Positions 1-60,843 of a stretch of DNA of 60,843 bases are shown piece by piece. Source of the stretch: Ardenticatenia bacterium (GTDB lineage: Bacteria; Chloroflexota; Anaerolineae; 4572-78; NAK82); assembly GCA_003130875.1 (NCBI GenBank), contig QEXY01000043.1, positions 83,141-143,983 of the forward strand, read 5' to 3'. How positions within the stretch are numbered: the first letter of the stretch is position 1; the number at the start of each line of letters is the position of its first letter. The notes beneath the pieces are model-generated. The model searched no databases. It saw only the letters and a list, made by a program, of their open reading frames with translations, and had not been told where the DNA came from. The translations under genes were made by a program, and so were the position numbers.

Positions 1-1
1 T

Positions 2-2266
2 ATGTACTTTATCGAGACGGGCCAGATCGAAATTCTCTCAGGAGACTCGGACGATGTGCCGCACCTCCTGGCACGCCTGATCCCAGGAGACTATTTCGGA
101 GAAATGGCACTCCTGACTGGCAAGTCTCGCACCGTGACAGCACGTGCGACAAGACACACCAGCTTGTGGGCATTGTATCGATCCGACTTCGACGCCTTGC
201 TGGTCAAATTGCCCACGCTGATGACCGCTCTGAGCCGCGCTTTGCGCGAGCGTCTCTCCCAGGCTGCCGAGACCGCACTGCCCGCTTATCTGCGTGTATT
301 GACGTTGTCTGGTGGTTTATCGCGCATCGAGCTGACGGCGCTGAACGAAAAGCTTCAGGCCCAAACTTTCCGCCGTGGTGAGATTGTCTGCACAGAAGGT
401 CACTTCAGCGATGTAATGTATTTCATTGAATCCGGCCAGGTCGAGCTGTCAGTTGGCACTCCGCGCGGAAGGAAGGTGCTACAAGTTCTCAGTGAAGGGG
501 ACTTCTTCGGCGAGGCGGTGCTCTTGAACGGGCAGCCCTATGGGGCAACAGCGCGGATGATCGCGGATGGCACGTTGTGGGCACTGCGCAAGTCGGACTT
601 TGACACCCTCCTGTTCAAGTACCCTAACTTGGCTGTGGCATTCAACCGGGTACACGATGAGCGCCAAGGCGATGCTGTGCGCAAGTCAGACAACACTTCG
701 AAAATCTCCGGCATCTCCCTTGAGAGGACAGTGCCACCCGTATCACCATCGCGCTCACCGAAGTCATCTGTGCCTGCTGTGTCGCGCCCGGCACCGTCCG
801 GTCCACCGCGCAGGACGATGACTCCACCATCTCCATCACGTCCTGCACCGGCCAGTCCACCGCGTCAGGTGGCTGTGCAACCACCGACGGCGCAATCTCT
901 CGCGCGTCCATCTCGACCGCCGGTGCCGTCATCGGATGCCCGAGCACAAGAGCGTCCTGGACGGTCGATTCAGCGGTCGCCAGATGCTCCCGACAAGATA
1001 CCAACGAGCGCACCGGTGCGCGAAGACATAAAGGTAGAACCACGCCCTCAGAAAGCGGGAAAGGTGGTGCCGTCAGCAGCACCACCTGTATCTCGCGCCT
1101 TGTCTCCTGATGCAGCAGCGTCATCAGCGCGTCCTGAGGCCGATGAGGCGCTACCTGAGAAGTCTGCAGCAGGAACTCCCCGCCCGGCCAAGCCGGTCGT
1201 GTCCTCCAACGCAAAAGATCAACCTGCCACGGCAGCTTCTGGTAAAGCCACGTCGCCGCGCCCAACAACGATGCCCGCATCGCAGAGAAGTGGTGCTGCC
1301 AAACCATCGGGCGGCGCGACGGATTCCCTCCAGCGTGCTGAGGTTGGGAAACGCAGTCGCCGTGATAGGATCAAGAGCTCTCGTCTTGGCAGGTTCATTG
1401 GGGCGTCGGCGGTCTGGTTTACGACACGCAGCCGTCGGGTGAAGGTGGGATTGCTGCTCCTTCTGCTGCTGTTTGTGTGGCTGTGTATGGTGACTCTTCC
1501 CTCTATGCTGATCCACGAACTCTCCGCCAACCTGAATGGTGGGGACGGTGCGATTGGACAGGCCTATGCTCAGAATGGCGGCGAAGGGGGTGGTATCTCC
1601 GCTGGTCTGCTGCAGAGTGCGCCGGCACAGGGTATCGCAGCGGTGTTTCCCTTCCTAGAGACCGTTACACCGACGCCGACGCACACGCCCACGCCGACTG
1701 ACACACCGACCATCACCCCGACACCCACCGGGACACTCTTGCCGACCTGGACGCCGACCCCGACCATCACGCCGACGCCCACTCGCACTCCGTCTCCCAC
1801 GCCACTACCGGCCACGCCGACACCGCGGCCCAGGGCCCGTGCTACACGTGCTCCCACGGACACTCCGACGCCACTGCCAACGCCGACACCGGATGTCGAC
1901 TACATCATTGCCAGCGTGCGCCAGCTGACACCCTGTGAAAACGAGGGCAAGCACCACATCTTCGTGCGTGTGATCGATCAGTTTGGTAACGGCATAGACG
2001 GAGTGCCGATCAAGATCTGTTGGGGGCCAAGCGATAATGACTGTGCACGTCCGCTAACGGAGACCAAATCGCGCGGCAAGGGATGGGTGGAGTTTGCGAT
2101 GTTCAAGGGCACCTACAATGTGCGTGTGGATGGTGCCAAGAGCATGGTGGCAAGTGGCATCACTCCTGATTTCCAGCTGGACGAGATGTGTCCTGAGACT
2201 GGCAATCCAGTTGCCAACTCGCGCTATCACGCTTCATTCGAGGTGATCATCCAGAAAGTGCGTTGA
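2..2266 (+). CDS. Partial cyclic-nucleotide-binding-domain membrane protein with Thr-Pro stalk
   Basis: The 5' end is outside the window: the visible protein begins inside a cNMP-binding (CRP/PKA regulatory type) domain. A first domain ends with [16 protein letters not shown] (about residues 33-48 of the visible part). A second complete domain spans about 95-215 with [16 protein letters not shown], where the phosphate-binding Arg of the family is replaced, so it may not bind nucleotide. A long Pro/Ser-rich low-complexity segment (235-450), one transmembrane helix (477-503), a Thr-Pro stalk made of TPTPT-like repeats (554-632) and a C-terminal Ig/carboxypeptidase-regulatory-like domain (635-754) follow. 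The topology suggests intracellular sensing coupled through one helix to an extracellular domain. The ligand is unknown. The stop lies 15 bp from the convergent queA stop. Confidence 0.8.
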
Positions 2267-2281
2267 GCGCTGTGCGGTCAG

Positions 2282-3382
2282 TCATAAAATCAACATAGCG
2301 TCTCCGAAGGAATAGAATCGGTATCCCTCGACGATAGCAACCTGGTAAGCGCGGCGTGTCAGCTCATATCCGGCGAAAGCGCTCACCAACATGAGCAAGC
2401 TGGAGCGCGGGAGATGGAAATTGGTGATCAAGGCATCCACAGCACGGAACCGGAAACCAGGGTAGATGAACAAGTCCGTAGGGCCTTCGAACGCTGTAAT
2501 CGGATGCCAGCTGATACCTGGATGAGCCTCAGAAAGCCCCTCATTCTGAGCACCGACGTTTTGCAGCGGAGCGGTGATCCCGGCAGCATGTAGTGCAGCG
2601 GTCTCTAACGTGCGCACAGCCGTGGTGCCCACCGCAATGACCCGCCCCCCTTCGAGGCGCGCCTGGTTGATCAGCTGAGCTGTCTCGGGGGATATACTTG
2701 CCCACTCGGAATGAAGGGTGTGCTCGGCCACGTATTCGGTAGTCACCGGTTTAAACGTGTCAATCCCGATATGCAAGGTGACGCGTGCTAGGAGCACTCC
2801 CTGGGCACGAAGCGTCGCGAGTAATTCAGGTGTGAAGTGCAAACCAGCAGTGGGCGCTGCTGCAGATCCCTCGACGCGGGCGTACACCGTTTGATAGCGC
2901 TCGGGATCCTGGAGTGGTTGCTGGATATAAGGTGGCAATGGTGTATGGCCTAGATCTCGCAGCAATGGCCCTATCGGTGTGTCAAACTCCAGGACGCGCC
3001 GCGGACCTTCTAGCTCCTCTGCGACCTGTGCTTCCAGGTGGATGTTCCCTCTTTGGATCAGCAGACGTCCACCCTTCCGAATGCGCTTGCCACCCACAAG
3101 CGCTTCCCAACGTGTCCCGTCCAGCTGTCGTAGCAGCAGAATCTCCACCTGTCCACCGCTCGGCTTGTGTGCGAAAAGGCGTGCCGGGATCACACGGCTG
3201 TCATTGATCACCAACACATCCCCTGGCCTCAAATAGTGCGGCAGGTCGCGAAAGATGCGATGCTCGAATCGCCCACCCTTGCGATGCACGACCATGAGCC
3301 GGGCGGCATCGCGCGGCTCAATCGGGGTTTGCGCGATGCGCTCGGGTGGCAGCTCATAGTCGAAATCGCTGGTCTTCCACAT
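2282..3382 (-). CDS. queA: S-adenosylmethionine:tRNA ribosyltransferase-isomerase
   Basis: QueA transfers and isomerises the ribose of S-adenosylmethionine onto 7-aminomethyl-7-deazaguanine in tRNA, giving epoxyqueuosine in the cytoplasmic queuosine pathway. The protein begins MWKTSDFDYELPPERIAQ and continues with EPRDAARLMV, the diagnostic N-terminus of the family. It also has the family signature AAPTAGLHFT in the middle and ITNFHLPRSSLLMLVSAFAG near the C-terminus. I chose the ATG at 3382 because homologues start just before SDFDYELP and a GGAGAGA Shine-Dalgarno sits 3-4 nt upstream. In-frame ATGs at 3394 and 3421 are alternatives that would add up to 13 residues. Length (366 aa) is normal. 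No other queuosine gene is in the window. It is transcribed divergently from the histidine kinase. Confidence 0.95.
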   Translation of the reverse strand: MWKTSDFDYELPPERIAQTPIEPRDAARLMVVHRKGGRFEHRIFRDLPHYLRPGDVLVINDSRVIPARLFAHKPSGGQVEILLLRQLDGTRWEALVGGKRIRKGGRLLIQRGNIHLEAQVAEELEGPRRVLEFDTPIGPLLRDLGHTPLPPYIQQPLQDPERYQTVYARVEGSAAAPTAGLHFTPELLATLRAQGVLLARVTLHIGIDTFKPVTTEYVAEHTLHSEWASISPETAQLINQARLEGGRVIAVGTTAVRTLETAALHAAGITAPLQNVGAQNEGLSEAHPGISWHPITAFEGPTDLFIYPGFRFRAVDALITNFHLPRSSLLMLVSAFAGYELTRRAYQVAIVEGYRFYSFGDAMLIL

Positions 3383-3519
3383 CTTTCTCTCCATCTTGTA
3401 CAGACCTCTAAACCACCTCATAGAAAGATCTTACCATAAAATAACTTACGCTACCAATTCGCTTCGACCTACTACTAAATATACCCTTCAGAATGGTGTT
3501 AAAATACACCTAAGGGGTA

Positions 3520-3548
3520 TTTACAGGGTTGACATGGAATGATATGAT
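3520..3548 (+). promoter_or_regulatory. Sigma70-type promoter of the sensor kinase operon, possibly leaderless
   Basis: TTTACA at 3520-3525, a 17-bp spacer and TATGAT at 3543-3548. The ATG at 3555 follows the -10 box by exactly 6 nt, so the transcript is expected to begin at or next to this codon. A separate TTGACA at 3529-3534 has no -10 at a usable distance. Confidence 0.6.
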
Positions 3549-3554
3549 AGACTT

Positions 3555-6458
3555 ATGAAAGGTGTGCCAATGAGCAAACCACAAAGAGGCGCATTGGCGC
3601 AAGCACCTCGCCCGGGGCTGAGCCAGTTGGGTCTCCAATTTGGACTCGGCACCCGCGTGTTGAGCCCGGCTGGTTATCTCGTAGCTCGCTATTTTCGTTC
3701 GTTCATTGCTCTCTTTATTGTGCTCATTCTGTGGTTCTCTCTTGCTCCATATTGGCCTCATGCGCTCGTCTTGACGCCGATCAGCCTGTATGTGATGTAT
3801 TTTATCCTGCGCCAGGTGGTGTTCTCACGCCGGGAGAAGCGTTTTTATCATCCTTGGGTCCAGTTCGCGCGCGCACAGCTTAGCATCCTGGGCGTATTTG
3901 TGTTGTCATTGATCTTAGCGCGCCAGGGCATCCGTAATGAGCTATGGCTGCTCTACATCCCCAGTCTGTTGATCATCAGCCGCCATAATCCCACCTGGAC
4001 CTATGTGGCCAGTGTGTTAGAGTGTTGCGCCTTTTTATTGGTTTTGGAAGGACAGTGGGATGCGGTGGGCGTAGAGGCGGGTGCTCTTCAGCTCACAGGC
4101 GTGCCTCCCTGGCTGGTAGCGCGTTCCTTGGGTCTTGTGCTCATCGCTTTTATTTTGCATTACTTGATGCGCTTGTTCGACACCCGTGATTCCCTGGTGC
4201 AGATGGCACAGGCGGCCGAGCGTTTGATGGGCAGCTGCGACGTCAGAGGACAGCATTTGGATACAGACTGCCAGGCAGCTTTTCAAGAGTTTATGAGCAT
4301 ATTGCGGGCGTTGCGCTGTGGGATCATTGCCTATGATAGTAGTGCCCAACGTTTGATCACCCTGGGTGAGTTTCATAATGCCCAGCATGCGCTGGACTCA
4401 GAGGATGAAACTCTGCGGAAGGAAACATATTCAATAGAGCACCCTATGGGCGAGGTAGTGCGCTCGCGTCGTCCTCGGGTTTTGCAGTCCGATCGCTACC
4501 CGTTTGCCAGACATTGGGGGTTTGCAGAACGCTTCAGGCAGGAACCCGTGATCTTATGTCCTCTGCCCAGTGATACCTTTCAGCGCTTGGCTGTGCCGAT
4601 CCTGGACTCCGGAGCGCAGGAAGCGAAGGTGCTCGGCATTCTCTATTTCGATTTCGCCCAGCGCGCTGCTCCACCCGTCTATCAGCTGCGTGGCTACTTC
4701 GAGGGCATCCAGGCCATTGCCGGCCGACTCGTACCTGTTTTGCGGCAACATCGCACCCAATGTGAGCTGGAGAGGCAGTTGAGCATCATCAGCAACCAAG
4801 TGGCCATCGATCCCGCTCTGGATGTCGTTCTGGACTTTGCCCTGGACGCGGTCGTGGACAAGCTGGGGTTCGACTTCGGCTTGATCTCTTTGGTGGACCT
4901 AGACCGCCGCGTCATCCGCGGGGCCAGGGGACGTAATATCCCCCCAGGATGGATTGAGATGGTGGTGCACTCGCTGGACAGTCACGATATCCAGGCTGAT
5001 ATCGTGCGTTCCGGGAAACAGGAGGTGTTGCGCGGCTGGGATCCGCGCTTCCATCCAGAGATCTGGGAGCGATATGAGCACAGTCGCATGATCCGCGTGT
5101 TCACACCGATTGCCGGGCAGGGACTTGCCGGAGAACGGCTGGTTGTCGGCACGATTGAGGCGGGCTATCGCGATGCCAGTCGACGTACCATCGAGCCTGA
5201 GCAATGTCACATGCTGAGCATATTAGCACAGCGCATATTTACCCCTATTTACCATGCTCAGCTGCTCGAGCGTGCTCGGCACCGGGAAGAGAGCTTGCGC
5301 ACACTGCAGGAATGGGGCACTGCATTGGCATTGGTGCGTCGACACCAGAAAGAGGCGATCGATGTAGTGGGCAATGCACTGCTGGACAAGCTCGGCGCCG
5401 ACCTGGTGATCCTGTATCGTTACGCTCGCCGCACGCATAAGCTCTATTTTCAGGGGATCTATGGGGAGGTCAGAGGCAATCGGGATGCGCTCAACCCTCC
5501 TTCACCAGATTATGGCATCATCGCACACATCATGTCCACAAGACGAGCTTACTATCAATCCGAGGTAGCGTCGGACCCGTTACTGGTTAGCAGTGCCCGA
5601 TCCGCTGCGGGTGCACACCCCGGAAGTTATCACACGTTCAGCGAACGTCAGGGAATTGTCTCATTCGCCGGCTTACCCATGTGTACAGAAGAGAACGGGA
5701 ATATCGTGGGTGTTCTGTGTGCCAATTACCGACAGCCCAAGACATTCACCGAGGAGGACAAGCTGGCTTTGGAACTTGCGGCGCGCTTCGGGGCAGTGGC
5801 ATTGCACAATGCCGGCTTGATTGAGCTGGCCGAAGAAGAAATCCGCGACCGGGAACGGCGCGACCTTGCCCTGCGCTTGCACGACACATTGAGCTCCACT
5901 TTGCCTGCCATCCGCAACTTCTCTGAAGCAGCGCGCGACTATCTGGCCCAAGGCAACCATGACAAGGCAAACGAATTGTTACAACGGCTGGAGCAGGAAG
6001 TGCTGCAAGCGCAACAAGAGATAGACTTGGTGGTCTTTTCCTGCCGCGCCGGCCCTCACTCCGGAGGTGACCTGCGCGAGGGAATGTGCCAGATTACTAA
6101 GGAAGCGCAAGGGCGCTTTGGCTTGCAAATCTCTCTCGAAGTCCAGTTGTTGCCCGCTCAGTCAATCTCAGTCTCTACCACCGAGACGCTGTTGCGCGTT
6201 TATCGGGAGGCGGTCGCGAACATTGTCGAGCATGCGAACACCCGCGATGTGGAGGTACACGTAGTTGGAGCCACGGACCGCATTGCGATGTGTATCAAAG
6301 ATAATGGGTGCGGTTTCGATCCACAGGAAGCGCACCCCAGGTACAGTGGACTGAACATGATCCGTGAACAGGTGGAACAGCAAGGAGGTCGTCTGCGCGT
6401 TGACAGTCACCCTGGTCGGGGGACCACTTTGGTGGTTGAGATCCCGCTTTGCTCTTAG
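3555..6458 (+). CDS. Membrane GAF-domain sensor histidine kinase (NarL/DegS type)
   Basis: An N-terminal block of roughly six hydrophobic segments (about 45-208) has almost no extracytoplasmic loop. Three GAF-like domains follow (about 225-400, 410-565, 575-755), then a HisKA_3 dimerisation helix with the phospho-acceptor His776 in RDLALRLHDTL. The C-terminal HATPase_c domain has the N-box around Asn889 (EAVANIVEHA), the G1 motif DNGCGF at 916 and the late GRGTT motif. This is the kinase type that partners LuxR-family regulators, and such a gene lies 60 bp downstream. Start: ATG 3555 sits 6 nt after a -10 box (leaderless model). An alternative ATG at 3570 has AAAGGTG five nt upstream and would give MSKPQRG. 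Both fit one transcription start. The signal is unknown. GAF domains suggest a small molecule, redox or light cue. Confidence 0.9.
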   Translation: MKGVPMSKPQRGALAQAPRPGLSQLGLQFGLGTRVLSPAGYLVARYFRSFIALFIVLILWFSLAPYWPHALVLTPISLYVMYFILRQVVFSRREKRFYHPWVQFARAQLSILGVFVLSLILARQGIRNELWLLYIPSLLIISRHNPTWTYVASVLECCAFLLVLEGQWDAVGVEAGALQLTGVPPWLVARSLGLVLIAFILHYLMRLFDTRDSLVQMAQAAERLMGSCDVRGQHLDTDCQAAFQEFMSILRALRCGIIAYDSSAQRLITLGEFHNAQHALDSEDETLRKETYSIEHPMGEVVRSRRPRVLQSDRYPFARHWGFAERFRQEPVILCPLPSDTFQRLAVPILDSGAQEAKVLGILYFDFAQRAAPPVYQLRGYFEGIQAIAGRLVPVLRQHRTQCELERQLSIISNQVAIDPALDVVLDFALDAVVDKLGFDFGLISLVDLDRRVIRGARGRNIPPGWIEMVVHSLDSHDIQADIVRSGKQEVLRGWDPRFHPEIWERYEHSRMIRVFTPIAGQGLAGERLVVGTIEAGYRDASRRTIEPEQCHMLSILAQRIFTPIYHAQLLERARHREESLRTLQEWGTALALVRRHQKEAIDVVGNALLDKLGADLVILYRYARRTHKLYFQGIYGEVRGNRDALNPPSPDYGIIAHIMSTRRAYYQSEVASDPLLVSSARSAAGAHPGSYHTFSERQGIVSFAGLPMCTEENGNIVGVLCANYRQPKTFTEEDKLALELAARFGAVALHNAGLIELAEEEIRDRERRDLALRLHDTLSSTLPAIRNFSEAARDYLAQGNHDKANELLQRLEQEVLQAQQEIDLVVFSCRAGPHSGGDLREGMCQITKEAQGRFGLQISLEVQLLPAQSISVSTTETLLRVYREAVANIVEHANTRDVEVHVVGATDRIAMCIKDNGCGFDPQEAHPRYSGLNMIREQVEQQGGRLRVDSHPGRGTTLVVEIPLCS

Positions 6459-6518
6459 TCGGACAATGCTCATCTGCTGGATGATAACAGCCATAAGTTT
6501 CTTGGAAAGGAGAGGTAG

Positions 6519-7241
6519 GTGGTGGGGAGAAGTGGGCGACAAAGCACGTGGGGAGAGGACGAACGCATTTCAGTGCTTTTAGTGGATGACCATCAGAGCT
6601 TCTTGGATGGGATGGTAGCGCGCCTAGAGGCACAGTCTGGTGAATTCCGCGTGGTCGGAGCGGTAAAATCTGTCAGGGAGGCATTACAGATTGTGGCTGA
6701 ATCCCCTCCTGATGTTGCATTGCTGGATTTGAAAGTGTTCTCAGGGCAAAGGCTTGTTGAGGAGCCAAGGATCGAGGCGGGGTTGGAAGCGGTTCGAGCC
6801 ATGCGCCAGCTGAGCCCGTCCACCAAGATTGTGGTGCTCAGTGCCTATCACCGACCCGAGTATGTGGCGCGAGCGATGGAGTACGGTGCAATAGGATATG
6901 TGTTGAAGAGCCGCTCTAGCGACGAGGTGCTGGAAAGTGTCCGGCAAGCTCATGCCGGTCAGGTTTCGCTTCATCCCGAGATTGCTCAGGAGCTGCTCAA
7001 GTATTTGCAAGGAGCGGAGGAAACTGAAGATAAGGTAGACCCCCTCACCCCACGCGAACGTGAAGTGTTGCAGCTCATTGCGGATGGCAAGACCAACCAG
7101 GAAATCGCTAATGAACTGCAAATCTCCCTGGGCACAGTGAAGAAACATATCACCAACATATTTGACAAGCTGCATCTGCGCAGTCGTGTCGAGGCAGCCC
7201 TCTATTGGCGCTCCCATAAGCATATCGAGCTTCCTGAGTAA
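6519..7241 (+). CDS. NarL/FixJ-family response regulator with LuxR-type HTH
   Basis: The receiver domain (about 17-140) shows the acidic pair Asp23-Asp24, phospho-acceptor Asp70 in DVALLDLKVF, the conserved Ser108 and Lys130. The LuxR/GerE DNA-binding domain (about 174-235) carries LTPREREVLQLIADGKTNQE and the recognition helix IANELQISLGTVKKHITN. It begins with GTG behind a strong AGGAGAGG Shine-Dalgarno. It follows the GAF kinase by 60 bp and is very likely its cognate output. Odd feature: about ten extra residues (SGQRLVEEPRI region, 75-87) lie in the loop after the phosphorylation site, where typical members read straight into MPGMDG. Target genes are unknown. Confidence 0.93.
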   Translation: MVGRSGRQSTWGEDERISVLLVDDHQSFLDGMVARLEAQSGEFRVVGAVKSVREALQIVAESPPDVALLDLKVFSGQRLVEEPRIEAGLEAVRAMRQLSPSTKIVVLSAYHRPEYVARAMEYGAIGYVLKSRSSDEVLESVRQAHAGQVSLHPEIAQELLKYLQGAEETEDKVDPLTPREREVLQLIADGKTNQEIANELQISLGTVKKHITNIFDKLHLRSRVEAALYWRSHKHIELPE

Positions 7242-7395
7242 GCTCCACCTCAGTAGTAGTGTTCCCTTGGTACAAATACATCTTTGGGTTGAGACACCTC
7301 TCTATCCTTTTGCGCTGCCGAAATACAACCCGGGTGCGTTACCCGGACCCGAGAACTCTGTTATCATAATTGAGGAAACTATTACAGGAGGATAA

Positions 7396-7623
7396 GATGC
7401 CTGAACTCGCTGGGCTCAGTCATGTTAGTTGGATGGATTATTGTCGGACAAAAATCAGGGTTGGCAAGAAGAAACAGGAGGCCTGTCATGACCCCCAATG
7501 CAACATTTGGGTCAAGTGCCGAATGGCAATGTATCATATTTCTGGTCGGGATCATTATAGGCATTCTGATCGGTTCCAGCATTTTGCGTCCCCCTATGTT
7601 CTTCCGCTAAAGCTCAGAAGGTG
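7396..7623 (+). CDS. Small hypothetical ORF (75 aa), overlaps the next small ORF
   Basis: ATG at 7396 is preceded by AGGAGG with a 5-nt spacer, a strong ribosome binding site. The product would be a basic, Cys/His-containing 75-aa protein with no family I recognise. It overlaps, in another frame, a second small ORF with an equally strong site. Only one may be real, or the two may be translationally linked. Confidence 0.3.
7488..7610 (+). CDS. Small single-TM protein (40 aa)
   Basis: ATG at 7488 is preceded by CAGGAGG with a 6-nt spacer. The predicted 40-aa product is a short polar N-terminus, one hydrophobic helix (CIIFLVGIIIGILIGSSI) and a short tail RPPMFFR. This composition looks like a genuine small membrane protein rather than noise. 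It is downstream of the two-component regulator and may be a target or an accessory of the kinase. Function unknown. Confidence 0.45.
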   Translation: MTPNATFGSSAEWQCIIFLVGIIIGILIGSSILRPPMFFR

Positions 7624-7651
7624 AAATCAGAGGTGTTATGATGAACCCATC

Positions 7652-7674
7652 TTGGAGTGGTGATTCCACTCCAA
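7652..7674. other. Perfect 9-bp inverted repeat between convergent genes
   Basis: TTGGAGTGG, five-nt loop, CCACTCCAA. It sits between the small plus-strand ORFs and the end of the minus-strand glycosyltransferase operon. No T run follows on either strand, so it is a weak terminator candidate. Upstream, 7242-7395 holds only a CCGGGT/ACCCGG hairpin at 7330-7346. Confidence 0.4.
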
Positions 7675-7709
7675 AACGGCACACCGTACAGGGCATTGGT
7701 AGGATAGCG

Positions 7710-9170
7710 TTAGTCTGCAGCTGTCCTGTGGATCAGCTGCGCGGTTGCTACACCCAGCCCCATCGTGACCCAGAACAGGGCGACCAGGTGGATAAAATTG
7801 ATGTTGAAGAAGAAATGATCAAAAATCCCACTGACCAGCGCTCCGGCCAGCGCTGCGATACAGGCCAGCAGATACCCCTCGCTTTCCCCACCGCGCGGCG
7901 CACGCCTTAGCGCCTGCAATGTCACAACAAAATAAACAAACACGACGAGCAGAAAGAGGAACAAGCCCACCAAACCTATCTGCTCAGCAATGAGCAGATA
8001 CAGGCTGGATACCCCCAGATAAAGGTCAATGTCGGGCGTGCCGGTGAAGCCTACTCCCATTAGGGGATAGCGGCTGATCAAGATGAGGGCATCTTTGTAC
8101 TCGCCAAAGCGCATCTGGGTAGCCAGGTCTTCTCCGCGCAGCCCCTCCCACAGGCGGGTGACGTATATCTGGGTGAACGGCAGGATCAGGAACAGGATGG
8201 CCAGTGCGACCAATAAGACCATGAGCTTGCGATAACGCAGGATACTCACCAGGGTAAGTGCCAGCACCAATCCCACCATGGAACCCCGAGAGAAGGTCAA
8301 CAGGAGGCAAAGCGCGCTCAGTCCAGCGCACGGCACCAGCCACAGACGAGACAGTACGGGCCGGGCAGCAAACAGCTGCACCACCGCTACGGCGGTCACG
8401 ATAACGAGCAACCCACCCAGCGCGTTGGGGTCGATCGAGGTGCCGATCGCGCGCATAGGCTGGCTGGGGTCGTCTTCCACATAACGCAGGATGCCCGGGC
8501 CGGATGGATAGTTAAATACGGCCAGCTTGGAAAGGATGTCCACCGTCCACGTTTCGGGCAACACATAGAATAACACGCCTAATGCACCGCCGAGGCCACC
8601 GGCGATGATGAGCGTAGCTATAACGCGGCGCAGCGCACCCAAGTCGCGCACTTGATACACCACGACAAAGAAAAGCAGAATAGACAGTAGAACCTCGACA
8701 AAACGGCGCAATACGGTCACACTAAGCGGTGCATGGGCCAAACCGGCCACGAAGGTGACCAGATTCCACAGGAGAAAAGCGAGGATAGGGATACCTAAAC
8801 TGGAAGGCTCAAAAGCGGTACGCGGTTCCCAAGCCCGCGTGCGCAGCAAAGAAGTGATAAACACAGCCAGCAATGCTAGGTCGATAAAGGTTGGGCGGAA
8901 GCCGATCTCCAGTGGCAGAGCCGCATAAGGCAAGAGGCAGATCAGCGCTAATAGCAGGGGTAATCCCCAACGGTCGGAGCGCAGCAAAATTGCTGCGACA
9001 CTCAGCACACCCAACAGTCCTAACGCCGGCAGGGCACCCAGCCCACCGATCAGCGCGCCCACGACGGCGCCAGCCAGCAATGCGACACCTAATGCGCTGC
9101 CGAGGGCAAGGCGCGGATCGCCGGAAGCAAGCCATGTGCGCAGCCGGTCTATGGTGGTATCGTGAATCAT
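7710..9170 (-). CDS. O-antigen ligase-like membrane protein (Wzy_C/WaaL superfamily)
   Basis: A 486-aa protein with about twelve hydrophobic segments. The Wzy_C-type region (about 250-400) contains LLTFSRGSMVGLVLAL near residue 300, matching the conserved SRG of O-antigen ligases and polymerases, followed by a large extracytoplasmic loop with RFGEYKDALILISRYPLMGVG. Such enzymes polymerise or transfer lipid-linked glycans on the outer face of the cytoplasmic membrane. It is the last gene of the minus-strand glycosyltransferase operon, 66 bp after the previous gene, with its own strong AAAGGGAGAG ribosome binding site. This supports a role for the cluster in building an exported glycan. Substrate unknown. 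Confidence 0.82.
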   Translation of the reverse strand: MIHDTTIDRLRTWLASGDPRLALGSALGVALLAGAVVGALIGGLGALPALGLLGVLSVAAILLRSDRWGLPLLLALICLLPYAALPLEIGFRPTFIDLALLAVFITSLLRTRAWEPRTAFEPSSLGIPILAFLLWNLVTFVAGLAHAPLSVTVLRRFVEVLLSILLFFVVVYQVRDLGALRRVIATLIIAGGLGGALGVLFYVLPETWTVDILSKLAVFNYPSGPGILRYVEDDPSQPMRAIGTSIDPNALGGLLVIVTAVAVVQLFAARPVLSRLWLVPCAGLSALCLLLTFSRGSMVGLVLALTLVSILRYRKLMVLLVALAILFLILPFTQIYVTRLWEGLRGEDLATQMRFGEYKDALILISRYPLMGVGFTGTPDIDLYLGVSSLYLLIAEQIGLVGLFLFLLVVFVYFVVTLQALRRAPRGGESEGYLLACIAALAGALVSGIFDHFFFNINFIHLVALFWVTMGLGVATAQLIHRTAAD

Positions 9171-9236
9171 GCTCTCCCTTTTACTCCGACACCGCGCTAC
9201 CGCAAAAGCGGAGCTTCACTCCTCAGCAGGTCAGCA

Positions 9237-11825
9237 TTATTGTAAATCCTCTAGACGAGGAGAAAGGCGACCATTTGACCGTTGTAATACTACTTCAATA
9301 TAGTCCTTCTCTTGATCCACCAGGTGCAATCGTCTCCCCGTGGATAAGTCGTACAAGCCGATACGCAGCCGATAGCGTCCGTCCTGCATTGAGGGCAGCG
9401 GACCAAGCGAATAGTGGTCGAGCACAACTTCGCCTGGGCTCCACAAAGAAGTCGGATAACGGCCCTGCTGGGGCATGTTGTCTTGTTGCGCCACCAGACT
9501 GCCTCGTTCATCCAGCAGGTGTGTAAAGACAGTATAATCGTGTGGGATGATATCGACCGCCTGCCAGTGTAGTACCACCCCAACCATATCTGCGTTTTTG
9601 CCGTACACGTCTAAGCCGCGTAACAAGATATTGTCCTCGAATCGGATGTTCAGCGCAAATGCCGGCGCGGGCGGAGGCCGCTTGCGCACTACTAGCTTGC
9701 CTAGCGTAATGCTGTCACTTCGTATGGCATTGCCATCAGCTGTCTGTACCATAAGGCGCTGTCCTGAGGCACGATGGTACAGCCCGACCTCGAACTGATA
9801 GACGCCCTCAGGGGCATCCTGTGGCAGCTGGAAGGCGTGGATCTCCTGAACGGTGAGGCCAGGTGACCAGAAATGGCTGTGGAGCAAGATGGAGCTCCCC
9901 AAGGACTGATTAACCTGAGCGATACGTTGCCCTGTCTGCAAGTTGAAGAGATGGATGAACAGATCATAGTCGCCATCAATCGAGCGCATACTTTTCCATT
10001 GCAACCGGAGGGAAAAGGATTGCCCCGGCTCGGCTTGCTCTGGTCGCACAAGAGCTCCTACTAAGAGCAAGTCATCAGCGAAATTGACCTTGATCGGCTG
10101 GACTGTCTCCGTCCTGTCGGGCAGGATCGGTGTGTTGGGATCGAGAGGATACACATCTGCTACAACTTCTCCACAGTTGTCGTTGAGAGAGAGCAGGGGC
10201 ATGTTGGTGCGCACCGCCTTAGCTAGAGTGATGGCTTGCGTCTGGTCCAGCTGAGGGAGGAGATGGGCGACGCCAGTGCCATCAACAAGCGGTTCAAGCA
10301 GCGTCCAAGCGGATGGAGTACTCCCATCGTGTGGTATAATACCCACTGCTCTTGTTCTGTCAGCGGTGTGAAAATAGTCGTGAGCGATCAAGGCAGTCGC
10401 TGCTTCGTAGGAGATGCTGTCCAACGTCGGGTAACGTGCTTGGAGCAAAAAGCGGGTAGGCGCATCCGTGTAGAAACGGTTGGGGAGCAGGACAAGCTGT
10501 CTGGGGCGTTTGGTCAAGTAATCGGCCAAGACATGCGCATGATGACATGATGGAGCAAAACTGTTCGCCCAGACGAAAAAGTAATCACGCACACCTGTTG
10601 CACCACCTATACAGAGGAGAGCCAGTGTCGGGAGCATCACACTCCACAGATGATGCGACTGCGCGTACCACCGGGGACGCCTGCTGAAGTGCTGGATACA
10701 AAAGCTGGTTGTCACTGCTAACCCAATCGCTGCGATGAGGCACAATGCTGGCCAGGCGACAATGCCCCGTAAGGGTGTGGTCACCGCTTCCCAATCCTGC
10801 CGTGAAAGCAACGGGGGGAGAAATCCCACCACCCACCAGCTCAGAAGCCACCAGCATGTCGAGCGACGAAAATGGCGCATACAGGCCAGCATGCCGACGA
10901 AGAGCCCCAGCCCGCTCAAGACATTCAAGCTCGGCCAGTGACCCACCCAATTACCCCCGCCAAACTGGATCATCAGCAAGCGGATGGCGTTCATTCCCAG
11001 TGCAAGTGGGAAGGCGCTGTCCATAGGCAGGCTGATAGCTGCTGCGCGACTGCTGAAGGCATGGGGATTGCGCACGAAGTAGAGCAGTAATGGGCCGCTG
11101 ACAAAAGCTGCCATACCCAGAAAAACCACCAGCCCACGTCCGATCCATCCGCGTTTGTTCGACCCCTGTGTCAGCCACACCCAAGCCAATAGGATAAACA
11201 GGGGAAGCAGGAGACGCGCCGCCGTGTAGGTGTAAAATGTTACGCCAAGCAAAAAACCTGCAGCGCTCCACCAGGGTAAGCTTGCACTGAAAGGGAGCGT
11301 CACGAGGCGGCGCGCGCGCCATAGGCACCATACACAGGCGAGCAGTACTGGTGGCAGCACAATGGCGCGCAGCGCCAGACGGCTGAAGTAGATGTGCCAG
11401 TAGCATACTGCCATACCGGTTGCAGCTAATAATCCGACGCGCACTGGCAGAAGTGCATCTCCTTGTGCCATCTCTTTAGGCGCCAGCTGGCGGCCAACGG
11501 CATACAAAAGGGGAATGGTCAACGTGCCTACCACCATCGAGCAGAAGCGCAAGGCAAAAACGGAAATGCCGAGAATCTGTAAGGTGATACCTTGAATGTA
11601 TAGGAACAATGTCTCCCGCCCGAAGTTGTTCTGCAGGAACGGGGTCAACCATCTCTCACGCACCAACCGCAGCGCATCCAGTCCATTGATGCTCTCATCC
11701 AGGCTGAGTTCCAAAGGCAGATCGTTCAGTCGGATGACCCGCAGTGCAAAGGTCACCCATACCAGAAACACCATGAACCAGAATGGCAGCCTACGGAGAC
11801 CCATCTCGTCAAACCAGCTCCGCAT
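9237..11825 (-). CDS. GT-C/GT39-like membrane glycosyltransferase with two beta-sandwich modules
   Basis: The N-terminal half is multi-pass. After the first helix comes LSLDESINGLDALRL with the acidic pair Asp43-Glu44, typical of lipid-phosphate-sugar-dependent GT-C enzymes (PMT/ArnT group). The last 300 residues are two extracytoplasmic beta-sandwich modules (about 560-705 and 715-855). The second has the full motif set found across this cluster: YTVFTHLLDERG, AQQDNMPQQGRYPTSLW, SPGEVV and GLYDLSTGRRL. The gene begins 9 bp after the preceding stop, so translation is probably coupled. The N-terminus closely parallels the gene at 20305-22911, so the two look like paralogues. Sugar donor and acceptor cannot be read from sequence. 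Confidence 0.82.
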   Translation of the reverse strand: MRSWFDEMGLRRLPFWFMVFLVWVTFALRVIRLNDLPLELSLDESINGLDALRLVRERWLTPFLQNNFGRETLFLYIQGITLQILGISVFALRFCSMVVGTLTIPLLYAVGRQLAPKEMAQGDALLPVRVGLLAATGMAVCYWHIYFSRLALRAIVLPPVLLACVWCLWRARRLVTLPFSASLPWWSAAGFLLGVTFYTYTAARLLLPLFILLAWVWLTQGSNKRGWIGRGLVVFLGMAAFVSGPLLLYFVRNPHAFSSRAAAISLPMDSAFPLALGMNAIRLLMIQFGGGNWVGHWPSLNVLSGLGLFVGMLACMRHFRRSTCWWLLSWWVVGFLPPLLSRQDWEAVTTPLRGIVAWPALCLIAAIGLAVTTSFCIQHFSRRPRWYAQSHHLWSVMLPTLALLCIGGATGVRDYFFVWANSFAPSCHHAHVLADYLTKRPRQLVLLPNRFYTDAPTRFLLQARYPTLDSISYEAATALIAHDYFHTADRTRAVGIIPHDGSTPSAWTLLEPLVDGTGVAHLLPQLDQTQAITLAKAVRTNMPLLSLNDNCGEVVADVYPLDPNTPILPDRTETVQPIKVNFADDLLLVGALVRPEQAEPGQSFSLRLQWKSMRSIDGDYDLFIHLFNLQTGQRIAQVNQSLGSSILLHSHFWSPGLTVQEIHAFQLPQDAPEGVYQFEVGLYHRASGQRLMVQTADGNAIRSDSITLGKLVVRKRPPPAPAFALNIRFEDNILLRGLDVYGKNADMVGVVLHWQAVDIIPHDYTVFTHLLDERGSLVAQQDNMPQQGRYPTSLWSPGEVVLDHYSLGPLPSMQDGRYRLRIGLYDLSTGRRLHLVDQEKDYIEVVLQRSNGRLSPRLEDLQ

Positions 11826-11834
11826 CTGACTTTA

Positions 11835-14800
11835 TCATTCTTCTTCCACCACGTAAGACGATTTGGTCGGGAGGTACAGCGTGCTCAAACGAATCGCATC
11901 CTGCAGTGATCCCGATGTGGCTGCGCCTACTGCAGCCAGTCGCTGGCCGGTAGTGATGTCGTACAACCCGGCCAGGATGTCATACTCACCAGGTGGCAGA
12001 TCAGCCGGCAGTGGCATTGTAACGACGTCGCGGATCACTTCGCCAACATCCCACAACGAGGCAGGATAAGCACCATTGGCTGGCGGACGGTCCATTTGGG
12101 TCACGATCTCAGAAGTCCCCGCCTTTGTCAGATGGACGAACGTAGTATAGTCAAGCGGCATTGGTGCATCGCAACGCCAGTACAGCACGATCTCTATCTC
12201 GGTCGGTCGTACAGAGAGATCATAGCCGATGAGGGTGACCAGCTCACCCAGACTGTCAGCACGTGGGTGCTCAGGGGCAAGTGTACCACTGACGATCACA
12301 TCTGGCGGTGCACCGCCCACCTTAATGGTGGTCAGGGTGACACTGTTGGCATTCAACGGATTGCCCGCTGCGTCAGTTCGCCACACAGGGTGAATTTGCC
12401 CTTGCATCACCTGGTAGAGCCCCACATCGAGATGGTAGACTCCGGGGGGTGCCGCTACATCCACCGGCAGCGCATACTCGTCCCGCACCACCTCACCGGC
12501 TGCCCATAAAGCCGTGCTGTAATAGTCTCGTGGGATGCGGTCGCGACCGCCCCATTGTCGTAGATCAGCCCCCAATAGGTGATTGAAAACGATATAGTGT
12601 CTCTGCACGTCTCGTTCGGCCCGCCAGTAAAGAGTGATAGGCAGCACACCGCCCGGTTGTACCTTGCGCTCCGGAAGGTCATAGCCCAGCAGGGTGATCT
12701 CGCCGCCGAAGAGAGCGTTCACCACGTGCTGCATAGGCGGCACGGCAAAGTCGCGTTGTCGCAGGCGCACTTCCAGCACTGGTTCGCTGATGAACGCTTG
12801 ATCCCCGCTGCGCAGTTGTACTCGATAGCGACCAGGTGACCAACGGGCACCGACCAGAAACGTGTAAACGTCATCCGTCTGGTACAACGCTGCCTGTTCG
12901 ATCCCGTCAGGCCCCAGCAAAGTCACAACGTATGGTTGTCCCTCCGATGGTTGCGCATGGAGGCTTATCTGAATAGTGGCACGATAGCGAAAAATGGGCA
13001 GAGGATCATCCGTCCGTCCTGATTGCCAGATGTCGAGTGTGCCACTGCGCCCATCGGGCAGCTGCCAGACATGCCTGCCCGTGACGATCGAGACGTTTGG
13101 CAGTGCCAGAGTGGTCAGACATTGGCCGCCATCCGGGGCTCGTTCCGGGTGATTGGTAGCGGTGACGGGCACTAGTCGTAGACATAAGCGGTACGCGCCT
13201 GCGCGCAGGCCAACCACTACCAGCCATGTCTCATCGCGTACCACATCGCCTGACTGCCAGGCACGCGTGGGATACCGCCCTCCTGCGGGATGTCCGAGCC
13301 AACGTGCGTAGATATGCCCATCCTCGCCGACTAAGAACAGATCGGTCAGGAAATCCTCGGACGAATCACCTGTGCTGCGCCAGGTGAGCGTCACTGGCAG
13401 AGCGCCAGACGCATTGAGTGGCTGCACCTCATAACCGAGCAGCTCGACTGCATCGTTCAACGGGAGATGCACCGGGTTAGTCACCTGCTCTGTGGCATCA
13501 GCAGTGGTGCGCACCGGGAGCGGTTCAGGAAAGGCGGATGTTATGACGCCATAGAAATTGAGCAACCCTATGCCCAATAATATACCAGAGACACCGAGCA
13601 ACGCTGGTTGGCGATTCGACGGTTTAAACCACGAGGCCAAACCGGTGGCGAGCAGCAGTCCAATGGATACTGTCGCAGGAAACAGGATGTGTCGTCCCTG
13701 TGCTGTCTCAATCACATTGCCAGTGAGAATGTAACGCAGCACGGGAAACGGCAGCAGCAGGAATACTTGGAGAACCAATAGGATGTATGGGTATGGGTGC
13801 TCAGCCGTTGTCGATACCCATGCTGTTTGCACCGTACGACTGCTGCCGCGGCACACTGCATTGCACAGCAGTCCGGCCAACGCCAGGACAGTCAGGCAAG
13901 CAACACCGCCGCACAAAGCGGTACCGAAGGGATGATCAAGCGGACTTCCGGGCAGCCAGAACGAAACAAACATCTGGCCCAACCATCTGGGCCAATCGAT
14001 TGATGGGCGGACCAATGCGGCGGATCCGGACAGCATTCCACCGCTGAGAAATGACGCCATCTGCTGCAAGCTGGCATCTGCGCGCGCGCCGCCTATAAAC
14101 GGCTTGATCAAGCCGATCAGCCATCCTAGCCGGCGCACCTCATTGAAGTGCCACAGTATAAAAACAAACCACCACGCCGCTGCGACGCTGAAGGTACCAG
14201 CGAACACGGCGAGGCGGCTCCAGGCTGCCTGCTTGTTCAATCTTCCACTTCGTATCGCTAGGATGAGCAATATGACCACCAACAGAGGGAACAATACTAC
14301 GCTGTACTTGGTGGTGACCGCCATTCCCAGGCAAATCCCGGCCATGGCATAAGGTTTTATCTCCATCGACCGTTGCCACGCGCGTGTCAGACACCAGGTG
14401 AAAAGAGCAGAGAGCAAGCCGAGCAGGTTGTCGTCGTTCACTGCGGCTGCAATAAAGGTGAATTGGGCACTTGCGGCAACCAGAGCAGCAGCACCAAGAG
14501 CGCACGATTTACATTCGGGCCGCGCTGCACGCGCAGCCAGATAGACCGTCACGACAGTGGCAGCACTGAACAGCAACGAGATCAGCCGTGCCAGGTGCCA
14601 TGCCAAGACAATACCTTGAAACGGGAACAACTCATCTTCGGTATGCACTATGGAGAACGGTGGTAATCCGTCAGCAATCAACAGGCGGCGCGGATCAGTG
14701 CTGTATTCTTTCAGGCGCGGCAATGTGGTGTAGTCCACCCAGCGCAATGCTATTCCGATCAATAGGTGGTAGAGCATCGGCGTATCGGACTTGTAGCCGG

Positions 14801-14975
14801 CCAATTCACGCTCTGAATAGCTGCGCGGCGGATGACCATGCTCGCTGATAAAGCGGATCAGGTGCATATGGGCGGTTTCATCCGGCGCTTCGCCCAATAG
14901 ATTGAACCAGCTGATGCTACCTGCTGTCACAATGAAAGCAACCAGCACAAAGACCAAAGCAGGAGGACGAGCCAT
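11835..14975 (-). CDS. DUF2142/GT39-like membrane protein with about four beta-sandwich modules
   Basis: A 1,046-aa protein. Its multi-pass N-terminal half carries GEAPDETAHMHLIRF (Asp32-Glu33) after the first helix and a long first extracytoplasmic loop, as in DUF2142 and GT39-like families. From about residue 490 onwards lie three clear beta-sandwich modules and one divergent one (the second). Motifs include ELLGYEVQPL, TLLGYDLPER, YTTFVHLTKAG, YPASLW and GLYDITTGQRL. It is closest in the window to the next upstream gene (14985-18293), with the same D-E context and module number, so a local duplication is likely. It lies 9 bp from each neighbour inside the operon. Predicted role: transfer of a sugar from a polyprenyl carrier on the outer membrane face, by family inference. 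Confidence 0.78.
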   Translation of the reverse strand: MARPPALVFVLVAFIVTAGSISWFNLLGEAPDETAHMHLIRFISEHGHPPRSYSERELAGYKSDTPMLYHLLIGIALRWVDYTTLPRLKEYSTDPRRLLIADGLPPFSIVHTEDELFPFQGIVLAWHLARLISLLFSAATVVTVYLAARAARPECKSCALGAAALVAASAQFTFIAAAVNDDNLLGLLSALFTWCLTRAWQRSMEIKPYAMAGICLGMAVTTKYSVVLFPLLVVILLILAIRSGRLNKQAAWSRLAVFAGTFSVAAAWWFVFILWHFNEVRRLGWLIGLIKPFIGGARADASLQQMASFLSGGMLSGSAALVRPSIDWPRWLGQMFVSFWLPGSPLDHPFGTALCGGVACLTVLALAGLLCNAVCRGSSRTVQTAWVSTTAEHPYPYILLVLQVFLLLPFPVLRYILTGNVIETAQGRHILFPATVSIGLLLATGLASWFKPSNRQPALLGVSGILLGIGLLNFYGVITSAFPEPLPVRTTADATEQVTNPVHLPLNDAVELLGYEVQPLNASGALPVTLTWRSTGDSSEDFLTDLFLVGEDGHIYARWLGHPAGGRYPTRAWQSGDVVRDETWLVVVGLRAGAYRLCLRLVPVTATNHPERAPDGGQCLTTLALPNVSIVTGRHVWQLPDGRSGTLDIWQSGRTDDPLPIFRYRATIQISLHAQPSEGQPYVVTLLGPDGIEQAALYQTDDVYTFLVGARWSPGRYRVQLRSGDQAFISEPVLEVRLRQRDFAVPPMQHVVNALFGGEITLLGYDLPERKVQPGGVLPITLYWRAERDVQRHYIVFNHLLGADLRQWGGRDRIPRDYYSTALWAAGEVVRDEYALPVDVAAPPGVYHLDVGLYQVMQGQIHPVWRTDAAGNPLNANSVTLTTIKVGGAPPDVIVSGTLAPEHPRADSLGELVTLIGYDLSVRPTEIEIVLYWRCDAPMPLDYTTFVHLTKAGTSEIVTQMDRPPANGAYPASLWDVGEVIRDVVTMPLPADLPPGEYDILAGLYDITTGQRLAAVGAATSGSLQDAIRLSTLYLPTKSSYVVEEE

Positions 14976-14984
14976 CCGAGATTC

Positions 14985-17900
14985 TCACTCCACCTTGAGC
15001 TCAGTCAAAAGGATGGCATCATCGGGCAAGCGAATCCCGTCGCTCATGACAACCGGTAGCCGCTGACCGGATGCCAGGAGATACATGCCCACCAGCAAAC
15101 GATATGGGCCCTGTGGCGCATCCGGTCGTACAATGATAAGATAGCGATCCACCACCGTCTGGCCGATTTCCCATTGTGAGGTCGGATAGCGCCCTTCTTG
15201 AGGTTGGTTGTCTTGTTGCCCCCATACTTGCCCATCCGGTCCGAGCAATTGGGTGAAGACCGTATAATCACCCTCAGGTGGTCGAAGAGCTTGCCAGTAA
15301 AGTGCCAGATGGAGCGTTTGACCCGGTGATAGGGGCACATCAGGCGAAGGTGACAGGTCGTAGCCGAGCAGCTGTATCTGATCACCCAAGGTAGCCTGGA
15401 GCGAGTAGGAAGGCATACCGTCCTCGGCCACATCCCTCACGCGTATTTGCCCCAGATAAAAGCGATCGGTGGGCTTCTGTAGAGAACCGTTTGTGACCGG
15501 CAACCAGCTGTAGGAGCTACCTCCACTACCATCTCGATATTCATAGAGGCCCAGCTGAATGGTGTATAGGCCAGGTGGAGTCTGCAAATATACAGGGAGC
15601 AGGTAGGTCTCTGAGACATATTCGCCCGGCGCCCACAGCACATTAGGATAGTGGCCTCCCAGCGACCAGTTCAGCTGACCTCCGACGCGTGCCATATGGT
15701 CAAGCAGATAGAACACAATCGTATAAGGCTGGCTCATCATACGATGGGAACGCCAATACGCTGTGATGGGTATGCTTTCCCCAGGCCAGCGCGGCGAATG
15801 GTCCAGCTCATAGTGCACCAGCTCGATACACGGCTCAGCGACGCCCGCACCGCAGCTGATAATAGTGGTTTCCCGGTGCGCTGCCAGATGGGCAGGAAAG
15901 TCAAAGTCACGCCAGCGCGTCGCAACTTGTATGAGCACGTTTGTTTCCACTCCTTCGGATGTTCGCAGCATGTATTCGCCCGGCCATACGGATGCGTCCA
16001 CAATGAAGCTGTGAGCGGTGATCTCCTCACCCCCTTGGAGTTGGCACACCCTTTGTGAAGCCACTGGCCACCATCTCCGCGCTGGGTTCTCTTGAACGGC
16101 CAGCCACACCGATGGGCCTCCTCCCGCGTTCGCACTTGCTTGTCGTACGAACACAGTAAATCCCTGGCGTAGCTGCTGCACTCGGAGTATTTCCTGGCGC
16201 AGCAGTCCTTGAGCTGTCCACACTTGTACGCGCGGTGGAACCATGTTCTCGCGTGCCGCTCTCTTTAAGCGGACATGGCCAAGTGCAACCGGCTCATGGC
16301 GCGGTGAGTTTGTATCTATCGCTGTAGCTGCCGAGTCCATCTGCAAAGGGAGGGGCTCCAGCTTCAACGTGTAGATCCCCTCCGGCAAGCAAGTCGATGT
16401 AGGTATGGTTATCTCATCGCGAATCCAATAGCCCGCTTCCCAGGCGCGCATAGGATAACGTCCGTCTAAAGGGTGAGCGTTGGTGCAAAGTGCCTCTCTC
16501 TGCCATGCGTCCTGCAAACAGAGGCGCACAAGGTAGTCGCGAGCTTGAGATGTACCAGCATACCAGTGCAGAGCGATTGGAATGCCTGTCCCTGCCTCAA
16601 AAGAAGGTATCTCTGCATCCGAAGATACAGGCAGATCATAGCCCAGAAATCTCAGACCCGAGGCGAAGGAAACCTCGAGACGGTGCCCAACAGGGGCTTC
16701 CTTTGGATTCAGTGAGCGAATGGGCAAATAGGGTAGATAGTTGGGGAGAATGATGCTTGGGAGTGTGACCACACTGAGCAACAGTAGCGCGGATGGCAGT
16801 GACAAGAGCCACAACGTGCTCCACGGGTGAACATGGGGGCTTCCTGCGATTCTCTGTCCACCATGACGAGACAGAAGAAGTGAGCGTGCTGAGTGTACGA
16901 GATTGCGGGCGACATTTGGCAGGACGTTCAGTCCATATATGACGAAAAAGGCGAGTGCGGTTAGGGCTGGATAAAGGTGTCTCCCTTGGGCCGTCTCGCG
17001 TGCCGGCCGTGATGCCTGACGCATGACCACAATACTCAGATAGAATAGTAGATGCAGAGCCAGCACGATGATATCCCAACGCCATGTAGAAGGATGCAAT
17101 GTCACAACACGTTTGGCACGCTGTCCTCTGCCAGCGATCATAAGTTTTACCAGCCATCCTCCCAGGCCAGCTGCGGCCAGCAGACACCAAACACCGAATG
17201 CCCAGTAAACCCACATCGGCGCGAAGATGTGCAACCATCCATAGGTAAGCCAGAAAGAACGGAAAAGCAGATCTGCCCAGTCACTCCAGTCGAATGTGCC
17301 GCCGAGCGTTGCACTGACAGGAGTCTCAAGCAAGTGGCTTAATCCCGTGGTCAGCACCGGGTCGCCGAACGGTGCGATCAGGCCACGCACCCAGCCCAAC
17401 TCTGCCACCTGATTAAAGTGGAGGAGGAGAAAAGCAAACCACCATCCGGCCGTCAGCGCGAAAGCGAGCATCATCCACGCCCAGTGACGCAGCCAGGTCA
17501 ACCATGCCTGACGTGCAGATGAAGAATTTGCCGCAGCACGCCAGGCTAACACGATGCACAACAATGTTGCCTCGGGCAGCAAGACCAAGCCATGGTATTT
17601 GGTAACCGCTGCTAGCCCTATTAACAAGCCCAAAAGCAGGAAGTCACCCCGCTTTTCGGAACCTTGCGCGACGCGCACCATTCCATATACCGCCCATGCC
17701 ACCAACGGCACAACCAGAGCATCATCGCTCACCACAGCGCTGTTGATGAGGAAACGCGGTAGGAAGGCCACGAACGCCGCCATCGCCGCAGCAAGATCGC
17801 GACGATGTGGGACGAGACGCAGTGCAGTGAGGTAGGCCGCTATGACCGTGATAGCCCCCAACGGTACTGAGACGAGGCGCGCTAGATGCCATGCCAGCGC

Positions 17901-18293
17901 CACACCGCGCCAGGGGAAAAGCTCATCCTCAGTATGAAAGACGCGATTGGCTTTGAAGCCATCGGTGGGGATCAGGCGCTTAGGATTCGCCTGCGTTTCC
18001 GGCAGTGCTAACAGGGGTGTGAGATCAACATGCTGGCTGAGCAATGCCACCAGGCCGTGATAGACAGGCGAGGCATCGCCTTTGGGTCCAATGGCGTTGC
18101 GTTCTGAAATCGTGAGCGGAGGACGCCCGTGCTCGGCGATAAAGCGCACCAGGGCGAAGTGGTCAGTTTCGTCAGCCGCCTCGCCGAGGGGCAATAGACA
18201 GCTGAAAGCTGTCGCCAAGCAGAGGAACAATCCCAGAATAACGATCAGTGGCCAATGACGGCGCAACACCCACAGTTCCTTCAGACCGCCCAT
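14985..18293 (-). CDS. DUF2142/GT39-like membrane protein with about four beta-sandwich modules (paralogue of 11835-14975)
   Basis: A 1,102-aa protein beginning MGGLKELWVL, with GEAADETDHFALVRF (Asp41-Glu42) directly after helix one. Further shared features with the neighbouring 1,046-aa protein are EHGRPP.T.SER, HTEDELFPW.G..LAWHLARL and CL.R.W-type loops. The C-terminal half has modules at roughly 550-690, 700-810 (divergent), 820-960 and 965-1102. The last is canonical, with YTVFTQLLGPDGQVWGQQDN and YPTSQW. The gene is the third from the end of the operon and starts 24 bp after the preceding stop. The expanded C-terminus is unusual for GT-C enzymes, where this region is normally one compact domain. 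Substrate unknown. Confidence 0.78.
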   Translation of the reverse strand: MGGLKELWVLRRHWPLIVILGLFLCLATAFSCLLPLGEAADETDHFALVRFIAEHGRPPLTISERNAIGPKGDASPVYHGLVALLSQHVDLTPLLALPETQANPKRLIPTDGFKANRVFHTEDELFPWRGVALAWHLARLVSVPLGAITVIAAYLTALRLVPHRRDLAAAMAAFVAFLPRFLINSAVVSDDALVVPLVAWAVYGMVRVAQGSEKRGDFLLLGLLIGLAAVTKYHGLVLLPEATLLCIVLAWRAAANSSSARQAWLTWLRHWAWMMLAFALTAGWWFAFLLLHFNQVAELGWVRGLIAPFGDPVLTTGLSHLLETPVSATLGGTFDWSDWADLLFRSFWLTYGWLHIFAPMWVYWAFGVWCLLAAAGLGGWLVKLMIAGRGQRAKRVVTLHPSTWRWDIIVLALHLLFYLSIVVMRQASRPARETAQGRHLYPALTALAFFVIYGLNVLPNVARNLVHSARSLLLSRHGGQRIAGSPHVHPWSTLWLLSLPSALLLLSVVTLPSIILPNYLPYLPIRSLNPKEAPVGHRLEVSFASGLRFLGYDLPVSSDAEIPSFEAGTGIPIALHWYAGTSQARDYLVRLCLQDAWQREALCTNAHPLDGRYPMRAWEAGYWIRDEITIPTSTCLPEGIYTLKLEPLPLQMDSAATAIDTNSPRHEPVALGHVRLKRAARENMVPPRVQVWTAQGLLRQEILRVQQLRQGFTVFVRQASANAGGGPSVWLAVQENPARRWWPVASQRVCQLQGGEEITAHSFIVDASVWPGEYMLRTSEGVETNVLIQVATRWRDFDFPAHLAAHRETTIISCGAGVAEPCIELVHYELDHSPRWPGESIPITAYWRSHRMMSQPYTIVFYLLDHMARVGGQLNWSLGGHYPNVLWAPGEYVSETYLLPVYLQTPPGLYTIQLGLYEYRDGSGGSSYSWLPVTNGSLQKPTDRFYLGQIRVRDVAEDGMPSYSLQATLGDQIQLLGYDLSPSPDVPLSPGQTLHLALYWQALRPPEGDYTVFTQLLGPDGQVWGQQDNQPQEGRYPTSQWEIGQTVVDRYLIIVRPDAPQGPYRLLVGMYLLASGQRLPVVMSDGIRLPDDAILLTELKVE

Positions 18294-18317
18294 CGTGGCA
18301 TTATTTGGCGCCTTCGC

Positions 18318-20261
18318 TCAGGGTATCGTGACCGGCTGGTTGAGCCGTACGGCATCTCCTTCGACCTGACCACTTTCACCCAGCACCACCAGTCTCCTAC
18401 CTGAGGTTGGTTCGTACAGCCCGACCAGTACATAATAGTCCCCTCTTGGCGCCTGCGCATCGACAGGAATAGCGTACTGATCGAACACACGTTCACCCGC
18501 CGCCCACCGACTGGTGGGATAGGTGCCCCGTACCGGCGGATTGTCCCACTGTCCCCATATCTGGTCATCGGGACCTATCAGATGGGTGAAGACAGTATAA
18601 TCGGTGGTCAGCGGTGTATAGGCTTTCCAGACCAACGTGAGCACCAGCTTTTTGCCCGGTACAGTTGTGGGGAGAGCCTTGTCTCCCTTGCCAAAGCGAA
18701 AGCCCTCTAGCCGGATGAGACGATCCTGCGGAGCATCTACCTCGGCAAAATCTACCGATTGGGAGATCATCGTTCTAAGGAAACGTTCGGGCGACTCATA
18801 AAGGCCGATGTGGACGGCGCGGAAGAAGACCGCATCCAGTCGCGCGCTGTAGCGTTCCAACCACGGTTCCACCAATCGCGACACCGGTGCGTCCGGAGCT
18901 GGAATCGGGACCAGCCAGGCGCGAGGATGCTGCGCAAAAGTAGCCTGCAGAGCATCACGCGCACCCTGCTCGGTGGTGTTCACATCATAGGGGATCAAAT
19001 AGGCAGGCAATTGAGCTGCACGCTCATTGTAATAGATGATCTCAGGCAGGGCAGCAGTGTAGATGAGCGCATCGCCCGGTTGGGATTTGCGCTGAATGTA
19101 GTTCATCACATCACGCCACGGAGGGCTCTTGGCAAAGGTGGGATTATGGTAATAATTGTGCGCCGCATAGACTGTGCATCCCAGAAAAACCAGGATCAAC
19201 AATGCCACGGGTGTGCGTAAGCGGGTATTATGGTGACGGAATGCGCGTTCTATGCCTACGGCGAGCAACAACAGAAACCCCGGGCTGGCCAGCACCAGAT
19301 ACCGTTCGCTGAAAATCTCTTTGAAACGGGAGACAAGAAAAACGATCCATATCGGAACAAACAGGTAGAGGAGTGTCAGATACAGCGCGCGACGATTGAC
19401 GTGCCACGCGGCGATCCCCCCCCACACCAACAGAAACGCTATTGCACCTGCATTCACCCAGGTCAATGGTGGGATCAGGAACTGGCCTCCGCCGAAAGCC
19501 AGCAGCGGACGCACTATCGCAGAGATGAAATCCGGGGAGTCAATGTTGCCACGGTACCACATGAGAAATCCCCAAGCGTAGATCAGCCAGGGCAAATACG
19601 CAAGCCCTGCCGCGGTGCCGACGGCGAGGTAGTGCCATGGCATCCGTCGTCGTTGCCAGGCGTTCCATAACACAAACACGGCCTGGAAGAACACGATCAG
19701 GAAGAAATAGTAATGTGTGTAGGCGAGCACGAGAATGAGCACACCGTAGATCGCCCAGGTGCGCCAACTGCTATGTTTTAGCGCCTGCCACAAGGCCAGG
19801 GTGGAAGCAACGCCCAGCCAAGTTGCCAGAGTGTATGAACGAGCATCCTGGGCAAAGTAGATTTGATACGGGCTGATGGTCGCCAAGAGTCCCACCACCG
19901 CTGCAGCGCGCCAGCCGAACCAGCGCGCGCCCAGTGCCATCAGAAGAGCCACCAATATTGTGCCGTTGACCAACGGCGGGAAGCGCAATGCGTACTCACT
20001 CGTACCAGCGAGCGGAAACCAGAGATGCATCAGCGGATAATACAGCGGTGGATGGGCATGGGTCTTGTAGAATTGGAGCATCTCAGCGAATGAGCGGATG
20101 CTGTAGACCCACGTAGCGGCTTCGTCGCCGCGCAGTTCCTGATGGTCCAGGCGGTAGGCGCGCAGCCCGAAAGCGAGCAGCACAATAGCTACCATAAGCG
20201 TGAACGCCAGGTGACGCGTTATGGCCCGTTTGCTTTTAGTGATCCCCGTTACGGCGTTCAT
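18318..20261 (-). CDS. GT39 family (PMT_2) glycosyltransferase with one beta-sandwich module
   Basis: A 647-aa protein with LDHQELRGDEAATWVYSIRS (Asp46-Glu47) after the first helix, followed by KTHAHPPLYYPLMHLW, the typical loop-one signature of PMT_2/ArnT-like enzymes (acidic pair, then HPPLYY). About eleven hydrophobic segments run to about residue 360. A short soluble region and one C-terminal beta-sandwich module (about 505-645) follow, the latter with YTVFTHLIGPDDQIWGQWDN, YPTSRWAAGE and GLYEPTSGRRL. It is the most conventional transferase of the cluster and probably uses a polyprenyl-phosphate sugar. The start codon has only a weak GAAGGG site, and it lies 43 bp from the upstream gene. 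Confidence 0.87.
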   Translation of the reverse strand: MNAVTGITKSKRAITRHLAFTLMVAIVLLAFGLRAYRLDHQELRGDEAATWVYSIRSFAEMLQFYKTHAHPPLYYPLMHLWFPLAGTSEYALRFPPLVNGTILVALLMALGARWFGWRAAAVVGLLATISPYQIYFAQDARSYTLATWLGVASTLALWQALKHSSWRTWAIYGVLILVLAYTHYYFFLIVFFQAVFVLWNAWQRRRMPWHYLAVGTAAGLAYLPWLIYAWGFLMWYRGNIDSPDFISAIVRPLLAFGGGQFLIPPLTWVNAGAIAFLLVWGGIAAWHVNRRALYLTLLYLFVPIWIVFLVSRFKEIFSERYLVLASPGFLLLLAVGIERAFRHHNTRLRTPVALLILVFLGCTVYAAHNYYHNPTFAKSPPWRDVMNYIQRKSQPGDALIYTAALPEIIYYNERAAQLPAYLIPYDVNTTEQGARDALQATFAQHPRAWLVPIPAPDAPVSRLVEPWLERYSARLDAVFFRAVHIGLYESPERFLRTMISQSVDFAEVDAPQDRLIRLEGFRFGKGDKALPTTVPGKKLVLTLVWKAYTPLTTDYTVFTHLIGPDDQIWGQWDNPPVRGTYPTSRWAAGERVFDQYAIPVDAQAPRGDYYVLVGLYEPTSGRRLVVLGESGQVEGDAVRLNQPVTIP

Positions 20262-20304
20262 TCAGGCGTGCCCTTCGTTAACCCGAGGAGATGAAGAAGC
20301 AGCG

Positions 20305-22911
20305 TCAAGGCACAACGCGTATCGGTCTGGGCAGCAACCACGCGTCTGTCTCTCCGCTCTTTACATCGGGTTGATACACTGGCAAGCGTTTGCCGGTGAC
20401 CAGGTCGTACATACCGATGGCTATGTGATAATCACCTGTTGGCAGGGGATGTCCCGTGTGATCCGCAAGACGAATGGAGCGCACATCGGTGATCATCTCG
20501 CCGGGCGACCAGATACTGGTGGGATAGGTGTTGGCAACCGGCTGTGAATCACTACCTGCGACAAGAGTACCCTGTGCATCCAACAAATGCACAAAAATGG
20601 TATAGTCAAGCTTCGGTGTATTGATTGCCTGCCAGATCAGAGTGAATCGCAGCTCTTCCCCACTGCGTCTGCCCCATTGATCCATCACGAAACCGACTAA
20701 CTGGGCCACATCTCCGAAGCGCACGTCCGGCTTGAGGGCATGCTGCCACAGGGCTTTGTCGGGGGCTGGCATAGGCATTTTGAGCGGACCCACCAGATAA
20801 GTGTCTGAAGTGTCATCCCCTTCACCGCTCAGCGGCAGGCGTCGCCCGGTGGCAGGATCATACACGGCGATGGCCAGCCAGTAGCGCCCTGGCGGCGGCA
20901 GCGTCTCCGCCTGTAACGTCACGCGGTGCTGTGCTGCTACTGTGTCCAAGCCCGGTCGCCAGAAAGTAGTGGGATACACCCAATCGGTAGGACGAGCATC
21001 GCCATTGCCCCAGGCGCGCCGGTTGTCATCCACCAAGTGGAGCAGTACTTCGTACTCATCGCGCATCGGCATGTCCGCCTGCCAGTAACCGATAACCGGC
21101 AACCCTTGCTCGGCGCCGGATAGATCCATCGTAGATGGATAGGTGATACCTGTCAAACGCATCGGCCCGAAAGAGACATTCATCTGTTGCGCAGGCAGCA
21201 GCACGAACGATCCCGGATCAGTTTCTAGCGAAGTCACCCACGCTGCCGTGTCACCGTCCAATGTGCACAAGGGTCTTGCTGATGCACCGCCCAGGGCGGC
21301 ACGGATGCGTTGCAGACCAACCTCGCTCAGCGGCGGCAGAATGGTGATCCGTCTTCCCGCTATGCGCGCCCAGGTCGTATCGGTTGGCGCCCTATCCGGC
21401 GCGATGACCGCGATCTCACCTTCAGCAAGAGGAGGCTGTAGCATCGCCTCGCGATCATAGACGCCGCCCAGATAGTAAAGCAGCGGTGCATCCTTGAGGC
21501 GTGACATAGGCAGGTAGACCGTCGCTCCGGCAGCGGTGTGGTTCAGCACGGCCTCGCGAATGCTCAGTGCGGCGATGTCATTGGCGCGGCGTGTGTTCGG
21601 TGCAGCGGCCCATTTCACAAAATGAGCGTGCCACGTGACGGGCAGGGAAGCCAACGCCAGGAGCGCGACGAACCCGGGGAACCAGTGTAACCATTTCGTG
21701 ATGGGGTGCAAGCGCTCCAACCGCCCGAGGAGATACATCGGTGCCAGCGCGATCATGATCGCCGTCGGGGTGATGGCCACGAGCATTCGCAGTGGGTGGG
21801 GTGCTTCAATGGTCAGTATGGAAGGTGCCAGCCCAATAAACCACCACAAGCCAACCAACCGATGGAACAGATCATAGCAATGCCACACGACACCGAGAAG
21901 TCCCACTGCAAGGAAAGGTGCCAACAGGGGTGTAATGCCCGGGTAGTCGGGTAGACCGCTTGACACCGAGGTGCCGCCCAGGCAGCAAAAGTATCCCAGC
22001 ACCCGCGACACGTTTTGCAAGATCTCGACTGCGATCTGAAGCGGCTCATGGACATAGTGCCAGATCGTGACGCTGCTGGCGCGTGCACTGAACTGTCCGG
22101 GATGGGTGACGAAGTACCATATCATCGGGAATGCCACCAAGAGAGCGCTGAGCACCAACCAACCCAAGCTGCGGTAACGTGTGCGTGAACAGGCCATCTG
22201 ATCGTCCGCACGACCGGGCAGGGCCGCGCGAGCCAACTCCGGTAAAATGGCCAGGACGAGGATGAGGGGCAACAGGCGTGCTGCGCCATATGTATAGGCG
22301 CCCAGGCCCAGCGTCACACCTGATAAGACGAACCATCTGTGTCTTCCAGTATACCATCCCTTGAGGAAGAACCAGTATACCAGCACGGACAGCAGCGGCA
22401 CCATAAGGGGACGTTGTGCGCGTTGACTGACGGTCAAATGCCAGTAAGAAACGGCCAGGGCCAAGCTGCCATTCACCGCCAACCAGAGGCGCAATCGGCG
22501 CATGGGCTGGACGAGGGGGGTGGTCTTCGGTAGCCAGGACGGCAAGTCATAGAGGAAACCGAAGAGCAATGCCACGTGAAGCACTCCCATCAACGCCGTC
22601 ACGAGCCGCATGGCGAAGGGCGTCGCACCAAAGATCCAGATGGAAGGGATGAGCAAGTAAATAAAGAGGGACTCACGCCCTCCGTTAGTAGGGAAGAAGA
22701 GCGTGTGGCCGCCGCGTTGCATAAGGCGCAACGCGTCCAGACCGTTATAAGCCGGGTCGAACCAGATGCCTGGTGGGTGGTCTGCCAGACCGTAAAAGCG
22801 CACCAGCCAGGCAATGCACAGCACCCCCCACGCAGCTACCCAACGCCATGCACATGGAGTGCCGAAATAGCGTGAGCGTGTCTCCACGCTATCTCGCCCT
22901 GCTGGCAGCAT
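20305..22911 (-). CDS. GT-C-like membrane protein with altered acidic motif and two beta-sandwich modules
   Basis: An 868-aa multi-pass protein. The position of the GT-C acidic pair reads IWFDPAYNGLDALRLMQRG. The Asp is kept (Asp52), but the following Glu is Pro53, whereas the paralogue at 9237-11825 reads LDESINGLDALRL. Catalysis may be impaired, or a different acid may act. Two C-terminal beta-sandwich modules lie at about 595-725 and 740-868, the second with YTIFVHLLDAQGTLVAGSD, YPTSIWSPGE and GMYDLVTGKRL. Its ATG directly abuts the stop of the YfhO gene (TAGATG), indicating tight translational coupling. Confidence 0.78.
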   Translation of the reverse strand: MLPAGRDSVETRSRYFGTPCAWRWVAAWGVLCIAWLVRFYGLADHPPGIWFDPAYNGLDALRLMQRGGHTLFFPTNGGRESLFIYLLIPSIWIFGATPFAMRLVTALMGVLHVALLFGFLYDLPSWLPKTTPLVQPMRRLRLWLAVNGSLALAVSYWHLTVSQRAQRPLMVPLLSVLVYWFFLKGWYTGRHRWFVLSGVTLGLGAYTYGAARLLPLILVLAILPELARAALPGRADDQMACSRTRYRSLGWLVLSALLVAFPMIWYFVTHPGQFSARASSVTIWHYVHEPLQIAVEILQNVSRVLGYFCCLGGTSVSSGLPDYPGITPLLAPFLAVGLLGVVWHCYDLFHRLVGLWWFIGLAPSILTIEAPHPLRMLVAITPTAIMIALAPMYLLGRLERLHPITKWLHWFPGFVALLALASLPVTWHAHFVKWAAAPNTRRANDIAALSIREAVLNHTAAGATVYLPMSRLKDAPLLYYLGGVYDREAMLQPPLAEGEIAVIAPDRAPTDTTWARIAGRRITILPPLSEVGLQRIRAALGGASARPLCTLDGDTAAWVTSLETDPGSFVLLPAQQMNVSFGPMRLTGITYPSTMDLSGAEQGLPVIGYWQADMPMRDEYEVLLHLVDDNRRAWGNGDARPTDWVYPTTFWRPGLDTVAAQHRVTLQAETLPPPGRYWLAIAVYDPATGRRLPLSGEGDDTSDTYLVGPLKMPMPAPDKALWQHALKPDVRFGDVAQLVGFVMDQWGRRSGEELRFTLIWQAINTPKLDYTIFVHLLDAQGTLVAGSDSQPVANTYPTSIWSPGEMITDVRSIRLADHTGHPLPTGDYHIAIGMYDLVTGKRLPVYQPDVKSGETDAWLLPRPIRVVP

Positions 22912-25269
22912 CTAACGCCTCCGCAGCCAGGAAGACACCCCCATTCCCATCAGTGCCAATAGGGTCAGCACACTGATGGCCGCTCCTGCCATAAAGCTGA
23001 GCGGACGGAATACCATCTCCACCCGATGTTGGCCGGCCGGCACCACGACTCCCCGTAAAATGTAATCTACAGGCAGGATGTCCACCGGTTCTCCGTCTAG
23101 ATAAGCCTGCCAACCCGGATAGTAGATTTCGCTCACTACCAGTAACCCATCGACAGGGGTTCGCACGTCCAGGGTTATGCTTTCCGGGGTGCGTGCATAG
23201 ATCGAGACCTCGCCTAATTGTCCGTCTGCAGGGGGATGCAGCGCGGGCGCGCTGCCAGGCGGCAACAGTGCCACCTGCATCGGATCCAATGCCCTATCAT
23301 CCAGGCGGGCGAGCGTCTCCTCATCGGGAACTTCTTCCACGTGGTACACCAGCCAGGCGCGCGGTGTCGGGGATTCTAACCGGTGTACATAGGTGGTGTC
23401 TTTGCCGGCCGTTTCCTGGTAGATGATCTGCGATGGGGCATACAATTCTTGGCGCCAGGTGATCACATAGTGCACGTTGAGCAGCTGCCAAACGCGTTCC
23501 ATGCGCAAGGTGCGATACAGGGCATCATAACGCGTCAGGCGCAATGGACTGGCGCCCCAGGTGTCTTCCATCTCAAAAGGCACCCCATAATTCTCATAGA
23601 GGCGATACTCGTTGTACACGCGGAACACTGTGCCGGGTTGTGCGTCGGCGCGGATGGCCTCTACAACGGTTGGCGTCGCCGTCTGTGCCTCAGGTGGTGC
23701 TGGGTGCACGTTGATCTGCCAGTTAGCGGTGAAGAGGTCCAGCGCGACCAGCGCTCCCAGGCCGATCTCCCCCAGCACGACACATGAGGGCCGCGACGCA
23801 GTATATAAGTACAACAGCCCTGATCCCAGACCGAGCAAGATGACCAACCAGACGCTCTTGGCCAACAGGCCTCGAAACGGATGCGCGTCCTGCCAGCCGG
23901 TGGCATTGTGTCCGATGAAGAACATAAACACCAGGGCGATGCCACCCATAAGCAGCCAGCGCATCATAGCTGCAAACCAGGCACGGCTTGCCTGTTCGCG
24001 CTCACCGCATCGCGTATATTGGGCAAATCCGTAGCCGGCCAGCACCACAAGTGCCCAACTGAAGACAAACGCGAGCCGCTCCTGACCGCGAAAGATCCCA
24101 AATCCTGGGACAAACAGGTAGAACGGTATGTACAGGAAAGTTTCACCGCCGAAGGAGAGCAACAATGCTCCCAAGGCCATGACCCCCCAGAACACGGTCT
24201 CGCGCCGATGGGTATGGGCGCTCAGCGCACCCCATATGGCGAACAAAAGTGGCAGGATGCCCACGTAAAGCGGCGAGTAGTAGCTTACAGAGCCAGGAAG
24301 TATCATCTGAAGCACATCGTAAAGAGGGAAGCCGCCGGCCATCTTGTCATAAACGCCCGCTGCTCGCACCGACAGGCGCATGTATTCCCACGCTGGCAGC
24401 CAAGCCACCGCTGCTAGCCCCAGACCAGCGATCATGACAAACGCCCAGGCCGCGGCAACGCGCAACCTATCACGCCAGAGAGCGCGATTGCTGCCCCTAT
24501 AACGTGAGTAAGCCAGCGCAATAAAGGCCAGGTAGAACGTAAATGTATAGCCGACCAGCATCGCACTCTGAGGATGACCGGCTAACAAAGCGATTCCCCA
24601 TGCTGTGCCAGCCAGCAGGAGAGGAATCCGACGCGATCCATCGCGCAATGCCGGTAGACCACCAACACGGTCGACCAGAGCTACATCACACAGATACAGG
24701 ATGAGTGGCAACCATACATCGGTCTCGAGCACAGCCAGCTGCTGACTTGGGTAACCGGTCAGGTAGCCGCCGAAGGTGAAGACAAGCGCGCTCAGCAGAG
24801 CGGCATCACGCTGACCGGTCATTCGCCGCATGAGCAAATATGTGAAAATCCCCGCCAACCAGAAATGGACGATCGCTTCTAACTCCAGTGCAAAGAGGGG
24901 GAAGCGGGGCATACCCGCTAGCACCAGGGTGAGCAAGCTCAGCGGGTAAAGCACAGCGCTCTGCACATCGGCCCAAAAGGGAGCACCTGCATAGGTGTAA
25001 GGATTCCACAGGGGCAACCGTCCGGCAGCCAGCTCACGGGCCTCGAAAGTGGCGAAAGCCCAGAATTGTTGGGCGAAGTCACCCGGAGGGAAGCTGGCAC
25101 GGTCGGCCGGATTGGGAGTTAGAATGCGCCAGAAGAACAACAGCACTAGAACAGCCAACACAAACGTGCTGACACCATCACGCCATGACCAACATCCTTC
25201 ATCATTGTCGCCGTGGCGCGCAGGCGCTGTCCCTGTGACAGTCGGCGCTCTGCATGGGAAGTTCACCAT
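22912..25269 (-). CDS. YfhO family membrane protein
   Basis: A 785-aa multi-pass protein with the YfhO hallmarks after helix one: FPPGDFAQQFWAF, then ELAAGRLPLWNPYTYAGAPF and DVQSAVLYPLSLL. Later features are QERLAFVFSW and a C-terminal soluble region ending YPGWQAYLDGEPVDILPVDY, then a final helix. YfhO proteins are GT-C-related and contribute to glycosylation of cell-wall or teichoic-type polymers in other bacteria. Unlike its seven neighbours it lacks the beta-sandwich module of this cluster and has the family's own C-terminal domain. It overlaps the upstream gene by 7 bp and abuts the downstream gene. Function here is inferred from family and context. Confidence 0.85.
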   Translation of the reverse strand: MVNFPCRAPTVTGTAPARHGDNDEGCWSWRDGVSTFVLAVLVLLFFWRILTPNPADRASFPPGDFAQQFWAFATFEARELAAGRLPLWNPYTYAGAPFWADVQSAVLYPLSLLTLVLAGMPRFPLFALELEAIVHFWLAGIFTYLLMRRMTGQRDAALLSALVFTFGGYLTGYPSQQLAVLETDVWLPLILYLCDVALVDRVGGLPALRDGSRRIPLLLAGTAWGIALLAGHPQSAMLVGYTFTFYLAFIALAYSRYRGSNRALWRDRLRVAAAWAFVMIAGLGLAAVAWLPAWEYMRLSVRAAGVYDKMAGGFPLYDVLQMILPGSVSYYSPLYVGILPLLFAIWGALSAHTHRRETVFWGVMALGALLLSFGGETFLYIPFYLFVPGFGIFRGQERLAFVFSWALVVLAGYGFAQYTRCGEREQASRAWFAAMMRWLLMGGIALVFMFFIGHNATGWQDAHPFRGLLAKSVWLVILLGLGSGLLYLYTASRPSCVVLGEIGLGALVALDLFTANWQINVHPAPPEAQTATPTVVEAIRADAQPGTVFRVYNEYRLYENYGVPFEMEDTWGASPLRLTRYDALYRTLRMERVWQLLNVHYVITWRQELYAPSQIIYQETAGKDTTYVHRLESPTPRAWLVYHVEEVPDEETLARLDDRALDPMQVALLPPGSAPALHPPADGQLGEVSIYARTPESITLDVRTPVDGLLVVSEIYYPGWQAYLDGEPVDILPVDYILRGVVVPAGQHRVEMVFRPLSFMAGAAISVLTLLALMGMGVSSWLRRR

Positions 25270-28067
25270 ATGCGTACCATACCCAGATCGATGAAATCGC
25301 CGCCTGTGGAGGTCGGCAAGCGTTGGCCGCCGGAAGCGTGATACATACCCGTGATGAGGCGATACGGGCCAGGGGTCAGATCAGTGGGCAGGTACAAATG
25401 ATAGGGGTCGCTCAGGAACTCACCTTGCAGCCAGGTGCTGGTCGGTGCGAGTCCCGCGAGCGGCTGCATATCCTGCTGCGCTACCACACGCCAATCTGGA
25501 TTCAGCAATTGAACGAAGACAGTGTAATTCTCATCCACTTCAGCTAAAGCGTGCCAATGCAACGTCACATCCAGTGTATCACCCGGCCGCGCTTCTCTCT
25601 TTGCCACCTCGTACCCTACTAGCTGGAACACAGGTGGCTCGCCCAGCGCGACCTGGACAGCCTCGGCGATGCGCGGTGGTTCGAAGTGGCGTGGCCGTTG
25701 CTGCAGCGCGATGGGAGGCAAGGAGATACGGTCTCCAAGACGTTCCCCGCGCCACAGCAAATCGAGGTGTAATGTAGCGTGTAAGGCAGAGAGGCGTGGA
25801 CTGGTGGGCAGGCGATAGAGTGCACGGCGCACCTGTCCAGGCTGCCACCCCCTTGGGTCACCCACCAGCTCGGCGAGCGTCAATGTCGTTCCCATCTGCT
25901 CGGAGGCTTCGCCCTCTTCTAATGTCAATCGAACGGTGGCTTCGGTCAAGCGGGTCACCCTGGCATCTGGAGCGAGCTGCCAATATAACGATATCCAGAT
26001 ATCCTCACCTGGCTGCACCTGGCTTGGCAGCGCATAGCCCACCAAGATCAGATCACCCATCGCCCGGTAGACAGGATTGGACAGCTGAAGGGAGCGCGCC
26101 GGCACCACGATGGACGCTGGTGCCACATCGAGCGCGGCAACAGTCTGTGGCATACCCAACTGTTGGCCGCTCCCCGGTTCATACATTGCCAACTGTACCT
26201 GGTAATGTCCCGGCGGCGTGTCCGCAGGCAACCACAGCGCGCGCCGGTCGGCGATCGCTTGGCCAGGGCGCCAGATGGACGTTCCGCCTTCTGCAGCCAA
26301 GGGTGGCCAATCCGCCTGGGCATAGCGCTCGCCGAGGGAGCTGATCAATCGCATCGACACCTGGTAATTATACGCGAGTTGGGCGCTGGTCTGCCAGGTC
26401 AGCGCAAAAGGTGCTGTATCGCCGGCGGCTACCGGTTGCGCTGGGGTCGCTATGCGCAGCAACTCCAAGCGTTTACCCGGTGACTCCTCGAAAGCGATGT
26501 CGAGAGCTCGTTCCACCATCCCGAATGCTGTCTCTGTGACGTAGAGCGCCATCCGCTGACGCCCCAACCAGCTCTGCCAGGCGGGATAAGCATGCGATGC
26601 CAGCCATCCCTCCAGAACCTGGTCGATTGGCAGGCCATAAGGCATATACCAGATGCGGCGGTGTTGTGCTGCGATGTCAGCCAACCGCTGGAGTGCGCTT
26701 TCCGCCGACAAAGATGGGTTGTTGAACTCTGCATAGACGGGCGAGTGACCATCATAGTAGTAGTCAAAAACCATTTCGCTGCCGGCGCCCGTAATGAGGA
26801 TGGCATCTTGGGGTAAGGCATAGTCTTCGACCGTATGCGCGATGGTGCGCCAATCTGGCTTGGCATATGTCGGATCGAAATAGTGATGGAATAGTACCCA
26901 GCCGCTGATTCCGAGCAACGCCAAAAGGGGCAACGCTCCTGACAAGCTAGCGACGTGACCGCTCCATCTCAGTCGGGCGCGCACGAGAATGGTGCGCATA
27001 CCATCGCTTATGGCCAGCACTCCCATCGCAACGGCTAATAGATAACCAGCCTGCACGGGGATCAGGTAGCGTTCCAGATACACCGGCGTGCGCACTTCAC
27101 CATACAGCCAGGCGGCCAAGTTGGGCGCCAACGTGTAGGTCGCGATCAGTACGAACGTGTGACGGCCATGCCAGTTACCCCAACGACGTCGAGCAGCATA
27201 AGTGCAGCCGCAGAGGAACAACACGACGAATGCCAAGCTCAGCCAGACGGACAACGGCATCGGCACCAGCTCGCCCACGCTGTAGGCGAGCGCACTGCGC
27301 ACGTAGGTTTCCCATAACGTCGGCTGCGGAATCCAGTTGTAATAGTCCTTCAAGGCGCCCATGCCGAAGTAGAGCCACAGGCCGAACAGACCGAGGATGA
27401 TGAGTAACAGGACACCCCAGCGTAGATAAAGCTGTCGACGGACAAATGTTCCCCTGGGTTGGAGAAACCAGGTCACCAACAGGAAAAGGCCTTGCACACC
27501 GATCACGATCAAAGCATGGTAGTGGGTGAGCAAAGCCCATTCAGTGCCCAAGATGTAGAGCAGCTGCTGCCGCCATTTCCACTGTCCTTGCCATAGGGCC
27601 ACGAAGCCCCACATGCTCACCAACACGGCAGCAGTGAGCATCGTGTAGTTACGGGCATCCTGCGAGTGCCAGATCTGATAAGGCGACACTGCCATCAGCA
27701 ACGCTGCAACGAAGCCCAAACGCACATCGCCGAGCGCTTTTCCGAAGCGCATCGTCAATGGCACACTCAGCGTGCCGCAGATGACGGAGAGGAAACGCAT
27801 GGGATATTCACCGTTACCCACCAACGCGCTCCAGTATAAGGTCAGAAAGTGGTATAACGGCGGTACTACGCGGGTGGTCTGCAGAGTATGCCACAATTGC
27901 GTCGGCGTGAGAGCGGCATAGTGAAGTGTCCAGCCCTCATCGATCCAGTAGCTCTGCGCGTCGAGACGATAAACCCGCAGAGCAAAGGCCAGCAATGTGA
28001 CGATCGAGGTTGCGATGGTTATCGCAAGGCGCTGCGAGCAAAGTGCACGCCTCATCGCACACTTCAT
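25263..28067 (-). CDS. GT39 family glycosyltransferase with three beta-sandwich modules
   Basis: A 934-aa protein with YRLDAQSYWIDEGWTLHYA (Asp43-Glu44) after the first helix and VVPPLYHFLTLYWSALVGNG in the next loop, the standard PMT_2-like arrangement. MAVSPYQIWHSQDARNYTM further matches GT39-like enzymes (compare ISPYQIYFAQDARSYTL in the 647-aa neighbour). The catalytic half ends near residue 390. The C-terminal part carries modules at about 520-655, 656-790 (divergent) and 792-934, the last with YTVFVQLLNPDWRVVAQQDM. The start overlaps the stop of the preceding gene by 4 bp (ATGA). Confidence 0.85.
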   Translation of the reverse strand: MKCAMRRALCSQRLAITIATSIVTLLAFALRVYRLDAQSYWIDEGWTLHYAALTPTQLWHTLQTTRVVPPLYHFLTLYWSALVGNGEYPMRFLSVICGTLSVPLTMRFGKALGDVRLGFVAALLMAVSPYQIWHSQDARNYTMLTAAVLVSMWGFVALWQGQWKWRQQLLYILGTEWALLTHYHALIVIGVQGLFLLVTWFLQPRGTFVRRQLYLRWGVLLLIILGLFGLWLYFGMGALKDYYNWIPQPTLWETYVRSALAYSVGELVPMPLSVWLSLAFVVLFLCGCTYAARRRWGNWHGRHTFVLIATYTLAPNLAAWLYGEVRTPVYLERYLIPVQAGYLLAVAMGVLAISDGMRTILVRARLRWSGHVASLSGALPLLALLGISGWVLFHHYFDPTYAKPDWRTIAHTVEDYALPQDAILITGAGSEMVFDYYYDGHSPVYAEFNNPSLSAESALQRLADIAAQHRRIWYMPYGLPIDQVLEGWLASHAYPAWQSWLGRQRMALYVTETAFGMVERALDIAFEESPGKRLELLRIATPAQPVAAGDTAPFALTWQTSAQLAYNYQVSMRLISSLGERYAQADWPPLAAEGGTSIWRPGQAIADRRALWLPADTPPGHYQVQLAMYEPGSGQQLGMPQTVAALDVAPASIVVPARSLQLSNPVYRAMGDLILVGYALPSQVQPGEDIWISLYWQLAPDARVTRLTEATVRLTLEEGEASEQMGTTLTLAELVGDPRGWQPGQVRRALYRLPTSPRLSALHATLHLDLLWRGERLGDRISLPPIALQQRPRHFEPPRIAEAVQVALGEPPVFQLVGYEVAKREARPGDTLDVTLHWHALAEVDENYTVFVQLLNPDWRVVAQQDMQPLAGLAPTSTWLQGEFLSDPYHLYLPTDLTPGPYRLITGMYHASGGQRLPTSTGGDFIDLGMVRIW

Positions 28068-30409
28068 GGGGAAACTACCTCAACTGTGACGTTTCCCAGC
28101 ACAAGCACATTCTCATTCGATCCAGCGAGCTTTAATCGCTGCCCGCTGATCGGATCGACCATACCAACGATGAACCGGTAGCTACCCGCCGCATCGGGTG
28201 GCAGGATCAGCGCCCGGCGGTCGTGCACTTCTTCGCCTATTTTCCATGTACGTGTAGGGGCGTATCCCCCCACAGGTGGCCCATCGTGCTGCGCTATGGG
28301 CCGCCCCTCTTTATCGAGCAACTGAGTGAAGATGTTGTAATCGGCATCCGGAGCGGCGATCGCGCGCCAGCGCATTTCGATCGGCATCGCGCCACCCGCG
28401 GCAATGGAGACCGGGACATGCACTGCTTCCAGCCGGAACATGTCTCCTAGGGTAGCTTGCACGGTGATGGTCAACGGTGGAGTGGGAGTGACATAGCGCA
28501 CCAGACGTGCGTCTTCGATCCATTCGTCGCTCGCCTTGAATGCGTGATGCGCCAACCACCACTCCACTGGATTGTCCGCTGCCGCCGGTGGACATCCCAC
28601 CGTCACCAGCCACACATTGCGCCCTGCCATGGCGTGCTCCAGCAAAGGCATAGCGGTCTCAGCCAGCGGTGTGGTCTGTCGGGCGAAACCGATCAGCGGG
28701 ATGCGCGCCTTGAAACGGTTCATCGGCAGATGATAGTGATAGGGTGCCACGGTGATGATGGACTCACGGGCACCAACCTGTGCCGCAGCACGTTCCAGTG
28801 CCACGAGATACGCTGGCGTTTGAGTTTCGCCGAACTGTCGGTCTGTCCCATAATAGCGTCCCAACAACATCAGTGGGATGACCAGCGTAGCGATCCCAGC
28901 TACGACCGAGCTGCCGCGCATCCAACGTCCGAACCAGACACTCAGCGTGTACCCCAATGTAATGACCAACAGCAGGAGACCCAGTCCCAGCGCAAACCAG
29001 TCTAGTCCCCCGGGCTGCCACCACGCTACATCCGAGTTTTCCAGCGACCACATACGCAGCTGGCCCAACGGCTGCGCATAGTGGAAATCCACCAGGGCCG
29101 CGGTGCGTTCTAGAAAAAACTCTCCACCGAACTTGGCTTGGAGCGCACTCAAGTATACCCATGGATTGATCGCCACACCCAGCAGCTGTACGGCCAGCGA
29201 AGCGCATCCGAATATGCCCAGGAGCACGATCATAATCAGGTCGCGCCGGGATGCACGCTCAACCAGCGGCGCTAGGCAAACGCTTAATAAAGGCACGAGT
29301 GGCACCAGGAAGCGCGATCCCCAGCTCAGTCCCTCTCCGGAGCTCCAGGTCGCGAAGAGCAGCAAAGTGATCCCACTGATGCCTATCACCAATAACACGG
29401 CATCTCGACGCCGTCGCCATAGCGCGATCATGCCGGGCAAGCTGAGAAGCAGCACCGGCGAATAGACAAAGAGTCCGCGCAACGGGCTCAACAACAGTTT
29501 ATAAAGACCTGTCAGGATCTCCGGGGAAAAGATGGTGAGATCGTAGCCGGTCTGTAGGGGATTGCCGCTGCGCAGCGCGTTGTAGAGCAGCAACAGCAGC
29601 AGCGGTGGCAATATGCCTGCCAGGAAGCACAGCAATGGAAGCAAACAGCAGAACAGTCGGCCTGTATCGCGCTCAGCGTTCTGTGCAGCAGCCGGATCCC
29701 GTTGGACGCTTATTCCCAACAGGTATAGCACCCAGACAGGCACCACGAACAGGTTGTTGGCACGTGTGGCCACCGCCAGCCCGGCCAGGAAGCCGGCCAG
29801 TCCGGCCGACCAACGCTCTGCGCTGCCGCGCACCCGAAGCACCAGAAAGGTGGCGCCGAGCAGCAGCAACCCGCTCAGCGGCTCGCTGAAGAGATACTTG
29901 CTGTACACCCAGGCGATAGTGGCAATGCCATAGATACCTGCCGTAGCCAGTGCTGCGAAACGGTCGAACCCAAGCCCCCGAACCGTCCCATATATCAGAC
30001 CAGCTGTCGCTGCGGTCACCAGGGCATTGGTCAGAGAGGCAGCTTGGAGCATCCCGATGCCGGGTATGAGCAAGCCCAGGCCATACAGAGGGGCCATGAC
30101 CAGAGAGAACATAGGGCCCTTTTTAGAGTACACGTGTCCGTCAACACCGAAGAACCCTTGTGCCTCGCGTTGCGTTGTCGTCCATTGGGTCCAGGCGACC
30201 TGGTCTGTATGAGGTGAGCCGAACTTGACCAAGCTCTCCGTCACGGCAAACATCGAGACCTCATCTACTGAGTGGAATCCGCCGCGATAGGAGAGCAAAT
30301 ATAGGGAGAAAAGACAGAGACTGAGACTGATGGCAAGGACAAAGTCACGACCGGCAAGGCTTTCCGGCCGCCCATTTGCCGGAGGTGCATCAGAACAATA
30401 TACAATCAT
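28064..30409 (-). CDS. GT-C-like membrane glycosyltransferase, first gene of the operon
   Basis: A 781-aa protein with GGFHSVDEVSMFAVTESL (Asp49-Glu50), then YSKKGPMFSLVMAPLYGLG, resembling glycosyltransferase-like proteins that show long first loops. About ten hydrophobic segments reach residue 500. One beta-sandwich module (about 640-780) has YNIFTQLLDKEGRPIAQHDG and GMVDPISGQRL. ATG 30409 was chosen because a strong promoter ends 8 nt upstream and no Shine-Dalgarno is present, so the message is probably leaderless. It overlaps the second gene by 4 bp. As the first gene it defines the operon 30409 to 7710. Confidence 0.83.
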   Translation of the reverse strand: MIVYCSDAPPANGRPESLAGRDFVLAISLSLCLFSLYLLSYRGGFHSVDEVSMFAVTESLVKFGSPHTDQVAWTQWTTTQREAQGFFGVDGHVYSKKGPMFSLVMAPLYGLGLLIPGIGMLQAASLTNALVTAATAGLIYGTVRGLGFDRFAALATAGIYGIATIAWVYSKYLFSEPLSGLLLLGATFLVLRVRGSAERWSAGLAGFLAGLAVATRANNLFVVPVWVLYLLGISVQRDPAAAQNAERDTGRLFCCLLPLLCFLAGILPPLLLLLLYNALRSGNPLQTGYDLTIFSPEILTGLYKLLLSPLRGLFVYSPVLLLSLPGMIALWRRRRDAVLLVIGISGITLLLFATWSSGEGLSWGSRFLVPLVPLLSVCLAPLVERASRRDLIMIVLLGIFGCASLAVQLLGVAINPWVYLSALQAKFGGEFFLERTAALVDFHYAQPLGQLRMWSLENSDVAWWQPGGLDWFALGLGLLLLVITLGYTLSVWFGRWMRGSSVVAGIATLVIPLMLLGRYYGTDRQFGETQTPAYLVALERAAAQVGARESIITVAPYHYHLPMNRFKARIPLIGFARQTTPLAETAMPLLEHAMAGRNVWLVTVGCPPAAADNPVEWWLAHHAFKASDEWIEDARLVRYVTPTPPLTITVQATLGDMFRLEAVHVPVSIAAGGAMPIEMRWRAIAAPDADYNIFTQLLDKEGRPIAQHDGPPVGGYAPTRTWKIGEEVHDRRALILPPDAAGSYRFIVGMVDPISGQRLKLAGSNENVLVLGNVTVEVVSP

Positions 30410-30417
30410 CGTAGGGC

Positions 30418-30446
30418 ATCATACTGGTGAGCCCATGTTTTGTCAA
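30418..30446 (-). promoter_or_regulatory. Promoter of the membrane glycosyltransferase operon
   Basis: On the minus strand: TTGACA (30446-30441), 17-bp spacer, TATGAT (30423-30418), then 8 nt to the ATG of the first gene. Consensus quality is high, and the predicted start site falls at or next to the start codon, so the transcript is probably leaderless. Confidence 0.72.
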
Positions 30447-30465
30447 AGCGCCTGCACCGTGAGGA

Positions 30466-30494
30466 TTGTTTGACATAGCCATTTGACCTATAAT
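30466..30494 (+). promoter_or_regulatory. Candidate promoter of the nuclease-Tudor gene
   Basis: TATAAT at 30489-30494 with TTGTTT 17 bp upstream (30466-30471). A better TTGACA at 30470-30475 is only 13 bp away. It is divergent from the operon promoter at 30418-30446. Confidence 0.4.
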
Positions 30495-30532
30495 GGGAAG
30501 GTATCATTTCGTGAGAAGGAAAGTGTTTCACC

Positions 30533-31258
30533 ATGTGGAATGGGTTGAGTGCCTGGCGTGAGATCCTTGCGCGTGTTCTAGAGGGCTTCGCTGTCCAGCA
30601 CGATGTCATGCCCGGATGGCTGGTCAATCCAGAGACCAACCGTCGCCTCAAGCTGGACATGGTCTATCCGGAGATCGGCCTGGCAATCCGTTTCCAAGGT
30701 TTACAGGTAGGGGCGCGTCCTCGTCGCTTGAGTTTGGAAGAGGAGCATCAGCAGCAGCAACGTGATCAGGCGCGTGTGCTGCTATGTCGCGAGCATGGCA
30801 TCCGCCTGGTCCAGATCGATGTGTTGGGCAATGAGCCAGCATCCGTGTTTCAAGAACTGCGCGCGGCGCTTAGCGACGTCACGCGGCGCATCGCACAAAG
30901 CCATAGTGCCCAGCCACGCAAGGCCGCTTTGATCGAGCGCGTCAGTGCGGCGCGCAGCCGCCTCGAGGAGATCAGCCGTCGCGTACGTCGTCCGCAGGAT
31001 CTGCGGGTGTACGCAGACCTGTGGCACGATCGCCAATTTATCGCCGACGCAGCAGCGTCTGAATCTCAGCCTGCCGACACGATCGAGCATGCATATACAA
31101 CGGGCATGGCAGTACGGCACGCTGACTTCGGAGATGGCTATGTGGTGAGTATTCGAGAGGACGCGACCGGTCGCCTGGTGACCGTGATGTTCGAGGATGG
31201 CGTCCAGCGCACTTTCGCAGCTCACCTGGTGGGCAAGAAAATGATCCCGCGTCTTTAG
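30533..31258 (+). CDS. Degenerate PD-(D/E)XK-like nuclease domain fused to a UvrD/PcrA-type Tudor domain
   Basis: The N-terminal part (about 25-100) reads LKLDMVYPEIGLAIRFQG, then about 15 residues later RDQARVLLCREHGIRLVQID. This is the order of strands in DUF559/Vsr-like PD-(D/E)XK nucleases, but Arg53 stands where the catalytic Glu is expected, so activity is doubtful. The middle (100-170) is helical. The C-terminal 45 residues (about 195-240), with VRHADFGDGYVVSI and VTVMFEDGVQRTFAAHL, match the Tudor-like tail of UvrD/PcrA helicases that binds RNA polymerase or DNA. A GAAGGAAAG site precedes the ATG. I infer a DNA-transaction role, perhaps coupled to transcription. No helicase is adjacent. 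I know no named family with this architecture. Confidence 0.6.
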   Translation: MWNGLSAWREILARVLEGFAVQHDVMPGWLVNPETNRRLKLDMVYPEIGLAIRFQGLQVGARPRRLSLEEEHQQQQRDQARVLLCREHGIRLVQIDVLGNEPASVFQELRAALSDVTRRIAQSHSAQPRKAALIERVSAARSRLEEISRRVRRPQDLRVYADLWHDRQFIADAAASESQPADTIEHAYTTGMAVRHADFGDGYVVSIREDATGRLVTVMFEDGVQRTFAAHLVGKKMIPRL

Positions 31259-31333
31259 GTACCCGTGCAGGTGTGGTAGGAAGTCTGGTCTCGGCCATAC
31301 ACATTGTGGCTCTGTAACGTGGCCTCCTACAAT

Positions 31334-31350
31334 ATCTTCTGCGAGAAGAT
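31334..31350. terminator. Possible bidirectional hairpin between convergent genes
   Basis: ATCTTCT, loop GCG, AGAAGAT: a perfect 7-bp stem in the 114-bp gap between the nuclease-Tudor gene and the coiled-coil gene. No U-rich tract follows on either side, so termination is uncertain. Confidence 0.3.
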
Positions 31351-31372
31351 CGCTTGATCGTTCCTGATACGC

Positions 31373-32224
31373 TCACCGCCGAGCAGCGGTGCGGGTACGG
31401 TATACTTCGTCCATCGCCGAACTCAATTCCTGCAGCTGGTGCACCTGCTCACTGATCTCCGCCCGCAGCTCCTCATCACGACCGCGTTCCGTGGCTTGCA
31501 GGTCCACTGCTTGTAGTTGCGCATAGATGGTGCCGAGCATCGCGAGTGTGCTCTCCATGTGTAATCGCGCTTTCTCCATCGTTTCACGCAAGCGGGTGAG
31601 TTGTTCCCATTGTCTTTGCTTGTCGGCGATGGTCTTCTCCATAGTGGCACGCACGGTGGGATTGCGCTCCCGAGCCAATCTGTTCTGGAGCTCCTCGAGA
31701 GCTTCCGGGACGCTTTCCATATCGCGCTGGATCACGCGGTCCTGCTCGTACGCGTCGAGCTTGGAGCTGAGTTGATAGATCGCCTCGACCCATTCATCCA
31801 CCGGTTCGATGGCACGCGCCAGACGTTCGCGCAGAATTCCGGCACGCGCGTTGAACACTGCTTGCACGAGCAGGTCGCGGTATTCGAGTGCCTTGTCCAT
31901 CTGGGCGCGCAACTTGGGCGAGCGCAGCCGTCCCGGGTTGCAGCTCTCGCGCAACACCGCGGCCACCGCACGCGCATTGTCCTGGGCATCGGTCAGGCTG
32001 CTGACGAAAAGCGTTGCCCACGCAGCGACCCCCAATCCTAACCCCACCCAGACCCAAAACCACGCTAATATCTCTAACCATGCCGCCAGGGCCAGGCCAG
32101 CGGTGGTCATCAGGATAAGCGCGACTAATACGGCACTTTCCCAACGCATCACGGCGTTGAGCAAGATGGCACGTTGCGCACGCCGCCGTAGATCTGTCTT
32201 GAAGTCCTGTCCGCTGCTATTCAT
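31373..32224 (-). CDS. Two-TM coiled-coil protein of the PspA cluster
   Basis: A 283-aa protein of no family I recognise. Residues 27-76 form two adjacent transmembrane helices (AVLVALILMTTAGLALA and a second helix rich in Trp and Gly). The remaining 200 residues are charged and helical with heptad character (coiled coil), predicted cytoplasmic. No Shine-Dalgarno precedes the ATG. It is the most distal gene downstream of pspA and the two solute-binding-type genes on the same strand, after a 320-bp gap that contains a dispersed repeat. It may therefore be a separate unit. A role at the inner face of the membrane, alongside PspA, is inference from topology and neighbourhood. Confidence 0.7.
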   Translation of the reverse strand: MNSSGQDFKTDLRRRAQRAILLNAVMRWESAVLVALILMTTAGLALAAWLEILAWFWVWVGLGLGVAAWATLFVSSLTDAQDNARAVAAVLRESCNPGRLRSPKLRAQMDKALEYRDLLVQAVFNARAGILRERLARAIEPVDEWVEAIYQLSSKLDAYEQDRVIQRDMESVPEALEELQNRLARERNPTVRATMEKTIADKQRQWEQLTRLRETMEKARLHMESTLAMLGTIYAQLQAVDLQATERGRDEELRAEISEQVHQLQELSSAMDEVYRTRTAARR

Positions 32225-32319
32225 CTGAGGTTGTCATATGTAGGATGTGCTGCCACGCCAGTCGCGACGGCCGAATCTCCGTGATATGCTAGAAATAACT
32301 CAAGTTGCCACCTTTGACT

Positions 32320-32461
32320 GGGTGCATTTCATTCTGAGACAAGGTTTGTCGCAATCCGAGCCGCGCGCGTGGTAGGGGGCGATCGGCTGGTCGCCCCCTA
32401 CCACTCCCTCACGGTCGCGGCTTGGATTATGCTGTTGCCATTTCGCGTCACTCGCCCTCCG
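32320..32461. repeat. Dispersed intergenic repeat, copy A, with a 14-bp palindromic stem
   Basis: Shares blocks with 37949-38082 in the same orientation: GGGTnCATTTCnTTnT, CCGAGCCGCnCGCGT, CCCTnAnGnTCGCGGC and CTCGCCC. Between the second and third block lies a perfect hairpin at 32369-32404 (GTGGTAGGGGGCGA, 8-nt loop, complement), with no T run after it. The rest of the 320-bp gap 32225-32544 shows nothing recognisable. Confidence 0.65.
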
Positions 32462-32544
32462 CGGTGACCACCCAACGGTTGGAGCGAAAAGTCACACTTC
32501 TTATGCCGGCCTGTAGTCTCAACTTCCCTGGGTAGCAACTCGGG

Positions 32545-34260
32545 TTAGAAATAAGTGGCTATGATTTTGTAGAGCTGGCGGATCGTTTTAAGGTCTCCGA
32601 CGCGCACCATACCACCGCTTGCCTCGGCGATGCGTCGCAGCGTCTCCATATCGGCATCCTCACCGTATGCGATGCAAAAGATCACAATCGGCACACCCTG
32701 AGCATTCCCGCGCCGAATATCAGCTTCCAGCTCGCCCAGCGATTTCCACGAGTTGTTCTCCTGACCATCGGTCATCACCACAATAGCGTTGATGCGCTCG
32801 CGGTCGGCCAAGCGCTGCAGCCGTTCGTACGCTTCCCATACAGCATCCAATAGAGCGGTATTGCCCTCTGCCTCAAGCCCACCGATGGTGGCGAGCAATT
32901 GCGAGCGGTTGTCACGGATCCGCTCCAGCTCGTCCACATAATAGACCGCAGACGCGAAGGCTATCAGCCCAATGCGTTCCTGTTCACCCTTGATCTGGTC
33001 AATGAAGGTCACCAGCGCCTCTTTCACGCGCGCCAGCTTGTCGCCTTGCATGCTGCCAGACGTGTCCACGACCAGGTAGACGTTAGCGTGCCGCTTGGTG
33101 AGCCACCATACGTCGCGCACAATGTCCACCACGGATGGAGAAGGCATTTGCAAGGTGGTCTGAGGCTGGCTGGGATCGACACCGTTCGTCAGGTTGATGG
33201 GCGACCCAGTCCCCTGGATCGGGATCGAGAGGTCGGCGGGACGATAGCCTGCTTGCAGCACCTGTTGCTGGGTTGCCGTCGAAGTGAGGTGATCACGAAA
33301 AGCGCGGTAGGTCTCGCGGTGAAAACTCGACAGGCCAGATGTCTCAACCAGCGCCAAAGGATGGTCCTCCCACAAAGTGCCTTCGGCCGGGTAGATCGCC
33401 ACCAGACGAGCAGGACGTTGCGGCTGTCGGTTGAAATAAATGACCAATTGTTCTTGTACCACAAAAGCGTCCAGGTAGCGCGGGCCCTCTTGCAGGGCAC
33501 GTTGGATGACGGCCCATTCACCCTCACCGTAAAAACGCACCGTCTTTTGGATGGCGCTGACATAGCTGAGGACCGCCTCGCTGCGTGCCAGTTCCGGAGT
33601 GAGGGCACGCGTGACCCCGGCGGCAGCGTAGAATTGTGCCAGCGTCGCCAACAGTCCACTGGCCGAGCTGGTAGAAGGGTGGCTCCAGCGGAACGAAGGA
33701 TCGCGTTGTGCCCGTTCTAACAGATCCCGCCAGCCAATCGGCTTATCCGGCCAACCCAGAGCACGGGCCGTATCTTCCCACATTGCGATGACCACCGGGC
33801 TAATGGCCCAACGCGTCACACCCGATGTCGGCGAGCGCGGTGCGCCGAGCGAATCCTGAACCGTCGCCTGCTCAGCATAGCGCCGATCCAAGACGTCCAG
33901 CCAGAGGGACGAATCGGGCAAGATGGCATGCACCTCACCGGCCAGTGCGGCGTCCACCATGCTCTCGCCATCCATTTCCACCAGGTGAATGCGCATAGGG
34001 CGCCCATCACTGGTCGTCTGGCCGAGGGTGTGGAATTGGGTGATCAGCTCCTCGACCAGGGTGCGTTTTTCGGGAGAGCATGCCAGAAGCAACACGTTCG
34101 GCTCGGGTTGCGCAGCTGGTGTGACTTGAGCGACCTCAGGTAGCAGGGCCGAGAACACCGACCAACAGGCAGCACACGCCGCCAAAAAGACGCCCCCTGT
34201 CACCAACACTGAGACCAACACACGTCCTGGGCTGAGAGTACGTCGACGTCGCGGGCTCAT
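32545..34260 (-). CDS. Substrate-binding and VWA domain protein
   Basis: A 571-aa protein. The N-terminal hydrophobic segment (13-38) contains FLAAC (Cys29), a possible lipobox. If it is not processed the segment would be a membrane anchor. Residues 54-350 have the features of a periplasmic-binding-protein fold of the extracellular solute-binding family (PNVLLLACSPEKRTLVEEL, then VHAILPDSSLWLDVL and PIGWRDLLERAQRDP). Residues 393-571 are a von Willebrand A domain with a complete MIDAS: DTSGSM (Asp399, Ser401, Ser403), Thr468 and Asp498 in VVMTDGQEN. Extracellular metal-dependent adhesion or complex assembly is expected. It lies downstream of another solute-binding protein and pspA. Ligand unknown. 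Confidence 0.88.
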   Translation of the reverse strand: MSPRRRRTLSPGRVLVSVLVTGGVFLAACAACWSVFSALLPEVAQVTPAAQPEPNVLLLACSPEKRTLVEELITQFHTLGQTTSDGRPMRIHLVEMDGESMVDAALAGEVHAILPDSSLWLDVLDRRYAEQATVQDSLGAPRSPTSGVTRWAISPVVIAMWEDTARALGWPDKPIGWRDLLERAQRDPSFRWSHPSTSSASGLLATLAQFYAAAGVTRALTPELARSEAVLSYVSAIQKTVRFYGEGEWAVIQRALQEGPRYLDAFVVQEQLVIYFNRQPQRPARLVAIYPAEGTLWEDHPLALVETSGLSSFHRETYRAFRDHLTSTATQQQVLQAGYRPADLSIPIQGTGSPINLTNGVDPSQPQTTLQMPSPSVVDIVRDVWWLTKRHANVYLVVDTSGSMQGDKLARVKEALVTFIDQIKGEQERIGLIAFASAVYYVDELERIRDNRSQLLATIGGLEAEGNTALLDAVWEAYERLQRLADRERINAIVVMTDGQENNSWKSLGELEADIRRGNAQGVPIVIFCIAYGEDADMETLRRIAEASGGMVRVGDLKTIRQLYKIIATYF

Positions 34261-34401
34261 AGCGATACCCTTCGATCAGCTGGAGACCACAAAATACCCG
34301 TCATGTCATCACGGTCCTGAGAGCACATAACTGGCGCATCAGGTGTCATCCTGGTAAGCATTCCACCATCCCGGGCTGATGAGACCGGAACGTCGTATGC
34401 C

Positions 34402-35601
34402 TCAACGTGCGATGTTGAGATCAAACCAGCGCAGCAACGCCAACAGCACTTCGCGGTCCGGATTGCGCATGGCGGTAGAGCGTTCGACGATGGGGGTCAC
34501 CCCGTTCTCGCGCCAGGCCACGAAGGGGCTATCCGGTTGTTCCACCGAAATCTGTCCGAGCACAGGTCGCAGGCCGAATTTGACCGCTTCTGTTTGCATA
34601 GCGGGTGAGAGCAGATATTTCTCGAATTCCAGCGCGGCATTTTTCTCGGCGGCACTCGTCTCTGGCCCGATCCACACCGTGAAGGGAAAATCGAACCATG
34701 TGACATATTTAGGATAAAGGATGCGCAGCGGCTCCCAACGGTTCATACTGCCTGCCATATTGATGAGCAGGTCGCTTTCCAGCAGCTGCCCACCATCACC
34801 CGCCGAATAGCCGAACAGGGCCAGATTCTCGCCCGGATAGGCGCCCAGACTCGCGTAGTCGCTCACCGATCCCATCAGCTCCTTCAGCCACTTTTGGAAC
34901 TCTGGTTGGGTGACGTCCTCCACGCTGATGTTCGGCCGGTCGTAGTATTCTCCCGCTGCGCTGACCATCGCGGCCAGTCCGCCGATGTTCTTGCGCGGAT
35001 GCGGCACGATCAGCTTGAAATAACCCCACTCCCCTTTGCCGCCGATGTCCCGCCAACCTCCGGGGGCGATGGCTGCGTCGTGGATGGTGCGCCAATTGAT
35101 CTCGCCGAAGGTTTTCTCCAGGACGTCCGCCCGGCTCTTATAGATGCCCCAGGCAAACAGCGAGATCACAATCGGCCGTGCGCGGTATTCTCCATCGGTC
35201 AAGAAGACATCGCGTCCCAGCTTGGTCTTAAAAGTGGCGTTGACCAGCTCCACCAGGTAGCGGCTGTCTGGAATCCATGCTGTGGGAAAGGGATCCATCT
35301 CCTCGCGTTCATAACGTCCCATCGCAGCCAAGCCATCGATGCCGATGACGGACACGCGGATCACACGCCCTTCCAGTCGGTGCTCTTCCGCGTTGAATTT
35401 CTTAGCAGCTTCGCTGACCCAAGGCTCTACAGACAGCGCCGAGGCGATGAGCACCTGGATGGGTTCCGAGCTCTGACGGGTCGGCACCAACACACCACTA
35501 GAGGGTGTAGCACGCCAGAGCAGTACATACGTCACCCCTACCAGAGTGGCAATTAACGCGAGACCAACGATGACCAGAAAGATGGTGCGCGTTCGGCTCA
35601 T
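34402..35601 (-). CDS. Membrane-anchored extracellular solute-binding-like protein
   Basis: A 399-aa protein with one N-terminal helix (about 7-29: IFLVIVGLALIATLVGVTYV) and no obvious cleavage or lipobox site, so probably anchored. The rest (48-399) has a type-2 periplasmic-binding-protein appearance: IQVLIASALSVEPWVSEAA, FPTAWIPDSRYLVELV and a late region VWIGPETSAAEKNAALEFEK. It lacks the cognate ABC permease and ATPase nearby, so it probably serves sensing or scaffolding rather than uptake. It sits 66 bp after pspA and 141 bp before the solute-binding/VWA gene, all on the same strand. The ATG lacks a clear Shine-Dalgarno. The 34261-34401 gap shows nothing else. Confidence 0.78.
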   Translation of the reverse strand: MSRTRTIFLVIVGLALIATLVGVTYVLLWRATPSSGVLVPTRQSSEPIQVLIASALSVEPWVSEAAKKFNAEEHRLEGRVIRVSVIGIDGLAAMGRYEREEMDPFPTAWIPDSRYLVELVNATFKTKLGRDVFLTDGEYRARPIVISLFAWGIYKSRADVLEKTFGEINWRTIHDAAIAPGGWRDIGGKGEWGYFKLIVPHPRKNIGGLAAMVSAAGEYYDRPNISVEDVTQPEFQKWLKELMGSVSDYASLGAYPGENLALFGYSAGDGGQLLESDLLINMAGSMNRWEPLRILYPKYVTWFDFPFTVWIGPETSAAEKNAALEFEKYLLSPAMQTEAVKFGLRPVLGQISVEQPDSPFVAWRENGVTPIVERSTAMRNPDREVLLALLRWFDLNIAR

Positions 35602-35667
35602 AGTCTTACGGGAGGCTCGTGGGGCGCTCCCCCAGCCCTTCTAGGTGATCCATTGTTTATTGTGCAA

Positions 35668-36348
35668 TTATTGTGCAAGCCCCAGGCGACGTTTGCGCTC
35701 TGCCAGTTGCTGCTCCAGGCGATCTTTGCCGAGCACCTCGTCCATCTGGACTTCCAGACGTGCTGCCTTGATCTCCATTTCGGCATCGGCACGATCCAGC
35801 CGCTCGCGAATCTGTTCGGTAACGCGTGCGATGTCGGCATCGCCCAAGCCTTGCAGGTCATCCAGCGAGCGAATGCTCCTGGCGGCGATCTCCTTGCTGC
35901 GTGCCAGCTCCATAAGGGCCACCACCTGCTCGCGTTCTTGCTTGACCATGTTGAGCTTTGCTTCCAGCTTGAGGCGAGCGCTGGCCAGCTTGTCCGCCTC
36001 CGCCTGCTGTTTCTCCAGTTGTTCTTTGTATTCCTGCGCCAGCTCCATCTTGGAGTTATATTGCGCTTGGGCAGCTGCAGCCAGGTCTTCCTTCCCCAGT
36101 TTGAGTAAACGGTCGATGTCGGCGTCAAGCTGTTCCGCCTCAGCCTGGAGCATTTCGTACTTGCGCTGCAGCGTCTTCAGCTGACCGCGCACCGTCACCA
36201 GCGCATCTTCTAGCTCGTCCAGATTGTTCTGCGCCTGACGAATGTACTCATCAAAGACCGCCACCGAGTTGGCCTTGAGGGCGCTATCCACCAGGGCGTG
36301 CAAGCTGGCGGAGATGAGGGTTTGCACTTTGCTGAGCAACGAGGCCAT
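35668..36348 (-). CDS. pspA: PspA/IM30 family protein
   Basis: A 226-aa almost entirely helical protein beginning MASLLSKVQTLISASLHALV, then coiled-coil (about 25-200) with QAQNNLDELEDALVTVRGQL, the PspA/IM30 signature arrangement. These ESCRT-III-like proteins bind the inner face of the cytoplasmic membrane, oligomerise and stabilise it under stress. A perfect AAGGAGGAG ribosome binding site precedes the ATG, and a promoter lies 50-77 bp upstream. It is the first gene of the minus-strand group with the two solute-binding-type proteins. Length is typical. No PspB, PspC or PspF gene is in the window. Confidence 0.9.
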   Translation of the reverse strand: MASLLSKVQTLISASLHALVDSALKANSVAVFDEYIRQAQNNLDELEDALVTVRGQLKTLQRKYEMLQAEAEQLDADIDRLLKLGKEDLAAAAQAQYNSKMELAQEYKEQLEKQQAEADKLASARLKLEAKLNMVKQEREQVVALMELARSKEIAARSIRSLDDLQGLGDADIARVTEQIRERLDRADAEMEIKAARLEVQMDEVLGKDRLEQQLAERKRRLGLAQ

Positions 36349-36396
36349 CGCTTTCTCCTCCTTAAGTAACTACGCGGTTGGTAAAAAACTCACCTC

Positions 36397-36425
36397 ATCT
36401 TACCACGCTGTGGGAAAAAAGCCAA
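36397..36425 (-). promoter_or_regulatory. Promoter of pspA
   Basis: Minus strand: TTGGCT (36425-36420), 17-bp spacer, TAAGAT (36402-36397), about 49 nt before the ATG. It is divergent from the strong promoter at 36461-36488. Confidence 0.5.
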
Positions 36426-36460
36426 TCGCCCGAGGCAAACTGAGAGTGAAAAAATCCAGA

Positions 36461-36488
36461 TTGACATCACATCGGCAGTGTATATAAT
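36461..36488 (+). promoter_or_regulatory. Consensus promoter of the S1-domain gene
   Basis: TTGACA at 36461-36466, 16-bp spacer and TATAAT at 36483-36488, both perfect consensus hexamers. The expected transcript start (about 36495) leaves a roughly 20-nt leader containing AAGGGGAG before ATG 36516. Confidence 0.85.
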
Positions 36489-36515
36489 TCTCCTTACATG
36501 AAGGGGAGTGAGTCT

Positions 36516-37667
36516 ATGAGCATCGAGGATATCCCGCCTGCCTCCGAAGACATCCAGCCTGATCCCCACCCAATGGAAGACCTCCTGTCCCAAGCGTATC
36601 GCTATCAAGAACCGAAACGTGGCGAGATCCGTACCGGCACCGTTGTCTGGATTGGGCCAAATGAAATTGTGGTGGATATCGGTGTCAAGCGAGAGGCCAT
36701 CGTCAATTCGCGCGACTTGGAACGTCTGAGAGCCGCAGGCATCGAGTCCATCGAAATCGGGAGCGAAGTGCCAGTTTACATCCTCAACCCTGAGGACCAG
36801 GATGGCAACATCATCGTGTCGATCTACCTGGCGCGGCGTGAACTGGCATGGCAGAAGGCGCAGCAGTATCAGCAGGCCGGCACGATTTATAAGGGCAAAG
36901 TGAGCGAACACAATAAGGGTGGCCTTGTTGTGCCCTTTGAAGGATTGTCCGGCTTTGTCCCCGCCTCTCAGGTGGTTGGGTTTCCCCGCGACGCCTCGGA
37001 GCAGGACAAAGAGAGCTGGTTAGCCGGGCAGATCGGACGCGATATCGTTGTGCGTATCATAGAGGTCGACCGCAAACGCAAGCGATTGGTCATGTCCGAG
37101 CAGGCTGCCCAGCGCGCCTGGCAGGAGCAACAACGCAGAGAGTTTATCGAGCGTCTAGAAGTTGGCCAAGTGTTGCATGGTGTAGTGCGCAGCGTGACCA
37201 ATTTTGGCGTTTTTGTGGATTTGGGAGGCGTGGATGGTTTGGTTCATCTTTCCGAGTTGAGCTGGCAGCCGGTCAAACATCCCAGCCAGGTGCTCCAGGT
37301 GGGAGATGAGGTGGACGTTCGCGTCATCCATCTGGACAAAGAACAGGGCAAGATCGGCTTGAGCTTGCGCCAGATGCAACCGGATCCGTGGAGCCTCATC
37401 GAATCGGGCTATGTCGTGGGGCAACGCGTCCGCGGGACGGTCACCAATCTCTCAGACTTCGGCGCTTTCGTGCGCCTTGAGATTGGAGTTGAAGCGTTGG
37501 CGCACCTTTCCGAGCTCTCCGACACTGAAATCCGTCATCCCAGCGAGGCGGTCACGCCGGGCAAAACTTATCTCTTTGAGATCATCCGCATCGACCCGGA
37601 GCGGCGACGCATCGGGCTGAGTCTCCGTCGCATCCCAGCCCATGAGCGCGAGGTAGTGACCGGGTGA
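36516..37667 (+). CDS. Four-domain S1 RNA-binding protein (ribosomal protein S1-like)
   Basis: A 383-aa protein with four S1/OB-fold domains at about 37-105, 123-200, 214-285 and 298-372. Domains three and four are canonical: VTNFGVFVDLGGVDGLVHLSEL and LSDFGAFVRLEIGVEALAHL. Four domains match the short S1 proteins of Gram-positive-like lineages rather than the six-domain proteobacterial form. It would bind mRNA and assist ribosome loading or RNA turnover. Start: ATG 36516 was chosen over 36498 because AAGGGGAG lies 7 nt upstream and 36498 would fall at the predicted transcription start. It is apparently monocistronic, with a consensus promoter and an intrinsic terminator 29 bp after the stop, suggesting strong constitutive expression. 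Confidence 0.9.
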   Translation: MSIEDIPPASEDIQPDPHPMEDLLSQAYRYQEPKRGEIRTGTVVWIGPNEIVVDIGVKREAIVNSRDLERLRAAGIESIEIGSEVPVYILNPEDQDGNIIVSIYLARRELAWQKAQQYQQAGTIYKGKVSEHNKGGLVVPFEGLSGFVPASQVVGFPRDASEQDKESWLAGQIGRDIVVRIIEVDRKRKRLVMSEQAAQRAWQEQQRREFIERLEVGQVLHGVVRSVTNFGVFVDLGGVDGLVHLSELSWQPVKHPSQVLQVGDEVDVRVIHLDKEQGKIGLSLRQMQPDPWSLIESGYVVGQRVRGTVTNLSDFGAFVRLEIGVEALAHLSELSDTEIRHPSEAVTPGKTYLFEIIRIDPERRRIGLSLRRIPAHEREVVTG

Positions 37668-37695
37668 AGGTGGGAAGGAACTGAACATAGTGATG

Positions 37696-37727
37696 AGCCA
37701 GGACACGATGTTATGTCCTGGCTTTTT
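37696..37727 (+). terminator. Intrinsic terminator of the S1-domain gene
   Basis: AGCCAGGACA (37696-37705), 8-nt loop, TGTCCTGGCT (37714-37723) followed immediately by four more Ts. The 10-bp stem is perfect. Confidence 0.9.
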
Positions 37728-37948
37728 GATCGCTCAAATCGCTGCTGCGAGGAGACCACTTTGCAGTTCGTTCTGAGCGGTATGAACCCTGCTCTGAATC
37801 TCCTTCGCGCATTCGTTGAAGTGAAGGAACAAATCTGACCTCTCAGACGTCGCCGCTCATGAGCCCAATCGCCCGGCGAGGCAGCTGACGCTCTGGCCAG
37901 ATAGGCAGGGATAATGATCTTTTTACACCATGTGCTTGTGGAAAGAGT

Positions 37949-38082
37949 GGGTACATTTCGTTTTAGGGAGAGGTGGGGGTTCAAACCGAGCCGCACGCGT
38001 AAGCAAGCAGCTCTAATTGCTCCCTGATGATCGCGGCCTAGATAACTTTCGTAACTCTGGGTTGCCGGTTCAACTCGCCCCC
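37949..38082. repeat. Dispersed intergenic repeat, copy B
   Basis: The same ordered blocks as 32320-32461 (GGGTnCATTTC, CCGAGCCGCnCGCGT, CCCTnAnGnTCGCGGC, CTCGCCC). The central 36-nt hairpin of copy A is replaced by a shorter unrelated segment (AGCAA...TTGCT). It lies in the 556-bp gap between the S1 gene and the FHA gene. The remainder of that gap (37728-37948) shows no gene. Confidence 0.62.
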
Positions 38083-38107
38083 AAATCTGAAACACATCCG
38101 GAAAGAG

Positions 38108-38136
38108 TTCGCATCTTTTTGGGAAACTCGTATAAT
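38108..38136 (+). promoter_or_regulatory. Candidate promoter of the FHA-domain gene
   Basis: TTCGCA (38108-38113), 17-bp spacer, TATAAT (38131-38136), 87 nt before the start codon and just downstream of repeat copy B. Confidence 0.5.
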
Positions 38137-38223
38137 GGAAAGAGATAAAAGGTCAAGTATGTGCTGGACTATGAGGTGTTTCATCGCTTCATCGGTGGCC
38201 AGCCAAGATAGAGGAGGGAGGAA

Positions 38224-40101
38224 ATGAGCACTCATGTGCCGCTCTCACCAATGGTGTATCTCACCATCCGGCATGGGAAGCGTGCCGGCCAGACCTTCTC
38301 GGCACCTGGACCTGCTGTGACGATTGGTCGTGTGTCCGACAACAGTATTGTGATCGATGATCCCCAGGTGTCACGTCACCATGCGAGCCTCACGTTTGAG
38401 GGTGGGCAGTGGGTGCTGCGTGACCTGGGCAGCACAAACGGCACCACCTTGAATGGGAAACCGGTCACAGCACCGGTGGTCGTGCGCGATGGCGATGTCA
38501 TTGGCCTGGGTGAGGTGATGGTGGGTGTTCAGCTGGTGGGGGCGGCGGGAAACGAGGCAACGGCAATGGGGATGCATGCCCCGGCAGCAAGACCGGCGCC
38601 TGCGCCGGCTCAACCTATCGCTGGGGCAGGTGCGCGTTCGTCCTGGGTGCTGCCGGTGGTCATCTTTGTGCTGCTGATCGCCGCCCTGGCTGTCACCGCC
38701 GCCCTGGCCTTTTTGTTACTGCGCGGATCGGCCGCACCGCCTCAGGTCGTGATCACGTCACCGGCGAACGGCACAGTTATCAGCCCGGGCAAAGAGGTCG
38801 AGGTCCAAGTGGTAGCGCAGGATGCGCGCGGCGTCACGCGCATCGATTTATGGGTGGACAACGTGTTATACGCGTCGCAAAGCGCCCCGGATGCGCGAGG
38901 ACAGGCCTCGTTCGCAGTGGTGCACCGTTGGATGCCGAGCACACTCGGTTCGCATGCATTGTTGGCGAAAGCGTACAACGTCAATGGGCAGGAGACCCTA
39001 TCTCCGATCGTGTTGGTGACCGTGATGCAGCCCACCGGCGAGATCTCTCAGCTCCCCTCGCCTCAGGCGACGGAAGGACAGCCTCCTCCGGCGCCGGTTG
39101 ATACGCCTACGCCCCCTCCACCGCCGACTGACACGCCTTTGCCGGCGACGCCAACTTCCGTGCCATCTCCGACTCCAACCACGTGCGTGGATGATATGGC
39201 CTTTGTCGCCGACGTGACGGTGCCCGACGGCACCGTGGTGACACCAGGACAGCGGATCGACAAGGTGTGGCGGTTGCGCAACATCGGATCGTGCACCTGG
39301 GGGCCAGGTTACACCGCTGTTTTCGTGTCGGGCAATCCGATGTCCGCTCCCCCTGCGGTGAGCCTGCCCAACACACCTCCCGGTGCCGTGGTGGACGTCG
39401 CAGTGACTATGTATGCACCTGCTGCGCCGGGCTCCCACGTGAGCTACTGGCAGCTGCGTAATGCGGCCGGTGTGCTGTTCGGGCGGCGCTTCTTGGTCCA
39501 GGTCGTGGTGCCGGCGCCGGTCACACCGACCCCGATACCCTCACCCACCCCCGAGGCGTCCATTTCTTTTGTCGCTGACCGTACCGAGGTGGCGCCGGGC
39601 GAATGCGTGACGCTGCGTTGGGATGTGGAAAACGTCGCCGCCGTCTATCTGAATGACAGCGGCGTGGTAGGGCACGGCAGCCAGTCGGTCTGCCCCACTA
39701 CCACCACGACCTACGTGTTGCGCGTGCAGCTGCGTGATGGTGGCATTACCGAACGCAGCATTACCATCACGGTCAACTTGCCAGAAGTGCCCAAGCCTAC
39801 CCAGATCGGGCCGCCGGACGGTTCGGTCTTCGAGCACTATCCGCGTACTGCTGACTTCTATTGGTCCGAAGTGAGCTATCCAGGCGGCGTGACCTATACC
39901 ATCGAGATTCAGTATGGCACCCCTGATGGCACCGACTGGCAACCGTACCAAAAGGTTGAAGGGCTGACAGAGACCCACTATCGTATGGAGAACTTTATCG
40001 GTGCCTACAATATGGGTCGCTGGCGCGTGTGGGCCGTCTCCAACGTCACCGGGCAGCGCAGCGATAAGACGGGCTGGTGGAAATTTCAGTTCACTATGTA
40101 G
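38224..40101 (+). CDS. FHA domain protein with TM helix, Thr-Pro stalks and NBR1-like Ig domain
   Basis: A 625-aa protein. The FHA domain (12-105) has Gly35-Arg36, the SRHH motif (Ser50-His53) and STNGT (Asn72), so phosphothreonine binding should be intact. A transmembrane helix follows at 141-166, then a bacterial Ig-like domain (173-268, ITSPANGTVISPGKEVEV), a Pro/Thr stalk (275-322), and an NBR1-type Ig domain (322-425, DVTVPDGTVVTPGQ then VWRLRNIGSCTWG). A second short PT linker, another Ig-like domain (441-517) and a fibronectin-III-like domain (520-625) complete it. Topology: cytoplasmic phosphopeptide reader, extracellular stalked adhesion-like part. A GGAGGGAGG site precedes the ATG. 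Partners such as a Ser/Thr kinase are not in the window. Confidence 0.87.
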   Translation: MSTHVPLSPMVYLTIRHGKRAGQTFSAPGPAVTIGRVSDNSIVIDDPQVSRHHASLTFEGGQWVLRDLGSTNGTTLNGKPVTAPVVVRDGDVIGLGEVMVGVQLVGAAGNEATAMGMHAPAARPAPAPAQPIAGAGARSSWVLPVVIFVLLIAALAVTAALAFLLLRGSAAPPQVVITSPANGTVISPGKEVEVQVVAQDARGVTRIDLWVDNVLYASQSAPDARGQASFAVVHRWMPSTLGSHALLAKAYNVNGQETLSPIVLVTVMQPTGEISQLPSPQATEGQPPPAPVDTPTPPPPPTDTPLPATPTSVPSPTPTTCVDDMAFVADVTVPDGTVVTPGQRIDKVWRLRNIGSCTWGPGYTAVFVSGNPMSAPPAVSLPNTPPGAVVDVAVTMYAPAAPGSHVSYWQLRNAAGVLFGRRFLVQVVVPAPVTPTPIPSPTPEASISFVADRTEVAPGECVTLRWDVENVAAVYLNDSGVVGHGSQSVCPTTTTTYVLRVQLRDGGITERSITITVNLPEVPKPTQIGPPDGSVFEHYPRTADFYWSEVSYPGGVTYTIEIQYGTPDGTDWQPYQKVEGLTETHYRMENFIGAYNMGRWRVWAVSNVTGQRSDKTGWWKFQFTM

Positions 40102-40185
40102 CGGCGTGGCCACTTCCGCAATTGGAGACCGCAAGGTTGATCACAAGGTCTTCGCAGATCGCTGCCAGGTATGTCGGCAGCATGG

Positions 40186-41061
40186 TCACAGGAACTTATT
40201 GCGCAGATACTCCAGCGCCACCTTGTCGATCAGGCGCTCGTGCCAGCGGTCCTCCAGGTTTTCCATATTGTAGAGGTCCAATAGCGCCTGCCGCGTAGCC
40301 CCGTCAAACTGACCGGTGACCTGAATATCCTGTCGGCCAGCATTGCGCAAGATCATCTGCAATTCCCGACAGATTGCTTCGCTACGCTCGATCAAATCCT
40401 CGGGTGCGGACTGGCTGTAGAGGTGGTGGAGTTTCAGCAACCTTTGTAGTTCCACGATCGGTTGCGGATGGTCATCCACGCGCAAGTCCACGTAGCGGTC
40501 GGTGCGCGCGGCATAGCCACCGGCTGTGCGCACGACCAGGACCGCAGCCGACTGTTGGCCACGTCGGTCGCCACCTGCTGCCTGACCGGCAGCTAAAGCT
40601 GCCACCAGACGATGGGCTAAAGGACCGTCGGTCGTCTCAAATGTGCGCGCCATCGCCTCCACGGTGTCCCGGCTGACCAAGATGTTGCCGGCACACGCAT
40701 ACCCTTCGCCGACGATATGACCAGCCCACTCGTAACATTTCGCGCCGGTGAAAGCAGCAGCACGGCCGGCAGCGTCCACGATCAGCACCTGGCGCAGATC
40801 CGCGTCGCTGTCCATCGAGACCATGTGGTTCAACGCCTCAGCGGCGCTCCACCCATTGGCGAGCAAGCGTAGGCCCTCGATACCGTATGCAGCGTTGAGC
40901 GCCGACTGAGTCGCGATGGCGCCGACCCCTGCCTTGGCCCAGGGCACGAGGCTGCCCACCGCCAGAAACTTGGATTGCACCGCAACGCCTAAGTCGCCGT
41001 TGTGCGCATCGCGTGCCACAATGGAAAAGGTGGATAGTCGGATAGGTCGGTTTGCAGACAT
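40186..41061 (-). CDS. DUF1028 protein with C-terminal peptidoglycan-binding-like domain
   Basis: A 291-aa protein beginning MSANRPIRLSTFSIVARD, then GDLGVAVQSKFLAVGSLVPW, the hallmark of DUF1028 (an Ntn-hydrolase-like fold, function unproven). The tail (about 210-289) matches the small putative peptidoglycan-binding domain commonly fused to DUF1028. I moved the start to ATG 41061, because homologues begin at this point and AAGGAGAG lies 6 nt upstream. It follows the two peptide permease genes by 20 bp, a linkage common for this family, and may act on the imported peptides or on wall peptides. That role is inference. Confidence 0.88.
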   Translation of the reverse strand: MSANRPIRLSTFSIVARDAHNGDLGVAVQSKFLAVGSLVPWAKAGVGAIATQSALNAAYGIEGLRLLANGWSAAEALNHMVSMDSDADLRQVLIVDAAGRAAAFTGAKCYEWAGHIVGEGYACAGNILVSRDTVEAMARTFETTDGPLAHRLVAALAAGQAAGGDRRGQQSAAVLVVRTAGGYAARTDRYVDLRVDDHPQPIVELQRLLKLHHLYSQSAPEDLIERSEAICRELQMILRNAGRQDIQVTGQFDGATRQALLDLYNMENLEDRWHERLIDKVALEYLRNKFL

Positions 41062-41081
41062 AGCACTCTCCTTGATGAACG

Positions 41082-42002
41082 TCATTGCCGTAACCGCGGA
41101 TCCATCGCGTCCCGTACACCATCTCCCAGGAAATTGAGCGCCAGCACTACCAGGAAGATCATCAAGCCGGGCAGGATCGAGATGTGAGGCGCATTGCGGA
41201 TCTGCTGCCGGCCTGCACTGAGCATCACACCCCACTCCGCCGTGGGGGGCTGGGCGCCCAGACCCAAAAAGCTCAGCCCTGCTGCTGCCATGATCATCCA
41301 GCCGACGTCCAGGGTCGCCGCCACAATCAACGGAGCTAAGCTGTTCGCCAGGATGTGATACACAATGATGCGCAGGTCGCTGGCCCCGATCACCCGCGCC
41401 GCCTGGACAAATTCCTGATTGCGCAGTGATAGCACACTCCCTCGCACGATGCGGGCATAATAGGGAATGCCCACGATGCTCACCGCCAGCATCGCGTTGG
41501 TCAGGCCAGGACCCAACGAGGCAACCACGGCGATGGCCAGCAGCAAGGACGGAAATGCCATCAGGATGTCGATCAGCCGCATGATCACACTATCCACCCA
41601 TCCGCCGAAGTACCCGGCCAGCAATCCCACCACCACACCGGCGGACATTGCGACCAGCACCGCGATGAACCCTACCAGCAGCGACACACGTCCACCCCAA
41701 ATCAGGCGACTGAGCATGTCCCGCCCCAGTTCGTCGGTGCCGAGCAGGTGTCCAGGGCTGCCGATGGGTAATAAACGATTGGGCAGGTCGGTCACTGTGG
41801 GATCCATAGGGGCGATGAGTGGTGCCGACAAGGAGATGATGATCATGAACAAGAGAAACGCTGCACTCACCACGGCGGCGCGATCGCGCCACAGACGGCG
41901 CAGGGCATCATGCGTCAGACTGCGAGGACGTCCCGCCAGCTTCGACTCGACGGGACGTGCGTCGGATGTTTTGCCAGGGCGAAGCTCGATCTCACGTTCC
42001 AT
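41082..42002 (-). CDS. Peptide ABC transporter permease, DppC/OppC type
   Basis: A 306-aa protein with six transmembrane helices. The N-terminal OppC-type segment ends in LLGTDELGRDMLSRLIWGGR, and the BPD_transp_1 core (about 95-300) has the EAA loop QAARVIGASDLRIIVYHIL. ATG 42002 was preferred over the upstream TTG at 42020, giving an 11-bp overlap with the preceding permease gene. It pairs with that DppB-like permease to form the membrane channel for the binding protein encoded at 43050. The ATP-binding subunits are absent from the window. Confidence 0.93.
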   Translation of the reverse strand: MEREIELRPGKTSDARPVESKLAGRPRSLTHDALRRLWRDRAAVVSAAFLLFMIIISLSAPLIAPMDPTVTDLPNRLLPIGSPGHLLGTDELGRDMLSRLIWGGRVSLLVGFIAVLVAMSAGVVVGLLAGYFGGWVDSVIMRLIDILMAFPSLLLAIAVVASLGPGLTNAMLAVSIVGIPYYARIVRGSVLSLRNQEFVQAARVIGASDLRIIVYHILANSLAPLIVAATLDVGWMIMAAAGLSFLGLGAQPPTAEWGVMLSAGRQQIRNAPHISILPGLMIFLVVLALNFLGDGVRDAMDPRLRQ

Positions 42003-42948
42003 AGTGGATGCGCGGGTCAATGTAGGCGTAGGCTAGATCGGTGATGAGGTTGACCAATACATAAGAAGAAGCCACCATCAAAATCGCCCCTTGCACAATG
42101 GGAAAGTCACGCGCCAGGATGCCCGTCACCATAGCGAGTCCGATCCCAGGGTAGGAGAAGACCATTTCAACTAGGATATCTCCCCCCAGCAGGTATCCGG
42201 CCTGCAGCCCGATCACGGTCACCACCGGGATGAGCGCATTACGCACCCCATGGCGGCTGATCACCAAGCGTTCCCGTAGCCCTTTGGCGCGCGCGGTGCG
42301 TATGTAGTCCTGGCGGATCACCTCCAACATGCTGGAGCGCGTCATACGCGCGATGATCGCCATCGGCCCCGTGGCAAGGGTGGCAGAGGGCAGGATCAAG
42401 TGGAGAATCAAATCCAGGGTGCCCGTCTGCCCAGGAGATTGGATGCCCGAGACAGGCAAGATCCCGAGCATCAACCCAAAAACGATCTGGAGGATAATAC
42501 CCAACCAGAACACAGGGGTGGAGAACCCCACCAATACCAACACCATTGCCACGCGGTCGCCCAACGAATACTGTCGTATTGCCGATACGATCCCTGCTGG
42601 CACGCCCACCAGACAAGCAGCGCTGAGCGCCAGCACCATCAGATAGGCTGAATTTTGAAAGCGGCCCGCGAGATAAGGTAACACTTCGCGCTTGAGCTGG
42701 ATGGAACGTCCCCAGTCACCACGAAGGACACCTCCCAGCCAGCGCAAATATTGGATGTGCATAGGTTGGTCCAGACCCATATCACGCCGCAGTTGGTTCA
42801 CGGCTTCCTCGCTGGCGCGCGGACCCAGCATGATCTTGACCGGATCGCCCGGGGCCAGCTGCATAATCAGAAATACCAGCAGGGTTACGCCGATCAAAAC
42901 CGGTATCAAGCTCAACACGCGCTGGACGACATAACGCGTCATATGCAC
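41992..42948 (-). CDS. Peptide ABC transporter permease, DppB/OppB type
   Basis: A 318-aa protein beginning with MTRYVVQRVLSLIPVLIGVT and LAPGDPVKIMLGPRAS, the invariant N-terminus of DppB/OppB permeases. Six helices and the EAA loop (RTARAKGLRERLVISRHGVR, about residues 213-232) follow. The ATG preceding MTRY (42942) is an alternative start to 42948. It is second in the operon, behind the binding-protein gene and an intercistronic hairpin, and overlaps dppC. It imports oligopeptides or similar solutes. Specificity cannot be told. Confidence 0.93.
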   Translation of the reverse strand: MHMTRYVVQRVLSLIPVLIGVTLLVFLIMQLAPGDPVKIMLGPRASEEAVNQLRRDMGLDQPMHIQYLRWLGGVLRGDWGRSIQLKREVLPYLAGRFQNSAYLMVLALSAACLVGVPAGIVSAIRQYSLGDRVAMVLVLVGFSTPVFWLGIILQIVFGLMLGILPVSGIQSPGQTGTLDLILHLILPSATLATGPMAIIARMTRSSMLEVIRQDYIRTARAKGLRERLVISRHGVRNALIPVVTVIGLQAGYLLGGDILVEMVFSYPGIGLAMVTGILARDFPIVQGAILMVASSYVLVNLITDLAYAYIDPRIHYGT

Positions 42949-42976
42949 CCGCTCATCAATGTCTGTGTTTCACTGT

Positions 42977-43012
42977 TGCTGCGGGTCACGCACGACCACG
43001 TGACCCGCAGCA
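42977..43012 (-). promoter_or_regulatory. Intercistronic 14-bp stem-loop between binding protein and permease genes
   Basis: TGCTGCGGGTCACG, 8-nt loop, CGTGACCCGCAGCA. There is no U tract, so full termination is unlikely. The usual role of such hairpins after a binding-protein gene is 3' stabilisation and lower expression of the downstream permeases. Confidence 0.6.
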
Positions 43013-43049
43013 CTGCATCTTCATAAATTGGGGTGGAAACGCCGTACCA

Positions 43050-44651
43050 CTATTGTTCTATCCACACATCGGCGAAGCGGAATGGACCGGTGGGATGCAG
43101 CTTGAAGTTCTGAATGCGCTTATCCATCACCACGATCTGCGTCTCGTGGTCAATCCAGATCCAAGGGGCGTCCGCCACGATCAGCTTCTGCGCTTGTTGG
43201 TAAATCTCTGTGCGCTTGGCGCGATCCAGCGTAGTGCGTCCCAAGCGCAGCAGCTCATCCACTTTCTCGTTCTTGTAGTATCCACAGTTGAAGCCGTTCG
43301 GCGGCCACTGATCGCCGCTGAGCAGGATGTACAGGTGATTGTCCGGGTCGCCATTGTCACCAATCCAGGAGAAGGCCATCAAATCCCACTCCGGATTCTT
43401 GTCCGGAGGTACCACGCCTTGCTCGAGGAAAGAGCCCCACTCGAAGGTTTTGATCTGGCAGTCCACTCCAACCGCCTTGAGGTCGGCCTGGATGGCGGTG
43501 GACATCAGCACAGGTTGCTGCATACCGGAGCCGGATTCGGGGGTCCAGAAAATGCACGAGAAACCATTCGGATAACCTGCCTCGGCCAGCAATTGCTTGG
43601 CCTTCTCCGGGTTGTAGTCATACCGCTCCACCTCATCGGTATAACTCCAGACCACAGGCGGCAATGGGTTAATAGCCAACACCCCAGTGCCTTTCAGAAT
43701 GTTGTCCACGATGGCTTGCTTGTTCACCGCATAGTTGAGCGCTTGGCGCACCCGCACATCGTCGAACGGTTTCTTCAGTGTGTTGAAGTACACCCACCAG
43801 GTGTGCATACCGGTCTGTTCAACCACTTTGAAATTGGGATCGTTGCGCAGTCGCTCCAGATCGTCGGGTGGGATGTTCACCATAAAGTTGATCCCCCCTG
43901 CCAGGAGCTCGGTCAACCGTGCCTGATCCTCGATGATGGGGCGGAAGATCAATTTGTCCACATAGGCCGGCTTGCCCCAATAGTCCGGGTTCCTCTCCAA
44001 CACGATCTCGGCGCCGGGTGTCCAGCTGACGAAGCGGTAAGGCCCCGTGCCCACCGGATTGATGGAGATGTCACGCCCATACGTCTTGATAGCCTGAGGG
44101 CTCACCATAAAAGCAGGGTGCATCGCCAGGTGGCTGATGAAGGGCGCCAACACGTATTCGAGCGTGATCTTGACCGTGTACTCATCCACCACATCCACCT
44201 GTTTGACCGCGCCCCAGGTAAATTCGGCATAAGCGAAGTCACCCGTGTCATGGTAAGGATGATTGGGATCGATCTGGCGCTCGATGTTAAACTTGACTGC
44301 CTCGGCGTTGAACTCGGTGCCATCGTGGAACTTGACCCCTTTGCGTAAGTGCAGCGTGTACTCCAGACCATCCTCAGAGATTTCCCACGACTCTGCTAAT
44401 CCGGGTTCCACCTCGGTGCTCTCGTCCTTGAAGCGCAGCAAACCATCGTATAGATTATAAGCGGCTCGGATGGTGTTGTAGTCGGTCACCTGAGGGGCAT
44501 CCAAGGTGACGGGCTCTGCCTGCAGGCCGACGATGATCGTGCCCCCTGCCTTTGGTTCTTGCGCATAGGCCAATGGCACAGCAACCGACGCACTGACCAG
44601 AGCAAGACATAACGCTACCACCCAGGCGAGAAAGGTTCTCTTCGGGAACAT
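43050..44651 (-). CDS. Family 5 extracellular solute-binding protein (peptide/dipeptide type)
   Basis: A 533-aa protein with a Sec signal peptide (about 1-30, ending PLAYA before QEPKAGG). The mature part follows the SBP_bac_5 pattern: GGTIIVGLQAEPVTLD, NLYDGLLRF, PGLAESWEISEDGLEYTLHL, LRKGVKFHDGTEFNAEAVKF and NPVGTGPYRFVSW. No lipobox is present, so anchoring in a monoderm would need another means. A GGAGGAG site precedes the ATG, and a strong promoter lies about 190 bp upstream. It is first in the operon with the two permeases and DUF1028. Ligand unknown. Confidence 0.93.
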   Translation of the reverse strand: MFPKRTFLAWVVALCLALVSASVAVPLAYAQEPKAGGTIIVGLQAEPVTLDAPQVTDYNTIRAAYNLYDGLLRFKDESTEVEPGLAESWEISEDGLEYTLHLRKGVKFHDGTEFNAEAVKFNIERQIDPNHPYHDTGDFAYAEFTWGAVKQVDVVDEYTVKITLEYVLAPFISHLAMHPAFMVSPQAIKTYGRDISINPVGTGPYRFVSWTPGAEIVLERNPDYWGKPAYVDKLIFRPIIEDQARLTELLAGGINFMVNIPPDDLERLRNDPNFKVVEQTGMHTWWVYFNTLKKPFDDVRVRQALNYAVNKQAIVDNILKGTGVLAINPLPPVVWSYTDEVERYDYNPEKAKQLLAEAGYPNGFSCIFWTPESGSGMQQPVLMSTAIQADLKAVGVDCQIKTFEWGSFLEQGVVPPDKNPEWDLMAFSWIGDNGDPDNHLYILLSGDQWPPNGFNCGYYKNEKVDELLRLGRTTLDRAKRTEIYQQAQKLIVADAPWIWIDHETQIVVMDKRIQNFKLHPTGPFRFADVWIEQ

Positions 44652-44832
44652 GCTCTCCTCCTAAGTAATGCTCAATTGCACTTGTGAATCAAGCTTGAGA
44701 GAATGCTCTCAGAACTCCTGTTCGGATGAAAGTCTTTGCGGCTTGTTCCATCACCCCCTTGTCACAGGATTTGCGGCAGATAGCCTGTTTCCATCTGCTA
44801 AGCAGGATCACCTTAGCCCCTTGCGGGGTTGC
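44652..44832 (-). promoter_or_regulatory. Structured 5' leader of the peptide transporter operon
   Basis: About 180 nt between the predicted transcript start and the start codon. In the minus-strand sense there are two mutually exclusive hairpins: CTGC-TTA-GCAG, and GCAGAT pairing with ATCTGC eleven nt later, sharing the GCAG segment. A CCCC/GGGG hairpin precedes them. This could be an attenuator or riboswitch-like leader. It matches no class I know well. Confidence 0.3.
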
Positions 44833-44838
44833 CTGGCA

Positions 44839-44867
44839 AGTATACTGCGGGTAACCTTCGCTGTCAA
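44839..44867 (-). promoter_or_regulatory. Promoter of the peptide transporter operon
   Basis: Minus strand: TTGACA (44867-44862), 17-bp spacer, TATACT (44844-44839). Near-consensus. Confidence 0.75.
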
Positions 44868-44879
44868 CAGATTCGCAGC

Positions 44880-44972
44880 GAGGATGTTGAAAAACCTTTA
44901 AGATGTCCTCGTTATCATCATTTTTCCTTCTAGAAAATCTAAGTGACCCAGAGGCTTTTTCAGCACTCCCTC
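44880..44972. mobile_element. Decayed MITE, sister copy of the element at 52593
   Basis: Ends are GAGGATGTTGAAAAACC and, inverted, GAGGGAGTGCTGAAAAAGCC: imperfect terminal repeats of the same type as GAGGGTGTTGAAAAA at 52593. The internal AGATTTTC...GGAAAA segment also aligns when read on the minus strand. 93 bp. No target duplication is visible. It abuts the transporter promoter. Confidence 0.6.
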
Positions 44973-45079
44973 GCGAGAGGCATCACAAGACATCTGAGTT
45001 GTTTTCTTCATCGCCCCCGCCAAAATCCGAGCGACCAGAACACCTTGTTGAACACCCCTTTGCAGAGACGCGGAACCCG

Positions 45080-45589
45080 TCACCGTTCGGATTGACTTTC
45101 TGGGAGTGGTTCGGTCAACACTCTCAGCGCTGCGGTCAGTGTGTTCCCTTCGATCCCGCGTTGCCGGATCACCCATTCCACCTGCTGAGCTATGGCTGTG
45201 ATCGTCTGCAGCGCGGGCAACTCTGTGTCCTCGATCTTCCATGGGCTTTTTCTTTCCCTATGCCATGCTTCCTCCATGCCCCAATCGTCCATCCAGGCAT
45301 GAACGGCTCGCTCGAGCGCCCGCACATCCAGCCGCTGCAACAAGTTCCACAGCGTTGTCAACGTGGGCAGCCGCCCTGTTGCCCAGAGGTCCAGCGGCCT
45401 GAGCAAAGGTCTCTGATGCACCTGTGCCCAGCGCCACATCCCGTGTAAGCTGTTCTTGCCATGCAATGCGGCCAAGATCAAGAACGCCAACAGCCCGGCC
45501 AGGGGATAGCGTCGTCCTTGTCGCCGTCGAGGATCCGGCACTGTGCGCAAGTACTCCAACAGGCTCTTACTGCCCTGTGGTGTGTGCAT
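45080..45589 (-). pseudogene. Truncated ISAs1-family-like transposase
   Basis: 169 aa, against roughly 370 in complete relatives. The N-terminus has the DDE_Tnp_1-associated features: LLEYLRTVPDPRRRQGRRYP, LAGLLAFLILAAL, LPTLTTLWNLLQRLD and ALERAVHAW. After KIEDTELPALQTITAIAQQV, where homologues approach the DDE catalytic core, the frame degenerates and stops, so the catalytic domain is missing. An AGAGGTGAG site precedes the start. No intact terminal repeats could be assigned. It is an IS remnant between the peptide transporter and the molybdoenzyme operon. 45590-45725 holds nothing else recognisable. Confidence 0.7.
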
Positions 45590-45724
45590 TGCGTCTCACC
45601 TCTTTCGCTCTGTGCATGGTACGGGAAAAGACTGAGCGCTGCCCAGACCTCTTGCTCCCTCAGTAGAGGGGAAGAGGCACTTTTGACAGGCACGTCACAT
45701 AATAGCACGCACTACCACTTAAGA

Positions 45725-45759
45725 AAAGGGTGCAGCCCGATTAGTTGATCGGGCTGCAC
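45725..45759 (-). terminator. Terminator of the molybdoenzyme operon
   Basis: A 12-bp perfect stem GTGCAGCCCGAT/ATCGGGCTGCAC with a 6-nt loop at 45730-45759, 33 bp after the stop codon. On the minus strand it is followed by CCCTTTTC. The other strand has TTTGTTTT, so it may work both ways. Confidence 0.8.
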
Positions 45760-45792
45760 TTTGTTTTCGTTACTCTTGGCGCGAAGGGTGTG

Positions 45793-48700
45793 TCAGACCT
45801 TCACCACTTTGACCATTGTATCATAGAAGACGGCGCTGCCCCCGACCGGATCCACCAACGGTGTGTTGCCCAGGTATGGATCCACGCGCATCGCCGCATT
45901 GGCGTGGAACCCTCGGGTGCGGCGCGGGTCGCCCTGGATCAACACTCCATCTATCTGAAAGTCCACCCCACCATAGGCAAAGTGGCCGAAGCCCAGCGCA
46001 AAGGAAATCACTCCTGGCCGGATGCCCTCAGTCACCTTCACCTTGCCAATCATCGGTACACGGACGCCATTGTGGAGATCCCAGACACCGTCCGGATTGC
46101 TGGCACAAATGATCTTCACCTGGTCGCCTGTCTTCAGACCACGGGCAGCGGCATCCGCGCTGTTCATCAACACGACGTTTTCGGGCATGATCGCAGTCAG
46201 CCAATAGTTGCCAGAGGTGCGGCTCTTGGTCATCACCTGTTCGCGATGGGTGATCAGCCGCAGATCATATTCGGCGCCGTCTTCGACAGGACGTCCCAAC
46301 ACATCCACAGGCGCGGGGAAATAGCGGGCGTAGCCGACGAGATGCTCACCTGTCATGGCGCTTTTGGTGCTGTAGGTCTTCTCTTGGTAGATGTTGATCA
46401 ACCGACCATACTGATTGGCTACTTGGTTGCCTTTGTAACCCTTGGCGAAGTTCTGGAACCGCCCACCCCGGTTAAGCACATAGACCACCTTTGGCCACAG
46501 CGCCTCCCCGACGATGCGCTTCCAGCGTTCGGGGTCAAACACCGACTTGGGCAGGTGACGTCGTGCCTGCTCGAACAGCCGTAGTTCCTCGGCGTCTGCA
46601 TCTGGCACAGCGTCGGAACCATCCTCTTTCTCGCCGAAGGCCACATTCGCCACCATGCGCAGATACAAATCATCCTGGTGGCTCAGATCGCCGGCTTCAC
46701 CCAGCCCGCCAGGACCGAAGTTCTTGAGACCGAGGCGTTCAGCCAACCCCAACAGCACCGCCTCCATATTGAGTGGCATCGTCTGCCCAAAGACGGTCAC
46801 CTCACCAGTGAGCGGCGCAATCGCCGGCTGACGGATACCCTGCACTTTAAAGGGCACCGATGGGTGCGAACCATTGAACTCCCAGCGTTCCAGATAGCTC
46901 GTGTCCGGAAAGATGTAATCCGCGTACATCGAGGTCTCCCCAATAGTGATGTCGAAAGCGATAAACAAGGGGAGCTTCTTCGGGTCGGATAGAATCTCGA
47001 TCAGCTTATGACCGGCCGGCAGAGCATAGACCGGCGAGCCCATATACATGAAGAGCGCCTTGACCGGGTAGGGATAGGCGTCCCCGATGGATGGGATCAC
47101 TTCCTGATAGACATCGCTCGACAGCGGGTACCAGTTGCGCTTGGCCGGGTAGCGTTGATCTTCGGGCAAGCGTGCATAGAGCACTGATTCCTGGTATTTA
47201 GCGTCGTGGCGAATGATCGAAGTGCCGAAGGGGATCATAGCGCTGGGATTGAGCTTGGACAAGGGGAATGGCTGACCAGGTTTGCCCCCCGCGGCGTCAT
47301 ACGTGCTCAGCTTGATCATCCCACCTGCAAAGTCATAGTTGCCGATCAACGCGTTCAGTGTGTACCAGGCCAGCACGTTATAGAAACCATTGGTGTGCTG
47401 GCTCACGCCGCGATGGATGTCGGCACAGGCGCGCTTGCCGTGGCTGGTGAACTCGCGCGCCACCTCCACCAGGTCGGTGACACGCAGCCCACAGATCTCC
47501 GCCCATTCTTCCAACGTGTGTTCGTGAGCGGCATCAGAGATGATCTGCAACACAGATTTGACGGTGAACGCGCCCAACTGTATGCCATTGACGAACAGGT
47601 CGCCGCTGACGGCGTCTTCAGGTTTATCGGCGTATGGGTCGAAAGCGACCGGCTCGCCGTTCACTAGAGTCACAAAATAATCGAACTCATACGTCTTCTC
47701 CGGGTCAGTGGAGAGAGGACGTGGCTCTTTCTCCTTCAGACCGATCTCGCTCGCGCGCAAGAAGGTGGTCGGCGTGCCGTTCTCATCTAGCTTAACCAGC
47801 CAGGCTGCCTCGGTCCAGGTGGGATTGCCGGCAGCCACTGCAGCCGCCTTGTTCACAGCCGCCAGATAGACTTTGTCATAGCGTTCGTTGTCCAGAACCC
47901 ATTGGATGAGCGCCAACGCCATAGCACCCTCTGTGCCAGGGCGGATGGGCAACCACTTCCATGCCTTGGCCGCGACCTTGGACAGGCGTGGGTCGACCAC
48001 TACATATTTGAGCCCTTTGTCGGTAGCACCGACCGTCAGCGCTGGCACACGCAGCGGTGGGCCGTAGTTGCCTTCGAAAGGCGACGCACCGACGAAGATG
48101 ACAAACTCACTGTTGCGCACGTCACCTTGCCAGTAGAATTTGTCACCACCTGTCCATTTACCGTCGACCAGCTTCTCCGACATCGCCTTGCCGGCAAAAT
48201 AGAGCGAGCCCTGGCAGACCGTCGTATGTCCGTGGGTATTGGTGCTGCCGAAGCCATCACGCATGAAACGATTGATGAAGTCGCTGCGACCGCCTTTGAG
48301 ACGACCCCAATTGAAGACTACCTGATTGTTCTTGGGACCCCAGTCGGGATGATCGGGATCAATCAGGGTATCAAGGTAGTCCTTGAACTTCACCTTGAAG
48401 TCTTCCACCAAGGCCAGCTTCTTGGCTGTGTCCTTCTCGGTCAGGATCGCCTTGACAGCAGCAGCCATTTCTTTCGCCACAGCCGGATCCTTGAGGGCAT
48501 AAGATTCCTTCAATCCTGGTACAGGCCCTTCACCGAAAAGGTCACCGCCGTTGACGATTTCATCCAACGCGGTGTCGAAGTCGATCGTGATCCACTGGTT
48601 CTCGCCACGCTTGGTGCCGGGCTTGCGCTTGAGCACCTTGACAATGCGATATGGGTCGTAGACGGTTTGCAGTCCTGCTTGGCCCTTGGGACAGATGGCG

Positions 48701-49062
48701 CCTTCCACTGTTCCGGTTTGCGCAAAAGGTGTTTCATAGTCCAGATGGGGCGCCATCGTCCACGGGCTGTAGGGATTGCCGTCGATCTTGGCTGCCACGC
48801 CGTCCAGGAGCTTCACTTTGATGCCACATACCGTGTTGCACTGAAGACACACGGTGTAAATCTGGTTCTCCAGGGAGTGCAGCGGGATCTCCGTGGCAGC
48901 CGCCTGAGAAGCCACCAGCTGAGGGAAATCAGGACGCCATCCTAGAAAGGCAGCGGTACCGTACATGATACCGGCCATTTTGATGAAGTCACGCCGAGAA
49001 AACATGCTCACTTTGTTCCGCTCATAGCTGTGGGTCTGGGAAACGCGCTCCTGGACTGCCAT
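45793..49062 (-). CDS. Molybdopterin oxidoreductase catalytic subunit, tetrathionate-reductase (TtrA)-like
   Basis: A 1,089-aa protein with a twin-arginine signal SRRDFIK (22-28), so exported folded. A [4Fe-4S] motif follows (Cys72, Cys75, Cys79, Cys124 in CLQCNTVCG and ICPKG), then the molybdopterin domains and a C-terminal molydopterin-dinucleotide-binding domain. Cys283 in [18 protein letters not shown] is the likely Mo ligand, in the context seen in TtrA-like enzymes. Large size and partner types (NrfD plus four-cluster ferredoxin) fit tetrathionate reductase. Polysulfide, thiosulfate or arsenate-type activity is not excluded. ATG 49062 was chosen: GGAGGTGG lies 6 nt upstream and the codon is one base after the preceding stop. 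It is the last gene of the operon. Confidence 0.85.
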
Positions 49063-49063
49063 G

Positions 49064-50197
49064 TTATGCCACCTCCATCTTGGCACGCAACGGCAATACG
49101 TCGTTGCCGATCAGAAAAGCCAATATCGCCATACCGGTAATCCCTGCTGTCACCGCCCACTCCATCGGGCTGGGGAAGTAGTCGAACGTCAAATGCGGTC
49201 CGGTAAATGCGGTGGTCAACGCCTCCAGCTCCGGCACCGTGAGCGCTGGGAAGACGATGTTGGCACGCGCGGCAGCGAAGCCGACCAGCACCAACACTCC
49301 CATCCAGCCTGCCCATTGACCATTGCGGCTCGGACCGGGCAGCGCCAAGACCACCATGGGAACCAACGAGCCGAGCAAAAGCTGCAGAATCCAAAAGGCC
49401 CACCAATATTGCCCATATAGCACCGCTTCAACTGCTTTTACGTTCTGCGGCACATTGCCGTACATACTCTGTGAGAAGTCAGCCCATAAGAAGTAGAGCT
49501 TCACAATGGTCAACACCACCGTAGCCAGAGAAAACAAACGCAGTTGCTCACTGCGCAGCGGATCCTGGCGCGAACCAAACAGCCCAATGGCCACCAGCAT
49601 CGCAGCCGTGCCGGACGCTAAGGAGAAAACCGGGAACTGCACCGGGAACAGGCCCACATGCCAGAACATGCGGCTGGCCTGTACCCCCAATAGGGCACCC
49701 ACCGCGCCGCTGATGAACAGGGAAAGCGGCAATCCCACGATCATCAAGGTGCGCAACAATCGGCTGGCCGGCCGTGTAAGCGCGAGGATCAGACAGACAA
49801 GGGCCAAAAAGCCAAACGCGGTATAACCCCATACCATCTGAGCCATCACCGAACTAGGCGAACCTTGCAGATAGACCTTCCAGATGCGATCCATATGCCC
49901 TAGATCAAGCCAGATGGAGAGCAACGCAGCCGCCAAGCTGACCAGCGCTACCCAAAGTGCCAGACGCCCGATGCCGCGCAGCACCGGGATGCCAAACAGC
50001 AGATCGAGGGTGGCGATCATAAAGGCACCGGCGGCTATCCCGGCGAAGAACAAGTACATAGCCACCCACAGACCCCATACCACATAAGAGCCATAGGCAG
50101 CGTGCTGGTGTCCATAGACCAGACGATCATACAACCCCCACGCACCTGCCAACAGGGCCAGCACACACACGGCATATGCAATGCGTTTGAGCACCAT
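49064..50197 (-). CDS. NrfD/PsrC-type membrane subunit
   Basis: A 377-aa integral membrane protein with about nine to ten helices. The features YVVWGLWVAMYLFFAGIAAG and AFMIATL near the N-terminus are typical of NrfD/PsrC/TtrC quinol-interacting subunits. It would exchange electrons between the menaquinone pool and the exported iron-sulfur subunit. ATG 50197 (AGGAG 8 nt upstream) is preferred to GTG 50206. It is the middle gene of the operon, one base from the molybdoenzyme gene. Confidence 0.9.
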   Translation of the reverse strand: MVLKRIAYAVCVLALLAGAWGLYDRLVYGHQHAAYGSYVVWGLWVAMYLFFAGIAAGAFMIATLDLLFGIPVLRGIGRLALWVALVSLAAALLSIWLDLGHMDRIWKVYLQGSPSSVMAQMVWGYTAFGFLALVCLILALTRPASRLLRTLMIVGLPLSLFISGAVGALLGVQASRMFWHVGLFPVQFPVFSLASGTAAMLVAIGLFGSRQDPLRSEQLRLFSLATVVLTIVKLYFLWADFSQSMYGNVPQNVKAVEAVLYGQYWWAFWILQLLLGSLVPMVVLALPGPSRNGQWAGWMGVLVLVGFAAARANIVFPALTVPELEALTTAFTGPHLTFDYFPSPMEWAVTAGITGMAILAFLIGNDVLPLRAKMEVA

Positions 50198-50209
50198 CGT
50201 TCTCACTCC

Positions 50210-50962
50210 TTAGACCAGATAGTAGACGCGAGGCTCAGTGCCCAGTTCTTCCTTGAGGCGTATCACGTTCGTACGCGCGATCATCTCCGTCACCAAGCTA
50301 TCCGGGTCGTTGGCGTCTCCGAACATAGTGGCGCGTCCGATACAAGTGGTAGTACATGCCGGCAACATGCCGGCTGCGAGACGATGTAAGCAAAAGTGAC
50401 ACTTGCGCACATTCCCGATCGGGGATTCTTCCCCTCTGAGGCGCTCGTACGGCCGCCCATACTCAAAATTGGCCACCCTTTCATAATCATCCGCCCGACT
50501 GCGCCCCAGGATCAATCCCTCTGCTTCCGCTGTGCCATCCGTGTAGACGCGGCCGAAGTCGAACGTACGCGCTGCATATGGACAGGCAGTGATGCAATAA
50601 CGGCAACCGATACATTGCGCATAGTCCACAACCACCACTCCATTTTCATCGCGGTAGGTGGCATGGACCGGACAGACCGGCGTGCACGGCGGGTTGTCGC
50701 ACTGCATACATGGACGCGGCAAGAAACGCCGGGTGGCATTCGGATAGCTGCCGAATTCCTCCTCTAATACAGGACGATACACCACACCGGGGGGCAGCTT
50801 GTTCTCCGCGACACAGGCCACTGTACAGGCGTGACAGCCGATACAGCGCCGCAAGTCGATGACCATCACCCAGCGACGCTGGTGCGGGGGCTTTTCGAGC
50901 GCACGCCGCAAGTCGTCTTGCATCCGCAATAAAATGTCTTGCTCTTGGGACGTAACGACCAT
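50210..50962 (-). CDS. Iron-sulfur electron-transfer subunit with four [4Fe-4S] motifs (TtrB/PsrB/DmsB type)
   Basis: A 250-aa protein with sixteen cysteines in four groups: 40/43/46/50 ([11 protein letters not shown]), 85/88/93/97 ([13 protein letters not shown]), 117/120/123/127 ([11 protein letters not shown]) and 188/191/203/207. It relays electrons between the NrfD subunit and the molybdenum centre. It has no Tat signal of its own, so it probably travels with the catalytic subunit. GGGAGGAA precedes the ATG. It is first in the operon, 12 bp before the NrfD gene, with a long upstream region 50963-51464 containing a promoter and repeats but no gene. Confidence 0.92.
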
Positions 50963-51272
50963 GACTTCCTCCCTTCTTTCACTCGCAACCGAAACTCGAA
51001 CTTCTATATCGCGTCACTAACACCTAAGCTTCCACCCTTTCTGGGGGCACACATCCATACGCCTACGCAGGCACCGGGCCAATGTGCCAGGAAGGGCAAT
51101 CTTCGTAGATCGACCATGCAGAGACCGACAACGCAACCCAAGCTGGGAGAAGGGGAAGCCGATCGAACGACCAGCAGCACAAGAGAGGTTCATACGAGCA
51201 GGGGGATGCATCGGAACCATCACAAGGATCAATCACGCATCGGATGTGAAGACGCATATAGAAACCACCGTT

Positions 51273-51289
51273 ATGATGTAAGTCATCAT
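51273..51289. promoter_or_regulatory. Palindrome in the molybdoenzyme operon leader
   Basis: ATGATG, TAAGT, CATCAT: a 6-bp dyad about 30-40 nt downstream of the predicted transcription start. Possible operator. Confidence 0.3.
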
Positions 51290-51322
51290 GGATCATGTCG
51301 CGGGTGAAAAGCTTATAGATAA

Positions 51323-51351
51323 ATTATACCCCGAAATCCTATCGAGCGCAA
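51323..51351 (-). promoter_or_regulatory. Candidate promoter of the molybdoenzyme operon
   Basis: Minus strand: TTGCGC (51351-51346), 17-bp spacer, TATAAT (51328-51323), giving a leader of about 350 nt. The weak -35 and the two direct repeats upstream suggest activator dependence. Confidence 0.5.
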
Positions 51352-51370
51352 GCTCGTTTCCGCCGGGTCC

Positions 51371-51415
51371 AGGGCACAAACCTTTCACTATGAGGCACGT
51401 CGAGGGCACAAAGCT
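51371..51415. repeat. Two direct repeats upstream of the molybdoenzyme promoter
   Basis: AGGGCACAAAnCT at 51371-51383 and 51403-51415, start-to-start 32 bp (about three helical turns), about 20 and 52 bp upstream of the -35. A candidate activator binding site. Confidence 0.45.
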
Positions 51416-51464
51416 ATGAAAAACCTTTGCGGTGCGATATAACGCTTGCGACTGCACAGGTGCA

Positions 51465-51692
51465 TCAGGTGTGCACAATGGCATCGTAGGGACATTCCAC
51501 GGCACATAACAGGCATCCACGGCACCGGTGCATATCTACCACGGGGGCTTCGTCCTCGTCGATGCGCATCAGGGCGCGGATGCGACATGCACGTTGTGCC
51601 AGACAGCGGCGACAGAGATGGCAGCGTTCCTCTACCACCCGCGCAACCCGCTTCTCCTGCCCGATCGGCTCCACCGCATCTGACGTTGTCAT
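51465..51692 (-). CDS. Small two-cluster ferredoxin-type protein
   Basis: A 75-aa protein with cysteines 24/27/30/36 (CHLCRRCLAQRAC) and 57/60/63/67 (CRGCLLCAVECP), ligating two [4Fe-4S] clusters. The final CP and PYDAIV are typical of bacterial ferredoxins. The loop of the first cluster is longer than the common C-x2-C-x2-C-x3-C form. The start overlaps the scpA stop by 4 bp (ATGA), so the two are co-translated. It lies between scpA and the molybdoenzyme operon, and an electron-transfer link to the latter is possible though unproven. Confidence 0.85.
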   Translation of the reverse strand: MTTSDAVEPIGQEKRVARVVEERCHLCRRCLAQRACRIRALMRIDEDEAPVVDMHRCRGCLLCAVECPYDAIVHT

Positions 51693-52546
51693 ACCTCACC
51701 CTGGACAGCTTCAACGGCAGAAGCCTCCTGTGACAGGTCGCCATGCGCATGCGCATCGGCGTTCGATGGGGCATCTGGCCGGCGGGAGATGACAATCTCT
51801 CCAAACGGCACGTCCTGCTGCACGTCCACGAAGTTTTGCTTGATCAGCTCGAGCACGGCCATAAACGTCACAATGATCTCGAGTCGCCACGTGCACATGC
51901 GCATCAAAGCACCGAACGTCACCTGGGGAAGGCGTTCCAACAGCTGACGAATCAATGTAATGCGTTCACCAATGGTGACCACGATGGGCGACACCATCTG
52001 ATCCACCGCCGGCGCAGAGGGATGGACGGCCAAAACCCGGCGTGCGGCAGTGACCAGGTCTTCCAGAGTGATCTCGCCCGGTGCCAGATGCGGCTCCAGA
52101 ACCCTGGGAGTGGCCACACGCACATAACTGCGCAGGTGGGACGCTTCACGCGTCGCCAACACGTGCACTGCGTGCTTGAACTGTCGATAAATCCGCAGCT
52201 GGCGCACCAGCTGATCGCCGACATCTTCCTCTTCTTCGCGCGAAACATCCACTCGGGGTTGGGGCAGCAACGCTTGCGATTTGATGAACAGCAGCTTCGC
52301 CGCAATCACCAGGAAGTCGCTGAGCAGGTCGGCATCGACTTCTTGCAAAGTGCTGATATATTGCAGATATTGATCGGTCACCTGGGCGAGCGCAACCTTG
52401 GTGATATCCAGCTGCTCCCGCTCGATCAGATACAGCAGCAGGTCGAGCGGACCCTGGAACAGGGGGAGAGTCACCTGGTAGGTGCGACTTGCCTCTCGCT
52501 CCGGGAGATGCAGCCCTTTGTCCTGATGGATTTGCCAGCTGTTCAC
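51689..52546 (-). CDS. scpA: Segregation and condensation protein A
   Basis: ScpA is the kleisin subunit bridging SMC dimers with ScpB for chromosome condensation. The 285-aa product has the N-terminal signature YQVTLPLFQGPLDLLLYLIE, then LDITKVALAQVTDQYLQYI and DFLVIAAKLLFIKSQALLP, all diagnostic, and a winged-helix C-terminus (VTFGALMRM...VVTFMAVLELIKQNFV-like). I start it at GTG 52546, which lies exactly 6 nt after a TATAAT box. The alternative TTG at 52573 would overlap the promoter. No Shine-Dalgarno exists, consistent with a leaderless message. scpB and smc are not in the window. Confidence 0.93.
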   Translation of the reverse strand: MNSWQIHQDKGLHLPEREASRTYQVTLPLFQGPLDLLLYLIEREQLDITKVALAQVTDQYLQYISTLQEVDADLLSDFLVIAAKLLFIKSQALLPQPRVDVSREEEEDVGDQLVRQLRIYRQFKHAVHVLATREASHLRSYVRVATPRVLEPHLAPGEITLEDLVTAARRVLAVHPSAPAVDQMVSPIVVTIGERITLIRQLLERLPQVTFGALMRMCTWRLEIIVTFMAVLELIKQNFVDVQQDVPFGEIVISRRPDAPSNADAHAHGDLSQEASAVEAVQGEV

Positions 52547-52552
52547 AGGCTC

Positions 52553-52580
52553 ATTATAGTATGAGGAAGACAACCGTCAA
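52553..52580 (-). promoter_or_regulatory. Promoter of scpA-ferredoxin, leaderless
   Basis: Minus strand: TTGACG (52580-52575), 16-bp spacer, TATAAT (52558-52553), then six bases and GTG 52546. Confidence 0.7.
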
Positions 52581-52592
52581 TCCATTTTCTGT

Positions 52593-52682
52593 GAGGGTGT
52601 TGAAAAAGTCCCTTGACCGCTCAGATTTTCATAGGAAAATGGGTCAATAAAGCGGGTAACTAAAGAGTTTTTCAACACCCTC
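52593..52682. mobile_element. 90-bp MITE with perfect 15-bp terminal inverted repeats and 7-bp target duplication
   Basis: Left end GAGGGTGTTGAAAAA, right end its exact complement (52668-52682). TTTCTGT flanks both sides (52586-52592 and 52683-52689). Inner complementary segments TTGACC/GGTCAA and ATTTTC/GAAAAT nest inside, so the whole element can fold into one hairpin. It has no coding capacity. It sits in the divergent gap between scpA and the next gene. Confidence 0.85.
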
Positions 52683-52703
52683 TTTCTGTGAAAGCGAGCG
52701 GTT

Positions 52704-53426
52704 GTGGAACAACACGTCTTAGAGGACATACCCTGGCAGATCGACCTTGACCGGCTGGCGCAGCAGCTCCATCTAGCTGAGCGCCAGGATGACCTGCAGG
52801 AGCTCGAGCAGCTGGTCGCCCAGGCATTGGCGGTCGGCCGGCCGAAAGCGTCCTATGCCCTGGCACCCATTGACTTGCGTGGTGAACAAAGCGTGGTTGT
52901 CCAAGGCGTTGAACTGCGCAGCCGGGTGTTGCGCGTCAACCTGGAGCACACGCATCGTGTCTTCCCTTTTGTGGCAACGTGCGGCACCGAGCTGGAGGAT
53001 TGGAGCCAAACCATCTCGGATCGCATCCTGCATCGTTTCTGGGCTGATCAAATCAAAGAGTCCGCCCTGCGTAGCGCCATCGCCTATATGCGCGACCACT
53101 TGGTGAGTCATTATCAGCCCGGTCGTATTGCCCAGATGAACCCCGGCTCGCTGGCGGACTGGCCGCTGGGGCAGCAGAAGCCTCTGTTTCGCATCCTGGG
53201 CACTGCCCCGCAGCGCATCGGGGTGCAGCTGACCGAACGGATGCTCATGATACCCACCAAGTCCGTATCGGGTATCATCTTTCCTACCGAGAGCACTTTT
53301 GAAAGCTGCCAGCTCTGTCCATTAGAGGAATGTCCTAACCGCAGGGCAGCGTACGACCCAACCCTCTATTCCCGACGCTACCAACAGCCGGTGCACGCCA
53401 TGCTGACGCCGCACGAAAAGACCTAG
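52704..53426 (+). CDS. Stand-alone vitamin B12-dependent methionine synthase activation domain protein
   Basis: A 240-aa protein resembling the C-terminal reactivation domain of MetH and its free-standing relatives: VVVQGVELRSRVLRVNLEHT, FPFVATCGTELEDW, and SVSGIIFPTESTFESCQLCP. The tail carries Cys202, Cys205 and Cys210 (CQLCPLEECPNRRA), a cysteine motif seen in the free-standing members, which may bind a metal or cluster. Such proteins are thought to reactivate corrinoid methyltransferases. No methyltransferase or corrinoid protein is adjacent. The start is GTG 52704 with a poor ribosome binding site. The MITE just upstream may have displaced the original promoter. Confidence 0.82.
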   Translation: MEQHVLEDIPWQIDLDRLAQQLHLAERQDDLQELEQLVAQALAVGRPKASYALAPIDLRGEQSVVVQGVELRSRVLRVNLEHTHRVFPFVATCGTELEDWSQTISDRILHRFWADQIKESALRSAIAYMRDHLVSHYQPGRIAQMNPGSLADWPLGQQKPLFRILGTAPQRIGVQLTERMLMIPTKSVSGIIFPTESTFESCQLCPLEECPNRRAAYDPTLYSRRYQQPVHAMLTPHEKT

Positions 53427-53449
53427 CGCTTCCGTCTCTATCGCTGAGA

Positions 53450-55348
53450 ATGGCACACCCGTTTATGGCCACAACACCCGATCCCTCTGCCAGTCCGTCG
53501 CACATGCCACCTCCAGGGCATATACCCTCCGAGATGGTCGAGCGTCCGGGTGCCACAGCACACACGATGCCGATCAGCCAGGTGGAGCTGCTCCTCTGGG
53601 CTGCGCTTGCTCTGCTGGCATTCATCACGCGGCTGGCTGGTCTGGGTCTGCGTCCCCTCTCGGATGCCGAGGCCGCGCAGGCGCTGGTCAGCTGGCGGCT
53701 GTACCAGGGGCTCACAGTCACCCACGATGCCCCCTACAGTCCACTGTTGGCGACCGCCAACCTCGTCACCTTTGCGCTATGGGGCGCCACCGAATTTACC
53801 GCCCGGCTTGTGCCGGCCCTGTCGGGCGCACTCGTGGTGCTCGCGCCGCTGGCATTGCGCCGCTATCTGGGCCGTGCAGGCGCCATCGGCGCAGGTCTGC
53901 TGATGTGTCTCTCGCCTGCCGCGCTCTATCTGTCGCGCAGCGTAGACGGAGATATCCTCGCCCTCACCGGCGCGGCATTGCTCTTCATTGGGATTGCACA
54001 GCTGCAGAACGGAGCGAGTGCGCGCCATAGCTCAGGAGCAATCGCTGCAGTGGCTGGCTTGGCAGTTATGGTGACTGCCGCGCCGTTGGTGTATTCGATG
54101 GTGGCCTTGCTCTTGACATTCGGCGCAGCGCTCTGGCTGGCCCAGCGTGGCACACATCGCCCACGTTGGGGGGAGCTCATCACGGCGCTGCGTTTTGGCA
54201 TCCAAGCGCAGCGGGGCAGGCTGGTCGCCATCTTGATCGCCACCTCTGCCGCAGCCAGCGGACTCTTCCTTAACCGCGGTGGCCTGGCGATGATGGTGGA
54301 TCAGATCGAGGTATGGGCACGCGGTTTCGTCCCTGCAGCAGGAGTGACTGCTCTAGACTCCTATGCTGGCAGCTCGGTCTATCCTGCTTTGTGGTTGTTG
54401 GGTCTCTACGAGCCGCTCACCCTCCTGGCTGCCTTGTTCGGGCTGGGGATTGCTCTGGGGCGCCGCCGGCCACTCGACTTGCTGCTGGTGTGGTGGTTCT
54501 GTGGTGGTGTGTTGCTGGATGCCTTGCGCCCTGGCCGTTCCACGGGTGAGGTGCTGCTGACCCTGTGGCCGGCGACGTTGCTGGCCGGTCTGGTGCTCGA
54601 AAAGTTGGCAGAGATGATACGACAGCAGGGTGATTGGAAACGCGAAGGGATCGTGGTGGCTGCGTGCTGGACTGTCTTCGCTTTTGGCTACACCGTGTTC
54701 ACGATATATACGAATAATTACAGCGCCATCTGGCAGCCGCTGACTGCCTTCGGGATGTTGATCGTGTTGCTCCTTGTTTTCTGGCAATGGCATGGTGCCG
54801 CCTCGACCTTGCGCGGCGCCGTCCTCGCAGCAGTGACCGCTCTGGCGTTGCTCCACGTCGCTGTCAGTGTGCGCCTCAATTACACACCGCTGGCCGACGC
54901 TTCCCAACCACTGGTGCGCGCGTCCGCAGGTGAGGGATTGCGTGATTTGGTCGCCGTGCTGCAATTTGTCTCTGCCGAGAAGGTCAACGATCCGTATCTG
55001 GTCGAGATTCTGGCCAGTCGCAACCTTGGCCCGGCTGTGGAATGGCAACTGCGCGCCTTTCCCAACGTGCGCTGGGTCCGCAAAGTTGAGCAGCTGCCGG
55101 TAGAGAGGGGATTGATGGACACCGCGTCCCGCTTTCCTGAGGTCGTCCTGACGCCGGGGGGCACCCTGCTGACGGATGAGCCTTATGCCGGTCAGGATTT
55201 CGTCGTGCGCAGCTCCAGACAACCAGCTTCGATGACGGCCAGCGCTTTCATCCGCTGGTACCTGTTGCGCGAGCCGCAGCCGCAGCAGCTCGACAAGGTG
55301 GTGTTGTGGGTGAAACAATCTCCCACTGCGCATGCGTCGAAAAAATGA
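53450..55348 (+). CDS. GT-C/GT39-like membrane glycosyltransferase
   Basis: A 632-aa protein. A Pro-rich N-terminal tail (1-40) is followed by about a dozen helices. After helix one comes GLRPLSDAEAAQALVSWRL, an acidic pair separated by one residue (Asp72, Glu74) instead of the usual adjacent D-E. The C-terminal soluble part (about 480-632) is short and lacks the beta-sandwich modules of the 7.7-30.4 kb cluster. It begins 24 bp after the previous stop and precedes the Agl23-type gene, a pairing I associate with lipid-linked glycan export. ATG 53465 is an alternative start. Substrate unknown. Confidence 0.78.
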   Translation: MAHPFMATTPDPSASPSHMPPPGHIPSEMVERPGATAHTMPISQVELLLWAALALLAFITRLAGLGLRPLSDAEAAQALVSWRLYQGLTVTHDAPYSPLLATANLVTFALWGATEFTARLVPALSGALVVLAPLALRRYLGRAGAIGAGLLMCLSPAALYLSRSVDGDILALTGAALLFIGIAQLQNGASARHSSGAIAAVAGLAVMVTAAPLVYSMVALLLTFGAALWLAQRGTHRPRWGELITALRFGIQAQRGRLVAILIATSAAASGLFLNRGGLAMMVDQIEVWARGFVPAAGVTALDSYAGSSVYPALWLLGLYEPLTLLAALFGLGIALGRRRPLDLLLVWWFCGGVLLDALRPGRSTGEVLLTLWPATLLAGLVLEKLAEMIRQQGDWKREGIVVAACWTVFAFGYTVFTIYTNNYSAIWQPLTAFGMLIVLLLVFWQWHGAASTLRGAVLAAVTALALLHVAVSVRLNYTPLADASQPLVRASAGEGLRDLVAVLQFVSAEKVNDPYLVEILASRNLGPAVEWQLRAFPNVRWVRKVEQLPVERGLMDTASRFPEVVLTPGGTLLTDEPYAGQDFVVRSSRQPASMTASAFIRWYLLREPQPQQLDKVVLWVKQSPTAHASKK

Positions 55349-55390
55349 GCATTTACGTTTGATCAAAGCGCCCAGAATGACGAGGTAGTG

Positions 55391-58300
55391 ATGAGTTCCC
55401 AAACGACTCGCGACGCTCAGAATGCAGTGCCTTTGGAGAACGACCCATCCCGTGCATTATGGCACTGGATCAGCAGCCATGGCGAAGCGATTGCCTATGG
55501 ACTGTTGTTCGTCCTGGCGGTGTTCACGCGTTTCTATGATCTGGAGTCCCGTGCCATCAGCCATGATGAGAGCTTGCACATGTTGTATTCCTATAAGCTC
55601 TACAACGGCGAGGGATATCGTCACGACCCGATGATGCACGGCCCATTCTTGTTCGAGCTCCATGCCCTGCTCTTTTTCCTGTTTGGACACAACAACTATG
55701 TGGGGCGCGTCGGGGTAGCACTGTTTGGGGTGGCACTGGTGATGTTGCCCTATTGGTTTCGGCCCTGGCTGGGGCGTCTGGGCGCGTTGATCGCGTCCAC
55801 CATGATCCTCATCTCGCCGGTGATCACCCATTACAGTCGTCACCTGCGCCACGACATTTTCAACGAAGTCTTCACCCTGATCATGTACTTCACCCTGTTC
55901 CACTATCTGACTGCTTGGCAACGGGGTGACTTCGTGCGCATGCGGCGCTGGTTGTATATCGGCGCTGCCGCGGTCACATTATCCTTGACGGTGATGGAGA
56001 TCGCCTACATTCACGGGTTCATCGGCCTCACCTTCATCCTGGCCATCACATGGATCGAAAACCTCTCGCTGGCGCAGCGCCGCCGTCTCTTCTGGATCGG
56101 CAGTGCCATCCTGATGGGAGTCGGCGTCATTGTGCTCTGGCTCACCTTCGACAATGCCGGTCCACTCCCGCTGGAGCAACCCCCCAACCTGGCGCGCCAG
56201 GTGGTCGGTGCTCTGCAGCAGCTGGTAGGAGGGTTTGGTGGCGCTGCCAGCACGCTGCCCCAGGACAACATGCGCGCCGCCTGGAAGGTGATCCATGTGT
56301 TCGTGCTGGCGATCGGCCTCTTCTTCGCCGCCACGACGCTGGCACTGAGTGTCACCGACCGCGCCGTGGTGTCGGAGAAACAGCGCGTGCAGCTCCTCCC
56401 CGTTCGCCTGATGAGCGAAGCGTTGCGTTCCCTCCCCCTGCGCGAGGTGGGGATCGCCGTGCTGGTCGGTGTGATCATCTTCGTGACGCTCTACACCACA
56501 TTCTTCACCAACCCCTATGGTCTGGTCTCCGGCACATGGGGAGCGATCTACTACTGGTTGAGCCAGCAAGACGTACAGCGCGGCGGCCAGCCCTGGTATT
56601 ACTACCTGATGTTGCTCCCGCTGTATGAGTTCCTGCCATTTTTCATCGGAGTGGCAGGCGGCATCTGGTATCTGATCCACCGGCTGCGCATCACCCGCCC
56701 ATCTGAGCTGGAACGTACGGGCAGTGTCGAGGTGAAGCCCTCTGCCCAGGCGCTCTCCCAACCGGCGGAGCATGTGCTGGAGGTTTACTTCCCCGCCTTC
56801 GTCCTGTATTGGGTGATCGACGCCATCTTTATCTACAGCTGGGCAGGCGAGAAGATGCCCTGGTTGACCACCCACATGAGCTTGCCGCTCATCTTCATGG
56901 CTGCATGGACGTGCGGGCGCGTGCTGGCAGGATTACAGGGGCGCTGGCGGACGCTCTGGGAACGCGGTGGCGTGCTTTTCGCCCTGTTGCTGCCTTTGAC
57001 GGTGCTCGCCCTGGTCGCGCTGTTGAGCGTACAACCCTTCCGCAGCTATTCTCTCTTCGATCTGCGCGACACCGGTCAATGGCTGGGCAGCCTGGTGGTG
57101 GTCGGCCTGCTGGTGTATGGGTTGATCCACTACGGGCGTCGGCTGGGGCGATTCCTGGCAACGCGCATCGCCTTTCTCGTTGTGCTGATCGTGCTGGCAA
57201 TCTTCACGGCCCGTTCGTCTTGGCTGGTGTCGTTCATCAACTATGACGATGTGAGCGAGTACCTCTTCTATGCGCACGGTGCGCCTGATGTCACCCTGGC
57301 GATGCGCCAGATCGAGGACATATCACGGCGTACCGTGGGTGACAAGCTGATCAAGGTGGCCTACGACAACGAGTCCACCTGGCCGTTGGAGTGGTACTTC
57401 CGCGAATATCCCAATCGCGCCTACTACGGCGAATCACCCTCACGCCAACAGCTGGAAGCGCCGATCGTGATCGTCGGGCCGTCCAACGAGAGCAAGGTGA
57501 CCCCCTATCTCGGCGACAACTATGTGCGCTTCAACTATCGGCTGGTGTGGTGGCCGCTGGAAACCTACAAAGGGCAAACACCGAAGAAGATCTGGCACAC
57601 CTACTTTGTGCCTGCCAACTTGCCAGATGACCCAGCAGGACGCCAGACCGCCTGGAACGAGGTGTTCGAGAACCGTAAAGAGCTCTGGGAAGTCTTCTTC
57701 TATCATCGCCACAAAACGCCCAAGAACCAATGGCCTTATGTCCATCGGTTCTATATGTATGTGCGCAAAGACGTGCTCAACCAGCTATGGGACTATCACA
57801 CTGGGCCGGCGCCGGCTGAGATGCCCACTGAGCCGTATGCCGTGAAGCATCGCGAGATCCGCGCCAAGCGCTCCATCGGCGGCCAGGGCAACGGCCCCGG
57901 CCGCTTCATGACGCCGCGCGCCATCACCGTGGGAGCAGATGGTCTCTGGTATGTGGCAGACAGCGGCAACAACCGCATCCAGGTGCTGGACGCCCAGGGC
58001 AACGTAGTGCGCAGCTGGGGAAGTAGCGGCAACCAACCCGCTCAGTTCCAGGAGCCGTGGGGAATCGCCGTCAACACGGAGCTGGGGCGGGTGTACGTCT
58101 CGGACACGTGGAACCATCGCATCCAGGTCTTCGACCTGGAGGGCACGTTCCTCTTTGCCTGGGGATACTTCGTCGACACTGGTGGGCAGATCGACCGCGA
58201 CCCCGGCGGTTTCTGGGGACCGCGCGACATTGCCATTGACGAAACGGGCAACGTCTACGTGGCCGATACCGGCAACAAGCGCATTCAGAAGTTCACCGCG

Positions 58301-58765
58301 GATGGAGAATTTGTCGCCCAGTGGGGCGGCGCCGGCATCCTGCCCGGACGCTTCGATGAACCGACCAGCCTGGCCTTCGCTCCCGACGGCACGATCTACG
58401 TGGCAGATACCTGGAACCGCCGCATCCAGGCCTTCTCTGCCGATATGAACCCGCTGCGCCAATGGGCCATCGAGAGCTGGGAGAGCACCTCGGTGGTCAA
58501 CAAGCCCTATGTGCGGGTGGACCGCGCAGGGAATGTGTACGCCAGCGATCCAGAACGCTACCGCATCCTCGTCTTCGACGCGCAGGGCGCCTTCCTGCTG
58601 AGCTTCGGGCAGTACGGCGCGGATATGGCTTCCTTCGCCCTGCCGCTGGGGATGGCGTTTGAGGCGGATGGCGACCTGTTGGTGGTGGATTCGGACAATC
58701 ATCGACTACTCGAGTTCCCACCGCCGCTGGAAGCCGCCGGCAGCAAGGAACAGGGCGAGAAGTAG
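55391..58765 (+). CDS. Agl23-type flippase-associated glycosyltransferase-like protein with NHL beta-propeller
   Basis: A 1,124-aa protein. The N-terminal part has ESRAISHDESLHMLYSYKLY (Asp59-Glu60) and HDPMMHGPFLFELHALLFF, the signature of the TIGR03663/Agl23 group, and about eleven helices to residue 620. Residues about 830-1110 form roughly six NHL repeats (for example TPRAITVGADGLWYVADSGN and NRIQVLDAQGNVV), an extracellular beta-propeller for binding. ATG 55391 is preferred to the adjacent GTG 55388, with GAGGT just upstream. It is linked to the GT-C protein before it. In archaea Agl23-like proteins are associated with dolichol-linked glycan flipping. The role here is inference. Confidence 0.87.
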   Translation: MSSQTTRDAQNAVPLENDPSRALWHWISSHGEAIAYGLLFVLAVFTRFYDLESRAISHDESLHMLYSYKLYNGEGYRHDPMMHGPFLFELHALLFFLFGHNNYVGRVGVALFGVALVMLPYWFRPWLGRLGALIASTMILISPVITHYSRHLRHDIFNEVFTLIMYFTLFHYLTAWQRGDFVRMRRWLYIGAAAVTLSLTVMEIAYIHGFIGLTFILAITWIENLSLAQRRRLFWIGSAILMGVGVIVLWLTFDNAGPLPLEQPPNLARQVVGALQQLVGGFGGAASTLPQDNMRAAWKVIHVFVLAIGLFFAATTLALSVTDRAVVSEKQRVQLLPVRLMSEALRSLPLREVGIAVLVGVIIFVTLYTTFFTNPYGLVSGTWGAIYYWLSQQDVQRGGQPWYYYLMLLPLYEFLPFFIGVAGGIWYLIHRLRITRPSELERTGSVEVKPSAQALSQPAEHVLEVYFPAFVLYWVIDAIFIYSWAGEKMPWLTTHMSLPLIFMAAWTCGRVLAGLQGRWRTLWERGGVLFALLLPLTVLALVALLSVQPFRSYSLFDLRDTGQWLGSLVVVGLLVYGLIHYGRRLGRFLATRIAFLVVLIVLAIFTARSSWLVSFINYDDVSEYLFYAHGAPDVTLAMRQIEDISRRTVGDKLIKVAYDNESTWPLEWYFREYPNRAYYGESPSRQQLEAPIVIVGPSNESKVTPYLGDNYVRFNYRLVWWPLETYKGQTPKKIWHTYFVPANLPDDPAGRQTAWNEVFENRKELWEVFFYHRHKTPKNQWPYVHRFYMYVRKDVLNQLWDYHTGPAPAEMPTEPYAVKHREIRAKRSIGGQGNGPGRFMTPRAITVGADGLWYVADSGNNRIQVLDAQGNVVRSWGSSGNQPAQFQEPWGIAVNTELGRVYVSDTWNHRIQVFDLEGTFLFAWGYFVDTGGQIDRDPGGFWGPRDIAIDETGNVYVADTGNKRIQKFTADGEFVAQWGGAGILPGRFDEPTSLAFAPDGTIYVADTWNRRIQAFSADMNPLRQWAIESWESTSVVNKPYVRVDRAGNVYASDPERYRILVFDAQGAFLLSFGQYGADMASFALPLGMAFEADGDLLVVDSDNHRLLEFPPPLEAAGSKEQGEK

Positions 58766-58830
58766 CGCGGTCACGCTTGCGCCGCCTCTGTCGTTGTGCC
58801 GCGATCCAGGGATGCGTGTGATCCGAATGG

Positions 58831-59589
58831 ATGCGACGGATGTGCGAGGAATCCTCATCAGAATGGCAGCAGCTGGTCGCGGAAATCGTGCAGTGTCACC
58901 GCTGCCCACGGCTGGTGAACTGGCGCGAACGGGTGGCGCGCGAGAAGCGGCCCGCCTACAAAGATTGGGCCTATTGGGGCAGGCCGGTGCCGGGATTCGG
59001 CGACCGTCAGGCGCGCCTGCTAATTGTTGGGCTGGCGCCGGGCGCACATGGGTCGAACCGCACCGGTCGTATGTTCACCGGCGATAGCTCCGGGGACACG
59101 CTCTACGCCGCCCTCTACCGCGCCGGCTTCACCAACCAGCCCTATGCCACCCATCGGGATGACGGCCTCACGCTTCACGACACCTTCATCACGGCGATCG
59201 TGCGCTGTGCTCCGCCCGCTAACCGTCCCATGCGGGATGAAATCGTCGCGTGTGTCCCATTCCTGGCGCGCGAATGGCAATTGCTGGCCAGGATACGGGT
59301 CGTGCTGGCGCTGGGCCAGCTCGCCTTTGTGGCATGCTGTCGGCTGCTCCAACAAGAGGGCTACGCACTCCCGCGGTTGTCCTTCCGCCACGCATTGCAC
59401 CATTCTGCGCGCCATAACCACACGGACCGAACTATCCACCTGCTCGCGTCCTATCACCCCAGCCGGCAGAATACCCAGACCGGACGGCTCAGCCCTCAGA
59501 TGTTGGATGCAGTGCTCCACCAGGCGCGCGCCGTGTTGGATAATGGCCAGGCAGTGGGGGAGACGCAGGGATCGGATATGGGACAATGA
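58831..59589 (+). CDS. Uracil-DNA glycosylase, family 5 (UDGb) type
   Basis: A 252-aa protein. Motif A GLAPGAHGSNRTGRMFTGD (67-85) and motif B YHPSRQNTQTGRL (208-220, His209) define UDGb, which lacks the polar catalytic residue of other uracil glycosylases in motif A and also acts on other deaminated bases. Cys22, Cys25, Cys126 and Cys141 fit the [4Fe-4S] ligands. Such enzymes are common in thermophiles and their relatives. The start is ATG 58831, with 58840 as an alternative. The stop overlaps the next start by 4 bp. Confidence 0.92.
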   Translation: MRRMCEESSSEWQQLVAEIVQCHRCPRLVNWRERVAREKRPAYKDWAYWGRPVPGFGDRQARLLIVGLAPGAHGSNRTGRMFTGDSSGDTLYAALYRAGFTNQPYATHRDDGLTLHDTFITAIVRCAPPANRPMRDEIVACVPFLAREWQLLARIRVVLALGQLAFVACCRLLQQEGYALPRLSFRHALHHSARHNHTDRTIHLLASYHPSRQNTQTGRLSPQMLDAVLHQARAVLDNGQAVGETQGSDMGQ

Positions 59590-60560
59590 AGGAGACGGAG
59601 TACTACCTCGCCTTGTGCGGCCGGGCGCTCGATTGGCTGCTGGAAGAAGAGAATCCCTCGGCGCGTTACCTGGCATTGTGGCTGTTGTTGGATCGCCCCC
59701 CCGATGCCCTGGAAGTGCAAGCTGCCCAGCGTGCGATTCCCGACGCACCGCCTGCCCGGCACATCCTGGAAGCGCAATATCCGATGGGTGGTTACTGGAT
59801 CAGCCCAGATGCCATGTACAGCCCGCGCTATCGTGCCACCATGTGGCAGGTTGTCTTCCTCGCCCAATTGGGCATGCCGCCCACCCTGCCGGTGCAGCGC
59901 GCCTGTGAGCACATCCTGGTGAGGGGGCGAGGGGCTCGCGATGGGCGCTTCACCGCCGGCCAGTCACCGCGCACGGCGTGGCACTGCCTCAACGGTCTCC
60001 TCATATGGGCGTTTCAGCGGCTTGGTTATGCGGACGATCCTCGTGTCGTCCAGGCGCGCGACGCCATGGCAGCCGAGATCCTGCGTCACGGCTTCGCCTG
60101 TGCCAACAACCGCGGGCTGCCTTGTGCGTGGGGGGCGGTGAAGGTGCTGGGTGCTTTCCTGGATTTGCGAGTTGAGGCACGCACGCCGGAAATCGCCGTG
60201 GCGATTGAGCAGGGCGTCGCGCTGCTCCTATCGACTCCGCTGCGCCAGGCAGCCTACCCAATGGCGGATGGCGCCGTGAGTCCGTTGTGGTTTGCCCTGG
60301 CGTTCCCGCTGACAGAGCATGCTGACCTGCTGGAAGCGATAACTGTGTTGGCACGCGCAGGCTGTGCACACCACCCCAATGTGCAAGACTGCATTCCCTG
60401 GTTGCTAGACAAGCAGGTCGCAGAGGGTCGGTGGGCGCTGGAGCACACGCCCGGCAAGGCCTGGGCACACTTCGGCGCGGTCAATTGTGCCAACAAGTGG
60501 GTCACGCTGCGCGCCCTGGATGCGCTCAAACGGCTGAATCTGACGAGCGCGGACGACTAG
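59586..60560 (+). CDS. Terpenoid cyclase/prenyltransferase-fold protein, non-enzymatic appearance
   Basis: A 324-aa protein with repeated alpha-helical units recalling squalene-cyclase-like (alpha/alpha toroid) repeats: MGGYWISPDAMYSPRYRATMW, DGRFTAGQSPRTAWHCLNGL, and CIPWLLDKQVAEGRWALEH. The DXDD or VSDCTAE catalytic motifs of true cyclases are not seen. Members are often annotated vaguely as squalene cyclase-like or prenyltransferase repeat proteins. It overlaps the glycosylase gene by 4 bp (ATGA), so it is co-translated. Cys/His residues such as CANNRGLPCAWG might bind metal. Function unknown. Confidence 0.7.
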   Translation: MKETEYYLALCGRALDWLLEEENPSARYLALWLLLDRPPDALEVQAAQRAIPDAPPARHILEAQYPMGGYWISPDAMYSPRYRATMWQVVFLAQLGMPPTLPVQRACEHILVRGRGARDGRFTAGQSPRTAWHCLNGLLIWAFQRLGYADDPRVVQARDAMAAEILRHGFACANNRGLPCAWGAVKVLGAFLDLRVEARTPEIAVAIEQGVALLLSTPLRQAAYPMADGAVSPLWFALAFPLTEHADLLEAITVLARAGCAHHPNVQDCIPWLLDKQVAEGRWALEHTPGKAWAHFGAVNCANKWVTLRALDALKRLNLTSADD

Positions 60561-60671
60561 GGAACGAGAGTCCTCGCATTGCAGAGCCTGCAGAGTTTTT
60601 TCCCCCTTTCTCTGCGTACTCTGCATTGAGGGGTATTTTCCGCGTGGATGGGGATGCTATAACCTTCCCCT

Positions 60672-60843
60672 TGCGGCCAAGTGCGGCCAGGTTTTCCGTA
60701 TTTTTCTCGCGCCAATCGAATTCACGCAATGATACGGAATCCTTGTCCGCATCTGGCCGCACATGCGCGGTGGTCTGTGTGCGGCCAAGTGCGGCCAGGT
60801 TTTCCGTATTTTTCTCGCGCCAATCGAATTCACGCAATGATAC
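60672..60843. repeat. 108-bp-period repeat, two 64-bp identical units, cut by the window end
   Basis: Identical 64-bp units at 60672-60735 and 60780-60843, separated by a 44-bp spacer. Each begins TGCGGCCAAGTGCGGCCAGG. The array probably continues past the end. 60561-60671 holds no gene. The minus-strand reading frame through the array is repeat-derived. Confidence 0.85.

Follow-up and report, generated by a model that had tools for sequence, protein, structure and literature searches.

What do tandem β modules contribute to membrane glycosyltransferases that are encoded one after another in a single operon? The question is raised by nine genes in the window, the stretch of 60,843 nucleotides of Ardenticatenia bacterium DNA that was analysed here. 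To our knowledge the surface glycans of Chloroflexota have been little studied, and a literature search found no paper on these enzymes.

Organization of the operon

The nine genes are tightly packed on the minus strand between positions 7710 and 30409, with neighbours that overlap or are separated by at most 66 bases, and form one operon. Eight consecutive genes (9237-30409, minus strand) are followed by a ninth, the Wzy_C gene g1. From the first to the last gene the features are:

30418-30446, minus: promoter-like site TTGACA-17-TATGAT (11/12), right before the g9 start codon; consensus match only
28064-30409, minus: g9, first gene, 781-aa membrane protein, GT-C-like, LA_3751/3752-like; one C-terminal module
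25263-28067, minus: g8, 934-aa PMT_2 GT-C; three modules; 4-base overlap with g9
22912-25269, minus: g7, 785-aa YfhO-family GT-C (PF09586, 83.1 bits against a cut-off of 28.5); no module by profile
20305-22911, minus: g6, 868-aa GT-C; two modules
18318-20261, minus: g5, 647-aa PMT_2 GT-C; one module
14985-18293, minus: g4, 1102-aa GT-C; three modules and one unrelated β domain
11835-14975, minus: g3, 1046-aa PMT_2 GT-C, paralogue of g4; three modules and one unrelated β domain
9237-11825, minus: g2, 862-aa GT-C; two modules
7710-9170, minus: g1, last gene, 486-aa Wzy_C family membrane protein (PF04932, 51 bits against a cut-off of 31.7)
7477-7496, minus: terminator-like stem-loop after g1; consensus match only

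In seven of the first eight genes a C-terminal module of ∼140 residues stands behind a GT-C-like membrane half, the exception being the YfhO gene g7; the profile confirms both statements, which had been made in a first-pass annotation of this DNA. The operon is syntenic in one genome of the same genus, with 64-82% identity, and largely syntenic in a more distant genome. Modules (64-78%) and membrane halves (63-76%) are about equally conserved. Pfam annotation of the operon genes identifies neither a donor synthase nor a flippase. GtrA and Wzx homologues are present in the genome, but outside the operon.

Number and position of the modules

A module profile was seeded with seven obvious copies and iterated as an HMM. 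It finds 15 modules in the operon with E-values of 1e-55 to 2e-26, and the repeat is therefore far beyond chance:

28079-28486, minus: module g9-1, profile match
26100-26537, minus: module g8-1, profile match
25701-26105, minus: module g8-2, profile match; most divergent copy
25266-25682, minus: module g8-3, profile match
20773-21222, minus: module g6-1, profile match
20311-20772, minus: module g6-2, profile match
18321-18749, minus: module g5-1, profile match
16263-16709, minus: module g4-1, profile match
15876-16250, minus: g4 spacer β domain, not a module; fails the profile, shorter, signature absent
15435-15872, minus: module g4-2, profile match
14988-15425, minus: module g4-3, profile match; structure predicted
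13083-13505, minus: module g3-1, profile match
12750-13082, minus: g3 spacer β domain, not a module; fails the profile, signature absent
12315-12746, minus: module g3-2, profile match
11868-12308, minus: module g3-3, profile match
9684-10118, minus: module g2-1, profile match
9279-9677, minus: module g2-2, profile match

The total agrees with the earlier estimate of about fifteen repeats, and the motifs quoted at that time do occur in the sequence, but the distribution over the genes has to be corrected: in coordinate order, g2 to g9 carry 2, 3, 3, 1, 2, 0, 3 and 1 modules, instead of 2, 4, 4, 1, 2, 0, 3 and 1. The supposed fourth modules of g3 (12750-13082) and g4 (15876-16250) reach at best an E-value of 0.3 with the module profile and are shorter β domains that lack the W, YPTxxW, GExVxD signature. 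Since these spacer domains are excluded, the range is one to three modules per enzyme. The best-conserved module residues are W44, P81 and W85.

The module in the genome and in relatives

A search of genomes with the module HMM, as proposed in the first-pass annotation, yields 76 copies in 50 reading frames of the source genome, 61 of which lie outside the operon in 43 other frames, and detects the module in all of the 30 relatives searched; a single genome can hold as many as 130 copies. The scan with the module profile covered the best 80 matches. A scan of viruses revealed no relative. Among 142 complete module frames from many Chloroflexota loci, the module comes after five or more membrane segments in 139, and in these no membrane segment follows it.

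These data rule out an expansion unique to the operon. According to the first-pass annotation the expansion would not be special if the module occurred singly in most GT39 proteins, and this is largely what is seen: 32 of the 50 PMT_2 frames of the source genome contain it, and 31 of the 50 module frames have a single copy. Because of this the locus is an ordinary, though module-rich, member of a lineage-wide family; the operon genes average 2.14 modules, compared to 1.42 per gene elsewhere in the genome (p = 0.025). Nor is the module mobile at the genus and family level, as had been supposed. In a tree, each of the 15 operon modules groups with its positional counterpart in an orthologue from another genome, which argues against recent mobility. 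A domain that reaches such copy numbers, and for which neither Pfam nor NCBIfam holds a model, represents a real annotation gap.

Structure of the module and its probable relation to Wzt_C

The AlphaFold2 model of module g4-3 is a confident β-sandwich (pLDDT 97.3). In a fold search with this model, carbohydrate-binding domains of Wzt account for 9 of the top 30 PDB matches, one of them solved with 3-O-methyl-mannose. Foldseek compares the module to the Wzt domains with a probability of 1.00 but TM-scores of only 0.51-0.58; ML and CARDB domains match as well. In profile comparisons Wzt_C scores 33.3 over ∼80 columns, versus 21.4 for NBR1-Ig, 16.2 for CARDB and 15.6 for reversed Wzt_C, while 100 block shuffles score at most 23.9. 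A CARDB or NBR1-type Ig identity of the module is rejected by this comparison. A representative operon module matches no Pfam family up to an E-value of 1; among 111 module copies, Wzt_C is the Pfam family matched by most, albeit weakly (9/111, best E 2e-4). The best sequence match of the module to a solved structure is RbmA (E 0.014), which was treated as a chance match. By fold and by profile the module is thus a putative distant relative of Wzt_C, the domain with which O-antigen exporters bind carbohydrate.

The fold in itself is generic and Ig-like, and it is conceivable, though rather doubtful, that the modules serve structure or docking. They would then be Ig-like strings that space the enzymes, tie several GT-C proteins into a single complex or fix them to the cell wall or the S-layer, and would bind no substrate glycan. 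Such a role would be in line with the tandem arrangement of the modules and with weak Pfam matches to MG2, plectin and other β-sandwiches, and W44, P81 and W85 could be fold residues. However, the profile comparison singles out Wzt_C, which scores above two other Ig-like families and the shuffled controls. The identity of each module position is kept across genera, as expected if different positions bind different ligands; different partners would fit this observation too.

A lipid ligand has also been considered. Lipid-binding NPC2/Der p 2 domains give E-values similar to those of the Wzt domains in the fold search, where NPC2 is the top match (E 2.0e-4), followed by many ML-domain structures, and the ML domain is weakly matched by 4 of the 111 module copies. 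The modules might accordingly bind the polyprenyl phosphate carrier or another lipid, as NPC2/ML-domain proteins bind lipids, and so bring the donor or the acceptor to the active site. This seems very unlikely, since NPC2 chains mostly reach TM-scores of 0.42-0.47, with a single chain at 0.52, below those of most Wzt chains, the best ML sequence match (E 0.027) is weaker than that to Wzt_C, and GT-C enzymes bind the carrier in their membrane half.

The GT-C membrane halves

The Pfam cut-off for PMT_2 (PF13231) is passed by g2, g3, g4, g5, g6 and g8. Of these, g6 passes only together with a neighbouring stretch, g2 is borderline (26.1 and 25.8 in two runs), and hmmscan alone gives no match for g4; g9 remains below the cut-off at 24.9. 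The loop acids E38 and D41 of the first extracytoplasmic loop, and D123-E124, are invariant in 16 aligned proteins of the g4/g3 type, and a DE or D is found at the corresponding place in g2, g5, g6, g8 and g9. In the g4 model the β domains are located after the last membrane helix. When the g4 model as a whole serves as query, the fold search is dominated by β-domain strings of complement and transglutaminase proteins and is uninformative for the GT-C core. The protein g5 has no sequence match to any solved structure.

Proposed function of the modules

By analogy with a GT136 enzyme, EmbC and AftD, the module is best read as a carbohydrate module that binds the acceptor of an extracytoplasmic glycosyltransferase. 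For the isolated C-terminal CBM of the GT136 enzyme, a GT-C protein, binding of the acceptor O antigen has been reported, and contacts between CBM and acceptor are described for EmbC and AftD (PMC11127046). The CBM of the GT136 enzyme binds yet is dispensable, and how that enzyme chooses its substrate was left open (PMC11127046). The resemblance to GT136 ORF12 of Citrobacter youngae O1 (PMC11127046) is one of architecture: in both cases a GT-C half precedes a C-terminal Ig-like β domain outside the membrane. Unlike ORF12, which is the one enzyme with one such domain in a three-component system and is encoded beside a donor synthase and a flippase, the present operon comprises seven enzymes with one to three modules each, and contains neither of these genes. 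As in mycobacterial EmbA/B/C and AftD, several GT-C proteins with C-terminal carbohydrate-binding modules would build one extracytoplasmic glycan. The mycobacterial proteins are phylogenetically distant, and a Wzt_C-like module and YfhO and Wzy_C partners characterize the operon described here. The module is similar to Wzt_C (PF14524; PDB entries 6o14, 8dky and 2r5o) in profile and may have the same β-sandwich fold, but Wzt_C is cytoplasmic and attached to an ABC ATPase, whereas the module follows a GT-C membrane half and has a conserved YPTxxW stretch.

The earlier suggestion of an exported-glycan assembly system with a glycan-binding module is the best supported by fold and profile similarity to Wzt_C and by the conservation of the operon as a unit. 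We somewhat favour the view that the operon is an assembly line that makes a lipid-linked glycan on the outward-facing side of the cytoplasmic membrane, with modules that hold the acceptor. For the donor, the acceptor, sugar binding, the order of steps and the product, we infer the following scheme. Each GT-C enzyme would transfer a sugar from a polyprenyl-phosphate donor onto the chain at the acidic loop past the first helix, while its string of Wzt_C-like modules would project outward and hold the right acceptor intermediate, probably gripped near its non-reducing end. In this way the string would give each enzyme its acceptor preference and raise the local acceptor concentration. A further residue may be added by the YfhO enzyme g7, and the Wzy_C protein g1 would then polymerise the chain or transfer it. 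If the modules bind acceptors, each pair of module and enzyme is a ready test of substrate choice by extracytoplasmic glycosyltransferases.

The Wzy_C protein and its neighbourhoods

The g1-type Wzy_C gene is present in 177 of 199 genomes of the class and is single-copy across most of it. Among 38 Wzy_C-gene neighbourhoods, sampled without regard to modules, 19 have a module gene in the same run, and in 15 the gene immediately upstream carries the module; the other half have no module gene near the Wzy_C gene. In two loci (L110 and L119) the module-bearing GT-C and Wzy_C genes share their run with genes for GT2, GT4, phosphomannomutase and GDP-mannose dehydratase, and the L110 run additionally holds a polyprenyl synthetase gene. 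GT2 and GT4 genes directly precede in two others (L122 and L137).

These neighbourhoods bear on the question whether the product is a lipid-linked glycan or a glycoprotein. PMT_2 is named for protein mannosyltransferases, and the second, sub-threshold match of g1 is TIGR03097 (exosortase-associated O-glycosylation ligase). The enzymes might thus glycosylate exported S-layer or other surface proteins, with modules that would recognise such a protein or the first sugars on it, and with Wzy_C as protein-glycan ligase. Such a function appears improbable, as the operon contains neither an acceptor protein nor a sorting gene and the gene content of L110 and L119 is that of lipid-linked glycan loci.

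Like the Wzy_C family proteins WaaL, PglL and Wzy, g1 has a PF04932 domain, and it keeps the family positions R, P, G.G and G..G; it has no sequence match to solved structures. The essential histidine of the last large loop (H338 in WaaL, H349 in PglL and H323 in MagA; PMC3643930, PMC3485256) is absent in all 43 aligned g1 orthologues, and g1 has GVS where HN is expected. The description of the last gene as O-antigen-ligase-type holds for the domain, but needs a caveat because of this missing residue. The g1-type proteins may nevertheless be active, since some Wzy proteins of Klebsiella pneumoniae carry an aspartate at the position of the essential histidine (PMC3485256). Candidate substitutes for the histidine are conserved acids of the g1 family, such as D382, and the C-terminal D451-H452. 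A speculative and unlikely extension is an extracytoplasmic glycan assembly line common to the Chloroflexota. In it, dozens of GT-C enzymes would have their successive intermediates read by tandem Wzt_C-derived modules, each with its own specificity, and the class-conserved Wzy_C protein would finish the chain by means of a different catalytic residue. A class-conserved Wzy_C protein without the canonical histidine offers a way to test the role of that residue.

Organization of the operon

The source genome is a Chloroflexota draft assembly (3.49 Mb, 195 contigs). Its nine operon genes, g1–g9, are transcribed in the order g9, g8, g7 (YfhO), g6, g5, g4, g3, g2, g1 (Wzy_C). A strong promoter-like site (11/12, consensus match) lies directly 5′ of the first start codon, and a terminator-like hairpin (consensus match) is found 3′ of g1. 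The operon and other features of its surroundings are:

30409 to 7710, minus strand: operon of nine genes, with gaps or overlaps of at most 66 bases
3555-7241, plus strand: GAF histidine kinase paired with a LuxR-type response regulator; the two converge on the operon end
38224-40101, plus strand: single protein with an FHA domain, a bacterial Ig domain and an NBR1-type Ig domain
53450-55348, plus strand: GT-C protein of the TIGR03663 (Agl23-like) kind, without module
55388-58765, plus strand: second such GT-C protein, also without module, with C-terminal NHL beta-propeller repeats related to ScyF

NBR1-type Ig domains are present in all 13 genomes searched. Outside the window, the same contig contains a Wzx-type flippase domain (L226, G000:C181:4099-4917) in an unusually long frame of 1479 residues.

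Neither Pfam nor NCBIfam has a model that covers the C-terminal half of any of the seven proteins with modules (g2–g6, g8 and g9). The g4 protein (14985-18293) exceeds the PMT_2 cut-off in a profile search of the genome (41.3 bits), but shows no Pfam family in hmmscan, a mismatch that is probably a filter effect.

The first-pass annotation described these genes as an operon, and this is borne out by conservation. The order g7-g6-g5-g4-g3-g2-g1 is identical in L105/L031, from a genome of the same genus, at 64-82% identity, and is largely kept in the more distant genome L069, which shows g9-g8-g7-g5-(g9-like)-g6-g3-g1.

Number, structure and distribution of the module

A profile built from seven clear module copies, and then iterated, detects 15 modules in the seven genes, with 2, 3, 3, 1, 2, 0, 3 and 1 copies in g2 to g9. 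The fourth copies previously assigned to g3 and g4 belong to a different, shorter type of beta domain, which the profile rejects. An AlphaFold2 model of the module is a beta-sandwich (mean pLDDT 97.3), and in 111 diverse copies Trp44, Pro81 and Trp85 are near-invariant.

The source genome contains 76 module copies in 50 frames, with one copy in 31, two in 12 and three in 7 of them, and 32 of its 50 PMT_2 frames bear a module. All 30 relatives searched contain the module, at 6 to 130 copies each, and in 139 of 142 complete frames it is located C-terminal to the membrane half. In a phylum sample it occurs in 98/301 genomes (E ≤ 1e-8), and in a scan of 84,980 species all 74 loci from the best 80 matches are labelled as Chloroflexota lineages. 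The module is thus a general feature of the GT-C proteins of this lineage, and constitutes a large, uncatalogued domain family. The PMT_2 share, the single-copy frames and the relatives largely remove the case for a special expansion at this locus. Copies per gene number 2.14 in the operon versus 1.42 in the rest of the genome (p = 0.025), and the operon is one of several module-rich loci; other clusters occur on contigs C64 (11 copies in 7 frames), C119 (7 copies in 3 frames), C85 and C7.

A tree of 63 modules places each of the 11 window modules for which the same-genus genome has a counterpart next to the module at the matching gene and position there, with high support. The three g8 modules and the single g9 module pair with those of L069 (support for g9, 98/74). 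Modules from one protein are spread over different clades, and between genomes module conservation about equals that of the membrane halves. The same-position pairing speaks against recent mobility of the module, which had been called mobile; the modules are old, position-specific domains.

Relationship to Wzt_C

The best PDB fold matches of the module are NPC2/ML domains, the Wzt carbohydrate-binding domain and CARDB, with Wzt accounting for 9 of the top 30. Profile comparison sets Wzt_C apart, with a score of 33.3 (probability 71%) against 21.4 for NBR1-Ig, 16.2 for CARDB, 15.6 for reversed Wzt_C and at best 23.9 for 100 block shuffles. Among Pfam families, Wzt_C is matched by the most module copies (9/111, best E 2e-4); a number of further beta-sandwich families rank behind it. 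We conclude that the module is distant kin of Wzt_C, not a member. Wzt itself uses this domain to recognise the O antigen by its methylated non-reducing end (PMC9445017). A lipid-binding role for the module is unlikely.

The Wzy_C gene and its neighbourhood

The product of g1 (7710-9170) is a Wzy_C protein by Pfam and keeps the family's conserved R, P, G.G and G..G positions. WaaL, PglL and MagA have an essential His (PMC3643930, PMC3485256), which is absent from all 43 aligned sequences of g1 and its orthologues, most of which show GVS where it is expected. A PDID loop and a C-terminal DH..N..H are conserved in the g1 family and are candidates for taking over its role. Since this His is missing and matches to NCBIfam (IctB and the exosortase-associated ligase) are only sub-threshold, the O-antigen-ligase-type label proposed earlier is not safe.

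The Wzy_C gene of the operon is matched in 177/199 genomes of the class, nearly always in single copy. In 38 neighbourhoods picked regardless of modules (L069 and L061, both identified via the module, are not counted), a module gene lies immediately upstream of the Wzy_C gene in 15; by our estimate, a genome of 3.5 Mb with about 50 frames of this kind would be expected to place fewer than one beside it by chance. The same-strand run includes a module gene in 19/38 and YfhO in 9/38. Neither the module nor the Wzy_C gene occurs in eight genomes of the class that belong to family f29; one loss event may account for this. In L110 and L119 the run also contains GT2, GT4, phosphomannomutase and GDP-mannose dehydratase genes, together with a polyprenyl synthetase gene in L110, and in L122 and L137 GT2 and GT4 genes lie just 5′ of the module gene. 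Protein glycosylation by the operon enzymes is unlikely.

Possible function of the operon

The reading we favour, with some reserve, is extracytoplasmic glycan assembly, in which the GT-C enzymes would add sugars taken from polyprenyl-phosphate donors, while the modules of each enzyme would hold that enzyme's acceptor. Sugar binding, donor, acceptor and product are what we infer for the operon. A GT136 enzyme, whose C-terminal Ig-like domain binds its acceptor O antigen, and EmbC and AftD, whose CBMs contact their acceptors (PMC11127046), provide direct precedent for an acceptor-holding module, although the GT136 enzyme can do without its C-terminal domain in the conditions under which this was tried (PMC11127046). 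It is possible, if rather doubtful, that the modules serve docking or spacing instead. The arrangement, for which no named system had been recognised, follows the known scheme of a GT-C enzyme plus carbohydrate-binding module and is not a new kind of system. Consistent with glycan assembly by GT-C enzymes, the first-loop acids are invariant in the g4/g3 family.
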